A stretch of DNA of 64,000 nt from Bacteroidota bacterium (GTDB lineage: Bacteria > Bacteroidota > Bacteroidia > Chitinophagales > Chitinophagaceae), in the NCBI GenBank assembly GCA_026391455.1, contig JAPLEH010000035.1:124001-188000 (forward strand), read 5' to 3'. The position numbers and the translations under genes are program-made. Position 1 is the first letter of the stretch. Each line of letters begins with the position of its first letter. Below, in pieces: positions 1 through 64,000 of this stretch. The notes under the pieces are model-generated. The model was given only the letters and a program-made list of their open reading frames with translations, was not told the origin of the DNA and ran no database searches.

Positions 1-557
1 CCTTTTTTAACGAGGTTACCTTCATTCACCCGGTCACTTCTCCAGAGACAAAAATCTCTGGCTTGTTTCCAGGAAACGCCAACCACGGGGTATTCATTGA
101 ACCCGGGGTGACGGAAATAAAATTCCACCATGGGTTCATTATAACTCAGCTCACTGCGCCATACAAGTGTATCGGGCAATGCGCCTTCCAGAATTTTGGC
201 ATTGGCAGGATCAGAAGGGTCGAATACCCTGGTGAGCCAGTGCAGGTACTCACGGTAATGGACGTTGGCTACCTCTGTACGGTCAATATAGAAGGAAGGA
301 ACAGATACACGGCGGGGAATATTGTTCCATTCGCTCATTACGTCTTCTTCCGTTTGTCCCATGGTAAAGGTACCACCCTGAACAAATACGAGGCCGGGGC
401 CGAGACCCTGTTCTTTAGCTTTGGATACCTTAAAGCCACCCATGTTCTTGTCATTATAATTCCAGCCTGTAACATCAGACTTGGACTTCGACTTGCTGGA
501 GGATTTACATGATCCGAAAAGGACCACTAAGGATACCAGGATTGTTAAGTTTCTCAT
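1..557 (-). CDS. gldK: Gliding motility / T9SS lipoprotein GldK (partial, C-terminus beyond window)
   Basis: Reading leftward from an ATG at 557 gives an uninterrupted frame to the window edge, so only about 185 N-terminal residues are visible. It begins with a lipoprotein signal ending in FGSC, a Ser/Lys-rich linker, then a formylglycine-generating-enzyme-like (sulfatase-modifying factor) fold with FVQGGTFTMG, FYIDRTEVANVHYREYL and VVGVSWKQARDFC. That pattern fits GldK/PorK, which with GldN/PorN forms the periplasmic ring of the type IX secretion machine. It is transcribed divergently from porV, another component of the same system. The other members (gldLMN) would be expected to the left, outside the window. 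The assignment rests on family motifs and context. Confidence 0.88.
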   Translation of the reverse strand, partial: MRNLTILVSLVVLFGSCKSSSKSKSKSDVTGWNYNDKNMGGFKVSKAKEQGLGPGLVFVQGGTFTMGQTEEDVMSEWNNIPRRVSVPSFYIDRTEVANVHYREYLHWLTRVFDPSDPANAKILEGALPDTLVWRSELSYNEPMVEFYFRHPGFNEYPVVGVSWKQARDFCLWRSDRVNEGNLVKK

Positions 558-1173
558 TGTTTTTAGCATAAACCTATGAATTGGAATAAAATTAACGCCG
601 GGTGAGGTCATTATATTGCATGGAGCAAATTATTTCCTCCCGGGATTGCGAATATATATACTTTCAGTAAAAAGGACTTCGCAGAAATACTTTTTTTAGG
701 CGGTAAAAGTCCGTAAAATCAGCAATTTAAGTAGTGATAAACCCGAGCGGTCGGTATTTATTGGCCGGCACCGAAAAACTGTGAAGTTTATTGCCCAGCC
801 CTGCTGAAAGTGGTCTGGCAGCAATATTATATACAAAAAAAACTACATACCATGCTCTAAGTAAGTATACTTATATTATAGATATAAAAAATATGCTGTA
901 TGTGAAGGAATGCGGTATGGAAAAAGATATACCACTTTTGGGGGATGCTGGCACGATAAACTGCTGATTTTTCAGAAAATAAAAAATATTTCAGCAATAA
1001 AATTTGCCAGAAAGCGTTTTTCACGAAATTTGCAATCCCGAACTGACATTTTTCATGTGATTTCGGAAAGACTAAAGAGGGAATAACATTTTTTTGTTTA
1101 CGATAAATTTCTCTATTTTAGTTTTGTATTTAATCAAAAGCTCTATATTTACACCATTATTAAAAACTTTCTA
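558..1173. other. Divergent gldK-porV spacer, no gene seen
   Basis: This 616-base AT-rich stretch separates two divergent T9SS genes. I see no credible coding region, tRNA or strong hairpin in it. The only element I can support is the porV promoter near its right end, listed separately. A possible leftward -7 for gldK (TAGGTTTA, bases 569-576, minus strand) matches 7 of 8 consensus positions but lacks a convincing -33 partner. Confidence 0.6.
1093..1126 (+). promoter_or_regulatory. Probable porV promoter (TTTG, N22, TAGTTTTG)
   Basis: TTTG at 1093-1096 and an exact TAnnTTTG match (TAGTTTTG) at 1119-1126 are separated by 22 bases, within the spacing accepted for the Bacteroidota primary sigma factor. 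Transcription would begin about 40 bases before the porV ATG. Confidence 0.55.
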
Positions 1174-2307
1174 ATGAGACCAACTGCTTTAAAACTAACT
1201 GCCGGACTCCTGCTCTTTTGTGGTTTGTCATCCACTGTAAAAGCTCAGGTAGAACCTATCAACGTTGTTACCACTGCTGTCCCTTTTTTACGTATTTCAC
1301 CTGATGCCCGCTCTGGCGGTATGGGTGAGCTCGGTGTTGCCACTTCTCCTGACCAATATTCAGGTCTGTGGAACATGGGTAAAGTTGCCTTCAACCAATC
1401 CAGCGGTGTAGGTGTTACTTATACTCCCTGGCTGAAAGACCTCGTAAACGATGTTTACCTGCTCACTCTTTCTGGTCAATATAAATTTGATGACAACCAG
1501 GCTATCAGCGCTTCAGTTCGCTATTTCAGCCTCGGTAACATCACTTTTACTGATAACCTCGGAAATGACTTCGGTAGCTTCCGTCCCCGCGAATTTGGTA
1601 TCGATGTAGGATACTCCCGTAAGCTGAATGCTAAAAACGGTGTTGGTATCGCCCTGAAATATATCAACTCAAACCTGGCTGGTGGTACTACCGTTGGTAG
1701 CACTACTTATAAAGCTGGTAGCTCTGTGGCTGCTGACCTCGGTTGGTATCACACTGGTACAAAAGGCTGGAGCTGGGGTGTTGTATTACAAAACCTCGGT
1801 GCTAAAATCTCTTACACTGACAATGCAGATGCAAAAGATTTCATCCCCGCTAACTTAGGTTTTGGTGGTAACTACACTAAAAAATTCAACAACGTAAACC
1901 AAATCTCTTTTGGTGTTGAAGTAAACAAACTTCTGGTTCCCACTCCTCCTGCTGAAGGAGATCCTGTAGCACTGGATGAGTACAGAAACAAAGGTGTACT
2001 CGGAAGCTGGTTCAGTTCTTTCGGTGATGCTCCCGGTGGTTTCAGCGAAGAAATCAAAGAAATGCAAATTAGCTTAGGTGCTGAATACTGGTACAACAAC
2101 CAGTTCGCTCTCCGCGCTGGTTATTTCTATGAGAACAAAACAAAAGGTAACCGTCGTTATTTCACAGCTGGTCTGGGTCTGAAATACAATATCTTCGGAT
2201 TCAACTTCGCTTACCTGGTACCCACTGGTGCTGGTGTTAGCCGCAACCCGCTGTCTAATACACTCCGTTTCTCTATCCTGTTTGATTTCAGCGGTGGTAA
2301 AAAATAA
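1174..2307 (+). CDS. porV: Type IX secretion outer membrane protein PorV
   Basis: A 377-residue outer-membrane beta-barrel protein of the PorV/LptO family. PorV works with the PorU sortase to deliver cargo carrying the T9SS C-terminal domain and attach it to the surface. The signal peptide covers about residues 1-24 with an AQ cleavage site. The family hallmark PFLRISPDARSGGMGELGVA follows directly, then NFAYLVP near the C-terminus, and the rest is aromatic-rich alternating strands. It is followed by a strong terminator and is divergent from gldK, so it is probably monocistronic. PorU is not in the window. Confidence 0.93.
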   Translation: MRPTALKLTAGLLLFCGLSSTVKAQVEPINVVTTAVPFLRISPDARSGGMGELGVATSPDQYSGLWNMGKVAFNQSSGVGVTYTPWLKDLVNDVYLLTLSGQYKFDDNQAISASVRYFSLGNITFTDNLGNDFGSFRPREFGIDVGYSRKLNAKNGVGIALKYINSNLAGGTTVGSTTYKAGSSVAADLGWYHTGTKGWSWGVVLQNLGAKISYTDNADAKDFIPANLGFGGNYTKKFNNVNQISFGVEVNKLLVPTPPAEGDPVALDEYRNKGVLGSWFSSFGDAPGGFSEEIKEMQISLGAEYWYNNQFALRAGYFYENKTKGNRRYFTAGLGLKYNIFGFNFAYLVPTGAGVSRNPLSNTLRFSILFDFSGGKK

Positions 2308-2338
2308 GCAGCTAATTTCAACTATTTAATATAGATAT

Positions 2339-2374
2339 AACCCGTCCCGATTCGATCGGGACGGGTTTATTTTT
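2339..2374 (+). terminator. Intrinsic terminator after porV
   Basis: A perfect 10-bp GC-rich stem, CCCGTCCCGA (2341-2350) with TCGGGACGGG (2356-2365), a 5-base loop and an extra AA/TT pair, followed by TTTATTTTT. It lies 30 bases after the porV stop and separates porV from ispF. Confidence 0.9.
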
Positions 2375-2406
2375 GCCCCCATACGAAGCACATCAATCAA
2401 TTCCAT

Positions 2407-2889
2407 ATGTCATACAGAATAGGATCAGGTGTAGATTTTCATCAATTGGCCGAAGGCCGCGAATTGTGGATCGGTGGCGTACATATCCCGCATCATAAAG
2501 GCTCATTGGGACACAGCGATGCGGATGTATTGCTCCATGCCATCTGTGATGCCCTGCTGGGCGCCCTATCATTGGGTGATATCGGTATTCATTTTCCTAA
2601 TACCGACCCTGCCTATAAAAACATCGACAGCAAAATACTTCTTGCCAAAACCATGGAATTGATCCATGCACGTGATTACAGCGTGGTGAATGTCGATAGT
2701 ACCCTTTGCCTGGAACAACCCAAAATAAAGCCCTGGGTACCCCAAATGCGTACGGTAATTGCTTCCCTCCTTCATATTGCAGAAGAGGATGTATCTGTAA
2801 AAGCCACCACCACCGAAAAAATGGGTTTTGCAGGCCGTGAAGAAGGATTGATGGCCTATGCAACCGTATTATTGCAAAAAAGAGGGTAA
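2407..2889 (+). CDS. ispF: 2-C-methyl-D-erythritol 2,4-cyclodiphosphate synthase
   Basis: A 160-residue cytosolic enzyme of the MEP isoprenoid pathway that cyclises CDP-ME 2-phosphate to MEcPP with release of CMP. The metal-binding D10-x-H12 is in SGVDFH, and the third ligand His44 is in DADVLLHAICDALLGA. The C-terminal TTEKMGFAGREEG block is the family signature. Length is standard (about 160). It opens a same-strand series with dut, a DUF4292 lipoprotein and an EnvC-like gene, although dut seems to have its own promoter. Confidence 0.97.
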   Translation: MSYRIGSGVDFHQLAEGRELWIGGVHIPHHKGSLGHSDADVLLHAICDALLGALSLGDIGIHFPNTDPAYKNIDSKILLAKTMELIHARDYSVVNVDSTLCLEQPKIKPWVPQMRTVIASLLHIAEEDVSVKATTTEKMGFAGREEGLMAYATVLLQKRG

Positions 2890-2898
2890 ACGCGAAGG

Positions 2899-2927
2899 TT
2901 GATTTTCGTCCGTCGCCCCTACCTTTG
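2899..2927 (+). promoter_or_regulatory. Probable dut promoter, implying a leaderless mRNA
   Basis: TTG at 2899-2901, 18 bases, then an exact TAnnTTTG (TACCTTTG) at 2920-2927. Only five bases separate this box from the dut ATG at 2933, so the expected start point coincides with the start codon. Confidence 0.5.
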
Positions 2928-2932
2928 TCCGC

Positions 2933-3376
2933 ATGCCCGATATACAAATCAGGATTATCAATCAATCTTCCAATCCCTTGCCGGCCTATGCCACACCCGG
3001 TTCATCCGGAATGGACCTTAGGGCCAATATTCCAGCACCCCTGACCATGAACCCCATGGAAAGGATGCTGGTGCCCACCGGTTTGTTCATTGAACTACCC
3101 GATGGATATGAAGCACAGATAAGGCCCAGAAGCGGACTGGCTGTAAAACAGGGAATTACCTGCCTGAACACACCCGGTACCATTGATGCAGATTACCGGG
3201 GAGAAATTAAGATCATATTAGTCAACCTTTCAGCCGAACAGCAGGTCATACAACCGGGTGATCGCATCGCTCAAATGGTTTTTCAGCAAGTGATCAAAGG
3301 CCAATGGCTGCTGGCCGATGAATTAACAAATACAGAAAGAAACCAGGGCGGTTTTGGGCATACCGGTAAACAATAG
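2933..3376 (+). CDS. dut: Deoxyuridine 5'-triphosphate nucleotidohydrolase
   Basis: A 147-residue trimeric dUTPase that hydrolyses dUTP to dUMP and pyrophosphate, keeping uracil out of DNA and supplying dTMP precursor. All five family motifs are visible: [29 protein letters not shown] (with the catalytic Asp), RIAQMVFQ, and a C-terminal [10 protein letters not shown] arm that closes over the active site. The stop lies four bases before the next gene's ATG at 3381, so the two are probably co-transcribed. The short distance from the -7 box suggests leaderless translation. Confidence 0.97.
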
Positions 3377-3380
3377 CATA

Positions 3381-4205
3381 ATGATCAGATTATTATTCAT
3401 AACAACAGTGGTAATTGCCGTATTCGGTTCCTGCCGCTCCGCGCGGAAGATTCAATCGGCCGTTACTCCCAAGGATACCGTCGTAGCTCCTATAGTAGTC
3501 GTACCGGTAACCAACCCCCGTGCAGACTCCATTGAATTCATTCGTAAAAGCTATCAGCAAATTAACAGTAACAGGATCAGCTATACCACCTTCTCCGGAA
3601 AAATAGATGTGGACTATACAAGCGGCGAAGGGAAAAAATACAATGTGAACGCCCATGTTCGCATGTATAAAGACAGCGTGATTTGGATATCAGTAACGGC
3701 TATCCTGGGAATAGAAGGATTGCGCGCCTATATTACCAAAGACTCCGTGAAGCTGCTAAATAAACAGGATAAAGTATATACCGCCCGCAGCGTATCGTAC
3801 CTGCAGGAAGTAACAGCACTGCCACTGGATCTATCTTCCCTGCAGGACCTGCTCATCGGGAACCCCGTATTTCTTGATTCAAATATAATTTCCTACACCA
3901 ATACAGCAGGTTCCATTTCTTTTCAGTGCATCGGCGAATTCTTTAAAAACCTGTACACCATACGGGCAGATGATAAGCTGCCGCAAAGCAGTAAGCTGGA
4001 TGATGCCGATGAATTGCGCAGCCGTACCTGCTTTCTAACCTATGATGACTATGAGAAAAAAGAAGGACCGGCATTTGCCACCAAACGCAGTATCAGCGTA
4101 TCGGAAAAGAATAAACTCGATATAAAACTGGATTTCAAGCAGTATCAGTTTAATGAAACGTTAAGTTTCCCCTTTAGCGTGCCTAAAAATTATAAACGCA
4201 ATTGA
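3381..4205 (+). CDS. DUF4292 family lipoprotein
   Basis: A 274-residue predicted lipoprotein. An in-frame upstream start exists at 3354, but ATG 3381 gives a clean signal peptide with lipobox FGSC (Cys18) and lies four bases after the dut stop, so I chose it. The mature part is beta-rich (ISYTTFSGKIDVDY, SVIWISVTAILGIEGLRAYI) and resembles the DUF4292 family, which has a LolA/LolB-like look. Its exact role is unknown; a function in handling lipids or lipoproteins at the envelope is inference. It sits directly before an EnvC-like gene, an arrangement I recall as common in Bacteroidota. Confidence 0.82.
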   Translation: MIRLLFITTVVIAVFGSCRSARKIQSAVTPKDTVVAPIVVVPVTNPRADSIEFIRKSYQQINSNRISYTTFSGKIDVDYTSGEGKKYNVNAHVRMYKDSVIWISVTAILGIEGLRAYITKDSVKLLNKQDKVYTARSVSYLQEVTALPLDLSSLQDLLIGNPVFLDSNIISYTNTAGSISFQCIGEFFKNLYTIRADDKLPQSSKLDDADELRSRTCFLTYDDYEKKEGPAFATKRSISVSEKNKLDIKLDFKQYQFNETLSFPFSVPKNYKRN

Positions 4206-4299
4206 CCTGATAAAATTAAATTTGCATATTACCGTTATTGATAAACGGCCTGTAAAGCCTGATCCCGCACCCTGTTTTTTTAACCTCATTCTGATAGCT

Positions 4300-5643
4300 A
4301 TGCAAAAAAACACTGTATTACTTGCTGTTGCCTTTATGGGATTTGCCATTCAGGCTGCTGCACAACCTGCCAACGACCGATCGCAACTGGAAAAAGAGCG
4401 TAATGAACTCCAAAAAGAAATGAAGGAGATACAGGGGATGTATGATCGGGTAAAAGGACAGAAAAAACAAACATTGGGTCAGCTCAATGTGCTTATCCGC
4501 AAAATCAACCTGCAGGAACAGTACATCAACTCCATCAATAAAGAACTCAAGTCCATTGATGATGATATTTATCTCAGCAACCTGGAAATCTACCGCCTGC
4601 AGAAACAGGTGGATACACTGAAAGCACAATATGCACGTACAGTCGTGTATGCATACAAGAACCGGAGTAATTACGACTATCTCAATTTTATTTTTTCTGC
4701 CAGCAGTTTCAATGATGCTATTCGCCGTATCAATTACCTGAAAAGCTACCGCGCTTACCGTGAAAAACAGGTGAATACCATTCTGGAAACGCAACAACTT
4801 ATCGCACAGCGCCAGCAACAACAGCTTGGCAGAAAGACCCAGAAGAATGTGGCATTGAATAACCAGACCAAACAGGTACAGGAACTGGAAGTGCAGAAAA
4901 AAGAAAAAGATGTGGTAGTGTCTCAATTAAAATCAAAGGAAAAAGAACTGACCTCCCAGATCGCCGAACGTAAAAAAAGAGATGCCAAACTGAAGAGCGC
5001 CATCTTTGCGATCATCGAACGTGAACGGGTCAAAGCACTGGAAGAAGAAAAGAAACGCCTCGCTGCTTTGGAAGCGGAACGTAAAAGAAATGCTGCGGTT
5101 CCGGGTCCCAAAACAAATCCGGTTGAAGGCGGCACCGTTAAAGTAAATACACCGGCTGAAACCAAAAAGCCGGCAGAAAAAGCTGCACCTGCGCCGAAGA
5201 CCTATGTGATCCTGAATGCAGAAGAAACCAAACTGGCGGCCAGTTTCACTGCTAACCGTGGCAAATTGCCCTGGCCGGTTGACAATGGTGTAGTTTGCAG
5301 CAATTTTGGTACAAATAAAATCGAAGGCACCTTACTTACAGAAGATAATCCTGGCATCACCATCTGCATACCTTCTGCAGGCGTAGCGGTGAAATCTGTA
5401 TTTGATGGAGAAGTATTGAGCGTATTCAATCTGGGCGATGGAATGTCGGTCATGATCAAACACGGTAATTTCTATACGATATATAGTAACCTTTCTTCTG
5501 TGTCCGTTTCTAAAGATGCGGTGGTAAGAACAGGTCAGGCTATCGGAAGGGCAGGTAATGATGATGATGGTAACGGCGGCAAGATCGATTTTATGCTCAT
5601 GCAGGATAAGAAAAATGTGAACCCAAGGCCCTGGCTACGCTGA
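4300..5643 (+). CDS. EnvC-like murein hydrolase activator (degenerate M23/LytM domain)
   Basis: A 447-residue exported protein. Start 4300 is preferred over the longer frame from 4222 because it gives a signal peptide ending AAAQ. A long charged coiled coil (about residues 25-270) is followed by a Lys/Ala/Pro-rich linker and a LytM/M23-type C-terminal domain (about 335-447). The zinc ligands of active M23 enzymes appear lost: the usual HxGxD region reads DNPGIT, the Y-x-HL motif reads YSNLS, and HLHFE reads KIDFML. A degenerate LytM domain is typical of EnvC-type activators, which switch on cell-wall amidases during division rather than cutting murein themselves. It lies 94 bases after the DUF4292 gene and ends the series. 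Confidence 0.85.
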   Translation: MQKNTVLLAVAFMGFAIQAAAQPANDRSQLEKERNELQKEMKEIQGMYDRVKGQKKQTLGQLNVLIRKINLQEQYINSINKELKSIDDDIYLSNLEIYRLQKQVDTLKAQYARTVVYAYKNRSNYDYLNFIFSASSFNDAIRRINYLKSYRAYREKQVNTILETQQLIAQRQQQQLGRKTQKNVALNNQTKQVQELEVQKKEKDVVVSQLKSKEKELTSQIAERKKRDAKLKSAIFAIIERERVKALEEEKKRLAALEAERKRNAAVPGPKTNPVEGGTVKVNTPAETKKPAEKAAPAPKTYVILNAEETKLAASFTANRGKLPWPVDNGVVCSNFGTNKIEGTLLTEDNPGITICIPSAGVAVKSVFDGEVLSVFNLGDGMSVMIKHGNFYTIYSNLSSVSVSKDAVVRTGQAIGRAGNDDDGNGGKIDFMLMQDKKNVNPRPWLR

Positions 5644-5664
5644 TAAACAGCTAATAAAAAAATC

Positions 5665-5702
5665 AAGCCCTGTTGTGAATCTAATTCCAACAGGGCTTTT
5701 TA
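5665..5702 (+). terminator. Intrinsic terminator, possibly bidirectional
   Basis: AAGCCCTGTTG (5665-5675) pairs perfectly with CAACAGGGCTT (5688-5698) around a 12-base loop and is followed by T residues. The left side is preceded by an A run, so it could also serve the convergent bshA gene on the minus strand. Confidence 0.85.
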
Positions 5703-5775
5703 ATGCTTTTGAAAACGTTACTACACTCGTGCAGAAGTTATTTCAGATTATTATTTCAAACTCGTTGATAGCTCT

Positions 5776-6894
5776 TTAAAGAAATTTTTCATACAGTTCC
5801 TCATATTGGGGAACGATCGTATGAATATCGTATTGTTTTGCATGTGCTGCTGCCCGGTCTTTAAAGGCTTGTAAAACTTCGTCGTCTTTTAATATGGCAA
5901 TGGCATTGCGGCTCATATCTTCCACATCACCTACATTGCTCATATAACCTGTTTGCCCGGGTACATTGATCTCACTGAGACCACCTGCATTCGTAGACAC
6001 TACCGGTACGCCGGCAGCCATAGCTTCCAGTGCGGCCAATCCAAAACTTTCATATTCGGAAGTGAGCAGAAACAGGTCGGCAATCACAAGAATATCTTCC
6101 ATTTGCTCCTGTTTACCCACAAAGCGTATCTCGTCGCATACTCCCAGTTCACGCGCCAGGTCTTCTGCCGTACTTCTTTCAGGCCCATCTCCCACAAAGA
6201 GCAGTTTAGAAGGTATTTGCTTATTTACATTGGCAAATATCTTTACCACATCCTGTACTCTTTTTATCTTCCGGAAATTGGAGGCATGCAATAAAATTCT
6301 TTCTTTATTGGGCGCGATCACTTTTTTGAATGCATCGATGGGTTTGCGGCTGAAGCGACTTACATCCACAAAGTTCATGATCACACTGATCTCTTTCGTA
6401 ATATCAAAATGCTTGAAGGTTTCTTCACGCAGGTTGTGCGACACCGCTGTGATCGCATCGCTCTCATTGATAGAAAACGTAACGACCGGGGCATAGGTTT
6501 TATCTCTTCCTACCAGGGTGATATCAGTGCCATGCAGTGTCGTTACCACCGGTATATGCTTACCTTCTTTTTTTAAGATCTGTTTGGCCATATAGGCAGC
6601 AGATGCGTGGGGTATTGCATAATGTACATGCAGCAGATCGAGATTATTATTTTTAATCACATCCACCATCGTACTGGCGAGCGCCGTTTCATATGGCGGA
6701 TAATCGAAGAGTGGATAAGTGGGTACCTGTACTTCGTGATAAAAAATATTCGGAAGAAAACCATTCAGTCGCACCGGCTGCTGGTATGTAATAAAATGCA
6801 CCATATGTCCCTTTTGGGCCAGCGCCTTGCCGAGCTCTGTGGCCAGCACTCCGGACCCACCAAATGTGGGATAGCAAACAATTCCAATTCTCAT
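5776..6894 (-). CDS. bshA: N-acetyl-alpha-D-glucosaminyl L-malate synthase BshA
   Basis: A 372-residue GT4-family glycosyltransferase that joins GlcNAc from UDP-GlcNAc to L-malate, the first step of bacillithiol synthesis. The N-terminus MRIGIVCYPTFGGSGVLATE is the BshA signature. HVHYAIPHA, TTLHGTDITLVG and the nucleotide-sugar-binding ESFGLAALEAMAAGVPVV block are also clear. The ORF could extend to 6957, but the start at 6894 matches the family N-terminus. The later pathway genes bshB and bshC are not in the window. It is divergent from the M28 peptidase gene. Confidence 0.93.
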   Translation of the reverse strand: MRIGIVCYPTFGGSGVLATELGKALAQKGHMVHFITYQQPVRLNGFLPNIFYHEVQVPTYPLFDYPPYETALASTMVDVIKNNNLDLLHVHYAIPHASAAYMAKQILKKEGKHIPVVTTLHGTDITLVGRDKTYAPVVTFSINESDAITAVSHNLREETFKHFDITKEISVIMNFVDVSRFSRKPIDAFKKVIAPNKERILLHASNFRKIKRVQDVVKIFANVNKQIPSKLLFVGDGPERSTAEDLARELGVCDEIRFVGKQEQMEDILVIADLFLLTSEYESFGLAALEAMAAGVPVVSTNAGGLSEINVPGQTGYMSNVGDVEDMSRNAIAILKDDEVLQAFKDRAAAHAKQYDIHTIVPQYEELYEKFL

Positions 6895-6960
6895 AGTAGT
6901 TATATCAGTTTTCGAAGGTAATGGTTTTGCCGGAGTATGAATTACCGCCTGTATCAATTC

Positions 6961-6993
6961 TTTGTTTCGATTTTCGGCATTTCTTTATCTTTA
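6961..6993 (+). promoter_or_regulatory. Probable promoter of the M28 peptidase gene
   Basis: TTTG at 6961-6964, 21 bases, then TATCTTTA at 6986-6993 (7 of 8 positions of TAnnTTTG). The ATG follows 17 bases later. Confidence 0.45.
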
Positions 6994-7009
6994 GCAAAAT
7001 GCACACCCC

Positions 7010-8416
7010 ATGTTAAGAACATTCGGAATCATACTCTCTTGTGTTATCAGCGTTGCAGGTTTCAGCCAGCAACAGCCAGATTCTGCCATGATTAAACGGA
7101 TATCGGATGAAATACTGGTCAATGGCCGTGCTTATGATAATCTGCGTGAACTGACCAAACAGATCGGAGGCCGGCTGGCGGGATCGCCGCAAATGGTAAT
7201 GGCAGAGCAATGGGGCCTGAAGAAAATGCAGGAAAGCGGTGCTGATAAAGCCTGGATGCAGGAATGTATGGTGCCACATTGGGTGAGAGGAGGTAAAGAC
7301 AAAGCCGTGGTGTCCACCAAACCACCTTCTTCAAAAACCGGATCATTTCCCAATAATAATTACAGGGAGAAGGCCCTGGATGTGGTAGCGCTTGGAAATT
7401 CGGTTGGCACGCCATCCAAAGGCATAACTGCTGAGATAATCATGGTGAATTCGTTTGACGAACTGGAGCTGCGTAAAATGGATGTAAACAATAAAATCGT
7501 TTTTTATAATTATAAATTCAACGACACCTATGTAAATACATTCCTTGCTTACCGGGATGCGGGTCAGTACCGGGGACAAGGCCCCAGCCGGGCCGCTAAA
7601 TACGGTGCCAAAGCCGTCATTGTTCGCAGTATGAGCAATGCTACCGATAATAACCCGCATACCGGCGCCACCCGTTACGACACAGCCTATCCAAGGATTC
7701 CCGCCGTAGCAGTAGGTTTGCGGGATGCGGATTGGCTTAGCCAGCAACTGGAAAAAGAGAAACTGATGGTAACGATTACCACCAACGGACATTTTTTACC
7801 CGACACTATCGGGCACAATATCATCGGTGAAGTAACCGGTTCTGACTATCCGGCTGAGATCATTACCATTGGCGGACATCTCGACAGTTGGGATAACTGC
7901 GAAGGCGCGCATGATGATGGAGCAGGATGTGTGCAGGCCATCGAAATACTGCGGGCCTTTAAAGCGCTGGGGTTCACACCCAAACATACGATACGCTTTG
8001 TACTGTTTGCCAATGAAGAAAACGGATTGCGTGGCGGAGCCAAATATGCAGAAGAGGCGCAGGCTAAAAATGAAAAACATATTCTGGCTATTGAAAGTGA
8101 TGCCGGTGGTTTTACACCGCGCGCATTGGGATTTACCGGCAGTGATGCACAATATCAGAAATTCTTATCCTGGAAAGAACTGATCGCTCCTTATGGTTGC
8201 AGTGAATTTTTGAAAGGAGGCGGGGGCGCAGATATCGGCCCGCTGAGCCGGGCTCTCAAAACACCTACTGCAAGCCTGAACCCCGACCCCCAACGCTATT
8301 TTGATATCCATCATGCCCGTAGCGATGTATTTGAAGCAGTGAATAAACGGGAACTGCAACTGGGTGCCGTGAATATGGCCGCCCTGATTTACCTCGTGGA
8401 TAAATACGGATTATGA
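7010..8416 (+). CDS. M28 family zinc aminopeptidase, secreted
   Basis: A 468-residue exported metallopeptidase of the M28 (Q-type carboxypeptidase / aminopeptidase) family. The signal peptide covers about residues 1-19. The two-zinc site is complete: His near 289 (GGHLDSWD), Asp near 302 (AHDDGAG), catalytic Glu-Glu near 334 (ANEENG), Asp near 363 (ESDAGG) and His near 434 (DIHHARSD). The insert between the N-terminal lobe and the catalytic core fits a PA-type domain. It probably trims peptides in the periplasm or outside the cell. Its stop overlaps the next start by four bases (ATGA), so the GNAT gene is translationally coupled. Confidence 0.92.
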   Translation: MLRTFGIILSCVISVAGFSQQQPDSAMIKRISDEILVNGRAYDNLRELTKQIGGRLAGSPQMVMAEQWGLKKMQESGADKAWMQECMVPHWVRGGKDKAVVSTKPPSSKTGSFPNNNYREKALDVVALGNSVGTPSKGITAEIIMVNSFDELELRKMDVNNKIVFYNYKFNDTYVNTFLAYRDAGQYRGQGPSRAAKYGAKAVIVRSMSNATDNNPHTGATRYDTAYPRIPAVAVGLRDADWLSQQLEKEKLMVTITTNGHFLPDTIGHNIIGEVTGSDYPAEIITIGGHLDSWDNCEGAHDDGAGCVQAIEILRAFKALGFTPKHTIRFVLFANEENGLRGGAKYAEEAQAKNEKHILAIESDAGGFTPRALGFTGSDAQYQKFLSWKELIAPYGCSEFLKGGGGADIGPLSRALKTPTASLNPDPQRYFDIHHARSDVFEAVNKRELQLGAVNMAALIYLVDKYGL

Positions 8417-8877
8417 GTACGCACTATGAAGTGAAGAAGGACGAATTCAGGATCAGCACAGACCCTGCGCTACTGGATGTAAACCTGATACATCACTATC
8501 TTTCCGCAGAATCATATTGGGCCCGGAATATACCCCGAGTCACTGTGGAGCAATCCATTCAGCATTCACTTTGTTTCGGTATGTATAACGGTGATGCACA
8601 AACGGGATTTGCCCGGCTCATTACCGACCGGGCCACATTTGCCTACCTGGCCGATGTATTCATATTGCCGGATTACCGGGGCAGAGGTTTGTCGAAATGG
8701 CTGATAGAAACGATACAATCACATCCGGAACTGCAACAACTTCGCAGGTGGATGCTGGGTACCCGGGATGCCCATGGTCTCTACGAACAATTTGGATGGA
8801 CACCACTGGACGAGGCTGCCTGCCAGCGGTTTATGCAACGGCATTTCCCCGATGTTTATTCATCCGGCATTCAATAA
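8413..8877 (+). CDS. GNAT family N-acetyltransferase
   Basis: A 154-residue GNAT-fold protein. The acetyl-CoA pyrophosphate loop is PDYRGRGLSKWL, after the beta strand YLADVFIL, and the C-terminal DAHGLYEQFGWTPL is typical of this subgroup. The substrate is unknown. It overlaps the peptidase stop by four bases and converges on argH with an 18-base overlap of coding ends. Confidence 0.88.
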   Translation: MSTHYEVKKDEFRISTDPALLDVNLIHHYLSAESYWARNIPRVTVEQSIQHSLCFGMYNGDAQTGFARLITDRATFAYLADVFILPDYRGRGLSKWLIETIQSHPELQQLRRWMLGTRDAHGLYEQFGWTPLDEAACQRFMQRHFPDVYSSGIQ

Positions 8878-10212
8878 CCCGTCGATGGCTTTCTTTACCG
8901 CTGCAAAGGGAAATCCCTTGAGCACCTGCTCCATCTGTTGATGAATAGCAGGGTTGCATAAATTTCCGATACTCCCTTCGTGTGTGTGTTGTATGGCGGT
9001 GCTGTATTTGAATGTACCCGCTTCAATATCCAATCCGATTTGTTTATACGCATCACGGAATGGCACCCCGGTATTCACCAATTTATTTACTTCTTCCACG
9101 CTGAATAAATATTGATAAGCCGGGTTGGACAGAATATTTTTTTTGATTTCTATATGGGATAACATCAGGCCGGCCATTTCAATGCAACTGCGCAGTGACT
9201 GAAATGCAGGGAATACATGTTCTTTGAGCAATTGCAAGTCACGATGATAACCCGAAGGAAGATTGGTGGTCATCAGGCTGATCTCATTGGGTAATGCTTT
9301 GATACGATTGCAATGACTGCGGATAAGCTCAAATACATCGGGATTTTTTTTATGCGGCATGATGCTGCTGCCGGTGGTCAGTTCCGGAGGGAAGCTGATA
9401 AAACCGAAATTCTGATTGAGGTAGAGACAGGCATCCATACTCAGTCTGGCCAATGTATCGGCTACATTCGACAGAGCCTGTGCTACAATTCGCTCGGCTT
9501 TGCCGCGTCCCATTTGGGCATATACCACATTGTAGTTCAGGTCAGCAAAACCGAGCAAACGTGTAGTCATAGTCCGGTTGATCGGAAAAGATGATCCATA
9601 GCCTGCTGCTGAACCAAGGGGGTTTTTATTCACCACATCATAGGCTCCGCGAAGCGTGATCACATCATCCACTAGACTTTCTGCATAGGCACCAAACCAA
9701 AGGCCAAAGGAGGATGGCATGGCCAATTGCAGATGCGTATAACCGGGAAGCAGGTCTTCTTTATGTTTTTCACTCAGCGATTGCAGCAGTTCGAAAAATG
9801 AATGAACCTCCTGTACCAATCCTTCTAATTCATGCCGTAGAAAAAGTTTGATATCTACCAATACCTGGTCATTGCGGCTGCGGGCACTGTGTATTTTTTT
9901 TCCGGTATCGCCCAGTTGTTGCGTCAGCAAATATTCCACCTGTGAATGTACATCTTCCACACCGGGTTCAATGGTAAAGGCCGTATCTGTGGGAGAAGAA
10001 GGGAGCGTTTTGGTATAAATATCTTTCAGTGCCGACAGTAATGTTGTTTTTTCTTCATTCGTCAGCAACCCAACGGATTCCAGCATGGTTACATGGGCCA
10101 TGCTTCCCAATACATCAAAGGGAGCAAGGAGCAAATCGAATGCCCGGTCATTGCCCACCGTAAATTTCTCTACTTCCCGGAGGGATGCTATATTTTTTTG
10201 CCAGAGCTTCAT
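8860..10212 (-). CDS. argH: Argininosuccinate lyase
   Basis: A 450-residue enzyme for the last step of arginine synthesis, splitting argininosuccinate to arginine and fumarate. The fumarase/aspartase-superfamily signature GSSIMPHKKNPD is intact, as are HSARSRNDQV and GYTHLQLAMPSS, which shape the active site. It is the last gene of the minus-strand arginine operon and overlaps the upstream M20 gene by four bases. Confidence 0.97.
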   Translation of the reverse strand: MKLWQKNIASLREVEKFTVGNDRAFDLLLAPFDVLGSMAHVTMLESVGLLTNEEKTTLLSALKDIYTKTLPSSPTDTAFTIEPGVEDVHSQVEYLLTQQLGDTGKKIHSARSRNDQVLVDIKLFLRHELEGLVQEVHSFFELLQSLSEKHKEDLLPGYTHLQLAMPSSFGLWFGAYAESLVDDVITLRGAYDVVNKNPLGSAAGYGSSFPINRTMTTRLLGFADLNYNVVYAQMGRGKAERIVAQALSNVADTLARLSMDACLYLNQNFGFISFPPELTTGSSIMPHKKNPDVFELIRSHCNRIKALPNEISLMTTNLPSGYHRDLQLLKEHVFPAFQSLRSCIEMAGLMLSHIEIKKNILSNPAYQYLFSVEEVNKLVNTGVPFRDAYKQIGLDIEAGTFKYSTAIQHTHEGSIGNLCNPAIHQQMEQVLKGFPFAAVKKAIDGLLNAG

Positions 10213-11279
10213 ACCAATTGATTTAATAGCTGAATATAAAGATCAATGCCGTCATGTATTTCCTGAATAAAAATATATTCATCGGCGGTGTGGCTGCGGG
10301 CCGAATCGCCGGGGCCCATCTTTAACGCCTGGAATGGCATCAATGCTTTATCAGACGTGGTGGGTGAACCATAATAGCTTCGGCCGAGGCGGATACCGGC
10401 CTGCACCAATGGATGATCGATAGCTATTGCGGTGGAGCGCAGCCGGATGCTGCGGGCCTTCACCGTGGCCTGTACATGTTCTCCGATGATGCTCAGCACT
10501 TCATCAAAACTGTATTGCTCATTGATCCGTGTGTCCACCACGAATTTGCACACAGCGGGTACTACATTATGTGCTTTATTCTCTGTTTCAATCACGGTCA
10601 CGCTCATTTTATTGGGACCCAGCAGCTCCGAGTTTTTGGGAAACTGGTACGTGTTGAACCATTCAATATCTTTCATTGCTTTCACAATGGCGTTTTCTCC
10701 CTCATTTCTGGCGGCATGCCCAGCTTTGCCGGTAACGGTGCAGTCGAGCACCATCAACCCTCTTTCTGCCACAGCCATTTGCATTTGGGTGGGTTCACCC
10801 ACGATGGCAAAATCAATATTGGGCAGATAATTCAATGCATATTCAATACCGCCCGGGCCGGAGATTTCTTCTTCAGCGGTAGCTGCAAATATGATATTAT
10901 AGGCCAGATCTTTCTTATCGTAGTAATGAAGAAAAACGGCAAGCAATGATACCAGGCATCCGCCTGCATCATTACTGCCAAGTCCATACAGTTTGCCTTC
11001 TTCTACCAGTGGAGCAAAAGGGTCTTTGGTGTATTGCGGGTTTGGCTTTACCGTATCATGATGGGAATTCAATAAGATGGTTGGTTTGGCTGCATCATAG
11101 TGTTGGTTCAGCGCAAAAACATTATTACCTGCCCTGGAATGTACGATACCTTTACTGCCGATAAAACAGCAAAGAATCCCGGCTGTCTGATCTTCTTCTT
11201 TGCTGAATGAAGGAGTGGCGATCAGCTCTTTCAGCAGTGCGACTGCTTCTTCCTGTATATGTGTAATCGTATTATTCAT
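10209..11279 (-). CDS. M20 metallohydrolase, N-acyl-ornithine/citrulline deacylase (ArgE role)
   Basis: A 356-residue M20 family amidohydrolase. Metal ligands are visible in NSHHDTV and GSNDAGG, with the catalytic EEE in TAEEEISG and a ligand in IVGEPTQ. In the Bacteroidota arginine pathway the carbamoyltransferase acts on an N-acylated ornithine, so the deacylase must remove the acyl group from acyl-citrulline (or acylornithine) before ArgG. Position between argB and argH fits that job. Whether the acyl group is acetyl or succinyl is not readable from this protein; the Val90 carbamoyltransferase suggests succinyl. It overlaps argB by 8 bases. Confidence 0.9.
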   Translation of the reverse strand: MNNTITHIQEEAVALLKELIATPSFSKEEDQTAGILCCFIGSKGIVHSRAGNNVFALNQHYDAAKPTILLNSHHDTVKPNPQYTKDPFAPLVEEGKLYGLGSNDAGGCLVSLLAVFLHYYDKKDLAYNIIFAATAEEEISGPGGIEYALNYLPNIDFAIVGEPTQMQMAVAERGLMVLDCTVTGKAGHAARNEGENAIVKAMKDIEWFNTYQFPKNSELLGPNKMSVTVIETENKAHNVVPAVCKFVVDTRINEQYSFDEVLSIIGEHVQATVKARSIRLRSTAIAIDHPLVQAGIRLGRSYYGSPTTSDKALMPFQALKMGPGDSARSHTADEYIFIQEIHDGIDLYIQLLNQLV

Positions 11280-12057
11280 TGATGATACTTGTACCTGAGG
11301 TGCCGTTTATAAGTTCGTTAAGTTTTTCTGCCTTACCTATGATTACCTGCCGCACGCCACTGTTCAGCGCAGCAAATGCATTATCCAGTTTGGGAATCAT
11401 ACCGGCAAATATCCTGTTTTTCTGTTTGAGCTCCTGGTAATAAGCGGGTTTCAGTTCCGGTATCACGGAGTCTTCATCATTCACATCCAGCAGCACCCCG
11501 TTTTTTTCAAAGGAATAGATCAGGGCTGTTTCATAGCTGCTGCACATGGCTTTTGCTATTTCCTGTGCAATGGTATCTGCATTGGTATTCAGCAATTGAC
11601 CTTGCTGGTCATGTGTAATGGGCGCCAGTACCAGTGAGATATTGGATTGCAACAGCGTATGTATTAGTTGAGTATTGATGGCATCCACATCGCCTACAAA
11701 TCCGTAATCCAGCACCGGGTGTTGTCTTTTATGCGCGAGCATAAGATCGCCATCTGCTCCGCAAAGCCCCATCGCATTGCAATGTTGAGCCTGTAACTGC
11801 GCGACGATATTTTTATTGATATAACCCGCATATACCATGGTTACGATCTTCAGGGTTTCCGCATCAGTAATACGGCGACCGTCCACCAGCTTTTGCTCCA
11901 CGCCAAGTTGTTCGGCCATACGGGTGGCCAGTTTGCCACCACCATGTACCAGTATCTTCTTACCATTAAAAGAAGCAAAATCACGAAGGAACGATGCGAG
12001 CTTGGCTTCATCATCAATGATATTGCCACCGATCTTTATGATATACAGTTTATCCAT
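11272..12057 (-). CDS. argB: Acetylglutamate kinase family enzyme
   Basis: A 261-residue amino-acid kinase that phosphorylates N-acylglutamate. Start 12057 (MDKLYIIKIGGNIID) is preferred over the longer frame from 12102, because the family begins with the beta strand leading into KIGGN. HGGGK binds the phosphoryl group, and LAPITHDQQGQLLNTNADT is the substrate/ATP-binding segment. It overlaps the carbamoyltransferase stop by 8 bases and argE by 8 bases, so translation is tightly coupled. Confidence 0.95.
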   Translation of the reverse strand: MDKLYIIKIGGNIIDDEAKLASFLRDFASFNGKKILVHGGGKLATRMAEQLGVEQKLVDGRRITDAETLKIVTMVYAGYINKNIVAQLQAQHCNAMGLCGADGDLMLAHKRQHPVLDYGFVGDVDAINTQLIHTLLQSNISLVLAPITHDQQGQLLNTNADTIAQEIAKAMCSSYETALIYSFEKNGVLLDVNDEDSVIPELKPAYYQELKQKNRIFAGMIPKLDNAFAALNSGVRQVIIGKAEKLNELINGTSGTSIINE

Positions 12058-13018
12058 TGGCACGTAATATTTCGCTGAGTACGGCCTGCGCTGCCCATAC
12101 ACGGTTGCCGGCTTCCTGCGTTACGATGCTGCTATTGCTGTCGAGTACTTCATCACTCAGTTCTACATTTCTGCGTACCGGCAGGCAGTGCATCACACGG
12201 GCATTATGAGTCAGTTGCAATTTTTTCTGTGTGAGCATCCATTTGGGGTCACTTTCATAGATCTTACCATAATCTGTATAGGTGCTCCAGTTTTTTACAT
12301 ATACAAAATCAGCATCTTTCAATGCTTCATCCTGGTTGTGGGTAATGGTGGCCCCTTTTGTAAAAACTTCACTCAGTTCATAATCTTCCGGATGTGTGAT
12401 CACAAAATCTGCTTTACCCCAGGCATTGACCCATTGCGCAAAGCTATTGGCCACACATTGGGGAAGTGGCTTTACATGGGGAGCCCAACTGAGAACGATT
12501 TTCGGTTTTCGGTTTTGGGTTTTCGATTTCTCCAATTCTTCCGTAATGGTAATGATATCGGTAAGGCTTTGTAACGGGTGCAGGGTGCTGCTTTCGAGAC
12601 TCACAACGGGTATACCTGCGTATTTGATAAACTGTTTGATATAAAGTTCGCTGTAATCATCTTCCCTGTTTTTCAACGAAGGAAACGTGCGGATAGCGAG
12701 GATATCAAAATATTTGCCGAATACGGGCGCTGCATCTTTTACATGCTCTACGGTTGAGCCGCTCATGATGGCTTCCTCTTCGAATTCAAGCGCCCAACCT
12801 TCGCTGCCCACATTGAAAACAATGGCTTCCATACCCAGGTTTTGTGCCGCGATCTGTGTACTGAGCCGTGTACGCATACTGGGATTGAGAAATAAACAAC
12901 CGATACGTTTATTGGTGCCGAGGGTGTTGTCGGCAAAAGGATTGGCTTTATAAGCAAGGGCCTTTTGCACCAATGCATCAATATTGTTTACGTCCTGTAC
13001 AGAAATAAAATGTTTCAA
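12050..13018 (-). CDS. N-succinylornithine (or N-acetylornithine) carbamoyltransferase
   Basis: A 322-residue carbamoyltransferase of the AOTCase/SOTCase branch. It carries the carbamoyl-phosphate motif SMRTRLS (residues 47-53), HPLQSLTD and HCLPVRRN. Acyl-substrate choice in this branch depends on one residue, Glu92 in Xanthomonas AOTCase and Pro90 in Bacteroides fragilis SOTCase. Here the aligned residue is Val90 (in SGSTVEH), which published mutant work associates with succinylornithine use. Residues about 163-173 (EKSKTQNRKPK) form a longer, basic loop encoded by a five-unit 7-base tandem repeat, unlike the short linker I expect in relatives. The gene lies between argD and argB. Confidence 0.92.
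   Translation of the reverse strand: MKHFISVQDVNNIDALVQKALAYKANPFADNTLGTNKRIGCLFLNPSMRTRLSTQIAAQNLGMEAIVFNVGSEGWALEFEEEAIMSGSTVEHVKDAAPVFGKYFDILAIRTFPSLKNREDDYSELYIKQFIKYAGIPVVSLESSTLHPLQSLTDIITITEELEKSKTQNRKPKIVLSWAPHVKPLPQCVANSFAQWVNAWGKADFVITHPEDYELSEVFTKGATITHNQDEALKDADFVYVKNWSTYTDYGKIYESDPKWMLTQKKLQLTHNARVMHCLPVRRNVELSDEVLDSNSSIVTQEAGNRVWAAQAVLSEILRANG
12497..12531. repeat. Heptanucleotide tandem array inside the carbamoyltransferase gene
   Basis: Five consecutive 7-base units of consensus GGTTTTC (read on the plus strand; sense strand GAAAACC) with one or two variations each. The array encodes the basic loop at about residues 163-174 and keeps the reading frame. It belongs to the same 7-base class as the arrays found in spacers across the window. 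Confidence 0.85.
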
Positions 13019-13041
13019 TGGCTGATTCAGATTTTATGGTT

Positions 13042-14184
13042 TTATGCAGATAATGCAGAAATACTTTCTTTAATGGAATCAATGAATTGCTCGGCATCCC
13101 GTTTCTTTAATGCGAGGGAGGGGAGCAAACGTATCACATTCGGTTTAGCTTCACCGGTAAAAATTTTTTGTTCCCACAACAAATTTTTACGCAGGTCTTT
13201 CAGTGATTCGGGTACATCGAAACCGATCATCAGTCCGCGCCCTCTCACATTGTCGAGTTCAGAAATGGCCGACAGTTCATCACGGAGATATTTACCCACC
13301 ATTACCGCATTGCCCATCAGTTTTTCTTCTTCAATGATCTCCAGTACAGCCAATGCTGCTGCACAGGCCAGGTGATTGCCTCCGAACGTGGTGCCCAATT
13401 GAAAATGCTTGGGTTTTATTTGCGGGGCAACAATAATACCTGCTACCGGAAAACCATTTCCCATCCCTTTGGCCATGGTATAGATATCTGCATTGACCCC
13501 GGCAAAATCGTGACTGAAGAATTTACCGCTACGGCCATAGCCGCATTGTACGCTGTCGGCAATATATACAGCACCATGTTTAGTACAAAGTGTACGGATA
13601 GCGCGCAGAAAATCGTCGTCCGCTATGTTGATACCGCCCACACCCTGTATGCCTTCAATGATCACTGCGGCGATCTGGGCGCTATTTTTTTTGAAACAGG
13701 CTTCCAGTGCATCCTCATCATTGAAAGGAAGAAAGATTACGTTATCTGTTTCATTGACAGGGGCTACATAATTTTTATTGTCGGTGGCAGCTACGGCCAG
13801 TGAAGTACGTCCGTGAAAGGATTTGCTGAATGCAATGATCTTTTTTCGTCCGGTATGAAAGCTGGCGAGTTTCAGTGCATTCTCATTTGCTTCGGCGCCG
13901 CTGTTGCAAAGAAACAATTGATAGTCGGGCTTGTTGGATATACGTCCGAGCTTTTCTGCCAGTTCAGTTTGAAGGGGTATGCGTATGGAATTGGAATAAA
14001 ATGCAATCTTTTCCAATTGCTCTTCTATACGCTGTACCCAATGCGGGTGTGTATGTCCGATGCTGATCACTGCATGACCACCATAAAGATCTAGGTATTG
14101 CTCACCTTTATCGTCCCACACATAGGAGCCTTTTGCTTTTACGATAGTAATGTCGTTGATTGGGTAAACGTCGAAGAGGTTCAT
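13042..14184 (-). CDS. argD: Acetylornithine / succinylornithine aminotransferase
   Basis: A 380-residue class III PLP-dependent aminotransferase that converts N-acylglutamate semialdehyde to N-acylornithine. LCNSGAEANENALKLA binds the cofactor phosphate, FHGRTSLAVAAT is typical, the PLP lysine is in YTMAKGMGNGFP, and GTTFGGNHLACAAALAV closes the active site. It begins the downstream part of the operon. The spacer before it holds a heptad array rather than the proC gene often present here in related clusters. Confidence 0.95.
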   Translation of the reverse strand: MNLFDVYPINDITIVKAKGSYVWDDKGEQYLDLYGGHAVISIGHTHPHWVQRIEEQLEKIAFYSNSIRIPLQTELAEKLGRISNKPDYQLFLCNSGAEANENALKLASFHTGRKKIIAFSKSFHGRTSLAVAATDNKNYVAPVNETDNVIFLPFNDEDALEACFKKNSAQIAAVIIEGIQGVGGINIADDDFLRAIRTLCTKHGAVYIADSVQCGYGRSGKFFSHDFAGVNADIYTMAKGMGNGFPVAGIIVAPQIKPKHFQLGTTFGGNHLACAAALAVLEIIEEEKLMGNAVMVGKYLRDELSAISELDNVRGRGLMIGFDVPESLKDLRKNLLWEQKIFTGEAKPNVIRLLPSLALKKRDAEQFIDSIKESISALSA

Positions 14185-14187
14185 TGT

Positions 14188-14236
14188 TGGAGTTGTAGTA
14201 TTTAGTAATAAGTTTTAAGTAATGGGTTATAAGTAA
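14188..14236. repeat. Heptad array upstream of argD (left arm of a long inverted repeat)
   Basis: Seven 7-base units with consensus TAAGTAA, nearly all with GT at positions 4-5. Bases 14213-14234 pair with 14728-14749: 18 of 22 positions match, and on the minus-strand RNA the four differences become G-U pairs. Confidence 0.8.
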
Positions 14237-14292
14237 ATCGCGTATTTGTATTTATCAATCATTTCATTACTCTTCTAGTAGCATTGGTGTAA

Positions 14293-14649
14293 TCAATTCT
14301 CCTGCACTTTTCCAATCAATCTTATCAGCATAGCCTTTATTTCGTTTACTAATAGGGAAAGTGTCTTAAAATCATTTTCAGTTAAATAAACAAGATCCTT
14401 TGCAAGAATCAGAAAATACTCGGATTCATTCGCAGATCCTAACGCGATATTTAAAAACCTGGCAAAATCCCTATTTGTTTTTCTACCACATCCCTCTGCC
14501 ACATTGGCTGCTACAGATGAAGCAGACCTTCTTAACTGACTCACGATTCCAAACATCTCTTTCTTCGGGAATTGCTCAGTTGCTTTATAAACGGATAATG
14601 TAAAAGCATGCGCTTTTTCCCAGACCTTCAGGTCTTTGAAATTTTGCAT
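14293..14649 (-). CDS. Four-helix bundle protein (23S rRNA intervening-sequence family)
   Basis: A 118-residue protein of the four-helix bundle / 23S rRNA intervening-sequence family (S23/Avd-like). The diagnostic start is MQNFKDLKVWEKAHAF, followed by SQLRRSASSVAANVAEGCGR and FLNIALGSANESEYFL. These proteins were first found in inserts of 23S rRNA genes and are also scattered as orphan genes; they form pentameric bundles and some serve diversity-generating retroelements. No reverse transcriptase or variable repeat is nearby. The gene sits inside the arginine operon between argC and argD, has 7-base arrays on both sides in opposite orientation, and looks like an insertion. Its function here is unknown. 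Confidence 0.88.
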   Translation of the reverse strand: MQNFKDLKVWEKAHAFTLSVYKATEQFPKKEMFGIVSQLRRSASSVAANVAEGCGRKTNRDFARFLNIALGSANESEYFLILAKDLVYLTENDFKTLSLLVNEIKAMLIRLIGKVQEN

Positions 14650-14701
14650 TTAATACGGATTAAAAACTTTACTAACTTAATAATTCAATTCACATCACTT
14701 C

Positions 14702-14749
14702 TTACCACTTTCAACGTAAAACCTAAAACTTACAACCCACCACTCAAAA
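14702..14749. repeat. Heptad array at the argC end (right arm of a long inverted repeat)
   Basis: Six 7-base units (14702-14743) with consensus TTAAAAC, each ending in AC. The array runs over the argC stop codon region (14744-14746). It is the same sequence class as 14188-14236 in opposite orientation. Confidence 0.8.
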
Positions 14750-15721
14750 ATATCCCGCTTTTAAACGCAACCCTGCACACTCATCAAAACCAAACAACAG
14801 ATTCATATTCTGAATGGCTTGTCCGCTGGCACCTTTAAGTAAATTATCAATGGCGGAATGTACCACCAGTTTTGAACCAGCCCTTTCCAGTTGTATCACT
14901 GCATTATTCGTATTCACTACCTGTTTCAGAAAGATCGGATCGCGGCTGATATGCGTAAAAGGATGCCCTGCATAATAGGTTTCGTATAACTTATAGAGTT
15001 CTTCCACTGACAGGTCGCATTGCAAAGTGGAACTGATGAATATGCCTCTCGTGAAGTCACCGCGCCAGGGCACGAAATGGATATCGATATGGCCGTTGGG
15101 CTGCAGCGTACGAACGGATTCTCCGATTTCCCCAAGGTGCTGGTGCGTTAATGTTTTATACGCCTGAATATTATTGGCCCTCCAGCTAAAATGAGAAGTG
15201 GTGCTGAGCGATTGGCCTGCACCCGTAGACCCGGTGATACCGGTGGTATAAACATCTCCCAATAAACCGGCCTGTGCCAAAGGAAGTAAACCCAATTGGA
15301 TAGCAGTGGCAAAGCAACCGGGATTTGCAATATTCGAAGCGGAACGTATCTTTTCTTTCTGCAATTCCGGTAGACCGTACACAAATTGACGATTGCCGAT
15401 AGCAGAACGGGATGATAACCGAAAATCGTTGGCCAGATCAATGACTTTGAATGTATCCGGAAACGAATTTTCAGCCAGAAACTTGGCGGATTCCCCATGA
15501 CCCAGACAAAGAAACAATACATCAATATCAGTGGATAGAGTACCGGTGAAGGAGAGATCCGTTATACCCAGCAGATCCTGGTGTATGGTATGGATGGCTT
15601 TGCCAGCATTGCTGCGGCTGTGTACGAATGAGGTCTCCACACTGGGGTGATTTAACAACAAACGTATTAATTCACCTCCGGTGTAGCCTGCGCCTCCAAT
15701 TATTCCTGCTTTAATAGCCAT
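14744..15721 (-). CDS. argC: N-acetyl-gamma-glutamyl-phosphate reductase
   Basis: A 325-residue NADPH-dependent reductase that makes N-acylglutamate semialdehyde. The N-terminal Rossmann motif is GIIGGAGYTGGELIRLL, and the catalytic cysteine is in ANPGCFATA (near residue 134). HFVPWRGDFTRGI and the C-terminal NLLKGASGQAIQNMN are standard. Its 3' end runs into a heptad array. It lies 11 bases after argG. Confidence 0.96.
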   Translation of the reverse strand: MAIKAGIIGGAGYTGGELIRLLLNHPSVETSFVHSRSNAGKAIHTIHQDLLGITDLSFTGTLSTDIDVLFLCLGHGESAKFLAENSFPDTFKVIDLANDFRLSSRSAIGNRQFVYGLPELQKEKIRSASNIANPGCFATAIQLGLLPLAQAGLLGDVYTTGITGSTGAGQSLSTTSHFSWRANNIQAYKTLTHQHLGEIGESVRTLQPNGHIDIHFVPWRGDFTRGIFISSTLQCDLSVEELYKLYETYYAGHPFTHISRDPIFLKQVVNTNNAVIQLERAGSKLVVHSAIDNLLKGASGQAIQNMNLLFGFDECAGLRLKAGYF

Positions 15722-15732
15722 TATTTTGGTAG

Positions 15733-16932
15733 TTAAGCCTTGTTATCGCTGTTTACAGCAGTCCAGATAGAAGTCTGGTTACCGAATATTTTACTGAACC
15801 CGCGCACATCTTCGCCGGTGAAGCCGGTATTCATTTCACCATATTTGCCAAATTTACTGTTCATCAGGTCATACGGGCTTTCTATACCGATCACCTGAAA
15901 ACGATAAGGAAGCAGTTGTACAAATACATCTCCCGTTACCTGTTGCTGGCTATGCTGCAGAAAGGCTTCGATATCTCTCATCACCGGATCGAGTATTTGT
16001 CCTTCGTGCAGCCAGTTGCCGTAAAATTGGGCGAGCTGATCTTTCCATTGCAACTGCCATTTGGTAAGCACATGTTTTTCCAGTGCGTGATGTGCTTTCA
16101 GTATGACCATCGGCGCGGCTGCTTCAAAGCCCACGCGTCCTTTTATGCCGATAATGGTATCACCCACATGTATATCCCTTCCCACTCCATAGGGCCCGGC
16201 AATGCTTTGCAGGTATTGAATGGCTTCGGAGGGATGGCTGAATGACTGATCATCCACTCCATCCAGTTCGCCCTTGGTAAAATGCAGTTTCACCTCACGG
16301 GCATCTGTAGCCGTAACTTGTGTGGGCCAGGCTTCTTCCGGCAGCATGCCTTTGGAAGAGAGGGTTTCTTTTCCACCTACGCTGGTACCCCACAATCCTT
16401 TGTTGATGGAATACATGGCTTTTTCAAAATTCATTTCGACCCCTCTTTCTTTGAGCCAGGCGATCTCTGCTTCACGGCTCAGTTTGAGATCGCGAATGGG
16501 TGTGATGATCTGCACACCGGGTATCATGATATGAAAGATCATATCGAAGCGCACCTGGTCGTTGCCAGCGCCGGTGCTGCCATGTGCTACGGCGGCCGCG
16601 CCTAATTTTTTAACATGTTCTGCTATATGCAATGCCTGGCTCAGCCGCTCAGCGGATACGCTGAGGGGATAGGTATTGTTTTTGAGTACATTCCCGAACA
16701 CCAGGTATTTCAGAATGGTATCGTAATAGGAGCGTACTGCATCGACGGTGGTATGTGTTTTTACACCGAGTGTATACGCATGTTTTTCAATTTGCTCCAA
16801 TTCTGCTGCGGTAAAGCCACCGGTATTCACTATGATACTGTGTACTTCATATCCCTTTTCTTCGCGCAGGTATTTCACGCAAAAAGAAGTGTCGAGACCG
16901 CCGCTGAAACCCAATACTACTTTTTCAGACAT
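15733..16932 (-). CDS. argG: Argininosuccinate synthase
   Basis: A 399-residue ATP-dependent ligase that condenses citrulline and aspartate. The ATP-pyrophosphatase P-loop GFSGGLDTS is at residues 8-16, and AHGSTGAGNDQVRFD is the citrulline/aspartate-binding block. In an N-acyl-citrulline pathway it needs citrulline already deacylated by the M20 enzyme. It follows the GNAT gene by 18 bases. Confidence 0.97.
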   Translation of the reverse strand: MSEKVVLGFSGGLDTSFCVKYLREEKGYEVHSIIVNTGGFTAAELEQIEKHAYTLGVKTHTTVDAVRSYYDTILKYLVFGNVLKNNTYPLSVSAERLSQALHIAEHVKKLGAAAVAHGSTGAGNDQVRFDMIFHIMIPGVQIITPIRDLKLSREAEIAWLKERGVEMNFEKAMYSINKGLWGTSVGGKETLSSKGMLPEEAWPTQVTATDAREVKLHFTKGELDGVDDQSFSHPSEAIQYLQSIAGPYGVGRDIHVGDTIIGIKGRVGFEAAAPMVILKAHHALEKHVLTKWQLQWKDQLAQFYGNWLHEGQILDPVMRDIEAFLQHSQQQVTGDVFVQLLPYRFQVIGIESPYDLMNSKFGKYGEMNTGFTGEDVRGFSKIFGNQTSIWTAVNSDNKA

Positions 16933-16950
16933 GGTATTTGGCTGGTTATT

Positions 16951-17664
16951 TTAAAGATGAAATAAATGATGTAATAATGATTTAGGCTTGCTTCCGCCAC
17001 CATTGCTCTCCCGGTCTTTTTTCATAAAGGGGCGCAACAATTTCCATTGTTTAAAACGAAGCAGCCGTTCAAAACCTTTTACATTCTCACGAAAGAACTC
17101 TTTGGTCTCTTCAGGCTCATAATGATCTTTGGGATCATAAAGCATGGCGGTACACATACAGTTCTTTCTTCCTTTGCTCATGAGGATCTCATAGTTCACA
17201 CAGCTTTTACAGCCAGCCCAGAAGGCTTCATCCTGGGTGAGTTCTGAATAGGTAACGGGCTCGTATCCCAGGTCGCTGTTGATCTTCATCACGGCAAGCC
17301 CGGTGGTAAGGCCGAATAATTTTGCTTCGGGGTATTTCTGGCGGGAGAGTTCGAATATTTTTTTCTTGATGGATTTAGCCACCCCGCTTTTGCGATAAGC
17401 CGGAGCTACGATGAGACCGCTGTTGGCCACGTATTCACCATGGCTCCAGGTTTCAATATAGCAGAAGCCCACCCATTCATTCTGACTGGTGATGGCGATT
17501 ACGGCTTTGCCTTCGTCTATTTTCTGTTCGATATAATCAGGACTGCGTTTGGCAATACCGGTACCGCGTGCAGCGGCAGAGGCTTCCATTTCGTCCGTGA
17601 TTGTTTTGGAATATACCTTATCGGATACAGTAGCTACCCTGATAATGATGTTTTGATTGTCCAA
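16951..17664 (-). CDS. GNAT acyltransferase heading the arginine operon (probable N-acylglutamate synthase)
   Basis: A 237-residue GNAT protein. The acyl-CoA loop is YRKSGVAKSI (residues 90-99), followed by FGLTTGLAVMKINSDLGYEP. After the GNAT core comes a cysteine-rich segment with C152-x2-C155 and C169-x-C171, a possible metal site. No argA or argJ gene is visible in the operon, and this is its first gene, so it is the natural candidate to acylate glutamate with acetyl- or succinyl-CoA; that is inference. No in-frame ATG precedes the fold; the frame starts with TTG at 17664, and the next Met is at residue 26, inside the domain, so a TTG start is likely. Confidence 0.85.
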   Translation of the reverse strand: MDNQNIIIRVATVSDKVYSKTITDEMEASAAARGTGIAKRSPDYIEQKIDEGKAVIAITSQNEWVGFCYIETWSHGEYVANSGLIVAPAYRKSGVAKSIKKKIFELSRQKYPEAKLFGLTTGLAVMKINSDLGYEPVTYSELTQDEAFWAGCKSCVNYEILMSKGRKNCMCTAMLYDPKDHYEPEETKEFFRENVKGFERLLRFKQWKLLRPFMKKDRESNGGGSKPKSLLHHLFHL

Positions 17665-17689
17665 CGTTATAAAATTGTGATAGAAAGGT

Positions 17690-17746
17690 TCACCAGTCCT
17701 GGAAAATTGTTTGCCGGGGTAACTTCACTGACAGGGACCATGGTGA
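17690..17746 (-). promoter_or_regulatory. Alternative stem after the arginine leader
   Basis: On the minus-strand RNA, TCACCA and GTCC (17746-17741 and 17738-17735) can pair with GGAC and TGGTGA (17699-17690) with a 2-base bulge. This uses the loop and one base of the 17728-17763 hairpin, so the two are either mutually exclusive or form a pseudoknot. No clear U-tract follows, so the mechanism is unclear. Confidence 0.4.
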
Positions 17747-17763
17747 GGGGTTCGTCCTGTCAG
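17728..17763 (-). promoter_or_regulatory. Hairpin overlapping the end of the arginine leader ORF
   Basis: An 8-bp perfect stem, CTGACAGG (17763-17756) with CCTGTCAG (17735-17728). The leader stop codon TGA (17762-17760) lies inside its 5' arm, so a ribosome at or near the Arg codons or stop would affect folding. Confidence 0.5.
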
Positions 17764-17882
17764 ATAACAGGGCGGCGTCGCGGGCGGGAAAAAGTAAACA
17801 CATCGAAACCAACAGAGTAAACTCCGGTGGTGATCGGTGCGTGGAAGGCCCATTGTTTGGTATGTGTCAGAATGTTCGTCAT
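17760..17882 (-). CDS. Candidate arginine leader peptide (40 residues)
   Basis: An ATG at 17882 opens a 40-codon ORF that ends at TGA 17760. Near its end it reads S-R-P-R-R-R-P-V-I (Arg at 33, 35, 36, 37). It sits between a good promoter and the first arginine gene, and its stop lies within a hairpin that conflicts with a second possible pairing. This is the classic layout of a ribosome-sensing attenuator. It matches no protein family I know. I infer that scarcity of charged tRNA-Arg stalls ribosomes on the CGC/CGA codons and changes the downstream RNA fold. An in-frame extension to 17987 would start upstream of the likely transcription start, so I reject it. Confidence 0.6.
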   Translation of the reverse strand: MTNILTHTKQWAFHAPITTGVYSVGFDVFTFSRPRRRPVI

Positions 17883-17883
17883 C

Positions 17884-17902
17884 TTTACAAACAAGTTGTA
17901 AA
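17884..17902. promoter_or_regulatory. 19-bp palindrome at the arginine operon start
   Basis: TTTACAA and TTGTAAA flank a 5-base centre, a perfect 7-5-7 inverted repeat. It lies just downstream of the -7 box and directly ahead of the leader ATG, where a repressor would block initiation. It does not resemble the E. coli ARG box. It could also fold as a small hairpin in the 5' UTR. Confidence 0.5.
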
Positions 17903-17910
17903 TTCGATAG

Positions 17911-17945
17911 CAAATGTATAATAATAGTTTAAATATCGCCTCAAA
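17911..17945 (-). promoter_or_regulatory. Probable arginine operon promoter
   Basis: On the minus strand an exact TAnnTTTG (TACATTTG, 17918-17911) is preceded by TTTG (17945-17942) at a 23-base spacing. The expected start is near 17905, ahead of the palindrome and leader ORF. Confidence 0.5.
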
Positions 17946-17967
17946 TTTTTTGTTATAAATATCAAAT

Positions 17968-18411
17968 ATGAACGAGCAGCAAACCAATCAAACCACGAAT
18001 AGTGACTCCCGGGCGTTGCCAGCGAAAACAACCTGGAAACAGCGGTTCAAACGAAATTTCCGAATGTTTCTTTTTGTGTTAGTGCTCCTGCTTGGATTCC
18101 TCGTGTACTGGTTTTACTTCAATGTGTACAGCAACGGTGAAAGAAAAGGCACCCTCATAAAAATCACACACAAGGGAAATGTCTTCAAAACGGATGAGGG
18201 CGAAATGTGGCTGAGCTGCCGGAATACGATCAATGCGGAGAAATTCTTCTTTTCGGTAACGAACGATAGTATAGCAACCGTGTTGAAAAACCTGCAAGAT
18301 GAATGTGTGCAGCTCACCTATGTGCAGTACCGGGCGGTATTGCCCTGGCGGGGCGACAGTAAATATATCGTAACCGGAGTATTGAAACTACCTGCACGTC
18401 AGCAGGAGTAG
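17968..18411 (+). CDS. Single-pass membrane protein of unknown function
   Basis: A 147-residue protein with a polar, basic N-terminus, one strong transmembrane segment (about residues 31-52, FLFVLVLLLGFLVYWFYF) and a soluble C-terminal domain of about 90 residues (YSNGERKGTLIKITHKGNVFKTDEGEMW, here noted in outline only). I recognise it as a conserved Bacteroidota protein type, sometimes carrying a doubtful 6-phosphogluconate dehydrogenase label; nothing in it supports that enzyme. It is divergent from the arginine operon and converges on the RsmI-like gene with a 13-base overlap. Confidence 0.8.
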   Translation: MNEQQTNQTTNSDSRALPAKTTWKQRFKRNFRMFLFVLVLLLGFLVYWFYFNVYSNGERKGTLIKITHKGNVFKTDEGEMWLSCRNTINAEKFFFSVTNDSIATVLKNLQDECVQLTYVQYRAVLPWRGDSKYIVTGVLKLPARQQE

Positions 18412-19106
18412 AGCAGGAATATGGCCGGACGTTTATGTATATCCGGAATGTCTTTTTTCCATTCGTTCACCGTCTTTGTCTTTATCCATTCATCCGGGCC
18501 GGTAATATTGGTCGCTATGCAGAGCCGGGTATTCCCATTGCAATTTTTTATGATTGCATCGATGAGCTGATTATTTCGGTAGGGTGTTTCAATAAACACC
18601 TGTGTGCAGTCTTGTTTGGCAGATAAGTTTTCCAGTTCACGGATGGCTTTGATGCGCTGTTGATTATCGATTGGCAGGTAGCCATGAAAATGGAATTGCT
18701 GCCCGTTCATACCGCTGGCCATCAATGCAAGCAGGATAGACGCTGGTCCCACGAGCGGTTTCACCTTCGCATGCATATCCTGGGCAATGGCCACCAATGC
18801 CTGACCTGGGTCGGCCACACCGGGGCAACCTGCTTCACTCACAATACCAACGGTAAGGCCCTCTTTCATATACTGGCGGAAAGCCGGTTGGGTATCTTCA
18901 CCGATTACGTGCCAGGTATAGTCGTCGATAATAATTTCTTCTCCGGGATGCACCAATCTCCACAATTGTTTGAAATAACGCCGGGTGGTGCGCTCATTTT
19001 CTACAAAGAATACACGGCATTCACGGATCGCCGATGTGATATAGGTGGGAATGACACCAAGTGCCTGATCATCTAACTGGGAAGGGATAAGATATACAGT
19101 GGACAT
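18399..19106 (-). CDS. RsmI-like SAM-dependent methyltransferase (tetrapyrrole methylase fold)
   Basis: A 235-residue protein of the tetrapyrrole-methylase fold, closest in look to RsmI, which 2'-O-methylates C1402 of 16S rRNA. The SAM loop is VSEAGCPGVADPG, followed by PLVGPASILLALMASG and VFIETPYRNNQLI. It is shorter than typical RsmI (about 280), so it may be the compact paralogue common in Bacteroidota, and the exact target is uncertain. Its start abuts the EI24 gene stop, suggesting co-transcription. Confidence 0.85.
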   Translation of the reverse strand: MSTVYLIPSQLDDQALGVIPTYITSAIRECRVFFVENERTTRRYFKQLWRLVHPGEEIIIDDYTWHVIGEDTQPAFRQYMKEGLTVGIVSEAGCPGVADPGQALVAIAQDMHAKVKPLVGPASILLALMASGMNGQQFHFHGYLPIDNQQRIKAIRELENLSAKQDCTQVFIETPYRNNQLIDAIIKNCNGNTRLCIATNITGPDEWIKTKTVNEWKKDIPDIHKRPAIFLLYSC

Positions 19107-19852
19107 CAGTTGTTTTTTACCTGGTGAACACTCAATGTGGCTGCAATGATTGCATAGGCCGGAGCCAGTATTACGATCAGGTGCATCATATAAAAAAGTA
19201 ACCCATTGCCGATCGCCAGCCCTTTATGATGGCCGGTAAAGGCAATACTTTGTGCGGGTGTAAAACCAGTACGGGCGATACTGTAATCGAGCATGGAAAA
19301 ACCAAAATAATAACATTCCATCAGCAGGGCAACGACCGGCGTGATCCAGCCCACCACCGGCACCAATGATAAAAGGATCAGAGCAACAAGGTATACCGAT
19401 TGCCAGCCGCAGTTACGAAGTGCCAGCAGTATATTTCGTACACAATCTTTCCGGATATCCGGCCAATTGAAGGCATGTTCTTTTCCTTCTATGATCGCCT
19501 CCGTTTTTTCGCTCAGGTAGGCAAACACCGGCGAACCGATGATGAGAATTAGATATTTAAATAGGGAAAAATAAAAAAGAAAGAGCATGAGCCGGAGCAT
19601 CATCCCGGTCATGACGAATAAAAAACTGAGCCATTCGTTCCGTTTTTTCTGCAGCCAGGTTTCGATGCTTAACTGGTTGCTCACCCAGGATACCACATGG
19701 TCTGCCGATTGCCAGAAGATGAACATACCGGCCACAAAGAGAAATATATAGATAATGCCGGGCAGCATGATCCATTTAAACAGGCGGTGTTGACGAATAA
19801 AGCGATGTGCCTCGCCCCAGGATTGTACAGCAATAACTATTTCTTTCAGCAA
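19106..19852 (-). CDS. EI24 domain membrane protein
   Basis: A multi-pass membrane protein with the EI24/CysZ-like fold (LPGIIYIFLFVAGMFIFW, LMLFLFYFSLFKYLILIIGSP, YLSEKTEAI, ALLMECYYFGFSMLDY). The open frame reaches 19972, but residues 1-40 of that version look non-coding and contain a 7-base repeat shared with 22134, so I place the start at an in-frame TTG (19852), right before LKEIVIAVQSW, where the family usually begins. That gives 248 residues. CysZ transports sulfate in enterobacteria; here the substrate is unknown. It overlaps the RsmI-like start by one base. Confidence 0.8.
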   Translation of the reverse strand: MLKEIVIAVQSWGEAHRFIRQHRLFKWIMLPGIIYIFLFVAGMFIFWQSADHVVSWVSNQLSIETWLQKKRNEWLSFLFVMTGMMLRLMLFLFYFSLFKYLILIIGSPVFAYLSEKTEAIIEGKEHAFNWPDIRKDCVRNILLALRNCGWQSVYLVALILLSLVPVVGWITPVVALLMECYYFGFSMLDYSIARTGFTPAQSIAFTGHHKGLAIGNGLLFYMMHLIVILAPAYAIIAATLSVHQVKNN

Positions 19853-19883
19853 ATCGGTAAATTGGCAGGTAAATATAGGAGAT

Positions 19884-19904
19884 GATAGTGAATAGTGAAA
19901 AGAT
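19884..19904. repeat. Short heptad repeat (GATAGTG, AATAGTG)
   Basis: Two and a half 7-base units. The 18 bases 19885-19902 (ATAGTGAATAGTGAAAAG) recur exactly at 22135-22152, on the other side of the mpg and transporter genes, in the same orientation. Confidence 0.75.
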
Positions 19905-19978
19905 AATAATGAAGCGGAAAAGCCTTTGGCTTTAAGTCTGCAGACCCGGATGTATTTGTGTAAAGTAATCATACATAG

Positions 19979-20593
19979 ATGAAAAAACTGACCAACCGAT
20001 TTTACCAGCGAAACGATGTACTGCAGGTGGCCCGGGAGCTGCTGGGAATGGTGCTGGTATCGGAGAAAGAAGGGAAACTGACTTCCGGCAGGATCGTGGA
20101 AGTGGAGGCGTACAATGGAATTACGGATAAGGCCTCACATGCATGGGGAGGCCGGCGTACCGCCCGTAATGAAGTGATGTATGCAGAGGGCGGTGTTTGT
20201 TATGTGTATCTCTGTTATGGTATCCATCATTTGTTCAATGTAGTTACCAATACGAAAGAAATACCGCATGCCGTACTCATCCGCGCACTCGAACCATTGA
20301 AGGGAATTCCGATCATGCTGCAGCGAACGGGTAAGCAAAAGGCCGATCATACCCTTACCAGAGGCCCGGGCAATTTGTCGAAGGCATTAGGGATCTATAT
20401 TGCCGACAGTGGCCGGTCATTAGCAGATACCGAACTGTACCTTGCCGACGACGAGTTCAGGTACCATACGGATACGATAGGCAGCTCTCCCCGGATCGGT
20501 GTGGATTATGCCGGCGAAGATGCCTGGCTGCCATACCGTTTTTTTGTAAAAAATAATCCTTGCGTAAGTGGCGCTGCCAGGTATAACCGGTGA
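19979..20593 (+). CDS. DNA-3-methyladenine glycosylase (AAG/Mpg type)
   Basis: A 204-residue base-excision repair glycosylase that removes alkylated purines. GRIVEVEAYNG contains the catalytic Glu that activates water, and KASHAWGGRRTARNEVMY, GGVCYVYLCYGIHHLFNVVT and TRGPGNLSKALGI are family hallmarks. Length is typical. It is co-directional with the transporter 39 bases downstream. Confidence 0.95.
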   Translation: MKKLTNRFYQRNDVLQVARELLGMVLVSEKEGKLTSGRIVEVEAYNGITDKASHAWGGRRTARNEVMYAEGGVCYVYLCYGIHHLFNVVTNTKEIPHAVLIRALEPLKGIPIMLQRTGKQKADHTLTRGPGNLSKALGIYIADSGRSLADTELYLADDEFRYHTDTIGSSPRIGVDYAGEDAWLPYRFFVKNNPCVSGAARYNR

Positions 20594-20632
20594 TCATTTT
20601 TTGAACACCGGATTTGCCAATAAGCATGTATC

Positions 20633-22135
20633 TTGAAAAAAAATAACGGGTTGAGCAAACAACAAAAAAAATTCGTTGCATTACTATCGGGCCTGGTAGT
20701 GGCCCTGTTACTTTATTTCATCAATCCATTCGGGGTGCATGATCAGGCTGCCTTATTATTGGCCATCGCAGGCCTCATGATCACCTGGTGGGTTAGCGAA
20801 GCCCTGCCCATGCCGGTGGTGGCCTTGCTGCCACTTATTTTGTTTCCCCTGTTACGTATCTCCAGTCTCGAATCTGCCGCTGCACCTTATGCGAATCCGG
20901 TTATCTTTTTATTTCTGGGTGGCTTCATGCTGGGGCTGGCCATAGAGAAATGGAACCTTCACCGCCGTATTGCCCTGAATATTGTACGTCTTACCGGTAC
21001 CAGTGGCGACCGCATCGTACTGGGCTTTATTTTAGCTACCGGCTTGTTGAGTATGTGGCTGAGCAATACCGCTACCACTATGATGATGTTTCCCATTGCA
21101 CTCTCGGTGATACATGTAATGAAAGAGAACCACCGGGGCGAGGGACATCTGGCAAATTTTTCCCTTACCATTATGCTGGCTATCGCCTATGCATCTAATA
21201 TCGGAGGCATTGCCACTATAATTGGTACACCTCCCAATGTGGCCTATGTAGGATATATTCAGAAGAAATATAATTACAGCATTGACTTTGTGCGCTGGAT
21301 GCTGATCTGTACGCCGCTGGCCTTGCTATTGCTTACCTGTTTGTATCTCACCATGGTAAAATGGATGTTTCCCAACCGCATCAAATCCGATCTGGCCACC
21401 AAAAATCTCGTGGATGAAGAAATTGCCAAACTGGGCCCACTTTCAAGTGCAGAAAAAAGAGTGCTGGTCATATTTTGCGGTACGGCACTGCTCTGGATAT
21501 TCCGTGAGTTGCTGAATAATATACAGGGATGGGTAAAGCTGGATGATACGATCATTGCTTTGCTCTGCGCAGTGGCATTATTCATTTGTCCATCCGGCAG
21601 TATAAAACGGGGAGCAAAAGAAAGTATTGATGAGGAACCCGAAACCAATGCCCTGCTCGAATGGGGCGATACATCTAAAATGGCCTGGGGTATATTATTA
21701 TTATTTGGGGGTGGTATATCACTGGCGGGCGCGTTGGAAAAAGCAGGATTGATGCAGCAGATGGGACAATGGCTGGCGCAGTTTTCGGGCAATGGGTTCC
21801 TGCTGGTTTTTGTGATTACGCTGGTATCGCTTTTCATTAGTGAGGTAATGAGCAATGTAGCCCAGGTGATCGTATTTGCACCCGTGATCTCCTCCCTGGC
21901 CGATGCAGCGGGAATGAATCCGTTGCTGCTGGGCATACCAATGACGCTGGCGGCCAGTTGCGCCGGTATGCTGCCTATGGGCACGCCACCCAATGCCATT
22001 GTATTTGCAAGCGGTCATATCAAACTGCGGCAGATGACGAAGGCTGGGTTTGTGATGAATATCATATCGGTGATACTGATTACGTTGTTTTGTTGGTTTT
22101 TGTTGCCGTTGCTGATGAGTTCAGTTAATAACTAA
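20633..22135 (+). CDS. DASS/SLC13-type sodium:dicarboxylate symporter
   Basis: A 500-residue transporter of the divalent anion:sodium symporter family with about 11-12 membrane segments. Both substrate/sodium clamp motifs are visible: SNTATTMMMFPIA in the first repeat and SEVMSNVAQVIVFAPV in the second, plus PMGTPPNAIVFASG. It likely imports C4-dicarboxylates or related anions. The ORF begins with TTG at 20633; the nearby ATG at 20626 is out of frame, and the first internal Met lies within a membrane segment, so TTG is probably the true start. Confidence 0.92.
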   Translation: MKKNNGLSKQQKKFVALLSGLVVALLLYFINPFGVHDQAALLLAIAGLMITWWVSEALPMPVVALLPLILFPLLRISSLESAAAPYANPVIFLFLGGFMLGLAIEKWNLHRRIALNIVRLTGTSGDRIVLGFILATGLLSMWLSNTATTMMMFPIALSVIHVMKENHRGEGHLANFSLTIMLAIAYASNIGGIATIIGTPPNVAYVGYIQKKYNYSIDFVRWMLICTPLALLLLTCLYLTMVKWMFPNRIKSDLATKNLVDEEIAKLGPLSSAEKRVLVIFCGTALLWIFRELLNNIQGWVKLDDTIIALLCAVALFICPSGSIKRGAKESIDEEPETNALLEWGDTSKMAWGILLLFGGGISLAGALEKAGLMQQMGQWLAQFSGNGFLLVFVITLVSLFISEVMSNVAQVIVFAPVISSLADAAGMNPLLLGIPMTLAASCAGMLPMGTPPNAIVFASGHIKLRQMTKAGFVMNIISVILITLFCWFLLPLLMSSVNN

Positions 22136-22154
22136 TAGTGAATAGTGAAAAGTA
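22134..22154. repeat. Short heptad repeat after the DASS gene
   Basis: Two AATAGTG units and a partial third. It contains the second copy of the 18-base sequence also found at 19885-19902, starting at the transporter stop codon. Confidence 0.75.
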
Positions 22155-22320
22155 TTGCATGTGTCGTTTAAATTCCCTCCTGAAACTACTCTTCACATAA
22201 ATTTTTTGCTAACGGTTGGCGCTATGCGGCAATTAAATGGCAGTTATATAGTGTTGCTGTGTCTCAACGTCCTGTTGATGAATTTCAGCATTCATTTTTA
22301 TTTTAGTATAGGATCATCAT

Positions 22321-22353
22321 AAAAAAAGACGTATTCAACAACTTGAATACGTC
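22321..22353 (-). terminator. Intrinsic terminator of the PorP/SprF gene
   Basis: An 11-bp perfect stem, GACGTATTCAA (22328-22338) with TTGAATACGTC (22343-22353) and a 4-base loop. It is followed on the minus strand by seven T residues and lies 27 bases after the gene. Confidence 0.9.
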
Positions 22354-22380
22354 CTCACTAATATAATCAGGTAAGAATAA

Positions 22381-23394
22381 TCAGAATCGCGGACAGTTCA
22401 GCTTCTTCGCATTCGGGTCGGAAGGCTTCTTGATGTAGATCAGCGATACTTCCATACCACCTCTTGCATTGGTGGCGGGTTTGAGACTGGATGTATTGGC
22501 ATCATACGATACGCCGATATGTATACCGGAGAACTCCAATCCTACATAGGGAATAGCCGCATCATTCAGGCGATACCAGGCACCAATATAGAAATTAGTG
22601 GGGTTCTCGTCGCTGTTGTTTACATTATAACTGAATGCGCCACCCACTACCGTATTGTGCGCTTTTGCCTGCATACTGTGGTTGGCTGCGAAATGTAAGG
22701 CATGATAAGAACCGATAGGAATTTTTCCTCCCGCCTGGATCGTGGTACGTGCGGCGAGTAAATAATCACCGCCCCGGAAACTTTCCTTCGGACGATTGAT
22801 GTGGTACATCGAGGCGCCGATATAGAAATTATTGTAGCCGTTGGTACTTCCGTTGTAGAGGATACCCGCGTTCATATCAAAATAACCTACTGAAATTTGT
22901 TTATTGCTGAATACTTCACTGGTAACACCTGTAAAACCCAATGGAGTTAACTGGTCAGCAAAAAGAACTTTGCTTACATCCAGTCTTTTATTTACAAAGG
23001 CACCCTGAAAACCTGCGCCGATCTGGTGAAATCCGTCTTCATCCAAACCTTTATGAAAAGCGAGGGAAACGCCGGCATAATTGGTAACCAGCACACCGTC
23101 ACCGGCTCGGTCAGTCATGGCTAATATACCCACACCCAACTGATCTATTTCAGACAACCGGTTCTTCATCACACCAAAATCGATGGATGCAGTACGGGTA
23201 TCGAAAGCATTGTTGATAGTAGGCCATTGGTTGCGGAAATTTCCGGCAATACGAAAGCTACCATCAAATTTTCCCGTAAGAGCCGGGTTGAGGGTTAACG
23301 GAGATGCAAAAAATTGCGAAAAATTAGGATCCTGAGCTTTTAACTCACTGGCCAAAATCACGCAAGCAGAAAGTATGAACGTTAATTTTTTCAT
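22381..23394 (-). CDS. PorP/SprF family type IX secretion-associated membrane protein
   Basis: A 337-residue outer-membrane protein of the PorP/SprF family. After the signal peptide (ending LKAQ) it starts with the signature DPNFSQFFASPLTLNPALTGKFDGS, then RIAGNFRNQWPTI and the conserved LSYNV-like beta strands. PorP/SprF proteins help secrete or display large adhesins, often encoded directly upstream. No such adhesin is next to this copy, so its partner lies elsewhere. An alternative start at 23418 (8 residues longer) is possible. It ends with a strong terminator and stands alone. Confidence 0.92.
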   Translation of the reverse strand: MKKLTFILSACVILASELKAQDPNFSQFFASPLTLNPALTGKFDGSFRIAGNFRNQWPTINNAFDTRTASIDFGVMKNRLSEIDQLGVGILAMTDRAGDGVLVTNYAGVSLAFHKGLDEDGFHQIGAGFQGAFVNKRLDVSKVLFADQLTPLGFTGVTSEVFSNKQISVGYFDMNAGILYNGSTNGYNNFYIGASMYHINRPKESFRGGDYLLAARTTIQAGGKIPIGSYHALHFAANHSMQAKAHNTVVGGAFSYNVNNSDENPTNFYIGAWYRLNDAAIPYVGLEFSGIHIGVSYDANTSSLKPATNARGGMEVSLIYIKKPSDPNAKKLNCPRF

Positions 23395-23573
23395 CACAGC
23401 TATTAAAGTTTTTTTCATTGTCGGACGATGAAACGTGCTACAGCCTGGAAATTAGTAAACGCGGAAGCCTTTTTGTAATTGCCCAATCCTGCAAAATGTT
23501 TAGTCGTCCGGTACGAATTCGAAAAGTACAACAAAAAAAAGACCTGAAAAAGAGAAAAATTGCTGCATGGGAC

Positions 23574-23608
23574 TTGTTGCTGGTTGCTTGATGCCGGTTG
23601 CGGGTTGG
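23574..23608. repeat. Heptad array, consensus NGGTTGC
   Basis: Five consecutive 7-base units such as TGGTTGC and CGGTTGC. Its complement (GCAACCN) matches the units of the arrays at 23795 and 24008, so the three are related and lie in opposite orientations. Confidence 0.8.
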
Positions 23609-23794
23609 GGCGTGTAATGACAGAGGTACTTAATACTTTCCAAACCGGTTTAAAACAAGATAACGTGTTGATTATATAAGGATTAACCCTTTGGGTAGTA
23701 GTATTTACGCAAGTGTTTTCAGTCAGAGAATTTACAAAATTGCAGGCAATTAAAAGTTAACAACCGTTAGGTACGCAAACGGCCACCGCAGGCA

Positions 23795-23837
23795 CACCAA
23801 CCAACTAACAAGGAAGCAACCCGCAACTAACAACCAT
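23795..23837. repeat. Heptad array, consensus CAACTAA/CAACCCG
   Basis: About six units beginning with CAAC, all 7 bases long except one of 8. CAACTAA occurs twice. Part of the same dispersed class. Confidence 0.75.
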
Positions 23838-23893
23838 TATTGTCCGGGGAAAGTTTTTGCAAAACCCTGAAACATTGCCCCAGAGCGGGTTCT

Positions 23894-23971
23894 AGCCCCT
23901 CTCCTTTGGGGTTTCTGAGTATGCACAACGTGCGGAAGAAAGAAACGCGTGTAGCGCTTGGGGAGGGGTCT
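23894..23971. repeat. CCCCTCTCC hairpin element
   Basis: AGCCCCTCTCC (23894-23904) can pair, with a bulge, with GGGGAGGGGTCT (23960-23971) around a loop of about 55 bases. The composition differs from its surroundings. I recall similar CCCTCTCC-type hairpin repeats in Bacteroidota spacers, but only one copy is visible here. Confidence 0.4.
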
Positions 23972-24007
23972 GAATTGATTTTCAAACTAATAAATAGTTT
24001 TACCGGA

Positions 24008-24042
24008 CAACAATAACTAACAACCCGCAACCTGCAACTACA
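24008..24042. repeat. Heptad array running into the upp stop codon
   Basis: Units AACTAAC, AACCCGC, AACCTGC and a degenerate fifth. The array overlaps the last codons of upp (24038-24042). Confidence 0.75.
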
Positions 24043-24688
24043 TCTGCACCTTCGTTCCAAAGGCCAGATCTCCGGCATCACCCAGTCCCGGTACGATATA
24101 CCCCTTCGCTGTAAGCTCATCATCAATATCCCCGCACCAAACGGTGGCAGACGGCTCTTCGCGAACCACATATTCGATACCCACCGTGCAGGCAATGGCC
24201 GCTACAATATGAATCTCTTTAGGACGGCCTTCTTCTTTCAGAAAATGAATGGTCTTCACCAGTGAAGAACCTGTGGCCAGCATGGGGTCTGAAATAATCA
24301 CCACCCTGTTTTCCAACTCGGGACAGGATACATAATCCAGGCTGATTTCAAAACTGCCATCTTTATTATGTTTCCGGTAGGCCGAAATAAATGCATTGTC
24401 CGCCTGATCAAAATAATTGAGCAATCCATTATGCAACGGAAGCCCGGCTCGCAGGATAGTGGCCAGCACCGGCTGCTCTTTTAGCATTTTATGCATGGCC
24501 GTTCCCAGCGGAGTTGGTATTTCCCTTTCTTCCCAGGTCAGTTGCTTACTTATTTCATAGGCGGCCACTTCACCAATACGCTCCAGGTTGCGGCGAAACC
24601 GCATCCGGTCGGTCTGAATATTTACGTTACGTAACTCACTGACCCAATTGCTGACCAATGAATGCTGCTGACTTAAATTGATGACCAT
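24038..24688 (-). CDS. upp: Uracil phosphoribosyltransferase
   Basis: A 216-residue salvage enzyme that makes UMP from uracil and PRPP. The PRPP-binding loop is VIISDPMLATGSSLV, ATILRAGLPLHNGLL is the second PRPP contact, and the C-terminal YIVPGLGDAGDLAFGT is the uracil-binding hood. Start 24688 (MVINLSQQHSLV) is preferred over 24766, because the extension is atypical and overlaps the promoter. It is divergent from the AnmK-like gene, with interleaved promoters. Confidence 0.95.
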   Translation of the reverse strand: MVINLSQQHSLVSNWVSELRNVNIQTDRMRFRRNLERIGEVAAYEISKQLTWEEREIPTPLGTAMHKMLKEQPVLATILRAGLPLHNGLLNYFDQADNAFISAYRKHNKDGSFEISLDYVSCPELENRVVIISDPMLATGSSLVKTIHFLKEEGRPKEIHIVAAIACTVGIEYVVREEPSATVWCGDIDDELTAKGYIVPGLGDAGDLAFGTKVQM

Positions 24689-24722
24689 GGTTGTTTTCCT
24701 TTTGGGGTGAAAGGCCGCAAGA

Positions 24723-24755
24723 TTGCTGACCCGCCTCGTAAAAACAGTATTTTTG
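24723..24755 (+). promoter_or_regulatory. Probable promoter of the AnmK-like gene
   Basis: TTG at 24723-24725, 22 bases, then an exact TAnnTTTG (TATTTTTG) at 24748-24755, 47 bases before the ATG at 24803. Confidence 0.4.
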
Positions 24756-24763
24756 AGTTTTGG

Positions 24764-24793
24764 CAAAACTAAATTCTTAAATCAACAATCAAA
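24764..24793 (-). promoter_or_regulatory. Probable upp promoter
   Basis: On the minus strand TTTG (24793-24790), 18 bases, then an exact TAnnTTTG (TAGTTTTG, 24771-24764). It lies beside the rightward promoter, so the two divergent transcription units share about 70 bases of control region. Confidence 0.5.
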
Positions 24794-24802
24794 AATCATA
24801 TT

Positions 24803-25408
24803 ATGGATTACCGGGCTATTGGTTTATACAGCGGCAACCCGGCCGCCGCACTCGATATCGTGTTTGCTTCTTTTAGCGAAAAAGCCGGTAACTGGACCGC
24901 TGATCCCCATCTCTCCGCCCGGTATACTTATAACACGGAATGGATGAGCCGGTTAGAAGACGCAGCATCATTAACAGCCCCTTCCTATTGCGCTTTGCAT
25001 ACAGCATACGGGACTTACCTGGGTGAATTGGTAAACCGCTTCGTTACGGATAATGCATTGCAATTTAAAGTAGCCTTGATCGCATCACCCGGCCACATTG
25101 TATTTAATGACAGCCAGGGACAACCCGTATGGGCCGGCGACGGCGCAGCGTTGGCAGCGGCCACCCGCATTCCGGTAATCAGTGATTTCTATGCCATTGA
25201 CAGGGCCTGGGGAGGTAAACAGCAAACTACCGAAACGCTTGCTGCCAGATTATCTCTGACATCACCGGAAGCCGTGAATAACCCCGCACTATTAGCAGCC
25301 CTTATGGGTGTATTGCGCTGGCGGCAGGAGTATAATGTGTTTGGGGCAGATACCGGCGCTGTGGCCAACAGTATTGGCGGGGCCTTTTGGAATGGTGATG
25401 AAGCCTGA
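24803..25408 (+). CDS. Internally deleted, catalytically degenerate AnmK-like protein
   Basis: A 201-residue protein recognisable as anhydro-N-acetylmuramic acid kinase at both ends but missing about 150-170 residues in the middle (AnmK is about 360-370). The N-terminus (IGLYSGNPAAALDI) aligns with the ATP-binding SGTSLDG motif, which is destroyed; IASPGHIVFN replaces the SHGHTVFH block; SDFYAIDRAWGG replaces DFRxxDxAxGGQGAP but keeps an Asp. The frame then jumps to the C-terminal ALMGVLRWRQEYNV and SIGGAFWNG. There is no frameshift or stop, and a promoter is present, so it may be a retained pseudokinase or binding protein. It lies 47 bases before the PGM1-like ligase gene. Confidence 0.75.
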   Translation: MDYRAIGLYSGNPAAALDIVFASFSEKAGNWTADPHLSARYTYNTEWMSRLEDAASLTAPSYCALHTAYGTYLGELVNRFVTDNALQFKVALIASPGHIVFNDSQGQPVWAGDGAALAAATRIPVISDFYAIDRAWGGKQQTTETLAARLSLTSPEAVNNPALLAALMGVLRWRQEYNVFGADTGAVANSIGGAFWNGDEA

Positions 25409-25455
25409 TGAAAAATCTCATATTGAATTTCCTCAATTTGATTTAAATTCATCGT

Positions 25456-27012
25456 ATGCAGGATACCAAAAACATGGCCACCTCCACTGAAAATAAAAAA
25501 GACCCGCAACCCGGGTCGATGGAAGAAATATTATTATTCCGGAAAATCCAACACCAGTTTCCCCGGCAATTCCGTAAGGCTTTTCCGGATAAGCTGGCCG
25601 CCAAATCTGTAATCATTATTCCATCCATTACATTGGACCAGGAAATATTATCGAAGGTAAGCGGTCATATTCATTATGAAGAACGATTGCTTTGCCTGCT
25701 CATGTTGCTTCGTATGCCACGCACCCATGTGGTGTATATTACCAGTATGCCCATCGATCCTGTCATCATAGATTATTACCTGCACCTGCTTCCGGGAATA
25801 ACCCGTCATCATGCACAGCAACGGCTTACCATGCTGAGTTGTTACGATGCATCGGCCAAATCACTCACGGAGAAAATACTGGACCGCCCCCGCCTGATTG
25901 AACGGATAAAGAAGAGTATTCCTTCGGGAAATGTGGTACACATGGCTTGTTTCAACGTAACCAAACATGAACGCACCCTTTCAGTAAAACTGGATGCACC
26001 TATTTATGGATGCGATCCGGAACTGTATGAACAGGGAACGAAGAGCAACAGCCGTAAAATATTCAAGCAATGCGGGCTTACTGTACCTGCTGGCTATGAA
26101 GACCTGAAAAATGAAGAAGAGATTGTAGCCGCACTGGGGGATCTGAAACTGAGCGATCCTTCATTGCGCAAAGCGGTGGTGAAAATGAACGATGGCTTTT
26201 CCGGTGAAGGGAATGCCATTTTTTCCTATGAAGGCATTGATGAATCCACAGAATGGAAACCCTGGATCGCGAGTCAACTGTCTTCGCGGCTGAAGATCGT
26301 GGCTGGTGATCTTTCGTATAAAGAATTCATGTACAAATTTCAATCCATGGGTGGCATCGTGGAGGCATTTGTAGAAGGGGATATAAAAACATCACCCTCT
26401 GTTCAATGCCGTATCAATCCACTGGGTGATTGCAAAGTGATCTCCACACATGATCAGGTAGTGGGCGGCGAAGGGGGGCAGGTATATATGGGTGCCTATT
26501 TCCCTGCCGATGAAGCCTATTCCATTGAAGTGGGAGAAGCGGGACTTAAAGTAGCAGAGGCTCTGCAAAAAAATGGTGTGATGGGGCGCTTTGGTGTGGA
26601 CTTTATTTCAGTGAAAGAAAAGAACAATACCTGGAAACATTACGCCATTGAAATAAACCTGCGGAAAGGAGGCACCACGCATCCCTATATTTTACTGCAG
26701 TTTCTCACCGATGGGGATTATGATTATGAAAACGGATTGTACCTGACGGCTAACCGGCAAACCCGTTATTATTATTGTTCAGACAATCTGCGCAGTGAAA
26801 AATATATCGGCATCACGCCACCTGATCTGATTGATATCGCCATGCTGCATAACCTGCATTATGATGGCACTTCACAGGAAGGAGTCATGTTTCACCTCAT
26901 TGGCGCCTTGTCACAATATGGCAAACTGGGTGTGGTATGTATCGGCAGTACACCGGAACGGGCAAAGAATTTTTATGAGCAAACGGTGAAAGTGCTGGAT
27001 GGGGAATGCTGA
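25456..27012 (+). CDS. PGM1-related ATP-grasp peptide ligase
   Basis: A 518-residue protein with the layout of PGM1-type peptide ligases: an N-terminal pre-ATP-grasp region (about 20-180), an ATP-grasp core (about 190-440; NSRKIFKQCGLTVPAGYE, RKAVVKMNDGFSGEGN, GRFGVDFISV, HYAIEINLRKGGTTHP) and the PGM1 C-terminal domain (TPPDLIDIAMLHNLHYD, GVMFHLIGALSQYGKLGVVCIG). Founding member PGM1 couples a peptide to a non-proteinogenic amino acid in pheganomycin synthesis. The substrates here are unknown and no precursor peptide gene is obvious. Start could also be ATG 25474. It is probably co-transcribed with the AnmK-like gene. Confidence 0.85.
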   Translation: MQDTKNMATSTENKKDPQPGSMEEILLFRKIQHQFPRQFRKAFPDKLAAKSVIIIPSITLDQEILSKVSGHIHYEERLLCLLMLLRMPRTHVVYITSMPIDPVIIDYYLHLLPGITRHHAQQRLTMLSCYDASAKSLTEKILDRPRLIERIKKSIPSGNVVHMACFNVTKHERTLSVKLDAPIYGCDPELYEQGTKSNSRKIFKQCGLTVPAGYEDLKNEEEIVAALGDLKLSDPSLRKAVVKMNDGFSGEGNAIFSYEGIDESTEWKPWIASQLSSRLKIVAGDLSYKEFMYKFQSMGGIVEAFVEGDIKTSPSVQCRINPLGDCKVISTHDQVVGGEGGQVYMGAYFPADEAYSIEVGEAGLKVAEALQKNGVMGRFGVDFISVKEKNNTWKHYAIEINLRKGGTTHPYILLQFLTDGDYDYENGLYLTANRQTRYYYCSDNLRSEKYIGITPPDLIDIAMLHNLHYDGTSQEGVMFHLIGALSQYGKLGVVCIGSTPERAKNFYEQTVKVLDGEC

Positions 27013-27020
27013 TCAGTGAT

Positions 27021-27048
27021 GTTACATGTTGAATGTTGGATGCTGAAT
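27021..27048. repeat. Heptad array, consensus GTTGAAT
   Basis: Four consecutive 7-base units (GTTGAAT, GTTGGAT and variants) in the 67-base spacer between two convergent genes. Confidence 0.8.
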
Positions 27049-27079
27049 GATACCAGCAGCACTTATGCATTTTAGCAAT

Positions 27080-27820
27080 TTACAATCCCAGCACCTCTTT
27101 CAGTTTCCCATACCCACTGCGGCTTACCGGTACTCTTGCACCCGAACGTAATACAGCCACATGATTGTCTTTTTCATTGGGGTCGATCCGGGTGATCTGC
27201 TGCACATTTACAATATACGAGCGGTGTGATCGCACAAACTGTTCGCCATCCAGTGCCTGCTCAAAATGATTCATCGTTTTATTCTTGAGAAAATAGCCTT
27301 CCTGGGTATGCACTTTCACATAATCATCTGCCGCTTCCAGATAAAATACATCGTGTACCGGTATGATCTTGATCTTGCTTCCGTTTTTTACCACAATGCG
27401 CTGGCTTTGTGATGGGGAAAGCGACACGGCATCCAGCAGATCCTGTGTGGATTTATCGGGGGCCTTGCTTTTTTGTTCCTCCCATTTTGTAATGGCTTTA
27501 TCGAAGCGCTCCCGGTTGAATGGTTTCAGCAGGTAATCAACGGCATGTGATTCAAAAGCTTTGATAGCATATTCATCGAAGGCCGTGGTGAAAATAACAG
27601 CCGGCGGTTGCTCAATGAGTTCGAGCATTTCAAACCCGGTGATCTTGGGCATTTGAATATCCAGAAATATCAGGTCGGGCTTATGTTGCATGATGGCTTT
27701 TAGTCCTTCAAAACCATCGCCGCATTCCTGTACCAGTTCCAGTTGTGTATGATGTTGTAAATATTCGATTACGATACTCCGTGCCAGCGGCTCATCATCA
27801 ATGATAATTACTTTATGCAT
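27080..27820 (-). CDS. LytTR family response regulator
   Basis: A 246-residue regulator. The receiver domain (residues 1-120) has the acidic pair D8-D9, phospho-acceptor Asp54 (IFLDIQMP), TT in VIFTTAFDEYA and Lys in YLLKPF. The LytTR DNA-binding domain occupies about 145-246 (FYLEAADDYVKVHT, FVRSHRSYIVNVQQI). It follows its kinase by five bases. The linked LiaF-like and DUF4288 genes suggest an envelope-stress regulon. Confidence 0.94.
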   Translation of the reverse strand: MHKVIIIDDEPLARSIVIEYLQHHTQLELVQECGDGFEGLKAIMQHKPDLIFLDIQMPKITGFEMLELIEQPPAVIFTTAFDEYAIKAFESHAVDYLLKPFNRERFDKAITKWEEQKSKAPDKSTQDLLDAVSLSPSQSQRIVVKNGSKIKIIPVHDVFYLEAADDYVKVHTQEGYFLKNKTMNHFEQALDGEQFVRSHRSYIVNVQQITRIDPNEKDNHVAVLRSGARVPVSRSGYGKLKEVLGL

Positions 27821-27825
27821 AGCTA

Positions 27826-28875
27826 TTATGATTTTCCCTGCGGGATTTTTACAATGGTATTAAAAATAGTCCCGTTTGCTGCAGTCGTAAGCAGATCAGT
27901 ACGGGCAAAATGAAGGTACAGCCTTCTTTGTATTGATTGCAAACCGAAGCCCGTGCCTTTATGGTGCGGCGATGCAGTGTCGGGGTCGAAAGGGTTTTGC
28001 ACCCGTATCATCAGGTGGTGATTTTCAACAGACGCATCTATCCGGATCACGGTATCACCGGTGGTGTCGTATAAACCGAATTTAATAGCATTTTCCACAA
28101 TGGGCTGCAGCAACAGGGCCGGCAACTTCATCTGCAGTACTTCGTCTGCCACATTTATTTCAGTAGAAAGCCGGTTGCCAAACCGCACTTTTTCTATATC
28201 GAGATATAATTGCAGGTATTGCAGTTCTTCCTGCAGGGTTACCCATTGCGTTTCTTCTTTTTTGATGGTGCCACGCAAAAAATCAGATAATTGTTGTACC
28301 ATTTTACGCGCTTCTTCCGGACGGGTACCAATCAGTGCATTGATGGAGTTCAAACTGTTGAATAAAAAATGCGGTTGTAATTGCTGCCGCAGTTTGAACA
28401 ACTCGGCCTCACGGGCCAGTTTTTCCGCATCTGCTTTCCGGGTTTCATTTTCTTTTTGTTCTTTCTGGCTGAACCATAAAATGCTGACCAGGGTAATACA
28501 ACCCAGCAATAAAAAACCAATACTGAAACGAATGGGTATCGATTGCTGCAGCAACGTGGAATATCCTACAGTAAAGCTTCCAATGGAAATTTTCAGCAAC
28601 CAGCGTAATGTAAAAATCCAAACCAGGGATAGGATCAGGCAAAGTGCAAAAATATTCACATGCTGCTCCCCCCGGGGCATATAAAACCGCAGCATATTGA
28701 TTACGAGCAGGCTAAGTATTAACAGGAGTATATTACTGATGGCACTGTCTGCCATAGCAGCTTTCAGTGGCATACCAAACCAGTACAGTACGCATGCATG
28801 ATCGATCGTCATCACCACCCAGAAGATGATAAAGGCTAGCAGAAATTTTTTTTCCCGAAGCGGTGAGGTTGCCAT
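27826..28875 (-). CDS. LytS-type sensor histidine kinase
   Basis: A 349-residue kinase with four predicted membrane segments in residues 10-135, a short coiled coil, then the His_kinase domain: phospho-acceptor His in LQPHFLFNSLNSIN, N-box LLLQPIVENAIKFG and G-box GTGFGL. There is no large extracellular domain, so the signal is probably sensed in the membrane or through a partner such as the LiaF-like protein. It lies four bases after the DUF4288 gene. Confidence 0.93.
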   Translation of the reverse strand: MATSPLREKKFLLAFIIFWVVMTIDHACVLYWFGMPLKAAMADSAISNILLLILSLLVINMLRFYMPRGEQHVNIFALCLILSLVWIFTLRWLLKISIGSFTVGYSTLLQQSIPIRFSIGFLLLGCITLVSILWFSQKEQKENETRKADAEKLAREAELFKLRQQLQPHFLFNSLNSINALIGTRPEEARKMVQQLSDFLRGTIKKEETQWVTLQEELQYLQLYLDIEKVRFGNRLSTEINVADEVLQMKLPALLLQPIVENAIKFGLYDTTGDTVIRIDASVENHHLMIRVQNPFDPDTASPHHKGTGFGLQSIQRRLYLHFARTDLLTTAANGTIFNTIVKIPQGKS

Positions 28876-28879
28876 ACAG

Positions 28880-29239
28880 TTATGCCAGGTTCAATAATTC
28901 GAGCGTATTGCCAAAGCGGATATCCTCCGCCTTTTTGTGAATGACATGAAGATAGCTTTCTGCGTGTTCTTTTTCTTCAATACGGGAATAGATCTCTGCA
29001 CCGTCCGTAAGTTCACCCAGCCGGTACAATTCACTCACACTGATGAACTGCCATTGCACCAGTTGTAATTGATTATTGAAGAAGATCTCTTCTTCGCGCC
29101 CGCCGAGTACCTGGGCTTTATGAAAGGCTTCTTCTTTGCTTTCCGCAGCGATCAATCGTAATTGTTCATCAAATTGTGCTGTGTGTGTACCATCACCGGA
29201 GATGATGCGGAAAACCATTTTTGCAAGATACCAGCTCAT
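28880..29239 (-). CDS. DUF4288 domain protein
   Basis: A 119-residue soluble protein starting MSWYLAKMVFRIISGDG, with the layout of DUF4288 (WYLAK..F.I; FDEQLRLIAAESKEEAFHKAQ; WQFISVSELY). Function is unknown. It sits between the LiaF-like gene and the kinase and is almost certainly in the same operon (4-base gap to the kinase, 45 bases from the LiaF-like gene), so a link to envelope-stress signalling is an inference from context. Confidence 0.82.
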   Translation of the reverse strand: MSWYLAKMVFRIISGDGTHTAQFDEQLRLIAAESKEEAFHKAQVLGGREEEIFFNNQLQLVQWQFISVSELYRLGELTDGAEIYSRIEEKEHAESYLHVIHKKAEDIRFGNTLELLNLA

Positions 29240-29284
29240 AGATTGGTTTTTGGTTGTTAGTTTGAATATGTCTCACGTATTCAT

Positions 29285-30145
29285 TTAAAAGCTTTTGATC
29301 TCCACGCCCCCTACAATTACCGTTCCTTTCAGCAACAATACTTTGTCGGGGTTTTCGGCAATATTGTAGAGATTGCGTTTATCTTCAATGCCGCCAAATA
29401 CAGTGACCACTTCTGATTCTAATTTCCAGTTGGAAGGGATGATCAGTTTGGTGCCGCCAAAAACCGTGGTGAGTTCGATTTCTGCCTTTCCGGTAAAATC
29501 GGCCCTGGTTAGATCGAGTTCAGTACCGCCAAATACGACTACAATATCCCCGCCTTTAAAATTTTTTGAAATGATATTTTTTTTGGCCCCGCCAAATACA
29601 GAAGTGGTATCTACAAAATCTTCTTTATAATCTTGTTGACGCTGATAACTGTATTCTTCTGGTTTAATTTCTTCAGCCGGGTCGTTGTTCAAATTGTTTT
29701 TTTTTTCTGTTTCACCCGGCATACAGTAGTTCCTTCTTCTGGGACGTAAGATTAGTAAGCTGCCGGCCCCAATGAGCAGCATGGGCCAGATATACCGGCG
29801 TATTTGCAGATCAGGAAAAATATCCCTGGCCAGAAATATGCCTCCCACGAGCATGAGTACAAACCAGGTGGCTCCGCGAAATCCATGTTTAAATCCTACA
29901 AAGATGCCCAGTGCGATCAGAAAAGTTTGCCAACTGAACAACCACTCCGGCATATCGGTAAGACTTGCTTTTAATAATGCCGCCACTCCGACCAGTATGA
30001 TAAATAGGCCGGTCCATATATGGCTATATCGACTCTCTCCAGCCATGCTTTCCTCCCTGCGCTGTTCCCAACTCTTTATCCAGGCATCCCGGCGTTTTCG
30101 CCGTTCCTCCCGCCTCATCTCGCGCCAGCTTTTATTGTTATCCAT
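29285..30145 (-). CDS. LiaF-like membrane protein with cell-wall-active-antibiotic-response domain
   Basis: A 286-residue protein. A highly charged N-terminus (WREMRREERRKRRDAW) leads into about four membrane helices (about 40-135), an acidic linker, and a C-terminal beta-helix-like domain with three VFGG repeats (TTSVFGGAKK, VVVFGGTELDL, TTVFGGTKLII, VTVFGGIEDKR), as in LiaF/DUF2154 proteins that inhibit the LiaRS-type response in Firmicutes. Start 30145 is preferred over 30193 because the family starts near the charged segment and a promoter lies in between. It heads an operon with DUF4288, kinase and regulator. Confidence 0.88.
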   Translation of the reverse strand: MDNNKSWREMRREERRKRRDAWIKSWEQRREESMAGESRYSHIWTGLFIILVGVAALLKASLTDMPEWLFSWQTFLIALGIFVGFKHGFRGATWFVLMLVGGIFLARDIFPDLQIRRYIWPMLLIGAGSLLILRPRRRNYCMPGETEKKNNLNNDPAEEIKPEEYSYQRQQDYKEDFVDTTSVFGGAKKNIISKNFKGGDIVVVFGGTELDLTRADFTGKAEIELTTVFGGTKLIIPSNWKLESEVVTVFGGIEDKRNLYNIAENPDKVLLLKGTVIVGGVEIKSF

Positions 30146-30162
30146 GAAATGTGAATTTGAAA

Positions 30163-30193
30163 CAAAACTAACCGCCCTTTTCGGAAACGGCAA
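30163..30193 (-). promoter_or_regulatory. Probable promoter of the LiaF-like operon
   Basis: On the minus strand TTG (30193-30191), 20 bases, then an exact TAnnTTTG (TAGTTTTG, 30170-30163), 17 bases before the ATG. Confidence 0.5.
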
Positions 30194-30312
30194 GTCCCTT
30201 TGGGTGCAATGTACCTTCTTGTCGGTGAATGGCGGAAAGAAGGCGGTGAATTGGTGGAGGTTAGTTCAGGAATGATGAAAAAGGGGGAAGCCCCGGGAAA
30301 AATGATGTACGA

Positions 30313-30609
30313 TCAGGAAAGCGAACTGCTCCATATCAATTGATAGGGCTCTGTTTTGCCTTTGATGCAGGTGAATAAAAAACAAGTGATAAAGGGCATA
30401 TGTATGATGTCCTGACCATCGTTGAAATCAATTGCCATAGTGCCGCTCACATAAGTTTCGGTGGAAGAAGTTTCCACCGCTTTTAAACCGCGCGGCATTC
30501 TTTCTTTGCTGAAACCCAGCTCATTTCTGCGGTAGGCAAGTCTTTCCACCAGGTCTTGTATAAAGTCAGGCTGGTCAAAATGCGCGGAAATATGGAGTTG
30601 CAGTTTCAT
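30313..30609 (-). CDS. Small protein of unknown function
   Basis: A 98-residue ORF (MKLQLHISAHFDQPDFIQDLVERLAYRR in outline) with protein-like composition and no signal peptide or membrane helix. I do not recognise a family. It starts within a long inverted repeat that could hide its start codon. There is no overlapping better candidate, so I consider it probably real. Confidence 0.55.
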   Translation of the reverse strand: MKLQLHISAHFDQPDFIQDLVERLAYRRNELGFSKERMPRGLKAVETSSTETYVSGTMAIDFNDGQDIIHMPFITCFLFTCIKGKTEPYQLIWSSSLS

Positions 30610-30671
30610 AACAAGGGCTTTGCATCGGCCTTTGCTTGTACTCGGTTCAACCCCACGGGGCCTTTGTTATG
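30607..30671 (-). promoter_or_regulatory. Long hairpin covering the start codon of the 98-residue gene
   Basis: On the minus-strand RNA, CATAACAAAGGC (30671-30660) pairs with GCCCTTGTTATG (30618-30607): 11 of 12 positions, with one A-C mismatch. The ATG (30609-30607) is the last part of the 3' arm, so the fold would block initiation. Confidence 0.45.
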
Positions 30672-30774
30672 AGTTAGATGCCCGCACTACCCGTTTTACT
30701 TAACCCGGTATTGTGAAAGTTATATTAAAGCCTTACCCGGCTTTGCCTCCCGGAAGAAAGAAGGATGTATGGAA

Positions 30775-32439
30775 TTATACGAATGAGAAGCTATCCCCGT
30801 CAAATAAGCCCTTATCACTCAGTTTAAGATGCGGGATCACCAGCAACGCCATAAAAGACAGTGTCATGAACGGCGCCGTCAACGTACTGCCCAGCTCTTT
30901 AGTCATGATGTCGATAGCTGTATAGGCAGCAGACACTTTATATCCATCTTCATTGCTCATCAGTCCAGCTACGGGCAGGGCTAATACCATTTCTTTCCGG
31001 GGAGTTGTTCCCTGCAATGAATCGCAGCAACTCACACCACCCTGTGCTTCGACAAGCAGATTCACGGCCCTGCAGATACTTTCATCATCCACACCCACGG
31101 CCACTATATTATGACTGTCGTGTGCTACGGTTGATGCCATGGCGCCGGATTGCAATCCAAAATTTTTGATAAAGGCTTTGGCTACCGGTGCATCATGGTA
31201 TCGGTTCACCACTACTATTTTCAATATATCCCTGCTGGTATCTGCTACGATCTTTCCATCTTCCACTTTTGGTGTTGCCTGTATACGGTTGGTGATAAGT
31301 TGTCCGTCCAATGCTTCGATCACCGGTATTTCTTTTTCTCCGTTCCAGGTTGTTTCAAAATCGGCGGGAGTTTTCGGTGTGCAGGAAAACTGATTAATCA
31401 CTTCGGCCTTTGTAGTTTGAATTGCCGATACACCATTCGCAGCCACTTGCTGCCCGTTGATATAAGTTTCTACTACTTCAAATGTTTCCAGGTCTTTTAC
31501 CAATATAAAATCAGCCGCATCTCCATCACGAAGTAATCCCACATCGAGTTTGTAATGCAGTACCGGGTTTACACAGGCAGCTTTTAAAACATTAAAAAGG
31601 GGAATACCTTTTTTTACCGCCCTCGCACAAAGCTGATTGATATGACCCAGCTCGAGGCTATCCGGATGTTTGTCGTCACTACAGAATAGGATATGATCCG
31701 GGTAGTCGTACAACAATCCGATCAGGGCCTCAAAATTTTTGGCGGCACTGCCTTCACGGATAATGATCTTCATGCCATATTTCAGTTTATCCAGTGCTTC
31801 TTCAGCAGTAAAACATTCATGGTCGGTGGAGATAGTTATCTTCCCAGCATAGCCCGCTGCAATATAGTCCCTTGCCTGCTCACCCCGAAGACCCGGGGCA
31901 TGTCCATCCACGGGTTTACCCAATCGGATAGCGGCATTTATTTTTTTAATTACTTCTTCATCCCCGAATAATACACCGGGGAAATTCATCATTTCACTCA
32001 GGTATTTTATTTCATCCCGCTCCAGCAAAGCCGTTACATCGTCTGCATTCAATGCCGCACCAGCCGTTTCAAAAATGGTGGCGGGTACGCAACTGGGTGC
32101 GCCGAAATTGAATTTAAACGGAACGGTATTGCCATTAGCGATCATGAACTCCACACCCTTCATTCCACATACATTGGCGATCTCATGCGGATCACTGATG
32201 GTGGATACGGTGCCATGTACCACGGCCAGTCGTGCAAATTCAGACGGTACCAGCATTGAACTTTCGATATGTACATGGCTGTCGATAAATCCGGGAAGTA
32301 AATAAGGGAGATCCGTCTCGCTTTGTGCTTCGAGCTGTTTTACAGAGGCGATAATACCGTTATTTACGGTTATGCATGCAGGATAGACGGTTTGTGTATG
32401 AACATCTGCCAGGAGGCCGGTAATGCTGAATGATGACAT
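30775..32439 (-). CDS. ade: Adenine deaminase
   Basis: A 554-residue amidohydrolase that converts adenine to hypoxanthine. The metal-binding [13 protein letters not shown] is clear, as are [27 protein letters not shown] and [12 protein letters not shown]. Length fits the family (about 550). It belongs to purine salvage and gives an adenine route besides adenine phosphoribosyltransferase. It is divergent from the Asp-box gene. Confidence 0.96.
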
Positions 32440-32518
32440 TAATAACTATTTTATTTCGGAAGCAGTAAAGATACTGATTCAGCATTCAATCCTCCATTCG
32501 TATAAGTGTGGCCGAACG

Positions 32519-32551
32519 TTTGATTTTTTAGGCACTAAATCAGTACCTTCA
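32519..32551 (+). promoter_or_regulatory. Possible promoter of the Asp-box gene
   Basis: TTTG at 32519-32522, 21 bases, then TACCTTCA at 32544-32551 (6 of 8 positions of TAnnTTTG), 27 bases before the ATG. Confidence 0.35.
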
Positions 32552-32578
32552 ACCTACCATACATTTCAACTTTCGTAT

Positions 32579-35500
32579 ATGAGAAAATTACTTTTATTGC
32601 CTCTTTTATTTTCGTTTGCCGTTGTAATGGCACAAAAAAATAAACCGGTGGCCACGCCTCCTGTTCCGGATTCAGATTCTGCAATCATGTCCAAAGTAAA
32701 ATATCGTCTCGTTGGTCCCTGGCGGGGTGGGCGAAGCGGCGCCGTGGCAGGAAGTTATAAGAGCAGGAATACCTTTTATTTCGGTGGTACCGGCGGTGGC
32801 GTTTGGAAAAGTATGGATGGGGGAAACAACTGGAAGAATGTTTCGGATAAATACTTTGGCAGCACTATTGGTGCAGTGGCCGTTGCGCCATCCGATGAGA
32901 GTGTGGTGTATGCAGGGGAAGGTGAGAATACCATGCGGGGTAATGTAAGTGAAGGGCTCGGTGGTATATGGCGTAGTGAAGATGCGGGCAAAAGCTGGAA
33001 GAATATCGGATTGAAAGATGCCAGACATATCATTCGGATTATCATTCATCCGCGCAATCCCGATATCATATGGGTGGCAGCCATGGGTCATTTGTTTGGA
33101 CCCAATGAAGAACGAGGTGTATACAAAACTACTGATGGCGGCAAGAGTTGGAAACGGACATTATATGTAAACAATCAGACCGGCTGCAGCGATCTGGTAA
33201 TGGAACCCGGCAATCCATCGGTAATGTATGCGGGCACCTGGCGAGTGATTCGCACACCTTATTCGCTCGAAAGTGGCGGGGATGGAAGTGGATTGTGGAA
33301 GAGTACCGATGGTGGCGAAACATGGATGAATATTTCTGCCCGTAAAGGGTTACCCAAAGGTACCTGGGGCATTGTGGGAGTCGCTGTGGCTCCATCCAAC
33401 ACCGATAAGATCTATGCGATTATTGAAAATGAAAAAGGTGGTTTGTATGCCAGTGCTGATGGGGGAGAAACCTGGACCCTGCAAAGCAATGATAATAATA
33501 TCCGCCAGCGGGCCTGGTATTATACCAAAGTATTTGTGGATCCGAAAAATGAGAATAAAGTGTATTGTCCCAATGTAGGTTTTATGATCAGTGCCGATGG
33601 CGGGAAAACATTCCGGGGCATTAATACACCACATGGGGACCATCACGATCTGTGGATCGATCCGGAAGATGGCAACCGGATGATCGTGGCCGATGATGGT
33701 GGCGCGCAGATCAGCTTCGATGGCGGTGGCAACTGGAGCACTTATATGAATCAGCCCACGTCTCAGATATACCGTGTATCAGCCGACAATTCATTTCCGT
33801 ATCGCATACTGGGTGCGCAACAGGATAACAGCACGCTGCGTATCCGGCACCGCACCTATGGTGCTGCAATTACTGACCGGGATTGGGAAGTAACGGCAGG
33901 CAACGAGAGTGGTTATGTAGTGGCCGATCCGCTCAATCCGGATATTGTTTATGGGGGTAACTATGGTGGATATTTATCGCGGCTTGATCATAAAACCGGT
34001 GAGAACCGTGCCATCAGTGTATGGCCCGACAACCCGATGGGTGCGGGTGCCGATGTTTTGAAGTACCGCTTTCAATGGAATTTTCCGATCTTCTTTTCTC
34101 CGCATAATCCCAAACGATTATATACCGCCGGTAATCATTTATTCGTAACAGAAAATGAAGGAGCCAGTTGGCAACAAATATCTCCGGATCTTACCACCAA
34201 TGATAAATCCAAACAGGGACCCAGCGGCGGACCCATTACCAAGGATAACACATCCGTAGAATACTATTGCACCATTTTTACCGCTGCCGAAAGTGTATTG
34301 GAAAAAGATTTGTTGTGGACCGGCAGTGATGATGGTCTTGTATACGTAAGCCGCGACGGTGGAAAGAACTGGGAGAATGTAACACCCAAAGATTGCCCCA
34401 AAGCCATGATGTGGAATTGTGTGGAAACAGGACTTTTCAAAAAAGGGGTGGCCTATATGACAGGCACCCGCTATAAGAGTGATGATTTTGCTCCGTATAT
34501 CTATAAAACCGAAGATTATGGTAAAACATGGAAGCTGATTGTCAATGGAATCAATCGTTCACATTTTACCCGAGCCATGCGTGCCGATCCGGTACGGGAA
34601 GGGTTATTATATGCAGGTACTGAATACGGCATGTATATCAGTTATGATGACGGAACCAATTGGAAAAAATTCCAACTCAATCTTCCGGAAGTACCCATTA
34701 CTGATCTGATGATCAAGGATAATGACCTGATTGTGGCCACACAGGGCAGAGCCTTGTGGGTACTCGACGATCTGCATATCGTACAACAGCAACAGCCGGG
34801 CATGAAGACTAAAAATTTGTATGTATACAAACCGGAACCAACCTGGCGGATCGCAGGCAATGCATTCGGGGGCAATTTTGGTACGGCACGTAATGCTGGT
34901 GCCAATCCGCCCAATGGAGTGGTGCTTCACTATTACCTGAAAGAGGTAAAAGACAGTACGAAAGTATCCGCCACTATTTTTGATAAAAACAAAAAGAAGA
35001 TCAGGACCTTGGCTACTGATGCAAAAGAAGCGGCTGATAAAATAGATATCAGCAATGGCCTGAACCAGTTTGTATGGAACCTGCGTTATCCTGAGTCAGA
35101 CAAAATGGAAGGCATGATCTTATGGAATGGTGTACCCGGTGGTATACTGGCCCCTCCCGGCGAATACAGTTATAAACTGAAGGCGGGTACGGATTCGGCT
35201 GAAGGAAATTTTGTAGTGAAAGCAGATCCCAATTACAAAATCACAGAGGCTGAATATGAAGAGCAATTTGCCTTCCTCGAAAAAGTAAAAGGAAAGTTTG
35301 ATGAAGTACAAAAGGCCATTAAAGATATCCGCGCCTTACGGACACAAATGAATGAGTTTGTGGCCAGGCATCCAAAAGATTCGGTCAAAGAAATTAAAAC
35401 AATGACCGACAGCCTGGGGAAAGAACTGACGGCTATAGAAGAAAAATTGTATCAGACAAAAGCCAAAAGCGGTCAGGATGTATTGAATTATCCGATTCGC

Positions 35501-35722
35501 CTCAATGATAAACTGAGTGGATTATTTGATGCGGCCAACAGCGGGAATATGGCCCCGAGTAAGCAGGCCCGCGATGTATTTGCAGACCTCGCTGCACAAT
35601 GTGATGAACAATTGACTAAACTGAAGGCGATCAGGGAAGAAGGTATTGGAAAACTCAATCAACTGATACGGGAGAAAGCTGTGCCGGTGATCGGGTTGAA
35701 AAAAGAGGAAAAAGTGGAGTAA
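32579..35722 (+). CDS. Secreted Asp-box (BNR/VPS10-like) beta-propeller protein
   Basis: A 1047-residue exported protein. The ATG at 32579 gives a signal peptide ending VVMAQ; the longer frame from 32423 lacks one. Residues about 35-750 carry at least eleven Asp-box repeats (for example SMDGGNNW, STDGGETW, SRDGGKNW, TEDYGKTW), indicating sortilin/VPS10-like beta-propellers. The C-terminal region (about 800-1047) has a beta sandwich and a helical coiled-coil part (EEQFAFLEKVKGKFDEVQKAIKD in outline). Such proteins are often called glycosyl hydrolases in annotation, but no catalytic residues are evident. No T9SS sorting domain is obvious at the C-terminus. Confidence 0.9.
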   Translation: MRKLLLLPLLFSFAVVMAQKNKPVATPPVPDSDSAIMSKVKYRLVGPWRGGRSGAVAGSYKSRNTFYFGGTGGGVWKSMDGGNNWKNVSDKYFGSTIGAVAVAPSDESVVYAGEGENTMRGNVSEGLGGIWRSEDAGKSWKNIGLKDARHIIRIIIHPRNPDIIWVAAMGHLFGPNEERGVYKTTDGGKSWKRTLYVNNQTGCSDLVMEPGNPSVMYAGTWRVIRTPYSLESGGDGSGLWKSTDGGETWMNISARKGLPKGTWGIVGVAVAPSNTDKIYAIIENEKGGLYASADGGETWTLQSNDNNIRQRAWYYTKVFVDPKNENKVYCPNVGFMISADGGKTFRGINTPHGDHHDLWIDPEDGNRMIVADDGGAQISFDGGGNWSTYMNQPTSQIYRVSADNSFPYRILGAQQDNSTLRIRHRTYGAAITDRDWEVTAGNESGYVVADPLNPDIVYGGNYGGYLSRLDHKTGENRAISVWPDNPMGAGADVLKYRFQWNFPIFFSPHNPKRLYTAGNHLFVTENEGASWQQISPDLTTNDKSKQGPSGGPITKDNTSVEYYCTIFTAAESVLEKDLLWTGSDDGLVYVSRDGGKNWENVTPKDCPKAMMWNCVETGLFKKGVAYMTGTRYKSDDFAPYIYKTEDYGKTWKLIVNGINRSHFTRAMRADPVREGLLYAGTEYGMYISYDDGTNWKKFQLNLPEVPITDLMIKDNDLIVATQGRALWVLDDLHIVQQQQPGMKTKNLYVYKPEPTWRIAGNAFGGNFGTARNAGANPPNGVVLHYYLKEVKDSTKVSATIFDKNKKKIRTLATDAKEAADKIDISNGLNQFVWNLRYPESDKMEGMILWNGVPGGILAPPGEYSYKLKAGTDSAEGNFVVKADPNYKITEAEYEEQFAFLEKVKGKFDEVQKAIKDIRALRTQMNEFVARHPKDSVKEIKTMTDSLGKELTAIEEKLYQTKAKSGQDVLNYPIRLNDKLSGLFDAANSGNMAPSKQARDVFADLAAQCDEQLTKLKAIREEGIGKLNQLIREKAVPVIGLKKEEKVE

Positions 35723-35813
35723 TAACCGGGACCGAAGATGACCTGTCTCCTTGAAAAAATGGAAGATTTTTTATTTTGTTGAACCAAAATAATGGGCATT
35801 CTGTTTTACAGGT

Positions 35814-36497
35814 ATGCGATTAATAGTCTTAATACTGTTGATTGTTGCCGGGCAAGAAGCTTTTACGCAACCAATCAAATTGATACTGAAAAATGGGAAG
35901 GTGATTGAAACCAGTTCGGTCGTTTTTACCGAGTCTTTTTCGGGCAAACGTAGCCGAGCTGTAACAGATAGTCAGACAATCGGACTCGACAGTGTGGTTT
36001 GCCTGGAAAATGCGTTCGCCAAATTTGAAGTCAGATCATTCCGGCAAAGAGTGGTGGTGGCCCGGGTGATCGAAGCCGGTGCGGTGAATCTGTATGATTT
36101 TCCGAATATCCGCCGTGAAAATGCGAAATACTATTCGCGTATCCATGCTACCCGTCTTTGTTACCGGCTCGAAGGCGATTCCGTTTTAAAGCCACTTCGG
36201 CGAAAGGATTTCAAGAATATTTTTTCTTCTTCTTTTGCGGCCTCGTATCCCACTTTTATAAAAACGCGCAATCAATATGCCCGGCTCAATCTATTGTACC
36301 TGAGCTCGCTGATCATGCTCACGGGTGGTGAACTGGCAGTAGGATCGTTACAGGGAGGCAGTTCGGCTGTATTGTATGCGTATACCGCTGTGTCTGTCGG
36401 TGGGCTGGTATATGTGCTTGCCACCCGGCAGAAAACATTACGAAAAGTGCGCACGCTGGTGGCTGCCTATAATGCGGGGGTAAAAAATGGTAAATAA
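35814..36497 (+). CDS. Exported protein of unknown function with C-terminal membrane helices
   Basis: A 227-residue protein with a signal peptide (MRLIVLILLIVAGQEAFTQ), a beta-rich middle (LILKNGKVIETSSVVF) and two hydrophobic segments near residues 165-205 (LLYLSSLIMLTGGELAVG, YTAVSVGGLVYVLA). I do not recognise the family. It lies 91 bases after the Asp-box gene on the same strand and converges on the desaturase gene with a 2-base gap. Confidence 0.72.
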   Translation: MRLIVLILLIVAGQEAFTQPIKLILKNGKVIETSSVVFTESFSGKRSRAVTDSQTIGLDSVVCLENAFAKFEVRSFRQRVVVARVIEAGAVNLYDFPNIRRENAKYYSRIHATRLCYRLEGDSVLKPLRRKDFKNIFSSSFAASYPTFIKTRNQYARLNLLYLSSLIMLTGGELAVGSLQGGSSAVLYAYTAVSVGGLVYVLATRQKTLRKVRTLVAAYNAGVKNGK

Positions 36498-36499
36498 TT

Positions 36500-37543
36500 T
36501 TATTGCAACCCGGGCTTGTACTTCTTCGTACGTTCCTTCATGATGGCAATGGCTTCTTCTTTACTGCTGAACATATTATTTACATTCACCAGATTGTCGG
36601 CCAGTTTATCATAGCGTTTGGTCATCAGCCAGATAAAAATGTGGAGATAATGTATGCCGTCGAAGATCAGTACTTTTTGTTCGGCCAGTTTATCCTTTAT
36701 TTTTAAAAACTCTCCGGGAATTTCTGTATAGTGCATGGCGGGACGTACATGGTGGATGGCATGATAACCATCGTTCCAGCACATTTGATTATATGGCGTG
36801 TTAATACAATTAATTGTATTGTCTTCCAGATCATCCATATTTACAAACGCATGTTGTGCCCAGTTGCCCAGCATCATCACCACTCTTGCAAATACAAAAG
36901 GAATAATGAATATCATTAATGTGGCCTGCAGGTTTACAAAACACATGCCGATACAAAACAGGTAGAAAGACATTTCGCCATAAGTAAGGCGCATATAAAA
37001 CTTCTTTCTTTTGCGGCTGAAGAAATACATGAATGTATCTGTGAAGCCAAGGATAAGGAACCTGCCCACATAGGCCAGAAAACCCCGGAGACTGTCGCGC
37101 TGATAAGGTAATGTGCTGCTGGCATCGTCTATCATATTATTTTCCACGTGGTGCATCCCCATGTGATGGGCAAAATATGTTTCGGGAGTATGACCGAAAA
37201 AAGGACATACAAACCAGATGGTATAATGAAAGAGCCAGGTATAAGGTTTCTTAAACAGTTTACGGTGGCAGATACAATGCAACATCAACCCGAAGCGGCC
37301 TTTGAAATACATCTGTGATACATAGAAATAGGGAATATAGGCCAGCCACCAATACCATCCTTGCAGCAAAGGGGTGTACAGGATAATAGCGGTGGGTATT
37401 ACCAGTATGTGAATGGCCGTAAGCAGATGAATGAACGGAAGGTCTCTTTTATCGTTGATATATTTAAGCCAGAAACGTTCGTAGGCGGAAAAGCTTGGGG
37501 GTTCTGTATAAACGGGATCTGTTATTACTGTCAGTGCCTTCAT
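36500..37543 (-). CDS. Membrane fatty acid desaturase
   Basis: A 347-residue integral-membrane di-iron desaturase. The three histidine boxes are present: HCICHRK, HHMGMHHVENN (after YFAHHMG) and HAIHHVRPAMHYTE near the C-terminus, with four membrane helices between. It introduces a double bond into acyl chains; the position cannot be read from sequence. It stands alone. Confidence 0.88.
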   Translation of the reverse strand: MKALTVITDPVYTEPPSFSAYERFWLKYINDKRDLPFIHLLTAIHILVIPTAIILYTPLLQGWYWWLAYIPYFYVSQMYFKGRFGLMLHCICHRKLFKKPYTWLFHYTIWFVCPFFGHTPETYFAHHMGMHHVENNMIDDASSTLPYQRDSLRGFLAYVGRFLILGFTDTFMYFFSRKRKKFYMRLTYGEMSFYLFCIGMCFVNLQATLMIFIIPFVFARVVMMLGNWAQHAFVNMDDLEDNTINCINTPYNQMCWNDGYHAIHHVRPAMHYTEIPGEFLKIKDKLAEQKVLIFDGIHYLHIFIWLMTKRYDKLADNLVNVNNMFSSKEEAIAIMKERTKKYKPGLQ

Positions 37544-37730
37544 GCAAGATTAAATAAATTATATATATACTTTTCTGAGCTGGTTTTTTACCACCATTGC
37601 GGATCAAATCGTTGGTTTTCAGGGAAAACAGGTTATGGTAAGGGCCTAAAAGTACATTATTATCGCTAATTACCTCATAATTGTTTCAGCAGTAAAGGCA
37701 TGATATTGGTCAGTTGATTAAACAGTTCAG

Positions 37731-39176
37731 TTACATCTTAAGATCCGGTTTAATATCACGCACACCCGTGGTGGCACCGCCATTGAGCGTGAGGTCTACC
37801 GGCTTGTTTTTTTGCCATGCTCCTCTGGTAAAATCGGGTATATCCACCGTGCGTGATTTTTTGGCTACGGATCGCTGGCTCAGCGGCACGAGGCAACTCC
37901 AGGCTGCTGCATCATATACATCCTGATCGAGCGGCAGACCATTGCGCAGACAATCAATAAGGCGCCAGTCCATAATGAAATCCATACCCCCGTGCCCGCC
38001 TACTTCTTTGGCTATTTTACCAATATGATTCACGATGGGAGGCGAGTATTTTTTATGCAGATCTTCGAGTTCTTCTTTTTTTATCCAGCTATGTCCGAAG
38101 GCCACCCGTTCGGGGCCGGGCCATTTTTGCGCAGCCCCTTTGGTACCACTCACCAGATGTATGCGTGAGTAAGGCCGTATAGTGCTTACATCGTGCTGCA
38201 CCATGATCGTTTTGCCGAGGGCTGAACGAATCAGAGTGGTATTCATATTGCCCCGGTAAGGCTGATCGGCATAGGGTTTAAAGAAATCATCTTTTTCAGC
38301 CAGTTTTTTGGCCATGGCATTCATGGTAAAATCATTGGTGCTCATGCTTACCAGGTGATCGAATTTATCGCCCCGGTTTATATTCATACATTGGGCAATG
38401 GGTCCCAGTCCGTGCGTGGGGTAGAGATTGCCATTGTGCCCGATATTCTCTTTGAGGCGCCACATATCTGCATAGGCATTCTTATTAAAAAGCCAGTCTT
38501 TGGTCAGGTCGTGAATATAAGCACCCTCTGCATGCACGATCTCACCCAGCATTCCCTGTCTGGCCATATTGAGTGTGAGCAGTTCAAAAAAATCATAACA
38601 GCAATTTTCCAGCATCATGCAATGCTTTCTTGTTTTTTCTGATGTTTCCACGAGTTGCCAGCACTCTTCCAGTGTTTTGGCCGCCGCTACTTCCGTGGCA
38701 GCATGTTTACCATTGAGCATGGCCCTCACTGCAATAGGCGTATGCAGGTGCCAGGGTGTGGGAGTATATACCAGATCAATATCCGGGCTGTCGCAAAGAG
38801 CTTTCCAGCCTTCTTCGCCTGAAAATTCTTTGGCCCGGGGCCGCTTCATTTTCTCCAATGTTTTTTGGGAGGCCGCTACCCGGTCGGGGTATTTATCGCA
38901 AAGGGCTACTATTTCAATGCCATCGATATAACTCAGCCTTTCCACTGCTTCAGAGCCCCGCTGGCCAAGGCCAATCACCCCGATGCGTACGGTTTCAATT
39001 TTGGGGGCTGCATATCCGCACATATTGAATTGCTGACTGCTTTGCACCCGTACATCGGATTGATTCATTTCATCGTCCGAGGTACCGGTAAGTTTTGCCA
39101 ATGCCGGAAGACCGGCGGCAAGTGCGCCACTGCCCACTGCAATATTTTTCAGGAAATGTCTGCGGTTTGAGCTCAT
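37731..39176 (-). CDS. Tat-exported Gfo/Idh/MocA family oxidoreductase
   Basis: A 481-residue protein. The N-terminus (SSNRRHFLKNIAVGSGALAAG) is a twin-arginine signal, so the enzyme is exported folded with its NAD(P) cofactor. The Rossmann motif IGVIGLGQRGSEAV follows, then DLVYTPTPWHLH, EVAAAKTLEE and a C-terminal alpha/beta domain. Exported members act on sugars; some are NAD-dependent glycosidases (GH109-like). GH109 contains a similar HXXGGH-type region; here KEVGGHGGMDF is visible. Substrate unknown. Confidence 0.87.
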   Translation of the reverse strand: MSSNRRHFLKNIAVGSGALAAGLPALAKLTGTSDDEMNQSDVRVQSSQQFNMCGYAAPKIETVRIGVIGLGQRGSEAVERLSYIDGIEIVALCDKYPDRVAASQKTLEKMKRPRAKEFSGEEGWKALCDSPDIDLVYTPTPWHLHTPIAVRAMLNGKHAATEVAAAKTLEECWQLVETSEKTRKHCMMLENCCYDFFELLTLNMARQGMLGEIVHAEGAYIHDLTKDWLFNKNAYADMWRLKENIGHNGNLYPTHGLGPIAQCMNINRGDKFDHLVSMSTNDFTMNAMAKKLAEKDDFFKPYADQPYRGNMNTTLIRSALGKTIMVQHDVSTIRPYSRIHLVSGTKGAAQKWPGPERVAFGHSWIKKEELEDLHKKYSPPIVNHIGKIAKEVGGHGGMDFIMDWRLIDCLRNGLPLDQDVYDAAAWSCLVPLSQRSVAKKSRTVDIPDFTRGAWQKNKPVDLTLNGGATTGVRDIKPDLKM

Positions 39177-39264
39177 ATGAATCCGTATTTAATGATTGCA
39201 ATATCTGTAAAATAAGGTCATCACGAACAGCAGAGCAAAATATCAGGCAATCGGTTGTCTGTCA

Positions 39265-41529
39265 TTAAAGGTTTAGCCAGTAATTGAGCTTAAAAACAAA
39301 TGACCGGTTCTTGTTTTTCAGGAGCGGGTCGCTGAAATAATTATCCGTGTATACCAGAAAAAGATCACTGGCCGGTTTATACCTCCACTGCAGGCGGCTG
39401 TTGATATTAATATTATTCCGTTGCGTATTGTATTGTATGAAAGTGGTCCAGAACAGATTATTCGAAAAATTGATCTCCACCCGGGGTGCCAGCAGGAAGA
39501 AATTCTCTTTGCCATATACACCAGGGAATCGGAGACGGTAATATTCCGCATTCATTTCAATGGTAAGCCAGGGCTGGCTCCGAAATATCGCCGAACCGGT
39601 AAGCTCGAGGTAATTGCCCGAAAAATAGTTGCCCGCAGTGATGCCACCTTCAAAAGAGAATTTCTTGCGTATATCTGTTTGGTAATTTACAGAAAACTGA
39701 TTGTACCTGTACCGGGCGGGGGGCAAAGGGACACCATCTGTAAAGGAAGTGTGGTATTGCAGATGTGTGGTGTTGAATGTATAACCTGCTTCGATACTGG
39801 CCGTATTTTTAAACTGCATGGTGTATCCCAGTTCATGACTCGCTTCATTGGGTGTATTGTCCGGATTGAATACCAGAAAATTTTCCAGGCTGAAGCTGTG
39901 CTGATTGATGATTCCTTTTTTCGGATAAAGCGTGTACTGATTATTATTGAAAAATTGTTTAAAGCCAAGCCGTATCACTGTATCACGCAGCGCGTCATAA
40001 TTTTCAATACGCTCTACAAAGCCAATATCTGTAAAGTAATTGGTACCTACATTGTCATAATCAATGAATGAGGTCAGCGATCTTCCAAAATAACCTCCGC
40101 CGCCATTGAGAAAAAGATTGTCTTTGGAGCGTCCGGGCTTATGCGATGTATGAAAGCCCAGCCATCCCTGCCATTCACCTTCCTGATTTACATAATAAAA
40201 TTCTCCACCTGCATTACGTCCGTATTCATCGAGGGGGTCGGTCAGTTTATTCTTTTCATCAAAGAATCCCTGCCGGTTGAAAAAATAAGCTTTAAACGTA
40301 GTGCGTTTCAGCATTTGCTGCTGTACCGTTAGCGCAGTATAGTTTTGGCCGGCATAATTATCGGTGGCTTTGGTTTGCATGGTCATTAAGCCCACGCGGG
40401 TACGGGAAGCAATATTGCCCGTTACCCTTGCACCAGCAAGGATAGGAATGGGATTGCCATCCGGATCGAGACCGATACGCCTCGAGTAAAATGGCCGGAT
40501 CGGAGGTATGCCATATTCAGAAAAGAGATCGCTGTTTTCCAAAAAGAAGTTCCTTCGTTCCGGAAAGAAAATACTGAACCGGGAAAGATTGGTCACTTGC
40601 CGGTCCACTTCCACTTGTGAAAAATCGGGATTCACCGTCAGGTCGAGATTCAGGGATGAAGTCAATGCCACTTTCGCATCAAAGCCTGCGTCGAGGGATC
40701 CATTGGTGGAAATGCCATCTTCTTTGTTTTGCTGAATATTACCTGTGAAGTAGGGAATCAGGGATATGTTACTGCCCGGGCTGGGGGGTGTTTGATCCCA
40801 ATGCAGCGCCCCCAAATAGCCAAGGTCTACAGATGCAAAATTGAGTGGAATTCTCGTCCAGGTCTGAATTTCATTCAGCTTCCGGTCGCTGCGGATAAAA
40901 TTGATACCCCATATGGTATTGTCTTTGTTGTAACGGAGTGTTTTGAAAGGAATGGCCATTTCTACTGTATAATGGTCGGTATATCTTTTCACTGCCGAGT
41001 ACCACTTATTATCCCAACTGAATGTCAGGTTATCCGGGTTTACGGTGAGGAGGTCATCTGCCTGTACATTAAAAGCCGTTACGGTAAAATAAAAGCCGCT
41101 GGTCTTTTTATTCATGGGGTCGAGCATAATACCTACCCCGTCATTGTCACGGATACGGCTGTCGCGTTTGAGTGACTGACCAATGAGCGGAAGGCTGTCA
41201 TACACCGTAAACCCGGCATAAAAAAACTTATCATCATACAGCACGCGGGCGATCGTTTTGTGAATGCCCTTCACATCATCCCGGGGAAACTTTTGCCAGA
41301 ATTCCGTTGCAGAACCGGCTTCTTGCCAATCCTCTTCGGAAAGATCGCCATCCAGCTTTACCGGGTGAACGGCTTTTTTAATATGTACTTTGTAATTTTC
41401 TTTATACCGCGAAACATCCACGTCCTGTGCTGCTGCACCGGTAGCAATGAAGAGGATGAATACTATTGAAAAAAGTTTTAGCAAAGCAGTTGATCGGATT
41501 GAATGGGGTGCAATATAAAGTGCATTCAA
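39265..41529 (-). CDS. DUF5916 outer membrane protein with CBM9-like N-terminal domain
   Basis: A 754-residue exported protein. The signal peptide ends ATGAAAQ (about residue 35). Residues 45-230 form a CBM9-like domain (HPVKLDGDLSEEDWQ, ARVLYDDKFFYAGFTVYD, VEMAIPFKTLRY), followed by a long DUF5916 beta-barrel-like part with alternating aromatic strands to the C-terminal NYWLNL. FSIFFPERRNFFLEN is a strong family signature. Function is unknown; an outer-membrane role in polymer binding or uptake is inference. The next gene (trmD) is on the same strand but unrelated. Confidence 0.85.
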   Translation of the reverse strand: MNALYIAPHSIRSTALLKLFSIVFILFIATGAAAQDVDVSRYKENYKVHIKKAVHPVKLDGDLSEEDWQEAGSATEFWQKFPRDDVKGIHKTIARVLYDDKFFYAGFTVYDSLPLIGQSLKRDSRIRDNDGVGIMLDPMNKKTSGFYFTVTAFNVQADDLLTVNPDNLTFSWDNKWYSAVKRYTDHYTVEMAIPFKTLRYNKDNTIWGINFIRSDRKLNEIQTWTRIPLNFASVDLGYLGALHWDQTPPSPGSNISLIPYFTGNIQQNKEDGISTNGSLDAGFDAKVALTSSLNLDLTVNPDFSQVEVDRQVTNLSRFSIFFPERRNFFLENSDLFSEYGIPPIRPFYSRRIGLDPDGNPIPILAGARVTGNIASRTRVGLMTMQTKATDNYAGQNYTALTVQQQMLKRTTFKAYFFNRQGFFDEKNKLTDPLDEYGRNAGGEFYYVNQEGEWQGWLGFHTSHKPGRSKDNLFLNGGGGYFGRSLTSFIDYDNVGTNYFTDIGFVERIENYDALRDTVIRLGFKQFFNNNQYTLYPKKGIINQHSFSLENFLVFNPDNTPNEASHELGYTMQFKNTASIEAGYTFNTTHLQYHTSFTDGVPLPPARYRYNQFSVNYQTDIRKKFSFEGGITAGNYFSGNYLELTGSAIFRSQPWLTIEMNAEYYRLRFPGVYGKENFFLLAPRVEINFSNNLFWTTFIQYNTQRNNININSRLQWRYKPASDLFLVYTDNYFSDPLLKNKNRSFVFKLNYWLNL

Positions 41530-41589
41530 AAAGACCGGGAGGCCCGGATGATTTTTTTGATAAACGGTAAGCCTGGCGAATCGAAATCC

Positions 41590-42270
41590 TTATTCATCAT
41601 CCAGCAGATCGGGTCTCCTTTCTTTGGTACGGATATAGGATTGCTCCTGCCGCCATTCTTCGATTTTGCGGTGGTCACCACTCATGAGAATATCGGGAAC
41701 CTTCCATCCGCGAAAATCAACGGGCCGGGTATACACCGGTGGAGCCAGCAGGTTGTCCTGAAAAGAATCCGTAAGTGCCGATGTCTCATCATTCAATACG
41801 CCGGGAAGTAGGCGTCCTATTGCATCTACGAGTATGGCAGCAGGCAGTTCGCCTCCGCTGAGTACATAGTCACCAATAGAAATCTCTTTGGTTACAAATT
41901 GCTCCCGTATCCGCTCATCAATGCCTTTGTAATGCCCACAGATCAGCAGCAGGTTTTCTTTGAGGGAAAGACTGTTTGCTGTTTTCTGATTGAAATTTTC
42001 GCCGTCCGGTGTAAGGAAAATGATCTCATCAAATTGGCGCAGCCCAGAAAGTTCTTCAATGGCTTTGGTAAGGGGCTCACACATCATTACCATGCCTGCA
42101 CCTCCGCCGTACTGGTAATCATCCACCATGCCGTATTCGTTTACAGCCCATTTACGAAGCTGGTGTACCTGTACGGTGAGCAGTCCCTTCTCCTGGGCAC
42201 GTTTCATAATGCTGTGTTGAAAAGGGCTCTCCAGCAACTCGGGTATTACGGTGAGAATGTCTATATGCAT
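41590..42270 (-). CDS. trmD: tRNA (guanine-N1-)-methyltransferase TrmD
   Basis: A 226-residue SPOUT-class enzyme that methylates G37 of tRNAs, preventing frameshifts. [15 protein letters not shown] and the trefoil-knot SAM site [12 protein letters not shown] and [14 protein letters not shown] are intact, and the C-terminal domain is standard. The usual neighbours rpsP, rimM and rplS are absent. A small lipoprotein gene lies 22 codon-length bases upstream in the same direction. Confidence 0.97.
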
Positions 42271-42291
42271 CCGGCAAAGATAACCAAGTGA

Positions 42292-42663
42292 TCAGTTACA
42301 GGATATGTCGGCCGTTTGTCGGGATTCATTCACGGCCTTGTCTTTGGCAATCACCTGTACGCGGTAATTGATACCGGCCGCGGCGGTAAGGCTCTGGTTG
42401 AAATTCATAGTATTACCTGCGGGGTACAGGTGTACATCCATCAGCAGGCTGCCGGTATTGGTATTGGTGACATGGATATGCACTTCGGCTATATAATTGT
42501 TGTCGGTAATAGTGCCGCTAATCGGTATGGTCTGGCCCGGTGTGAATACCTGGCCATTGGCGGGATTGTTGAGTGTAATGGAAGGGGCCTGCGTGTCACT
42601 GGCTGTTTCCGGATCTTTGGAACAGGCCGACAAAATGATCAATACGCAAAGCCATTTCTTCAT
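42292..42663 (-). CDS. Small Ig-like lipoprotein
   Basis: A 123-residue lipoprotein. The signal MKKWLCVLIILSAC has its lipobox at LSAC; an alternative ATG lies two codons upstream. The mature part is one Ig-like/Big domain (APSITLNNPANGQVFTPGQ, IPISGTITDNNYIAEVHIHV). It may bind at the surface; function unknown. It precedes trmD, and upstream lies the candidate structured RNA and its terminator. Confidence 0.78.
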   Translation of the reverse strand: MKKWLCVLIILSACSKDPETASDTQAPSITLNNPANGQVFTPGQTIPISGTITDNNYIAEVHIHVTNTNTGSLLMDVHLYPAGNTMNFNQSLTAAAGINYRVQVIAKDKAVNESRQTADISCN

Positions 42664-42761
42664 AGTCATTTAATATTAAAAGTTTCCGGTGGTATATTAT
42701 TTCAGGAAATTAAAACCCATGCCTGACGAAAGTAGTGTAGCTGGTATAAAGATACAATAAA

Positions 42762-42788
42762 ATGAAAAACCCCCGGAGAACCGGGGGT
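42762..42788 (-). terminator. Orphan intrinsic terminator
   Basis: ACCCCCGG (42769-42776) pairs perfectly with CCGGGGGT (42781-42788) around AGAA, and on the minus strand five T residues follow. No protein gene ends here, which implies a non-coding transcript or a leader terminator. Confidence 0.85.
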
Positions 42789-42912
42789 AGGCATTGAAAC
42801 AAAAACCAACGATAGTCCGCAGGGGACTAAAAGTGTCTTCTGGCACTCTTGGTGTAAAAGTAGAGGGTGGCGATTTGCTGATCCCTGATTTGGGTCAATG
42901 CACTAAGTGATT
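42762..42912 (-). ncRNA. Candidate structured small RNA
   Basis: On the minus strand a closing stem GCATTGA with TCAATGC (plus-strand 42895-42901 and 42791-42797) encloses about 97 bases. Inside are a TAGTCC/GGACTA hairpin (loop GCAGG) and an AAGTGTC/GGCACTCTT hairpin (loop TTCT). The orphan terminator follows two bases later. A weak -7 (CAAATTTG, 42918-42925) would start it near 42912. It could be an independent small RNA, or a leader for the lipoprotein-trmD genes about 100 bases downstream. It does not show the hallmarks of SRP RNA, tmRNA or RNase P. Boundaries are approximate. Confidence 0.45.
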
Positions 42913-43029
42913 ACCATCAAATTTGTATATTTTTTAATATTTTTTTATGGTGTTACGACTTTGAATATGATTAAAATCAGTTTTTTTGGAAAAGCATCTT
43001 GGTATTTTGCTCCCGAAAGCAAAAAGTGA

Positions 43030-43779
43030 ATGATCAGTTCGTATAAAAACGGTATTACCGTGGATTCGTCGCCCGCCGATATTGTGAAAAACCATTATCG
43101 CACCGCTGCCATATTTGTGGAGCATGATATTGAATATTGTTGCGGGGGTAAATGGCCACTCAAGCTGGTGTGTGAGACCAAGGGTATTGATCCGGGACTG
43201 CTCATCGAAAAACTGCACAGTGCCAGCCGCACCATTTCGGTACCGGGCACATTACCTTTTGAAGACTGGAAGACGGACTTTCTGGCGGACTATATCGTCA
43301 ATGTCCATCATGAATACCTGCGCAGGTCGCTTCCCCTGATCAGTGCGCAGTTGAAAAAATTTGTGTCGGAGCACCTGAAAAAATACCCCCGCCTGGGCGA
43401 ACTGGAAAAAATTTTTGCGCAGATGGAAACTTCGCTGATTCCACATCTCCTGCAGGAGGAAGAGGTTATTTTTCCCTATATCCGCCAGATCGTACATGCG
43501 TATGAAAGCCGGGAAACCTATGCCAGCCTGCTGGTGCGCACCCTTCGTAAACCCGTTGAGGATATTATGCACCATGAGCATAAATTGCTGGAAAAAACGA
43601 TCTATAAATTCCGCGAGCTCACCGATAACTACACACCCCCTGAAGCATCCTGCACCAGTCACCGTCTTTCTTTTTCACTGCTGAAAGAGCTTGATGATGA
43701 TCTCGTACAACATGTGTATCTCGAAAATGAAATACTATTCCCCCGGGCCATAGCTATGGAAAAGGAATTGCTTGGGTAA
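43030..43779 (+). CDS. Iron-sulfur cluster repair di-iron protein (Ric/ScdA/YtfE family)
   Basis: A 249-residue protein. The N-terminal DUF542 domain carries the conserved Cys-Cys in HDIEYCCGGKWPL, and the C-terminal hemerythrin-like domain has a series of His and Glu ligands (HHEYLRR, LIPHLLQEEEVIFP, MHHEHKLLEK, HVYLENEILFP). Family members restore iron-sulfur clusters damaged by nitric oxide or oxidative stress. It lies beside a PAS kinase and the cbb3 oxidase locus, so it may belong to a low-oxygen/nitrosative stress response. Confidence 0.93.
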   Translation: MISSYKNGITVDSSPADIVKNHYRTAAIFVEHDIEYCCGGKWPLKLVCETKGIDPGLLIEKLHSASRTISVPGTLPFEDWKTDFLADYIVNVHHEYLRRSLPLISAQLKKFVSEHLKKYPRLGELEKIFAQMETSLIPHLLQEEEVIFPYIRQIVHAYESRETYASLLVRTLRKPVEDIMHHEHKLLEKTIYKFRELTDNYTPPEASCTSHRLSFSLLKELDDDLVQHVYLENEILFPRAIAMEKELLG

Positions 43780-43841
43780 GGTTCTTTAAGTTTCTGCTCT
43801 CCGCTTTTATACTTAATTTGTTGCCGAAACAGTACAGGTGT

Positions 43842-45401
43842 ATGATAAAACTGAACAGCCGGCGGGTATCCTTACTAGCCCTTGCAGTATTTGCGGCATC
43901 CATTTCCCTGGCCTTTGTGTACAGCAGCTATGAGCTGGCAATCAGTGGTATCCTTATCATCATCCTGCTTACAGCTTTTATTCCGGGTTGGAAATCCACC
44001 CTTATTGCCGGAGTGGCGGGTATGATCACCCTTACCGGACTGGTGATCTACTTCAAAACAAATGATACCGAAATAACCCGTGCTATACTTTCTCAGGTGT
44101 ATTCCCTGCTCATGATTTTGTTTGTGGTAGTCATTGTGTTTTTTCTGAAAAAGCTGCAACAGCGTATCGATTATGAAAAAACGCACATGTCTTCGCTGTT
44201 TGAAAATGCTACGGAAGGCATATTGCTTACCGATAAAAGCGGGTGCATTGTATTGGTGAATCCGGCTGCCGAAAAAATGTTTGGCTATACACATAAAGAA
44301 CTCCACGGTGAACGGGTGGAAAAACTCATTCCCATGCGCATGCATGAAAAGCACGTTAACTTAAGGGAAGGCTTTTACCATCAGCCATCTAACCGGTCGA
44401 TGGGACATGGCCGAGACCTGTATGCCTGCCGGAAGGATGGGACCGAATTTCCGGTGGAAGTGAGTCTAAGTTATTATAAGCAGCGCAACGAACCCTTTGT
44501 GATCGGTTTTATCGTGGATATTACTTCCCGCAAGGAGATCGAGAAAAATATCATCAAACAAAAAGCGGAACTCGAAAAAATCAGCAATGATATCCGCAAG
44601 CTCAATGCAGAACTGGAAGGGAAAGTGGAGGAACGTACGCTGATTCTTAAAGAGGCATTGCAGCGCCTGGAAGAATCGCAGCAGGAACTGAGCGAAGCCC
44701 TGAGTAAAGAAAAACAATTAAACGAAATCAAGAGCCGCTTCGTATCCATGGCTTCGCATGAGTTCAGAACACCCCTGAGTACTATACTTTCCTCTGCCAC
44801 ACTCGTATCCAAGTATCCCAGTACCGAAGAGTTTGATAAAAGAGAAAAACATATCCGCCGGATCCGGGATTCGGTGACACATATGAATGAACTGCTTGAA
44901 GACTTTTTGTCGCTCGGCAAACTCGAAGAAGGAAAGGTCAGCATTACCGTTACTGTATTTGGTATCCGTGAATTTGCTGAAGATGTGGTGGATGAAATGA
45001 AAGCCCATCTGAAGAAAGGACAGGATATTACCTTGAATGTAACAGGCGAAGCAGGTTTCTCTACTGATAAGCGCATGCTGAAAAATATTCTGCTCAACAT
45101 GCTTTCGAATGCTATTAAGTTTTCTCCGGATGACAATCAGGTATGTCTTACTGTAGCGGCAACCGGCACCGAACTAACAGTTGCGGTAAAGGATACTGGG
45201 CTGGGAATACCGGAAGAGGACCAGCCGCACTTATTCTCTACTTTTTACCGGGCTAAAAATGTAAGCAATATACAAGGTACCGGCCTGGGCTTGCCCATTG
45301 TAAAAAGGTATGTGAATCTTTTGAAGGGTACCATTGATTTGAAAAGTAAATTGGGAGAAGGTACTACGATCACTGTAAACCTGCCTTACCTGAAAACCTG
45401 A
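43842..45401 (+). CDS. PAS domain sensor histidine kinase
   Basis: A 519-residue kinase. ATG 43842 is preferred over TTG 43818. Three hydrophobic segments (about residues 10-105) anchor it; a PAS domain (about 120-235; SLFENATEGILLTD, GYTHKEL, GHGRDLYACRKDGTEFPVEVSLSY) follows, then a coiled coil and the kinase core: SHEFRTPLSTI with the phospho-His, MLSNAIKFSP, DTGLGIPEE and GTGLGLPIV. The PAS has a FixL-like general form and a His at a position comparable to the FixL heme ligand, but many non-heme PAS domains share it, so oxygen sensing is only a possibility. No regulator gene is adjacent. It points toward the convergent cbb3 cluster. Confidence 0.92.
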   Translation: MIKLNSRRVSLLALAVFAASISLAFVYSSYELAISGILIIILLTAFIPGWKSTLIAGVAGMITLTGLVIYFKTNDTEITRAILSQVYSLLMILFVVVIVFFLKKLQQRIDYEKTHMSSLFENATEGILLTDKSGCIVLVNPAAEKMFGYTHKELHGERVEKLIPMRMHEKHVNLREGFYHQPSNRSMGHGRDLYACRKDGTEFPVEVSLSYYKQRNEPFVIGFIVDITSRKEIEKNIIKQKAELEKISNDIRKLNAELEGKVEERTLILKEALQRLEESQQELSEALSKEKQLNEIKSRFVSMASHEFRTPLSTILSSATLVSKYPSTEEFDKREKHIRRIRDSVTHMNELLEDFLSLGKLEEGKVSITVTVFGIREFAEDVVDEMKAHLKKGQDITLNVTGEAGFSTDKRMLKNILLNMLSNAIKFSPDDNQVCLTVAATGTELTVAVKDTGLGIPEEDQPHLFSTFYRAKNVSNIQGTGLGLPIVKRYVNLLKGTIDLKSKLGEGTTITVNLPYLKT

Positions 45402-45406
45402 ACCAA

Positions 45407-46120
45407 TCAGGGATGACAAACCACTGCCTGCCCCGGAGCACCTGGTAATTCCGGGCTGATATAGGGCACGCCGAGATTAAGTCCCCGGAGTATCAGTAAT
45501 AATCCCATACCGAGTACAAAAAAGGGAACTGCTTTTCGCAGCAAAAGTCTTGTTTCATATTTCATCGCCTGTCCGGCATAAGCTACCAGCATCATTGCGG
45601 GAAGTGTGCCTGCACCAAACATGGCCATGAAAAGGGTGCTTTCACCAATGGTGCTAAATGACAACGTTGAAGCGAGCGCTATGTATACCATTCCACAGGG
45701 CAATAAACCGTTGGCCAGCCCCAGCAGTAAAAAACTTATAGGTCTTGTAGACGAACGCAGCACGTTGATGATCATACGCTGCACCGCCTGATAAAAATGA
45801 TGGAGAAACGAAACACGTATGAGTTGTTTTTTTAAAAAATACAACAGGGCAAAGAGTGAAATGATAATACCCATGCTGATCGAAAACCATTGCTGGTATC
45901 CTGCAATATAAATACGTCTGCCGGCCAGCCCGAAGAGAAAACCGGCAAAGGAATAAGTGATGATCCTGCCGAATTGATAAAGTAAAAGCGATAAAAATTT
46001 CTTTACGGGTGAAAATTGATGCGTGGGCAATGCCATGCTGAGCGGACCGCACATACCCATGCAATGCAGGCTTCCGGCCGCACCCAGTGTAAAACCCGCT
46101 ATGATCGCCATGCCTGTCAT
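45407..46120 (-). CDS. Sulfite exporter TauE/SafE family membrane protein (cbb3 locus)
   Basis: A 237-residue membrane protein with six or seven helices. MGMCGPLSMALP near the N-terminus and LPCGMVYIALA in the middle are typical of the SafE-type proteins that close cbb3 oxidase clusters in Bacteroidota; such proteins are thought to take part in copper supply or oxidase assembly. The exact role is not proven. It overlaps the FixH gene by one base and is the last gene of the cluster. Confidence 0.87.
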   Translation of the reverse strand: MTGMAIIAGFTLGAAGSLHCMGMCGPLSMALPTHQFSPVKKFLSLLLYQFGRIITYSFAGFLFGLAGRRIYIAGYQQWFSISMGIIISLFALLYFLKKQLIRVSFLHHFYQAVQRMIINVLRSSTRPISFLLLGLANGLLPCGMVYIALASTLSFSTIGESTLFMAMFGAGTLPAMMLVAYAGQAMKYETRLLLRKAVPFFVLGMGLLLILRGLNLGVPYISPELPGAPGQAVVCHP

Positions 46121-46554
46121 CAGGGTATGATCAGATTTTTTTCAGTATAATAACCGGTTCCTTCTGACTGCCAGTTGATCTTCACGGTATAGGTTCCCGC
46201 TTGTAAAACTCCTGGAGCAAAAACCTGCTGTCCATCTGCTGAAGGAGTGAGTTCAACTCTTTTATCCAGCTTTTCATCATAGGCGCAATAAAAGTGTATG
46301 GTACCGCTCACTTTTTTATTTTTCATTTCAGCGGGCAGTTGCAGAATAATACCGTTGCTGTCCTGAGTGAGGGTGGTTTCCGATAAGGCATTGGCCCTGT
46401 TGGAGCCATCGATCACCTGCTGGTAGGCGAGTTCACTTTTGTAATATTCTTTATCCACCAGTTCATAATTGGTCTTTACGGAACGGTAAACCAGAAAGGT
46501 CATTCCGGCGCCAAATACCACAAATGTCAACAGCAATTTATTTCCCCAATTCAT
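46120..46554 (-). CDS. FixH/CcoH-like cbb3 oxidase assembly protein
   Basis: A 144-residue protein with one N-terminal membrane helix (LLLTFVVFGAGMTFLVYRSV) and a FixH-type periplasmic domain (YYKSELAYQQVIDGSNRANAL in outline; GTYTVKINWQSEG). FixH/CcoH is needed for stable cbb3 assembly. It lies between ccoG and the TauE/SafE gene. Confidence 0.9.
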   Translation of the reverse strand: MNWGNKLLLTFVVFGAGMTFLVYRSVKTNYELVDKEYYKSELAYQQVIDGSNRANALSETTLTQDSNGIILQLPAEMKNKKVSGTIHFYCAYDEKLDKRVELTPSADGQQVFAPGVLQAGTYTVKINWQSEGTGYYTEKNLIIP

Positions 46555-46572
46555 ACAACTGTATTTTATGAT

Positions 46573-48015
46573 TTAAAATTTTCCAAATGGTCCAACAAAG
46601 TTGGTACTCAGTGTGGTGATACGTTTATCACCATCGTATAAACCGATTCGTAAACGTGTTTTTCTGTCTTTAATCGCTTTTCTTGGTAATACCACAAAGA
46701 AACTGCCATTGGCCTGGTCCTCATCCTTTAAGTGTATGGAAGTGGCACCCACCAATTGTACGGTGCCGTTATTGGCGTAATCCCCTTCCAGACGAAGTGT
46801 GACCGGAATGTTTTTTGTAGTCTTATTGATGATGCGGATGTTGAACAGGTTGGCAATACTGTCGGTACCCCGGTTGATATATAAGGTACCTTTTGTGCGT
46901 ATGATATTGCCATCAATATCTTTCCTGCTGATAAGCAGTAAGGTGAGAATGCCGGAGAGTACGATGAGCAATACGGTATAAAATTTCATCCTGCCGGTAT
47001 AGCGCAATTTTTTCCCTTCCTGAATGCCTGTCTCAGAAGCATAGCGAACCAATCCCTTCGGTTTGTGAATAGCTTCCATCATTTTATCGCAGGCATCAAT
47101 ACAAGCTGTGCAACCTACACATTCCATTTGTGTGCCATTGCGGATGTCTATACCGGTGGGGCAAACCTTTACGCATTGAAAGCAATCAATACAATCACCC
47201 TGGTTCGCTTCCGGATGAAGTTCTTCTTTTTTGAATTTGCCCCGTGGCTCACCGCGATTATAATCATAAGCCACGATCATGGAATTGCGGTCGAGGAGTA
47301 CACTTTGCAAACGGCCATAGGGACAAACTACGGTACATGCCTGCTCACGGAAATATGCATATACTCCATAGAATATAGCAGAAAAGACCAGTATAGATGA
47401 AAAACCGATCAGGTGATCGGAAACCGGCTCAGTGATAATGTGCTTTAGCTCATCCACCCCTATAATGTAAGCAAGAAAGAAATTGGCGATGATGAATGCC
47501 AGTAAAAAGAACGCCGTATGCTTGATCAGTTTAATGCGGATTTTCTTACCGGTCCAGGGTGCATTCTTTAGTAATTTCTGTTTGGCTGCATCACCTTCTA
47601 TCAGGTATTCTACTTTGCGGAAGAGCATTTCCATAAAGATCGTTTGCGGACAAACCCATCCGCAAAATAAACGGCCAAAAGCTGCAGTAAAGAGTACGAT
47701 GAAGATGATAAAAGTGACCATCGTAAGCCCGAAAATGAAAAAATCCTGCGGCCAGAAAATTTTACCAAAAATAATGAACCTTGCTTCCGGGATATTGAAT
47801 AAAAACAACGGCCTGCCGTTTACCTTAATAAACGGAATGGTGAAGAATAGAATAAAGAATCCCCAGCTCACCAGTGTACGGATATTATAGAATTTCCCTT
47901 TGGGCTTTTGTGCAAACACCCATTTTCTTTTTCCTTTTGCATCCACCGTGGCAATCCGATCACGGAATGATTCGTCGTTGGGTGATGCTGCGTTCGGGGT
48001 TTTTGTTTCGGTCAT
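46573..48015 (-). CDS. ccoG: Cytochrome c oxidase accessory protein CcoG
   Basis: A 480-residue membrane-bound iron-sulfur protein. The N-terminal part has four or five helices with the FCGWVCPQTIFME motif, the middle has two [4Fe-4S] clusters (CIDCFQCVKVCP and CVGCTACIDACDKM), and the C-terminal third is an Ig-like domain (about 370-480). CcoG reduces Cu(II) for delivery to the binuclear centre of cbb3 oxidase. It lies 31 bases after ccoP. Confidence 0.95.
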   Translation of the reverse strand: MTETKTPNAASPNDESFRDRIATVDAKGKRKWVFAQKPKGKFYNIRTLVSWGFFILFFTIPFIKVNGRPLFLFNIPEARFIIFGKIFWPQDFFIFGLTMVTFIIFIVLFTAAFGRLFCGWVCPQTIFMEMLFRKVEYLIEGDAAKQKLLKNAPWTGKKIRIKLIKHTAFFLLAFIIANFFLAYIIGVDELKHIITEPVSDHLIGFSSILVFSAIFYGVYAYFREQACTVVCPYGRLQSVLLDRNSMIVAYDYNRGEPRGKFKKEELHPEANQGDCIDCFQCVKVCPTGIDIRNGTQMECVGCTACIDACDKMMEAIHKPKGLVRYASETGIQEGKKLRYTGRMKFYTVLLIVLSGILTLLLISRKDIDGNIIRTKGTLYINRGTDSIANLFNIRIINKTTKNIPVTLRLEGDYANNGTVQLVGATSIHLKDEDQANGSFFVVLPRKAIKDRKTRLRIGLYDGDKRITTLSTNFVGPFGKF

Positions 48016-48046
48016 GTTCGGGTTCTCCTCACTTTATTCGATGTAT

Positions 48047-49204
48047 TTATTTTTTGACAACAGCAGTATCGGCAGGTGCCTTTAGTGCCGTGTCTTTCGC
48101 AGGAGCATCTTCATACAGTGTGCCCTGCGGTTCTCTTGGGTTTGCGGGTTTGGTGCCTTTTAATGATTTCACATAACTGGCCACCTGCGCTATTTGTTTG
48201 GGAGAAAGATCATCTTTCCAACTGCGCATACCTTTATTGGTGCCATATTTAATGGTTTTGAAAATGTCTTTGATGTCCCCGCCATAGAGCCAGTAATTAT
48301 CGGTTAGGTTGGGACCTACGGTATTGCCACCTCCGTCTGCAAGATGACAGGTAGTGCATTTTGAAGGATCGGTAAAGATGGCTTTGCCGGCTGCAATATC
48401 ATCCGCACTGGTAAGCATCGTAACGTTTGTTTCATCCACCGACTCACCTTTCTTTTTCAGGTATTCATCCACACGGATTTTGGCACTGGCCACTGCATGT
48501 TCGTATTCCTGTACACTGGTGGGGCCTGCGTGTGATACATGGAAACGCCACAAATAAAAACCGGCAAAAATGATCGTGAGATAAAAGCCATATAGCCACC
48601 AAGGTGGAAGACGGTTGTTCAGTTCGCGAATACCATCGTATTCGTGCCCCAGATCGAGCTCTGCTTCCTGGCTTACCGGCTTCAGTTTGTTGAAACGATC
48701 CCACCAACTAAGCCTTGTTTTTTTCACTTCTTCTATTTCCTGTGGGGAGAGCAGTTTTTCTTTTTCCGTCTTCAGCAGGAATTTGATATTGATAAGCAAC
48801 GCAATAATGATGAACAACTCCAGGAAAAGTACCGTGGCCATTATATAAAAGGTGGAGGCGGGCATGCCTCCAATGGTTTTGGCGGCAGCAGTTGTAGTGC
48901 CTGCATCCGGAGTACCCTGCGCAAATAATGCATTTCCTGAAAGCAGGAAGAAGGCTACCAGCAGGGAGCTTACTACGGTACTCCCATTCTTCTTTTTCTT
49001 AAGTTTAAAATCAGCAGTGCCAATGAGTATATTGGCCAGTATACCAATAACGATAAGTAGCAGCACCATCAGTACCAGCATGGTTACCGCCATGGGGTTG
49101 CTAAACAACGAGGGTGCGGGAGGGTCGGCCGCAAAGGCTGGCTGTACAGACAGGATAAAGAGTACTGCAAGCAGTCCAAATATGTATTTTACTTTTTTAC
49201 GCAT
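48047..49204 (-). CDS. ccoP: cbb3-type cytochrome c oxidase subunit III, monoheme type
   Basis: A 385-residue protein. A signal-like N-terminus ending AFAAD is followed by three membrane helices, a CcoP N-terminal motif (YDGIRELNNRLPPWWLYGFYLTI in outline) and one c-type heme domain with CTTCH and the distal Met in MRSWKDDLSPKQ. Proteobacterial CcoP has two hemes; only one CXXCH is present here. A Pro/Ala/Lys-rich tail ends the protein. It passes electrons to CcoO/CcoN. Confidence 0.93.
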   Translation of the reverse strand: MRKKVKYIFGLLAVLFILSVQPAFAADPPAPSLFSNPMAVTMLVLMVLLLIVIGILANILIGTADFKLKKKKNGSTVVSSLLVAFFLLSGNALFAQGTPDAGTTTAAAKTIGGMPASTFYIMATVLFLELFIIIALLINIKFLLKTEKEKLLSPQEIEEVKKTRLSWWDRFNKLKPVSQEAELDLGHEYDGIRELNNRLPPWWLYGFYLTIIFAGFYLWRFHVSHAGPTSVQEYEHAVASAKIRVDEYLKKKGESVDETNVTMLTSADDIAAGKAIFTDPSKCTTCHLADGGGNTVGPNLTDNYWLYGGDIKDIFKTIKYGTNKGMRSWKDDLSPKQIAQVASYVKSLKGTKPANPREPQGTLYEDAPAKDTALKAPADTAVVKK

Positions 49205-49231
49205 AGATCATTACATTAGTTGGTTATACAC

Positions 49232-49393
49232 TTAGTTGTCTAAAGGAATGCGGCTGATGTCGTTGAATTTTTTCTTTCTGGTTTTAAATACCCAGGTGAG
49301 CATTACCAGAAAGAAAACAAAAAATCCAACCAGTGATGCCACACCCATGGCATCCACACCGCCTATTTTTTCTAAATAATGAATGAATTTCAT
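49232..49393 (-). CDS. ccoQ: CcoQ/FixQ-like small subunit
   Basis: A 53-residue single-span protein (MKFIHYLEKIGGVDAMGVA; helix LVGFFVFFLVMLTWVF; basic KTRKKKF). It lies between the fused ccoNO gene and ccoP, as CcoQ does. An in-frame start at 49417 would add eight residues. CcoQ stabilises the oxidase complex. Confidence 0.85.
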   Translation of the reverse strand: MKFIHYLEKIGGVDAMGVASLVGFFVFFLVMLTWVFKTRKKKFNDISRIPLDN

Positions 49394-49437
49394 TTTGTCT
49401 TTTTTGTCTATCAACAATCAATATGCTTGTTTACAGC

Positions 49438-51576
49438 TTATTCTTTTTTTGCTATGGGTTTGGGCTCACTTTCAATATCCCGGCCCAATCGTTGCAGGTA
49501 AGCGATCACTGCAATGATCTCTTTGTTCGGTTCTGTTTCGATATCCGCTTTTTTCAAATCTGCTGTTATCTCCTCCGCCTGTTTCATCAATTCATCATTG
49601 GCGATTTTGTCATATCCTTCCGGATAGGGTACGCCCAGTGTACGCATAGCCCTTATTTTGGCCGGCGTGGTGGATGTATTCAGTTTATTACGAAACAGCC
49701 ATGTATATTGGGGCATCAGCGAACCTTCTGTCATTAATCGCGGATCGTACAGGTGATTGTAGTGCCAGGAGTTCGTACGCCTGAGCTTTTGACCTCCTTC
49801 CCGGGCCAGATCGGGTCCGGTACGCTTACTTCCCCATTGGAAGGGGTGGTCGTACACGAATTCACCAGCTTTCGAATACTCGCCATAGCGGGCCACTTCA
49901 TCCCGGAATGGGCGTATCATCTGCGAGTGACAGGTATAACATCCTTCGCGCACATAAATATCACGGCCCTGCAACTCAAGCGGTGTATAAGGTTTTACAC
50001 TGGCGATGGTGGGCACATTTGATTTTACGAGGAAGGTGGGTATCATTTGCACCAGTCCACCAATGGCCACCAGTATGAGGCTCAATACCAGCATCGTGAG
50101 CGGTTTGCGTTCGAGTACCCGGTGCCAGTATTCTTTTTTGTGACTGGTCTCTTTTACCAATGGGGCAGCTTCCGCTTCTTCATTGGGTATGAATTTACCT
50201 TTGGCAATGGTTTTGGTAAGGTTATAAGTCATGATCACCGCACCAATGAGGTATAACAAACCACCGATACTCCGAGCCACATACATCAACTTGATATTGG
50301 TAACGGTTTGCATGAAGTCAAACTTCAGTTGTCCTTCGGGTGTAAACTGTTTCCACATGATACTTTGTTCAAATCCGGCCCAGTACATGGGTACTGCATA
50401 AATAATGATACCGATGGTGCCCAGCCAGAAGTGATTGGACGCTAATTTTTTCGAGTAAAGTGTGGTACCCCACATCTTAGGGATCATATAGTAAAGAATG
50501 GCAAAGGCCAGGAATCCATTCCAACCCAATCCGCCGATATGTACGTGGGCAATGGTCCAGTCGCTAAAGTGAGAAATTGCGTTCACGCTTTTTAAACTCA
50601 GCATAGGTCCTTCAAATGTGCTCATACCATAGCAGGTAATGGCAACCACCATGAATTTCAGCACGGGATCTTCTCTTACTTTATCCCAGGCTCCCCGCAG
50701 GGTAAACAAACCGTTGAGCATACCACCCCAGCTTGGTGCGATCAGCATGATGGAGAATACCACACCCAGTGATTGAGCCCAGTCGGGCAACGCTGTATAA
50801 AGAAGGTGGTGCGGACCGGCCCAGATATAGATAAAGATGAGCGCCCAAAAGTGAATGATGGAGAGGCGGTAAGAATATACCGGTCGGTTGGCTGCTTTGG
50901 GCAGAAAATAATACATAAGCCCCAGTACCGGGGTGGTTAGGAAGAAGGCCACCGCATTGTGTCCGTACCACCACTGCACCAGCGCATCCTGTACCCCGGC
51001 AAACCAACTGTAGCTGCCGGTAGCAGAGTAAGGCAGTTCTATAGAACGTACGATATGCAGTAAAGCAACGGTAACCCAGGTGGCGATATAAAACCAGATG
51101 GCCACATAGATATGTTTTTCGCGGCGTTTGATGATCGTTCCAAACATATTGATACCAAAAACAACCCAGATAAGTGTAATGGCCAGGTCGATGGGCCAGA
51201 TCAATTCCGCATACTCGGCACCGTTAGTAAGGCCCAGCGGCAAGGTAATGGCGGCTGCCACAATGATAAGCTGCCAGCCCCAGAAATGGATCCAGCTCAG
51301 TTTGTCGCTGAACATACGGGCCTTGCAGAGGCGCTGAAGGGAATAGTAAATACCTGCGAAAGAGGCATTACCAACAAATGCAAAGATGATGGCATTGGTG
51401 TGCAGCGGACGGAGACGTCCGAACGTAGTGGGGGCAAAATTGAGACTGCTGGCCGGAAAATAAATCTGTACGGCCACCCACAGGCCCACCAGCATGCCCA
51501 CCAATCCGAAAATGATGGTGGCATAACCAAACGCCTTTACAATCTTGTTGTCGTAATAGAACTTTTCTACTTGCAT
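49438..51576 (-). CDS. ccoNO: Fused cbb3-type cytochrome c oxidase subunits I and II
   Basis: A 712-residue fusion. Residues about 1-470 are CcoN with 12 membrane helices and heme/copper ligands (RPLHTNAIIFAF, WYGHNAVAFFLT, GPHHLLYTALPDW, DWTIAHVHIGGLGWNG). After a linker, residues about 500-712 are CcoO with one c-heme site (GCYTCHSQMIRP) and the PFRDEVARYGEYSKAGEF region. The fusion is typical of Bacteroidota. The complex is a high-affinity terminal oxidase and proton pump used at low oxygen. Order with ccoS upstream and ccoQ downstream supports a single operon. Confidence 0.96.
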   Translation of the reverse strand: MQVEKFYYDNKIVKAFGYATIIFGLVGMLVGLWVAVQIYFPASSLNFAPTTFGRLRPLHTNAIIFAFVGNASFAGIYYSLQRLCKARMFSDKLSWIHFWGWQLIIVAAAITLPLGLTNGAEYAELIWPIDLAITLIWVVFGINMFGTIIKRREKHIYVAIWFYIATWVTVALLHIVRSIELPYSATGSYSWFAGVQDALVQWWYGHNAVAFFLTTPVLGLMYYFLPKAANRPVYSYRLSIIHFWALIFIYIWAGPHHLLYTALPDWAQSLGVVFSIMLIAPSWGGMLNGLFTLRGAWDKVREDPVLKFMVVAITCYGMSTFEGPMLSLKSVNAISHFSDWTIAHVHIGGLGWNGFLAFAILYYMIPKMWGTTLYSKKLASNHFWLGTIGIIIYAVPMYWAGFEQSIMWKQFTPEGQLKFDFMQTVTNIKLMYVARSIGGLLYLIGAVIMTYNLTKTIAKGKFIPNEEAEAAPLVKETSHKKEYWHRVLERKPLTMLVLSLILVAIGGLVQMIPTFLVKSNVPTIASVKPYTPLELQGRDIYVREGCYTCHSQMIRPFRDEVARYGEYSKAGEFVYDHPFQWGSKRTGPDLAREGGQKLRRTNSWHYNHLYDPRLMTEGSLMPQYTWLFRNKLNTSTTPAKIRAMRTLGVPYPEGYDKIANDELMKQAEEITADLKKADIETEPNKEIIAVIAYLQRLGRDIESEPKPIAKKE

Positions 51577-51597
51577 AAGCGGGATTGTTTATTGGGA

Positions 51598-51759
51598 TTA
51601 TTGTTTTTTGGAGGAAGCGGGTTTGTCATCAAACAGAATACGGGAAGAGGGGGAATAGTCATCTTCAAACTGACCTGATTTTACGCCCCATAAGAAAGCG
51701 AACAAAAACAGGGCTGCAATGGAAATACTTGCGATCAGCAAAATCAGGATTACACTCAT
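51598..51759 (-). CDS. ccoS: cbb3 oxidase assembly protein CcoS
   Basis: A 53-residue protein from ATG 51759 to TAA 51598. A single helix (ILILLIASISIAALFLFAF) is followed by LWGVKSGQFEDD, the signature of CcoS, and a short polar tail. CcoS is required for cofactor insertion into cbb3 oxidase. It lies between the ccoI ATPase and the ccoNO gene, 21 bases upstream of the latter. Confidence 0.93.
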   Translation of the reverse strand: MSVILILLIASISIAALFLFAFLWGVKSGQFEDDYSPSSRILFDDKPASSKKQ

Positions 51760-51874
51760 GTTAACAGGTTAATATGCGGGTAAAAATATTTTCGGAGGCT
51801 GCGGCAAAGGATAAGCAGTATCAGGAGGAAATATGATTTTTATCACGGCACTGTTATAATAAAGCCACCGCCTG

Positions 51875-54280
51875 TCAGAGGCGCATCCGGCTGGCCAGTA
51901 AACTGCTGGTACCGAAGGTGATAAGTAAAATGCTCAGTGAGCTGCTCGGCATAAGGATGGCCGCAATGAGCGGAGAGAGATTGCCCTGTACGGCAAAAAA
52001 TAATCCTATTATATTATATACAATGGATAATACAAAGCTGGCGATCACAATATTCCGGTTGGCCCGGCAAATGGCAAAGAATGTAGTGAGCCGGGAAAGC
52101 TGCCGGGCTTCAATAATGGCATCGCTCGAAGGCGTAAAGGTGTTGGTTTGTTCGGCCACAGCCACACCAATATCGCTTTGCTTCAGCGAAACAGCATCAT
52201 TCAATCCGTCGCCGATCATCATTACTTTTTCGCCCTGTTGCTGCAGGTGTTGAATATAATGAAGTTTGTCTTCCGGTTTCTGGTGAAAGAGCAGGGTAGT
52301 GCCTTTCCCAAAGAGTTGCTGCAGGTTTTTACGTTCTGTTTCATTGTCGCCGGAAATCACGGATAACCGGTAGTGGGGTTTTAGTTTTCTAACCAATACC
52401 GGAATAAAATCACGGTAATGATTCTGAAAATAAAAGGCACCGGCCAGCTTGTTTTCCAGGCTTACATATACGGCCGTACCAGCGGAGGAATTCTTTTTCC
52501 CGGATACATATTCAAAGGAGCCGATCTTCAGGAAGTCGCCTTCCACCAGGCCTTCAATTCCTTTGCCGGTGGTTTCTTTGAACCCATCCACTTTCAATCG
52601 TTTTCCATCGGAAAGATGTGATGCAAGTGCCCGGCTCAGGGGGTGTACTGAGCTGGCGGCCAGTGCCGCCACCTGCTGCAATTGATAAGCAGTAAGTGTG
52701 GTTCCTTCGTAGCGGATATCCTGTTGTTGGTTAGTAGTAAGGGTTCCGGTTTTGTCGAATACAATATGTGTGGTTTTGGCAATATCTTCGATGGTCTGGG
52801 CATTGCGTAAAAAGAAATGATTGCGGCCCAGTATGCGCAGGATATTTCCATTGGTAAACGTATTGGACAGGAGCAGCGCGCAGGGGCAGGCAATGATGAA
52901 TATAGAAGTAACAGCAGGCCACAACCGGGCCGGGTCAGTAATCTGCCAGTAGATTGCCGTGGCAAGTGCTATGCTAAGTACGATGTAGGTGAAATACCGG
53001 CTGAGCAGGTGTACAAAGGATACGTTTTTTTCAACGGTAGTTTTTTCTTTACCGGCACTGCCCTCGTTATTCCAGAGTTTAGTCAGGTAGCTTTGGGCCA
53101 CTTCTTTTACCACCAGCACTTCTATATTCCCTCCGGTTTGTTTGCCGCCGGCATAAACCAGTTCGCCTACTTCTTTCAGTACGGGCAGCGATTCGCCGGT
53201 TACAAAGCTATAATCGATAAACGCTTTTCCTTTTGTAAGAATACCATCGGCAGGGATCAGTTCTTCATGATGAATAAGCAGCGTTTGTCCGGGTTTAATA
53301 TCCGGCAGGGCAGTTGGTATTTCGGTTTCCTCGGTTAATACTGATACGGCAATGGGAAAATAGGAGGTGTAATCCCGTTCGAAGGATAATTGCCGGTAAG
53401 TTTTGTCTTGTAGTATGCGGCCTGCCAGCATAAAAAATACAATACCTGTCATGGAATCGAAATAGCCGCCACCCGTACCACTGAGTACTTCCCATGCACT
53501 GCGGATAAAGGTGATGATAATGGCCAGTGCGATAGGGGCATCAATATTCAGAAATTTATGCCGCAGGCTTTTCCACGACGATTCATAGAAAGGCAGGGAG
53601 GAATACAGCAATACCGGTATGGCCAATGCAAAATTGAGCCAACGGAAAATTCCCCGCAATCCCTCTTCACTCGCATCAATACCCAGGTATTCCGGAAAGC
53701 TCATAAGCATGATATTGCCAAAGCAAAATCCGGCTATACCTAACTGATAGACCATGCTTTTATTGATCGCTGGTCTCTTTTGTTTAAGGTCATTGAGGCT
53801 GATATAGGGTTCATACCCGATGCTGGTAAGCAGTTCGGCGATGCGCCGCAGGCTGGTTTGTGGCGTTTGAAAAATGATTTCCGCTTCTTTGCGGGTAAAG
53901 TTTACCTTGGAGGAAATAACCGAATCATCCAGCCGGTGCAGGTTTTCCAGCAGGTAGAGGCAGGAACTACAGTGCATTTGCGGAAGGTAAAAAGTAACAT
54001 GCACCTGGTTCTCATTGCGGAAGCTGATCAGTTGTTGCTGTAACTTTTCATCGTCCAGAAAGGCAAATTTGTCTTTGCGAACATGAATTCGCTGGTTGAG
54101 GCCTGGGTTTTTGTTCAGGGCATAGTAATCGCAGAGGTCGTTTTGGTTCAGGATATGGAATACCATTTTGCAGCCTTCGCAGCAAAACACTTTATCATCT
54201 GTATGAATAAGCGTGTCAGCGCAGGTTTCACCGCAGTGATAACAGCGTAGTTGTTCGTTGGTGGCAATGCCTTTCACCAT
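51875..54280 (-). CDS. ccoI: CcoI-type copper-translocating P-type ATPase
   Basis: An 801-residue P1B-type ATPase. The N-terminus has a Cys-rich metal-binding domain (CYHCGETC, CCEGCKMVF) and a degenerate heavy-metal domain with HCSSCLYLLENL. Then come the membrane CPC motif (CPCALLLS), the phosphorylated Asp (DKTGTLT), TGES actuator loop, HPLSRAL and GDGLNDAVSL. The family supplies copper to the cbb3 oxidase. It heads the oxidase cluster; upstream is a TGAT-N4-ATCA palindrome. Confidence 0.94.
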   Translation of the reverse strand: MVKGIATNEQLRCYHCGETCADTLIHTDDKVFCCEGCKMVFHILNQNDLCDYYALNKNPGLNQRIHVRKDKFAFLDDEKLQQQLISFRNENQVHVTFYLPQMHCSSCLYLLENLHRLDDSVISSKVNFTRKEAEIIFQTPQTSLRRIAELLTSIGYEPYISLNDLKQKRPAINKSMVYQLGIAGFCFGNIMLMSFPEYLGIDASEEGLRGIFRWLNFALAIPVLLYSSLPFYESSWKSLRHKFLNIDAPIALAIIITFIRSAWEVLSGTGGGYFDSMTGIVFFMLAGRILQDKTYRQLSFERDYTSYFPIAVSVLTEETEIPTALPDIKPGQTLLIHHEELIPADGILTKGKAFIDYSFVTGESLPVLKEVGELVYAGGKQTGGNIEVLVVKEVAQSYLTKLWNNEGSAGKEKTTVEKNVSFVHLLSRYFTYIVLSIALATAIYWQITDPARLWPAVTSIFIIACPCALLLSNTFTNGNILRILGRNHFFLRNAQTIEDIAKTTHIVFDKTGTLTTNQQQDIRYEGTTLTAYQLQQVAALAASSVHPLSRALASHLSDGKRLKVDGFKETTGKGIEGLVEGDFLKIGSFEYVSGKKNSSAGTAVYVSLENKLAGAFYFQNHYRDFIPVLVRKLKPHYRLSVISGDNETERKNLQQLFGKGTTLLFHQKPEDKLHYIQHLQQQGEKVMMIGDGLNDAVSLKQSDIGVAVAEQTNTFTPSSDAIIEARQLSRLTTFFAICRANRNIVIASFVLSIVYNIIGLFFAVQGNLSPLIAAILMPSSSLSILLITFGTSSLLASRMRL

Positions 54281-54350
54281 AAGAGAAAATATGGGCGCTA
54301 AAATAAACGGGCATCCCGGGTAGCAGGATGAGCAAGTTCACTGCAAAAAG

Positions 54351-54362
54351 TGATTTTCATCA
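54351..54362. promoter_or_regulatory. FNR/CRP-like palindrome TGAT-N4-ATCA
   Basis: TGATTTTCATCA, the core of an FNR-type site (TTGAT-N4-ATCAA), lies 71-82 bases upstream of ccoI and 146-157 bases upstream of the receiver-Crp/Fnr gene, in their shared divergent spacer. The flanking positions do not match the full consensus. Confidence 0.45.
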
Positions 54363-54411
54363 GGCAGCGGGTTTTGATTACTTTTACTTTGCAACCCTGC
54401 TTTGAACGGAG

Positions 54412-54507
54412 AACTAACAACGAGTAACCAGTGACCAACTTATTCAACTTATGTAACCTATGCAACTTATGTAACTTCTTCAACCTCTTAAACTAACAAC
54501 CAACTCC
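54412..54507. repeat. Array with 7- and 9-base periods upstream of the receiver-Crp/Fnr gene
   Basis: Four 7-base units (such as AACTAAC) are followed by six 9-base units ending in AAC (TTATTCAAC, TTATGTAAC and variants), and then AAC-rich sequence up to the ATG at 54508. It makes up almost the whole leader of the downstream gene. Confidence 0.8.
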
Positions 54508-55569
54508 ATGACACAACGCAAAATCCTGATCATAGACGATAACGAAGACATCCGGGAGAATACAGCTGAAATTCTGATGCTCGGTGGCTACAAAACCATC
54601 ACTGCCGAAAATGGTAAGAAAGGAGTGGAAGCTGCGCTGGCAGAAAAACCGGACCTGATCGTATGCGATATCATGATGCCAGAACTGGATGGATATGGCG
54701 TATTGCATCTTTTACGCAAGAATCCGGAAACAGAAGATATCCCCCTTATCTTTTTGACGGCCAAAGCTGAACGCAGTGATCTTCGTAAGGGTATGGAAAT
54801 GGGAGCTGATGATTATGTGACCAAACCTTTTGAAGAACTGGAACTGATGAATGCGATCGAATCGAGGTTCAAAAAGCTGGAGGTCATCAAAAAGAAATAT
54901 GCTCCGAGCGGAAAAGGATTGAGTGATCTGGCTAATGATTTGCGTGAGAGCGGATTGATGAGTCTGAATCTGGATAATTACAGTTCTGAACTCTATTCCA
55001 AAAAACAACTCATATATGCAGAGGGCAAGCGCCCCCGTTTTTTATATTATGTGGTAAAGGGGAAGGTTAAGGGTTACAAAACGCATGAAGATGGAAAGGA
55101 GTATATCACCGACCTGTACAGCGATGGTGATTTTATCGGCTACCCGGCGTTGATCGAAGAAAAAAATTATGACGATTCTGCGTCTGCTCTCGAAGAAAGT
55201 GAGATCATACAAATACCGCGCGATGATTTTCAGCAACTCATTGAAGGGGATATCACCGTGGCGGCCAAATTCATCCGTATTATTACCCAGAATGTAAAAG
55301 AAAAGGAAGAACGATTACTCAGCCTTGCCTATAGCTCTTTACGTAAGCGGGTCGCTAAAGCATTGGTGGATATACATGGCAAATTCAATGCAGCCGGAGA
55401 AAATAAACCCATTGAGATATCCCGCGAAGACATTGCGCACTATGTGGGTACGGCTACCGAGTCACTGATCCGCACGCTGAGTGATTTTAAATCAGAGAAA
55501 CTCATTGAGATCAAAGAAGGAAAGATCAGTATTGTGAATTTGGAGAAGTTGAAGCACCTTTTGTATTAA
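54508..55569 (+). CDS. Receiver domain fused to Crp/Fnr transcription factor
   Basis: A 353-residue regulator. The N-terminal receiver (about 1-120) has D10-D11, phospho-acceptor Asp54 (VCDIMMPE), Thr in FLTAKAE and Lys in VTKPFEE. A cyclic-nucleotide-like beta-roll (about 150-265; LIYAEGKRPRFLYYVVKGKVKGY in outline; GDFIGYPALIEE) and a Crp-type winged helix (about 290-350; SREDIAHYVGTATESLIRTLSDF) follow. No Fnr-type Cys cluster is seen. It is divergent from ccoI with an FNR-like palindrome between, so it probably controls the oxidase genes, perhaps when phosphorylated by the orphan PAS kinase at 43.8 kb. Confidence 0.93.
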   Translation: MTQRKILIIDDNEDIRENTAEILMLGGYKTITAENGKKGVEAALAEKPDLIVCDIMMPELDGYGVLHLLRKNPETEDIPLIFLTAKAERSDLRKGMEMGADDYVTKPFEELELMNAIESRFKKLEVIKKKYAPSGKGLSDLANDLRESGLMSLNLDNYSSELYSKKQLIYAEGKRPRFLYYVVKGKVKGYKTHEDGKEYITDLYSDGDFIGYPALIEEKNYDDSASALEESEIIQIPRDDFQQLIEGDITVAAKFIRIITQNVKEKEERLLSLAYSSLRKRVAKALVDIHGKFNAAGENKPIEISREDIAHYVGTATESLIRTLSDFKSEKLIEIKEGKISIVNLEKLKHLLY

Positions 55570-55612
55570 TTAAGAATTAAGAGGTATGAGTTTATAATTA
55601 TGAATGGATGCA

Positions 55613-57349
55613 TTAATGATCATAACTGATCACGTTGATGAGTTCCCATTTGTCTCCTGATTTTTTCCAGACATGAACAAACTTCGGACGGCTGTCCAAT
55701 CGTTCTGCTTGCCCGGGTTCGGTTACATAAAATGTATGAATTCCGGTCTCAATTGCGCCGAAACCGGGTACAGGATATACATCGAGCGACTCCCTTACGA
55801 GTTCTCTTCTCATTTTTTTGTCACTATTGAAATTATCTGTAAACAGCCTTATGTTTTCGCTAAATCTTGTTAGCCCCGTTTTGTCGTGATAAAAGCTCAG
55901 TTCAGGGCTAAAGAGTGATTTTAATTTATCAATATCACGTGTGTTGAACGCATCGCCAAACAGGCTGTCCATTTTCAGCACTTCATTAAAAAGCTGGCCG
56001 TTGTTTTCCCCCGTTCTTATGGCTTTCATGTTTCTACCCCCCTGTATCAGTGTGAGTGTGTCAATGTTACCTGTGTTGTTTTCAGTAAATAATAACGTTG
56101 CTTCAAAGGCTTTCAGGAAGAATTTGTTTTTTTCGTAGAGAAATATTTCAAATTTATCAACATCGCCCACCCGTTGGGCATAAAGATGATTTTCAGTTGT
56201 ATAAATATGCATGATAAAATCGGGATTAAAGGAATAGAAACCGGAGTATGTTTTCATCAAACCAGTACCCATGGTAATTTCCTGTCTTATTTCCGGCAGT
56301 CGAAAAGGTTTGTCGTAGAGAACGGAAAGTAATGCTTTTGTGATCGTATCAATATCCGGATTGGCCATATTATTCAGTAATATGATGCAGGTATTGTCTT
56401 TTTCTATACGGTAAATATTGGATGTAAATCCCGGTATAGAACCATTATGGAAAACGGCTTTTTTTTGATCAAAGGAGTCGATCACCCACCCGAAGCCAAA
56501 GCTATTTTTGTTGGGCGTAAAGGCCTTTGCTTTGGAACTGTTTGATATGATCTTATTGTTTTGTAAACCAAGGTGCCATTTAAGGAGGTCAGTGGTAGTG
56601 GAATACATCGCACCACCCGAAAAGGAAATGGTGGAATCCACTGTCATGGCTGTCTTTGTGTTGTTATCTGATATGGCTGTGTAGCCGGTGGCTTTTTGGG
56701 CATGATGCAGGTTTTTAAAATCGAAACCGCTTTCCGTCATTTGGAGTGGTGTAAATATTCTTTCCCGCACTACCGATTCATAGCTTCTTTTGGTTATTTT
56801 TTCAATGATATAGCCCAGCAGCAGGTATCCGGAGTTGCAGTATTTCATCTGGCTGCCTGGCGTAAATTCCAGTGGTTTATTTTTAAAAAGGGCCATCATC
56901 GCTTCTTTTGTCTGTCCCTTCTCCAGACCCGACTGCATGAAGGATTCATCGTCGGTATAATTATATATTCCGGATGTATGTGTAAGCAAATGATACAGGG
57001 TTATACTATCACCCTTGGGATAATCAGGGAAATAGACAGAGAGATTGTCGGACAGTTTTAATTTGCCCTGTTCCTGAAGTTTTAAAATGATGGTGGCCGT
57101 GAATTGTTTGGTGACAGATCCGATCTGAAAAATTGTGGCACTATAGTTTTTTCGTTTATCGGCAGCCTGGCTATACCCATATCCGCGGTGAAGTAGTACC
57201 TGGCCTTTATGGTAAATCAATGCGCTTCCATTAAACCGATTAAGGCGTGCATAAGTGGATAATACGTCGTCCAGTTTCTCTTCCTTGGTTTGGCTAAAGG
57301 CAGGATTAATAGCGATGATGGCAAGGAGAACAAGCAGGCTTTTTTTCAT
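55613..57349 (-). CDS. Serine hydrolase (class C beta-lactamase family) with C-terminal SnoaL-like domain
   Basis: A 578-residue exported protein with a signal peptide (about 1-20). The beta-lactamase/DD-peptidase domain (about 25-345) has the nucleophile Ser78 in SVTK, YCN as the YxN motif, and HNGSIPGF as the third motif. After a linker beta domain, residues about 455-578 form a SnoaL/DUF4440-like domain (LFGDAFNTRDIDKLKSLFSPE in outline; HVWKKSGDKWELI). The two-domain combination suggests an esterase or peptidase with a ligand-binding module. Substrate unknown. Confidence 0.88.
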   Translation of the reverse strand: MKKSLLVLLAIIAINPAFSQTKEEKLDDVLSTYARLNRFNGSALIYHKGQVLLHRGYGYSQAADKRKNYSATIFQIGSVTKQFTATIILKLQEQGKLKLSDNLSVYFPDYPKGDSITLYHLLTHTSGIYNYTDDESFMQSGLEKGQTKEAMMALFKNKPLEFTPGSQMKYCNSGYLLLGYIIEKITKRSYESVVRERIFTPLQMTESGFDFKNLHHAQKATGYTAISDNNTKTAMTVDSTISFSGGAMYSTTTDLLKWHLGLQNNKIISNSSKAKAFTPNKNSFGFGWVIDSFDQKKAVFHNGSIPGFTSNIYRIEKDNTCIILLNNMANPDIDTITKALLSVLYDKPFRLPEIRQEITMGTGLMKTYSGFYSFNPDFIMHIYTTENHLYAQRVGDVDKFEIFLYEKNKFFLKAFEATLLFTENNTGNIDTLTLIQGGRNMKAIRTGENNGQLFNEVLKMDSLFGDAFNTRDIDKLKSLFSPELSFYHDKTGLTRFSENIRLFTDNFNSDKKMRRELVRESLDVYPVPGFGAIETGIHTFYVTEPGQAERLDSRPKFVHVWKKSGDKWELINVISYDH

Positions 57350-57665
57350 ACTTTGGTAAATATTATTAAAATTACGTAACTATGTATAGCCTAATACTAT
57401 ATTTTACATAGGCGGTAAAAGCTATACGATTATTTTACTGGCCGAGGAGGCGCGATAATATAAAATGCTGGTTTAAAAAGTTTTACTCAAAAGTATTGGC
57501 AGGATAATCTATTACGTTTTCTGTTACCTTTTCTAAATGATAGGCCGAAAAGCCGATTATTATCGTTGGCTGAATAAATATGTAGTTACAAAGGAAGTGC
57601 TTGTACAATCCCATTTGTTAACAACTTTAGCTTACCGCTGTGATATTGAAGGACTAAATCGTGGC
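57350..57665. other. Spacer between two minus-strand hydrolase genes
   Basis: A 316-base AT-rich stretch. The only coding possibility is a 50-codon plus-strand ORF at 57537-57689, listed separately at low confidence. No terminator or clear promoter was found. Confidence 0.5.
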
Positions 57666-57689
57666 TTAACGCTTTTCAGCCAACCTTAA
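57537..57689 (+). CDS. Possible small ORF (50 residues)
   Basis: ATG 57537 to TAA 57687-57689, protein-like composition (ADYYRWLNKYVVTKEVLV), overlapping the end of the hydrolase gene by 24 bases. A -7-like box TACGTTTT lies at 57513-57520. I do not recognise a family and it may be chance. Confidence 0.2.
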   Translation: MIGRKADYYRWLNKYVVTKEVLVQSHLLTTLAYRCDIEGLNRGLTLFSQP

Positions 57690-58613
57690 TTTTTCCCAAA
57701 TAAAAGGTTTCAAGGGTCCCCAGTAAGGGCCGCCCAATTCGAGCCATACGGTATGGGTAAGGTTGGGTTGTGGATACACCGTACAGGAATTACCGGACGC
57801 ATTAATACGTTGCTGCGAATCTAATACATCCTGCCAGGTAGCGCCGGTACCGCCATCGAGTGGGTTTGCATGAAACATCAGCACGGGCGAATCGCCTGCA
57901 TTATAGGTGAGGGTAAATCCGGTGATATCATCTAACCGGAGGGTGGCGCCCGTTGCGATAGCCCCATTTACCCGCGTGGAATAGCCGGGAAAGTCGCTAA
58001 CGGAGGTGGCGGCATCTGCTTCGATGGCATTTACCAGCGACAAACCGCCACCGGCAGATGAGCCAAGCGTTAATACCCGCGTGGTATCAATATAATAAGT
58101 TTGGAAGTTCGCTTTTAAGAAGCGCACCGCATTACCCGCATCTTCCAGCGCATGGATGCGGGAGATAAGCCGCATCGTATCGTTGGTCTGGTTTTTTGTA
58201 AGCCGGTAGTTGATACTGGCTACTACATAACCGGCCCGGGCATAGCTGAGTGCCTGCTCGGTCATATCCGTTTTATCTCCGGTAATAAATCCCCCTCCAT
58301 GTATGAAAACGATCAGTGGTTGTTTGTTACCGGCTGAGGCATTCGGAGGTATGGCAATATCCATTTTCATCTGAAGGGTGTTGCTGGCCATTTCTGCCGT
58401 CTGAGTCAGGTTAGACGTATATTGATTATTGCGGAGGTTGGGCCGCGAGGAATAAATGATATCTCGGCTCACCCGCAATTGCCCATCCGTATATTGCATG
58501 CTTACATAGAGCCCGGTATCAGGTATCGGGGCTGTTTCTTCGGTGGCGTTTTTGCTGCATCCTGCCATTGCGAAACTGCCTAACAGGAAAATTCCGAATC
58601 TGTTTTTTTGCAT
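57666..58613 (-). CDS. Lipoprotein alpha/beta hydrolase (carboxylesterase-like)
   Basis: A 315-residue lipoprotein esterase. The lipobox is AMAGC (Cys19). The oxyanion-hole motif HGGGF (near residue 105) and the nucleophile elbow GSSAGG (Ser near 186) are intact; a catalytic His is in NLTHTVW near the C-terminus. The overall form matches hormone-sensitive-lipase/BD-FAE-type esterases. Substrate unknown, probably an ester in the periplasm. Confidence 0.88.
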   Translation of the reverse strand: MQKNRFGIFLLGSFAMAGCSKNATEETAPIPDTGLYVSMQYTDGQLRVSRDIIYSSRPNLRNNQYTSNLTQTAEMASNTLQMKMDIAIPPNASAGNKQPLIVFIHGGGFITGDKTDMTEQALSYARAGYVVASINYRLTKNQTNDTMRLISRIHALEDAGNAVRFLKANFQTYYIDTTRVLTLGSSAGGGLSLVNAIEADAATSVSDFPGYSTRVNGAIATGATLRLDDITGFTLTYNAGDSPVLMFHANPLDGGTGATWQDVLDSQQRINASGNSCTVYPQPNLTHTVWLELGGPYWGPLKPFIWEKLRLAEKR

Positions 58614-58759
58614 GGCGGTTGGACGATCGCATCAGTGATTAGTTTAAAAAAGGAGCAGGAAAAATTGTAGATAGATACCAGAAGATTATATTGTTCAACA
58701 ATCGATAATTGATTAAAGAATTTTGTTGAACATATACTGTATGCAGGTGCATGACCCGA

Positions 58760-59263
58760 TTATTCAGCGAGAAAATAGCCGCACCTTTTGCTTTCATAGT
58801 CAGCAAATAATTTTATCCACGTGAGAAACCGGCCATCTTTCTCCCATTGGCGGATACGTTTTAATAAGTTACGTACTTCCGTATTTCCTCCCAGGCATCC
58901 ATCCAGAAAGAATAAAGCAGTGCTGTCTTTTGCAAAAACTTTTGTCTCCGGTTTAAGCGGTTTTTTAAATATGCTTTGGATATAGGCATACGCATAAAGG
59001 CGAATACAGGCACTCGAATCGTAAAGGAGTGCTTCCAATTCGGCCGCAGTAGATCTGCTGGCGATATACAAGAATCGCGAACACTGGTAAGATAATTTTC
59101 CAAAGGCCCCCACATGCAGTGACTCAACGGAACCCTTCTTTCGCATCAGGTTTTTTGCGATAACAACTGAATCAACGGATGTGTTTTCCTGTGCAGAGAG
59201 AGAGCCGCAGCAGAGGAGCAGTAAGATGAATAGTATAATACGTTTTGAACCAGTCATTTTCAA
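58760..59263 (-). CDS. Exported protein of unknown function
   Basis: A 167-residue protein with a signal peptide (ILFILLLLCCGSLSAQ) and a helical mature part (STAAELEALLYDSSACIRLYAYAY in outline), suggestive of a HEAT-like unit. There are no known catalytic motifs. It follows the next gene by six bases, so the two are probably co-transcribed. Confidence 0.68.
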   Translation of the reverse strand: MKMTGSKRIILFILLLLCCGSLSAQENTSVDSVVIAKNLMRKKGSVESLHVGAFGKLSYQCSRFLYIASRSTAAELEALLYDSSACIRLYAYAYIQSIFKKPLKPETKVFAKDSTALFFLDGCLGGNTEVRNLLKRIRQWEKDGRFLTWIKLFADYESKRCGYFLAE

Positions 59264-59269
59264 TAATTA

Positions 59270-59683
59270 TCAATGCCCGCCCCAGTCAGGGTATTGTATC
59301 TCTGCCCATAATAGCTTGCGCTCAATGTCAATGATATAGATCCAGGAATTTTTTCCATTTGAACCCGTCTTGCAATACAAATTTGTCAGGTTATGGAAGT
59401 CTGGCAGGTGCTTTTTTAAATAAGTTTTACCCAGATACTGATTCGCATTGAAATTCTTTAGCTGTCCTAAATGGTATTTGTTCAAAAAAGTAACTAATTC
59501 GCTGCTATCAGTTTGTAAAGTGGTTGTCGTTAAGTATTCTCCATTATCGAAGGTTTCAATGACCCTGATCCCATCTGGAAATTTCATACCGCTGATGCGT
59601 TCGTAGTAGTTCTGTTCAAATGAAAGTCCGCATGAGAGTGAACCAACAGTAATAAGCAATAGTATATAGTATCGTACTGACAA
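59270..59683 (-). CDS. Lipoprotein of unknown function
   Basis: A 137-residue predicted lipoprotein (lipobox SLSC, Cys18) with no recognised family. The mature part mixes helices and strands (GIRVIETFDNGEYLTTTT, NSWIYIIDIERKLLW). It lies six bases before the 167-residue gene in the same direction, suggesting a two-gene unit. Confidence 0.68.
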   Translation of the reverse strand: MSVRYYILLLITVGSLSCGLSFEQNYYERISGMKFPDGIRVIETFDNGEYLTTTTLQTDSSELVTFLNKYHLGQLKNFNANQYLGKTYLKKHLPDFHNLTNLYCKTGSNGKNSWIYIIDIERKLLWAEIQYPDWGGH

Positions 59684-59867
59684 ATTGAAATATTTTCAGC
59701 GTTTGAATAAATAAAACCCAAATCCGGTTAAAGAACAAACGTTTTTTTTGCGAATTGTATTGGGTAGTCAGTTTAAAATTACAAAACCGGCTTCCGTATT
59801 GCATATAGCAGCCTGCTGTTGTGATGGGCCGGGGTAATAAGTAACGGTCTGCTCTTTTCTTACAATT

Positions 59868-60422
59868 TTATTCACCATCATCATATACCCACCACTTCTC
59901 TCCATGCTGCTTTTCCAATTTTTTGACTTTATCTATTCTGATTTTTATAGCCTCAAAATCCGCAGAATGGCAAAATCCTAATAATGGGTGTTCTTTTGAG
60001 AGTGTTGAAAATTTTCCGGATAAACTGTGTAAAGAATATACAATTTCCGGTACTGTTTCGGAAAATGAAAAAACACAAAGATGTTTATGCCCGTGGTTGA
60101 TCTCTTCCATGGGATACCACGCCTCATAAATACTTTGCGTCAGTTCAAACTCCGTATGTGCAACATGCGAAGGGTCATCCAGCCGGAAGATTGTGTCCAT
60201 TTTTTTCGGTATCGGGAAGTCAGCATAGGCATAGAGGGTAAAAACAGCGATCTCGTTTTTGGCCGGTTTCCAGTTAATGTATTTAGTATATGCATCCCCT
60301 TTTTCTTTGTCTTTACAACGAATGATGCATTCATTTTGCCAGATTGCAAGTGATTTGACGGAGAAATAATCCTGGGCAAATAAATAACGACCATGTGGCT
60401 TGCAGTCTTCTTCTTTTAGCAT
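59868..60422 (-). CDS. Cytosolic protein of unknown function
   Basis: A 184-residue protein without a signal peptide. The start at 60422 (MLKEEDCKPHGRY) is preferred over 60452. It has several aromatic and charged conserved-looking blocks (EAWYPMEEINHGHKH, SKEHPLLGFCHSADFEAIK). I do not recognise the family. Confidence 0.65.
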   Translation of the reverse strand: MLKEEDCKPHGRYLFAQDYFSVKSLAIWQNECIIRCKDKEKGDAYTKYINWKPAKNEIAVFTLYAYADFPIPKKMDTIFRLDDPSHVAHTEFELTQSIYEAWYPMEEINHGHKHLCVFSFSETVPEIVYSLHSLSGKFSTLSKEHPLLGFCHSADFEAIKIRIDKVKKLEKQHGEKWWVYDDGE

Positions 60423-60533
60423 AATACTTATACGAACGTGTGAGAAAATCAATAAATGGAACCTTTCTAAAGGTACAAAAGGTCAGCGATTTTGAACAGT
60501 AAGATATGATCAAGTACCGGCACCCTATAGATT

Positions 60534-60989
60534 TTACCTGGCCCATCTCGCTTTGTATCCCCTGCAATCGATATGTATCATTTGACGGTTGATAAAGGAG
60601 CTTTCGCCTTTGTAAGTGCCAATACCACCTTTCTCTTTCAGGATTTGTTTGTCAAGTATATTGTATACTATGTCCACATCCCTGCTGTTGGTTTTGCCAT
60701 CCCGGTTAATATCGAACACAATAAAATCTATGGCATCTCCGGAAAGGTGCCTGCTTTCTTTGGCTGCGCCGGAAAATTTAACCTGCAGGTCGTTGTGCCA
60801 CTTGTAGCGTTTGGTGCTGATTACTAATAATCTGGTAGCATATCCCCTGCTTCTTAAAGAGTCTTTAAGCGCATTATAGCATTCCCTGGTCTTTGGATTC
60901 ACCAGCCGTAGGTTATTGAAATAGAAAAAGAACAACCCTGCTGCAATAGCAATAGCCAATAACAGGGTGGTTAGTATTTTCTTTTTCAT
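60534..60989 (-). CDS. M15-like (DUF882/YcbK type) peptidase with a dockerin-like calcium loop
   Basis: A 151-residue membrane-anchored or secreted protein (one N-terminal hydrophobic helix). The zinc ligands of the M15/DUF882 group fit His81 and Asp88 in SRHLSGDAIDF and His139 in MIHIDCRG. Between them, residues 93-104 read D-I-N-R-D-G-K-T-N-S-R-D, a perfect DxNxDGxxxxxD calcium loop, as in dockerins and EF-hands. Such enzymes cleave peptidoglycan cross-links or stem peptides. Substrate and calcium binding are inference. Confidence 0.72.
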   Translation of the reverse strand: MKKKILTTLLLAIAIAAGLFFFYFNNLRLVNPKTRECYNALKDSLRSRGYATRLLVISTKRYKWHNDLQVKFSGAAKESRHLSGDAIDFIVFDINRDGKTNSRDVDIVYNILDKQILKEKGGIGTYKGESSFINRQMIHIDCRGYKARWAR

Positions 60990-61301
60990 GCTTTAAAATA
61001 TCAACGATAGTAGTTGAATTTTATTTTCCAAACCGGCAAACCCGGTTTTTTTAGAAATTCGAATTTTGAGGTATAAAATCAGTTTTACAATTGTTTCTCC
61101 AATGTTAAAGTGTTCCGGCAGCTTGCTGATGTATTAGTATTACCCAGCATTTATACATCCAATACCCCGCTTTTTTGAAAGGGTTGTGTAGCGCCATGAT
61201 GTTGCCTGATAACAGAAACCAGTATTTTCATTGCAGCAATTTGCAATGAAAATACTGGTTATTATTTCTAATGTTCAGTTAAAGCTTCAGAATGCTTTCA
61301 C
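60990..61301. other. Spacer before the VWD hydrolase terminator
   Basis: A 312-base gap with no supported gene. It contains the 19-bp hairpin at 61217-61260 and, near 61030-61050, a short AACCGG/CCGGTT hairpin followed by T residues on the plus strand, with no plus-strand gene to terminate. Confidence 0.55.
61217..61260 (-). terminator. Long perfect hairpin after the VWD hydrolase gene
   Basis: A 19-bp perfect stem (61217-61235 with 61242-61260) around the 6-base loop GCAATT. It lies 42 bases after the stop at 61302. The T-tract on the minus strand is short (TTTCTGTT), so this is a probable rather than ideal terminator. Confidence 0.7.
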
Positions 61302-64000
61302 TTATTGCACTACATAAACCAGCTCCCCACTGCGGCTGGGTAGGTTATCCTGAATTTCTATAATGGGTATAAATTCAGCACTGATTTTATTTTCGCCGGA
61401 TTTCAATTTGGGGCTGGTCCATTTAGCCTGACCAAAGCGATCGATGGGTACTGGCCTGCCCACCCGCTTGCCGTTGAAATAAAATTGAATGTTGCCCGGC
61501 GCTGAGCGAATCTGCCTCGGATCCGAGATGAGTTGTTGATTGGTGATACTGCGCCTGACAATGGCAACAAACGTGACCGTATCACCACTACGGGCAGTTT
61601 TGCGTTCCGGATAGACGTCCGTTTTGGTGCCAGCCTGTTCAAGTCTTTCTGCGATCAAATAGGTTTTCGCAAAGCCGATCTCGCCAGTTACCATTACATC
61701 TGCCACACAACTATTTCGATTATTCTTGTCCGTTAGTCTGCTGCAGGCCCGCTCGGCTACCTCCCGGCTGATTGGCCTTACTGGAATCATATTGGGTACT
61801 ATGCAGCTATCTGCATTTTCAAAAGGCCACCCCTTGATGGTAAAGGTAGCCGTGGAGGTACCTGGTGCATAATCAAACAGGCTGTTGGCAGCTTTAATAC
61901 GCCAGGAGTTTGAGAATTTATCATTGAGTTGCTTGTACCGGTCTGTTAGGTTGGCTGGCTTTGGTCCGAGTTTTGTCCCATTCGACAAGGCAGGCAACCA
62001 CTGACCGGGTTCAATAAACCCGGCAATGCCTTCTGTTGCCGGTGTATTCAGTACATTGATGTTGAGATAAGCAATATTATGGGCGTTCCACCATCCCTGT
62101 GTTACGTATAAAGTGGTGCCATTCGGAAAATTAACTTCAATGCCATTTCCTGCTCCGTTTTTGGATATCCGTGTACCGCCACCCAGATCAATATGACCGA
62201 GTACATTTATATCGGTTAAATTTCCGTCCACGCGCAAGCGCATTCGCGTTTCTTGTTCCTGTATTGGTCCATCGGGCTGATAGCTGATACGGTGATTACC
62301 CACGCGTGCGGCGAGTGCTGTATTAACCCCTACACAACTGCGCAAACCGGTATATCCATTAAGAATGGGCGATGCGGTAGTTACCGGTGTCTGTCGTACT
62401 TGTATTTCGAAATCATTACCATCTCTTAGGAGCGTATATTCACCGGCACCATGAAAATCATAGTTAGTGCCATTCACCGTTTTGATATGCGGGTCGCCAT
62501 TGGCTGCTGCATCATACACAGCACGGTCATTGGTGAGCATTAGTTCATCGATCACAATACGGCCTGAGGCAGACCCGTTCGCAGGCCCTACATCCAGTCG
62601 TATGGCAACGATATCAGAAAGATCGATACCTGATCCATTGTTTAGAAAATCAGTGAGTCGTATACGGATCGTTTCCATTTCATTGTGCCAGCCGCCATCC
62701 CGTTGATAAGGTTCTTCTAAACCTCCGCCAAATGCACCAATGCTGATCGAACTGGTTATGGGTATGGCTTGTCCGTCGCGGAGTGTTACTTTGAAGGTAA
62801 GATCACCCAGTACAGCTACCGTGTTAGGATGTTGCGTACCCTGAGCACCACGGAATGATAAAAACAGATTGTTGGCGAAATTTCGCTCACTCGCAGGAAT
62901 CTGCCATTCGTAAAAGCGATTACTGTTGGTCCAGTCAAATACAACGCCACGGCTATCATCATTGCGCATCGTGATTGCATCGTTATTGCCGCCCTGCGTG
63001 GCACCGTTAAAGGGATCGGCTGCGCTAAAGATGAAATCACCATTCGTATCATTCAGCAACCCTTCCAGTACGTTTTGCACAGTAAAGGAAACGGGAGCTC
63101 CGATGCTGCTCGTGTTCGTGGCTGTCTGTGTTTGGTAATCATCTATGATCACCGTTTTCTGAGGATTGGAAGGTGTATTGGGTGATGCATCAACATATTC
63201 ATGACTCACCACAATGCAGGGGTCGCCTGTAGGCACACCAATAGGGCGGAAGCTTTCATATTGTCGTGTCAAAAAATCAAGGGACGGTATATTATCTTCC
63301 ACATAACGCTTTACCAGTGGTAGTAAATGACCGAGTAATACCAGGTGAGTATTGGCTTTGCCTATTGAACAAGGGCCGGTAAACCAATTGGGTGATGCCG
63401 GGCCATTATGAAACCAGGCATGGCCTGTGCCCTGTACGATAGTGGATTGCCGGTTGCCGGTTGCCCTGCCATGCAAATGAAAAGTGCGGCAGAGCTGATA
63501 AGGATTTCCGGGTTGGCAAAGTGCACAACCTGTTACATCTGCATCGCCAGATGCTGTCCAGAGATGATAGTTGGCATTATGCGGATTCGCTGTACTTGTA
63601 CCGGTAAAATCAGTTGGCAGCATGCTGCTGATGAGTTTGATATCGCTTATATTGTAATTGGTTGGTGTATATGTGCCATCAAATAACCGGTCATAGGCTA
63701 TGGCTACGCCTTCTGCGCCGCGGCTATGGCCGATAAATACAATTCGGCTTACATCAATATTTCCGGTGAGTGCTGCAGCACCCGGAATGGCGCCTGCATT
63801 GAGCTGATCAATCAGTGCGTCGGTATTTGAAAGGGTGGTAGTGGATGCACTGAAGGATCCTGCGCCTGTATTATTGGCGTGGCTCATTACCACATAACCG
63901 TAAGATGCCAGGTGATTGCCAATGTGATCATACCAGATATACTGGTGGGTATTTCCGTGCGATACAATGATCAGGGGCAGGTTTTTACCGGTGGCGGCTT
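61302..64000 (-). CDS. Multidomain alpha/beta hydrolase with von Willebrand D domain (partial, N-terminus beyond window)
   Basis: At least 899 residues are visible; the frame stays open to base 64000, so the N-terminus lies outside. The first part is an alpha/beta hydrolase with LPLIIVSHGN and nucleophile elbow GHSRG. A domain of about 200 residues with beta-sandwich look follows (VFDWTNSNRFYEWQIP; DLSDIVAIRLDVGP). Then comes a VWD domain (NGDPHIKTVNGTNYDFHGAGE, in outline), and the protein ends with an Ig-like domain (SGDTVTFVAIVRR; IQFYFNGKRVG). The combination suggests a large surface or secreted esterase. No T9SS sorting signal is evident at the C-terminus. Confidence 0.83.
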   Translation of the reverse strand, partial: AATGKNLPLIIVSHGNTHQYIWYDHIGNHLASYGYVVMSHANNTGAGSFSASTTTLSNTDALIDQLNAGAIPGAAALTGNIDVSRIVFIGHSRGAEGVAIAYDRLFDGTYTPTNYNISDIKLISSMLPTDFTGTSTANPHNANYHLWTASGDADVTGCALCQPGNPYQLCRTFHLHGRATGNRQSTIVQGTGHAWFHNGPASPNWFTGPCSIGKANTHLVLLGHLLPLVKRYVEDNIPSLDFLTRQYESFRPIGVPTGDPCIVVSHEYVDASPNTPSNPQKTVIIDDYQTQTATNTSSIGAPVSFTVQNVLEGLLNDTNGDFIFSAADPFNGATQGGNNDAITMRNDDSRGVVFDWTNSNRFYEWQIPASERNFANNLFLSFRGAQGTQHPNTVAVLGDLTFKVTLRDGQAIPITSSISIGAFGGGLEEPYQRDGGWHNEMETIRIRLTDFLNNGSGIDLSDIVAIRLDVGPANGSASGRIVIDELMLTNDRAVYDAAANGDPHIKTVNGTNYDFHGAGEYTLLRDGNDFEIQVRQTPVTTASPILNGYTGLRSCVGVNTALAARVGNHRISYQPDGPIQEQETRMRLRVDGNLTDINVLGHIDLGGGTRISKNGAGNGIEVNFPNGTTLYVTQGWWNAHNIAYLNINVLNTPATEGIAGFIEPGQWLPALSNGTKLGPKPANLTDRYKQLNDKFSNSWRIKAANSLFDYAPGTSTATFTIKGWPFENADSCIVPNMIPVRPISREVAERACSRLTDKNNRNSCVADVMVTGEIGFAKTYLIAERLEQAGTKTDVYPERKTARSGDTVTFVAIVRRSITNQQLISDPRQIRSAPGNIQFYFNGKRVGRPVPIDRFGQAKWTSPKLKSGENKISAEFIPIIEIQDNLPSRSGELVYVVQ
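63444..63464. repeat. Short heptad repeat inside the VWD hydrolase gene
   Basis: GGATTGC followed by two perfect CGGTTGC units. CGGTTGC is also the consensus of the spacer array at 23574-23608. It keeps the reading frame and encodes part of ATGNRQS. Confidence 0.6.

Follow-up and report, generated by a model that had tools for sequence, protein, structure and literature searches.

The short tandem arrays of the window, the whole stretch of 64,000 nucleotides of a Bacteroidota genome analysed here, probably belong to a family of elements in which a gene for an IVP, the protein of 23S rRNA intervening sequences, is enclosed by its arms; arrays without a gene would be dispersed or decayed kin of these elements, and each IVP would recognise its own anchor word. 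As we picture it, an element consists of a left arm, a short stretch, the IVP gene, a second short stretch and a right arm, the arms being degenerate tandem arrays with a step of 7, 8 or 9 bases, mutually inverted and built on the same word, and each IVP lineage would have an anchor word of its own. Most gene-less arrays would be dispersed, one-armed or decayed kin of one resident IVP element. The anchors, which recur at regular distances along the arms, may be bound by the IVP of the same element, either in the DNA or in the RNA; such binding would keep the anchors conserved and, by analogy with RAYTs and REPINs, might let the arrays spread in trans. The length of arrays would change by slippage in unit steps.

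The IVP element at argC–argD and its resident relatives

The IVP element of the window occupies 14185..14743 on the minus strand, between argC (14744–15721) and argD (13042–14184). Its left arm (14695..14746, minus strand, score 15.2) consists of heptads RGTTKTA in the operon sense and overlaps the argC stop codon. The IVP gene (14293..14649, minus strand) encodes a four-helix bundle of 118 aa, which matches PF05635 (23S_rRNA_IVP) with an E-value of 1.1e-40 and 138.5 bits against a cut-off of 33.8, and which has relatives with solved structures (2gsc, 2rld). Directly ahead of its start, on the same strand, we read by eye the string TTTTTAATCCGTATTAA (14650..14666); a TTTTAATCCGTA-like string stands ahead of the IVP in L116, L117, L120 and L121, with variants in L124 and L125 (also by eye). 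The right arm (14188..14240, minus strand; array 14194–14236, score 10.4) ends directly before the argD start codon, and its heptads CTTATAA/CTTAAAA are complementary to the left arm. The arrays at 14702 and 14188, separate entries in the sequence-only reading, form the inverted arm pair of this single element. No Rfam match at gathering score was found in the window. At argC|argD, 62 of the 72 related loci in which both genes were found have no IVP, and arrays are present at 4 of these 62 junctions; the lack of arrays at most element-free junctions of this site is evident from the sequences.

The genome has 12 IVP matches, 11 of them above the Pfam cut-off. A tandem array lies on at least one side of all 12 IVP genes and on both sides of 9. 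When every left arm is compared with every right arm, the own pair fits best in 11 of the 12 rows and in 8 of the 12 columns (0/20000 permutations), and the arms differ across the 12 resident elements, with off-diagonal scores of at most 17 and a mean of 10.6. Identity among the resident IVP copies is about 50% or lower, and the IVP itself thus does not appear freshly copied. By eye, GTT is common to the arms of three resident elements.

A pooled set, oriented by profile, comprises 112 elements of Bacteroidota and of cyanobacterial plasmids; another five of a total of 117 (L259, L286, L314, L031.13817 and L030.8392) were left out. Own arms scored 19.8 versus 10.8 for swapped arms (0/5000 permutations), and 77 of the 112 elements score higher with their own arms than the 95th percentile for swapped arms, whereas the other 35 do not. 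As far as sequence can tell, the matching of arms within elements is established. The longest reading frames on both flanks run in the IVP direction in 106 of 112 elements. This arrangement and the complementarity of the arms would also suit an RNA hairpin, in which the arms are selected only as the stems of a processed transcript stem-loop and the repeats are incidental; RNase III is reported to excise one rRNA intervening sequence (accessible part of PMC4990558). We consider this explanation unlikely: the arm mismatches are not G:U-biased in the sense RNA (45 vs 41 and 29 vs 32, counted in 51 of 59 elements, the other 8 falling below the score limit), a repeated word is not required for pairing, and a partner arm is missing for most gene-less arrays.

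In Flavobacterium the median dN/dS of the IVP is 0.116 (194 of 325 pairs, dS 0.1–1.5), and purifying selection on the IVP is evident there from these values. Q34 and E71 are kept in 73 of 73 IVPs, broken or mis-oriented ones being left out; one 30-locus set contains L128 and L134, which are mis-oriented yet counted. We know of no transposase motif in the IVP. A Xanthomonas relative forms a pentameric ring, and S23p/IVP is described as having no known function, according to the accessible part of PMC4990558.

Gene-less arrays and resident IVP arms

Arrays were counted in 451 kb of the genome, made up of the window plus 20 other stretches, part of them picked for RGTT matches; the chance level of the period scan is given by a first-order Markov control. 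The excess at period 7 on which the sequence-only reading hinged is present (49 segments vs 1), and so its observation of the arrays survives. The claim that almost all of them have a 7-base period fails, as segments of period 8 (20 vs 0) and period 9 (26 vs 0) are enriched too. Nor do the arrays share a single AAC (GTT) core: the RGTT-anchored pattern is itself strongly enriched, with 143 genome-wide matches vs 9 for the reversed control, and AAC/GTT is one among several words. The array list, with a score limit of 10 and words named by eye, contains for the same genome the heptads AGCTNNN, GRTGTAC, AATNGTG and AATTATG, the octads TAATNNGC and AAGWCCGN, and the nonad RGTTNMADA; its units are degenerate. 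Short tandem units are in excess in the spacers of this genome. The same-family genome G007, which has neither an RGTT match nor an IVP match, yielded in the 400 kb covered 2 segments of period 7 and 1 each of periods 8 and 9, all of them outside spacers.

In the window, the array scan confirmed both arms of the IVP element as well as other arrays of the earlier list. The gene-less AATAGTG array at 22126..22153 (plus strand) overlaps the stop codon of a gene ending at 22135 and has the word of the IVP element L119, whose arm it matches with a score of 15.0 (best shuffled 11.0). Gene-less nonads RGTTNMADA at 54436..54493 (minus strand, score 26.4), upstream of a start at 54508, have the word and period of the IVP element L121 (37.0 vs best shuffled 13.0); they are adjoined by a heptad array at 54404..54437 (minus strand, score 11.0). 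For the gene-less GGTTGCT word of the array list at 23573..23614 (plus strand) and for the gene-less ATGTTGA array at 27019..27051 (plus strand), 7 bases past a gene end at 27012, the match to resident IVP arms does not exceed that to shuffled arms (11.0 vs 12.0 and 13.0 vs 14.5). Inside the carbamoyltransferase gene (12050–13018, minus strand), heptads TTTTCGG at 12496..12529 (plus strand) correspond to residues 164–175, a linker variable in length and sequence, and heptads at 63421..63465 (plus strand, score 14.1) lie inside the reading frame 61302–63893 (minus strand). Other arrays of the list exist in the sequence and fall under the score limit of 10. These are a short gene-less ATAGTGA array of 2.1 copies at 19885..19903 (plus strand), upstream of the gene 19106–19852 (minus strand), and AAC arrays with irregular spacing and orphan words at 23795..23840 (minus strand; GGTTGTT/GGTTGCG on the other strand) and at 24008..24045 (minus strand), the latter at the stop of the gene 24038–24688 (minus strand). 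Compared with the orphan array L015:7033, the array at 23795..23840 reaches a score of 22.0. The word at 19885..19903 resembles the word at 22126.

Across the 451 kb, 67 of 77 gene-less arrays match a resident IVP arm above three shuffled arm sets, and 72 of 77 have the period of the matched resident element (0/20000). When only the strongest array per spacer is taken, 40 of 42 match an arm and 41 of 42 share its period (0/20000). These comparisons make it clear that IVP arms and gene-less arrays have words and periods in common, and since most arrays match IVP arms, the arrays look like one dispersed element system. The sequence-only reading was right that no single repeat has been copied everywhere and that the anchor is kept as the rest varies. 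Its use of the differing words as an argument against dispersal does not stand, because the words form families and so many arrays match resident arms. The results point the same way in genomes G170 (22/29 for match and 22/29 for period; p 0.001) and G206 (35/43 and 37/43; 0/20000). Own arrays score 20.1 with own arms, versus 15.9, 16.2 and 13.4 with the arms of G170, G206 and G033; the arrays of G206 show an equally good fit to their own arms and to those of the related G170. A resident IVP partner is missing for 10 of the 77 gene-less arrays, including the GGTTGCT word and ATGTTGA, and of 64 genomes that lack an IVP match, 9 have RGTT arrays. Across 296 genomes, array counts correlate with IVP counts at rho 0.58, a value that the control pattern nearly reaches (0.50), kinship being ignored.

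We also considered that every array is half a hairpin. The ends of 37 array spacers scored 9.4 vs 8.4 for swapped ends (1747/20000 as high), only 4 of the 37 exceeding the 95th percentile reached by swapped ends, and a search for an inverted partner within 600 bases found 10 of 87 arrays that beat 20 foreign neighbourhoods, a control weakened by shared words. This reading was dropped on these results, of which the end-to-end test is the cleaner.

The arrays are placed near the starts and stops of genes. Within 20 bases, the G-richer strand leads out of the gene and into the spacer in 39 cases vs 2, with one tie. This strand rule is weaker elsewhere (G170, 13 vs 5; G206, 23 vs 9; G086, 3 vs 2). 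Such placement would be expected of regulatory binding sites for the control of translation or of 3' ends; a strand-dependent placement has already been published for Xanthomonas and Nostoc heptamers (accessible part of PMC4692102), and a regulatory role has been proposed for TAACTGA repeats (accessible part of PMC4679880). We nevertheless find a regulatory origin quite improbable: the many words per genome would require many readers, only IVPs, among the classes met here, vary with the words, and the strand rule holds in convergent spacers too (23 vs 5 at the nearest stop). The direction of the G-richer strand, out of the gene and into the spacer, also prompted the idea of telomere-like growth at 3' ends; it was rejected, as no enzyme was found and unit numbers vary little in Flavobacterium.

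IVP lineages and anchor words

If anchor words are specific to IVP lineages, close IVPs should share words. At different sites, 116 pairs of close IVPs (similarity at least 0.6) have a mean arm score of 18.4 against a null of 13.0 (sd 0.3). With same-site pairs out of the null, the result was 0/3000, both for all elements and without the L121-like clade; with same-site pairs kept in the null it was 8/3000 for all elements and 334/3000 without that clade. An earlier form of the test, which used a motif filter dropping 48 entries and the same-site null, gave no excess in 42 close pairs (1432/5000) and a Mantel result of 60/2000 for the IVP-to-arm relation. Below an IVP similarity of about 0.5, word sharing in the pooled elements is no greater than chance. 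That close IVPs at different sites share words is clear from the arms of the 116 pairs. L095, for example, has the word of its own IVP clade at another site, with an arm score of 21.0 with L116. GTTYA occurs 7.95 times per element in L121-like IVPs vs 1.23 in 93 others (p 6e-12). GTTYA is frequent among these IVPs, and the dominant period of their arms is 7, 8 or 9, which contradicts the fixed step suggested earlier. Nonads were found in 7 of 18 genomes with an L121-like IVP (at least 63% identity, a limit chosen after viewing the list) vs 12 of 177 others (p 4e-4, which ignores kinship).

The same conclusion bears on the possibility that IVP elements insert into pre-existing arrays, the words of the genome coming first and the IVP taking any of them. 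Such insertion would likewise give a word common to IVP arms and gene-less arrays. We judge it very unlikely: insertion into one array would leave direct and not inverted flanks, IVP-free argC|argD junctions rarely have arrays, the 12 resident elements have dissimilar arms, and words are shared between close IVPs from different sites.

Among Flavobacterium orthologues, the right arm is about one octad shorter in L168, L187 and L189, and the left arm is shorter in L188. Anchor columns of the arms are kept and their neighbours vary. The register of the arms has a weak effect (identity 0.73 in register, 0.66 and 0.59 one unit off), and own-species arm pairing is barely above that with other species (permutation fractions 0.046 and 0.035). 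The unit-step length differences would be expected if arrays arose in relaxed spacer DNA by heptamer-scale polymerase slippage alone and belonged to no element, a proposal of Mrazek (2007) as cited in the accessible parts of PMC4679880 and PMC4692102. Arrays are also reported in spacers of several phyla. Slippage alone is in our estimation rather improbable, however, as it predicts neither matched words and periods in inverted arms about 400 bases apart, nor the strand rule at gene ends, nor the sharing of words by close IVPs at different sites, nor anchor columns kept amid varying neighbours. In the preferred reading, that of an IVP with its arms, slippage would account for the changes in length.

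Comparison with known systems

The STRR, LSSR and TAACTGA repeats of cyanobacteria, Xanthomonas and Beggiatoaceae resemble our arrays as tandem heptamers of spacers, partly degenerate and with some positions kept, and in their strand-wise placement near start and stop codons. In the accessible parts of PMC4679880 and PMC4692102 we found no gene linked to these heptamers; the terms S23, four helix and intervening are absent from the main text of the former, and S23 from that of the latter. Among the open-licence PMC papers listed by searches on these genes and arrays, and in the accessible parts of those read, including PMC4853749 and PMC5524665, none was found to connect IVP genes with the words of arrays beyond rRNA. 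The window IVP has a weak match to PF22296 (bAvd; E 1.5e-4, 22.7 bits, cut-off 40), the Avd of diversity-generating retroelements. Unlike these, the genome has no match to a reverse transcriptase (PF00078).

The rRNA intervening sequences share with our elements a PF05635 gene enclosed by complementary arms, and heptameric repeats are described ahead of the S23p start (accessible part of PMC4990558). L166, an Azospirillum 23S rRNA intervening sequence, has heptad arms and, on the evidence of its sequence organisation, clearly the same architecture. The elements described here differ in lying between protein genes, outside rRNA, as at argC/argD, and in each having its own word, which gene-less arrays also carry; the term intergenic is absent from the main text of PMC4990558. 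More tentatively, and at somewhat less than even chances, IVPs may be the readers of a widespread system of repeat dispersal, with the heptamers of many phyla as its footprints. A ring of four-helix bundles, without a known nuclease motif, would then recognise anchors 7–9 bases apart, arrays would be dispersed in trans through spacers in both Bacteroidota and cyanobacteria, and classical intervening sequences of rRNA would be only rRNA outposts of the IVP system. Already in the preferred reading, two long-standing puzzles, what the heptamer repeats of bacterial spacers are and what S23p/IVP does, become one testable system, in which each IVP predicts array words of its own genome.

In REPIN/RAYT systems each repeat family has a distinct single-copy gene and dispersed extragenic kin, and repeat and protein are thought to co-evolve (accessible part of PMC3116915). 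Here, too, dispersed repeats are cognate to a distinct single-copy gene, that of the IVP. The partner is in this case PF05635, which is unrelated to the Y1/HUH transposase Y1_Tnp, and the four Y1_Tnp loci of the genome have no array of period 7–10. The signal is a degenerate tandem array and not a palindrome, and gene-less copies mostly lack a matching second arm, in contrast to the inverted doublets of REPINs. By analogy, the IVP–array system is best compared with REPIN/RAYT, built on an unrelated protein.

The argC–argD element

The window (G000:C59:124001-188000) belongs to a 5.5-Mb genome whose best named relative by argininosuccinate synthase is Agriterribacter humi (88% identity); the majority of the named relatives are Chitinophagaceae. 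Between two of its arrays lies a 118-aa gene for a four-helix-bundle protein of family PF05635 (23S_rRNA_IVP, E 1.1e-40), referred to here as IVP. Gene and arrays form an IVP element at 14185-14743, between argC and argD. The left arm, RGTTKTA in operon sense, begins at the stop codon of argC, and its complement, the right arm, terminates just 5' of the argD start. Among the first 40 loci listed, several relatives carry arrays at two fixed spots around this junction. Both genes were found in 72 of 80 related loci. An IVP separates them in 10 of the 72, with a gap of 408-509 bases and arrays in 10/10, whereas only 4 of the 62 junctions without IVP carry arrays. Therefore, the arms come with the IVP element at this site. 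All 19 IVP hits in the arg loci run in operon direction, and 17 have an arm score of at least 14; the two low scores (L026:17463 and L030:8392) belong to elements that our script cut wrongly. Two arg operons, L031 and L051, hold two elements each, one at argC–argD and one after argD. The two IVPs of L031 fall into two tree groups, those of L051 into one.

IVP elements in this and other genomes

The genome contains 12 IVP matches, of which 11 exceed the Pfam cut-off and one has an internal stop. Periodic arrays accompany all 12 on at least one side and nine on both. In all nine two-armed elements the period agrees between left and right: two have octads (L117, L125), one has nonads (L121) and the remaining six have heptads. 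When left arms are scored against right arms, the highest value falls on an element's own pair in 11/12 rows and 8/12 columns (mean 20.1 vs 10.6; 0/20000 permutations). A similar result comes from 30 further Bacteroidota genomes, whose IVP loci (two of them mis-oriented) score 16.6 for own arms vs 10.5 (14/30 above the 95th percentile; 0/20000). Pooling profile-oriented elements (112 of 117 kept) gave 19.8 for own arms and 10.8 for swapped ones, with 77/112 above the 95th percentile (0/5000). In 106 of these 112 elements the longest flanking reading frames on both sides are co-directional with the IVP. The pool leaves out L166, an Azospirillum lipoferum plasmid locus where a 23S rRNA gene (Rfam match 286-3333) encloses the IVP and the stem is composed of heptads (score 26). 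Arm scores are weak in three of nine plasmid loci (L158, 12; L160, 12; L163, 8.5). Three heptad-armed IVPs from cyanobacterial plasmids sit amid CRISPR-Cas genes: those of Pseudanabaena and Anabaena (L159, L161) are flanked by cas6 and cas4, and that of Picosynechococcus (L164) by cas10 and a cmr3-type gene.

Selection on the element was followed at one Flavobacterium site, whose downstream gene is present in 118 of 121 genomes. The best 30 of these 118 loci comprise 27 with the element, one 95-base spacer with a short hairpin and two that are unreadable. Anchor columns are conserved across the 27 elements, the bases between them vary, and lengths change by small unit steps. Whole IVP frames were read in 26/27, with a median dN/dS of 0.116 (194 pairs). 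Six polar positions are near-invariant across 73 IVPs, with Q34 and E71 present in 73/73.

Arm words and gene-less arrays

The sequence-only reading had listed short spacer arrays with a 7-base step and an AAC/GTT anchor. Most of these arrays are present, but the step is not unique: a scan of 451 kb, made up of the window and 20 other parts of this genome (some of them picked for RGTT matches), gives at the lowest limit 49, 20, 26 and 11 segments of periods 7, 8, 9 and 10, against 1, 0, 0 and 0 in a first-order Markov control. Likewise, the RGTT-anchored heptad pattern is strongly in excess (143 matches genome-wide vs 9 with the pattern reversed), but it is one of several words, named by eye. 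Array units are degenerate, with certain positions kept. The RGTT pattern was found in 167 of 296 Bacteroidota genomes. In 400 kb of a genome of the same family with neither RGTT nor IVP matches (G007), period 7 yielded two segments and periods 8 and 9 one each, all of them outside spacers. Within 20 bases of gene ends, the G-richer strand points from gene to spacer in 39 cases to 2, with one tie; this rule is weaker in other genomes. The same placement is in print for Xanthomonas and Nostoc heptamers (PMC4692102).

Several arrays stand apart. A heptad array at 12496-12529 lies within the carbamoyltransferase gene, in an inter-domain linker whose length and sequence differ among relatives; its word, TTTTCGG, resembles by eye the left arm of the IVP element L126. 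Clusters of a 10-base unit like TGTTCATCTG (L013 2907-3675, L018 3674-3803, L012 18851-18942) form a separate family, outside the words tied here to an IVP. The nonads of L008 12779-12924 share a GGACC core and make up a long array of about 16 copies, perhaps a coding repeat.

Close IVPs share arm words: the word follows the protein. The argC–argD IVPs form two tree groups with different words, RGTNNTA and GCTTAAW (with a GGTGTAA subgroup), and an IVP of the RGTNNTA group at another site (L095) has the same word, all read by eye; 21 of the 64 inner branches of the tree have good support. Among the 5960 pairs from different sites, only those with IVP similarity of at least 0.6 show a clear rise in arm similarity (116 pairs, 18.4 vs 13.0, 0/3000). 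With L121-like, cyanobacterial and arg elements removed, 29 such pairs remain and the rise holds (1/3000). A harsher null with same-site pairs kept gives 8/3000 for all elements, and 334/3000 without the L121-like clade. L121-like IVPs carry the anchor GTTYA 7.95 times per element vs 1.23 in the others. Their arms have a dominant step of 7, 8 or 9, so of the proposed array-building process with a fixed step, the kept anchor survives and the fixed step does not. The nonad pattern occurs in 7/18 genomes with an L121-like IVP (at least 63% identity, a limit chosen afterwards) vs 12/177 others.

Most intergenic arrays without an IVP gene belong to the words of IVP arms. Compared with the arms of the genome's 12 elements, 67 of 77 score above three shuffled arm sets, and 72/77 have the period of their best-matching arm (0/20000), including 14 nonads matched to the nonad element and 18 octads matched to octad elements. 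The 77 are spread over 42 spacers and hence non-independent; taking the strongest array per spacer, 40/42 exceed the shuffled sets and 41/42 share the period (0/20000). In two Flavobacterium genomes, 22/29 (G170) and 35/43 (G206) score above shuffled arms, with period matches of 22/29 (p 0.001) and 37/43 (0/20000). Arrays match the arms of their own genome more closely than those of a distant one; G206 arrays fit the arms of the related G170 and their own equally. Four genomes combine many RGTT matches (G086, 354; G283, 173; G094, 36; G168, 45) with at most one IVP match; their arrays may be orphans or have a different partner.

Possible mechanism and known systems

Both arms keep their anchors regularly spaced, the words are arbitrary, and close IVPs have words in common; together this points to the IVP itself as what recognises the arms. 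The IVP would bind the regularly spaced anchors of its own arms and, by analogy with RAYTs on REPINs, would act in trans on gene-less arrays. No reverse transcriptase match was found in the genome, and none of its four Y1 transposases is linked to arrays. One Y1_Tnp match (L330, G000:C19:191310-191579) has flanks with a long inverted repeat (score 86) and is perhaps another insertion sequence.

Heptamer repeats in several bacteria and their placement are already known (PMC4679880, PMC4692102), as is the presence of S23p/IVP genes in intervening sequences of rRNA, one of which is described with heptameric repeats (PMC4990558). In the accessible parts of the open-licence literature on IVP/S23p genes or heptamer arrays we met neither a link of IVP genes to the words of arrays nor a description of spacer-borne IVP elements; both appear to be new. 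The closest likeness is to REPIN/RAYT: each RAYT is a distinct gene in single copy that has REPINs of its own (PMC3116915), and just as a RAYT gene pairs with its REPINs, an IVP would pair with arrays that share its word.
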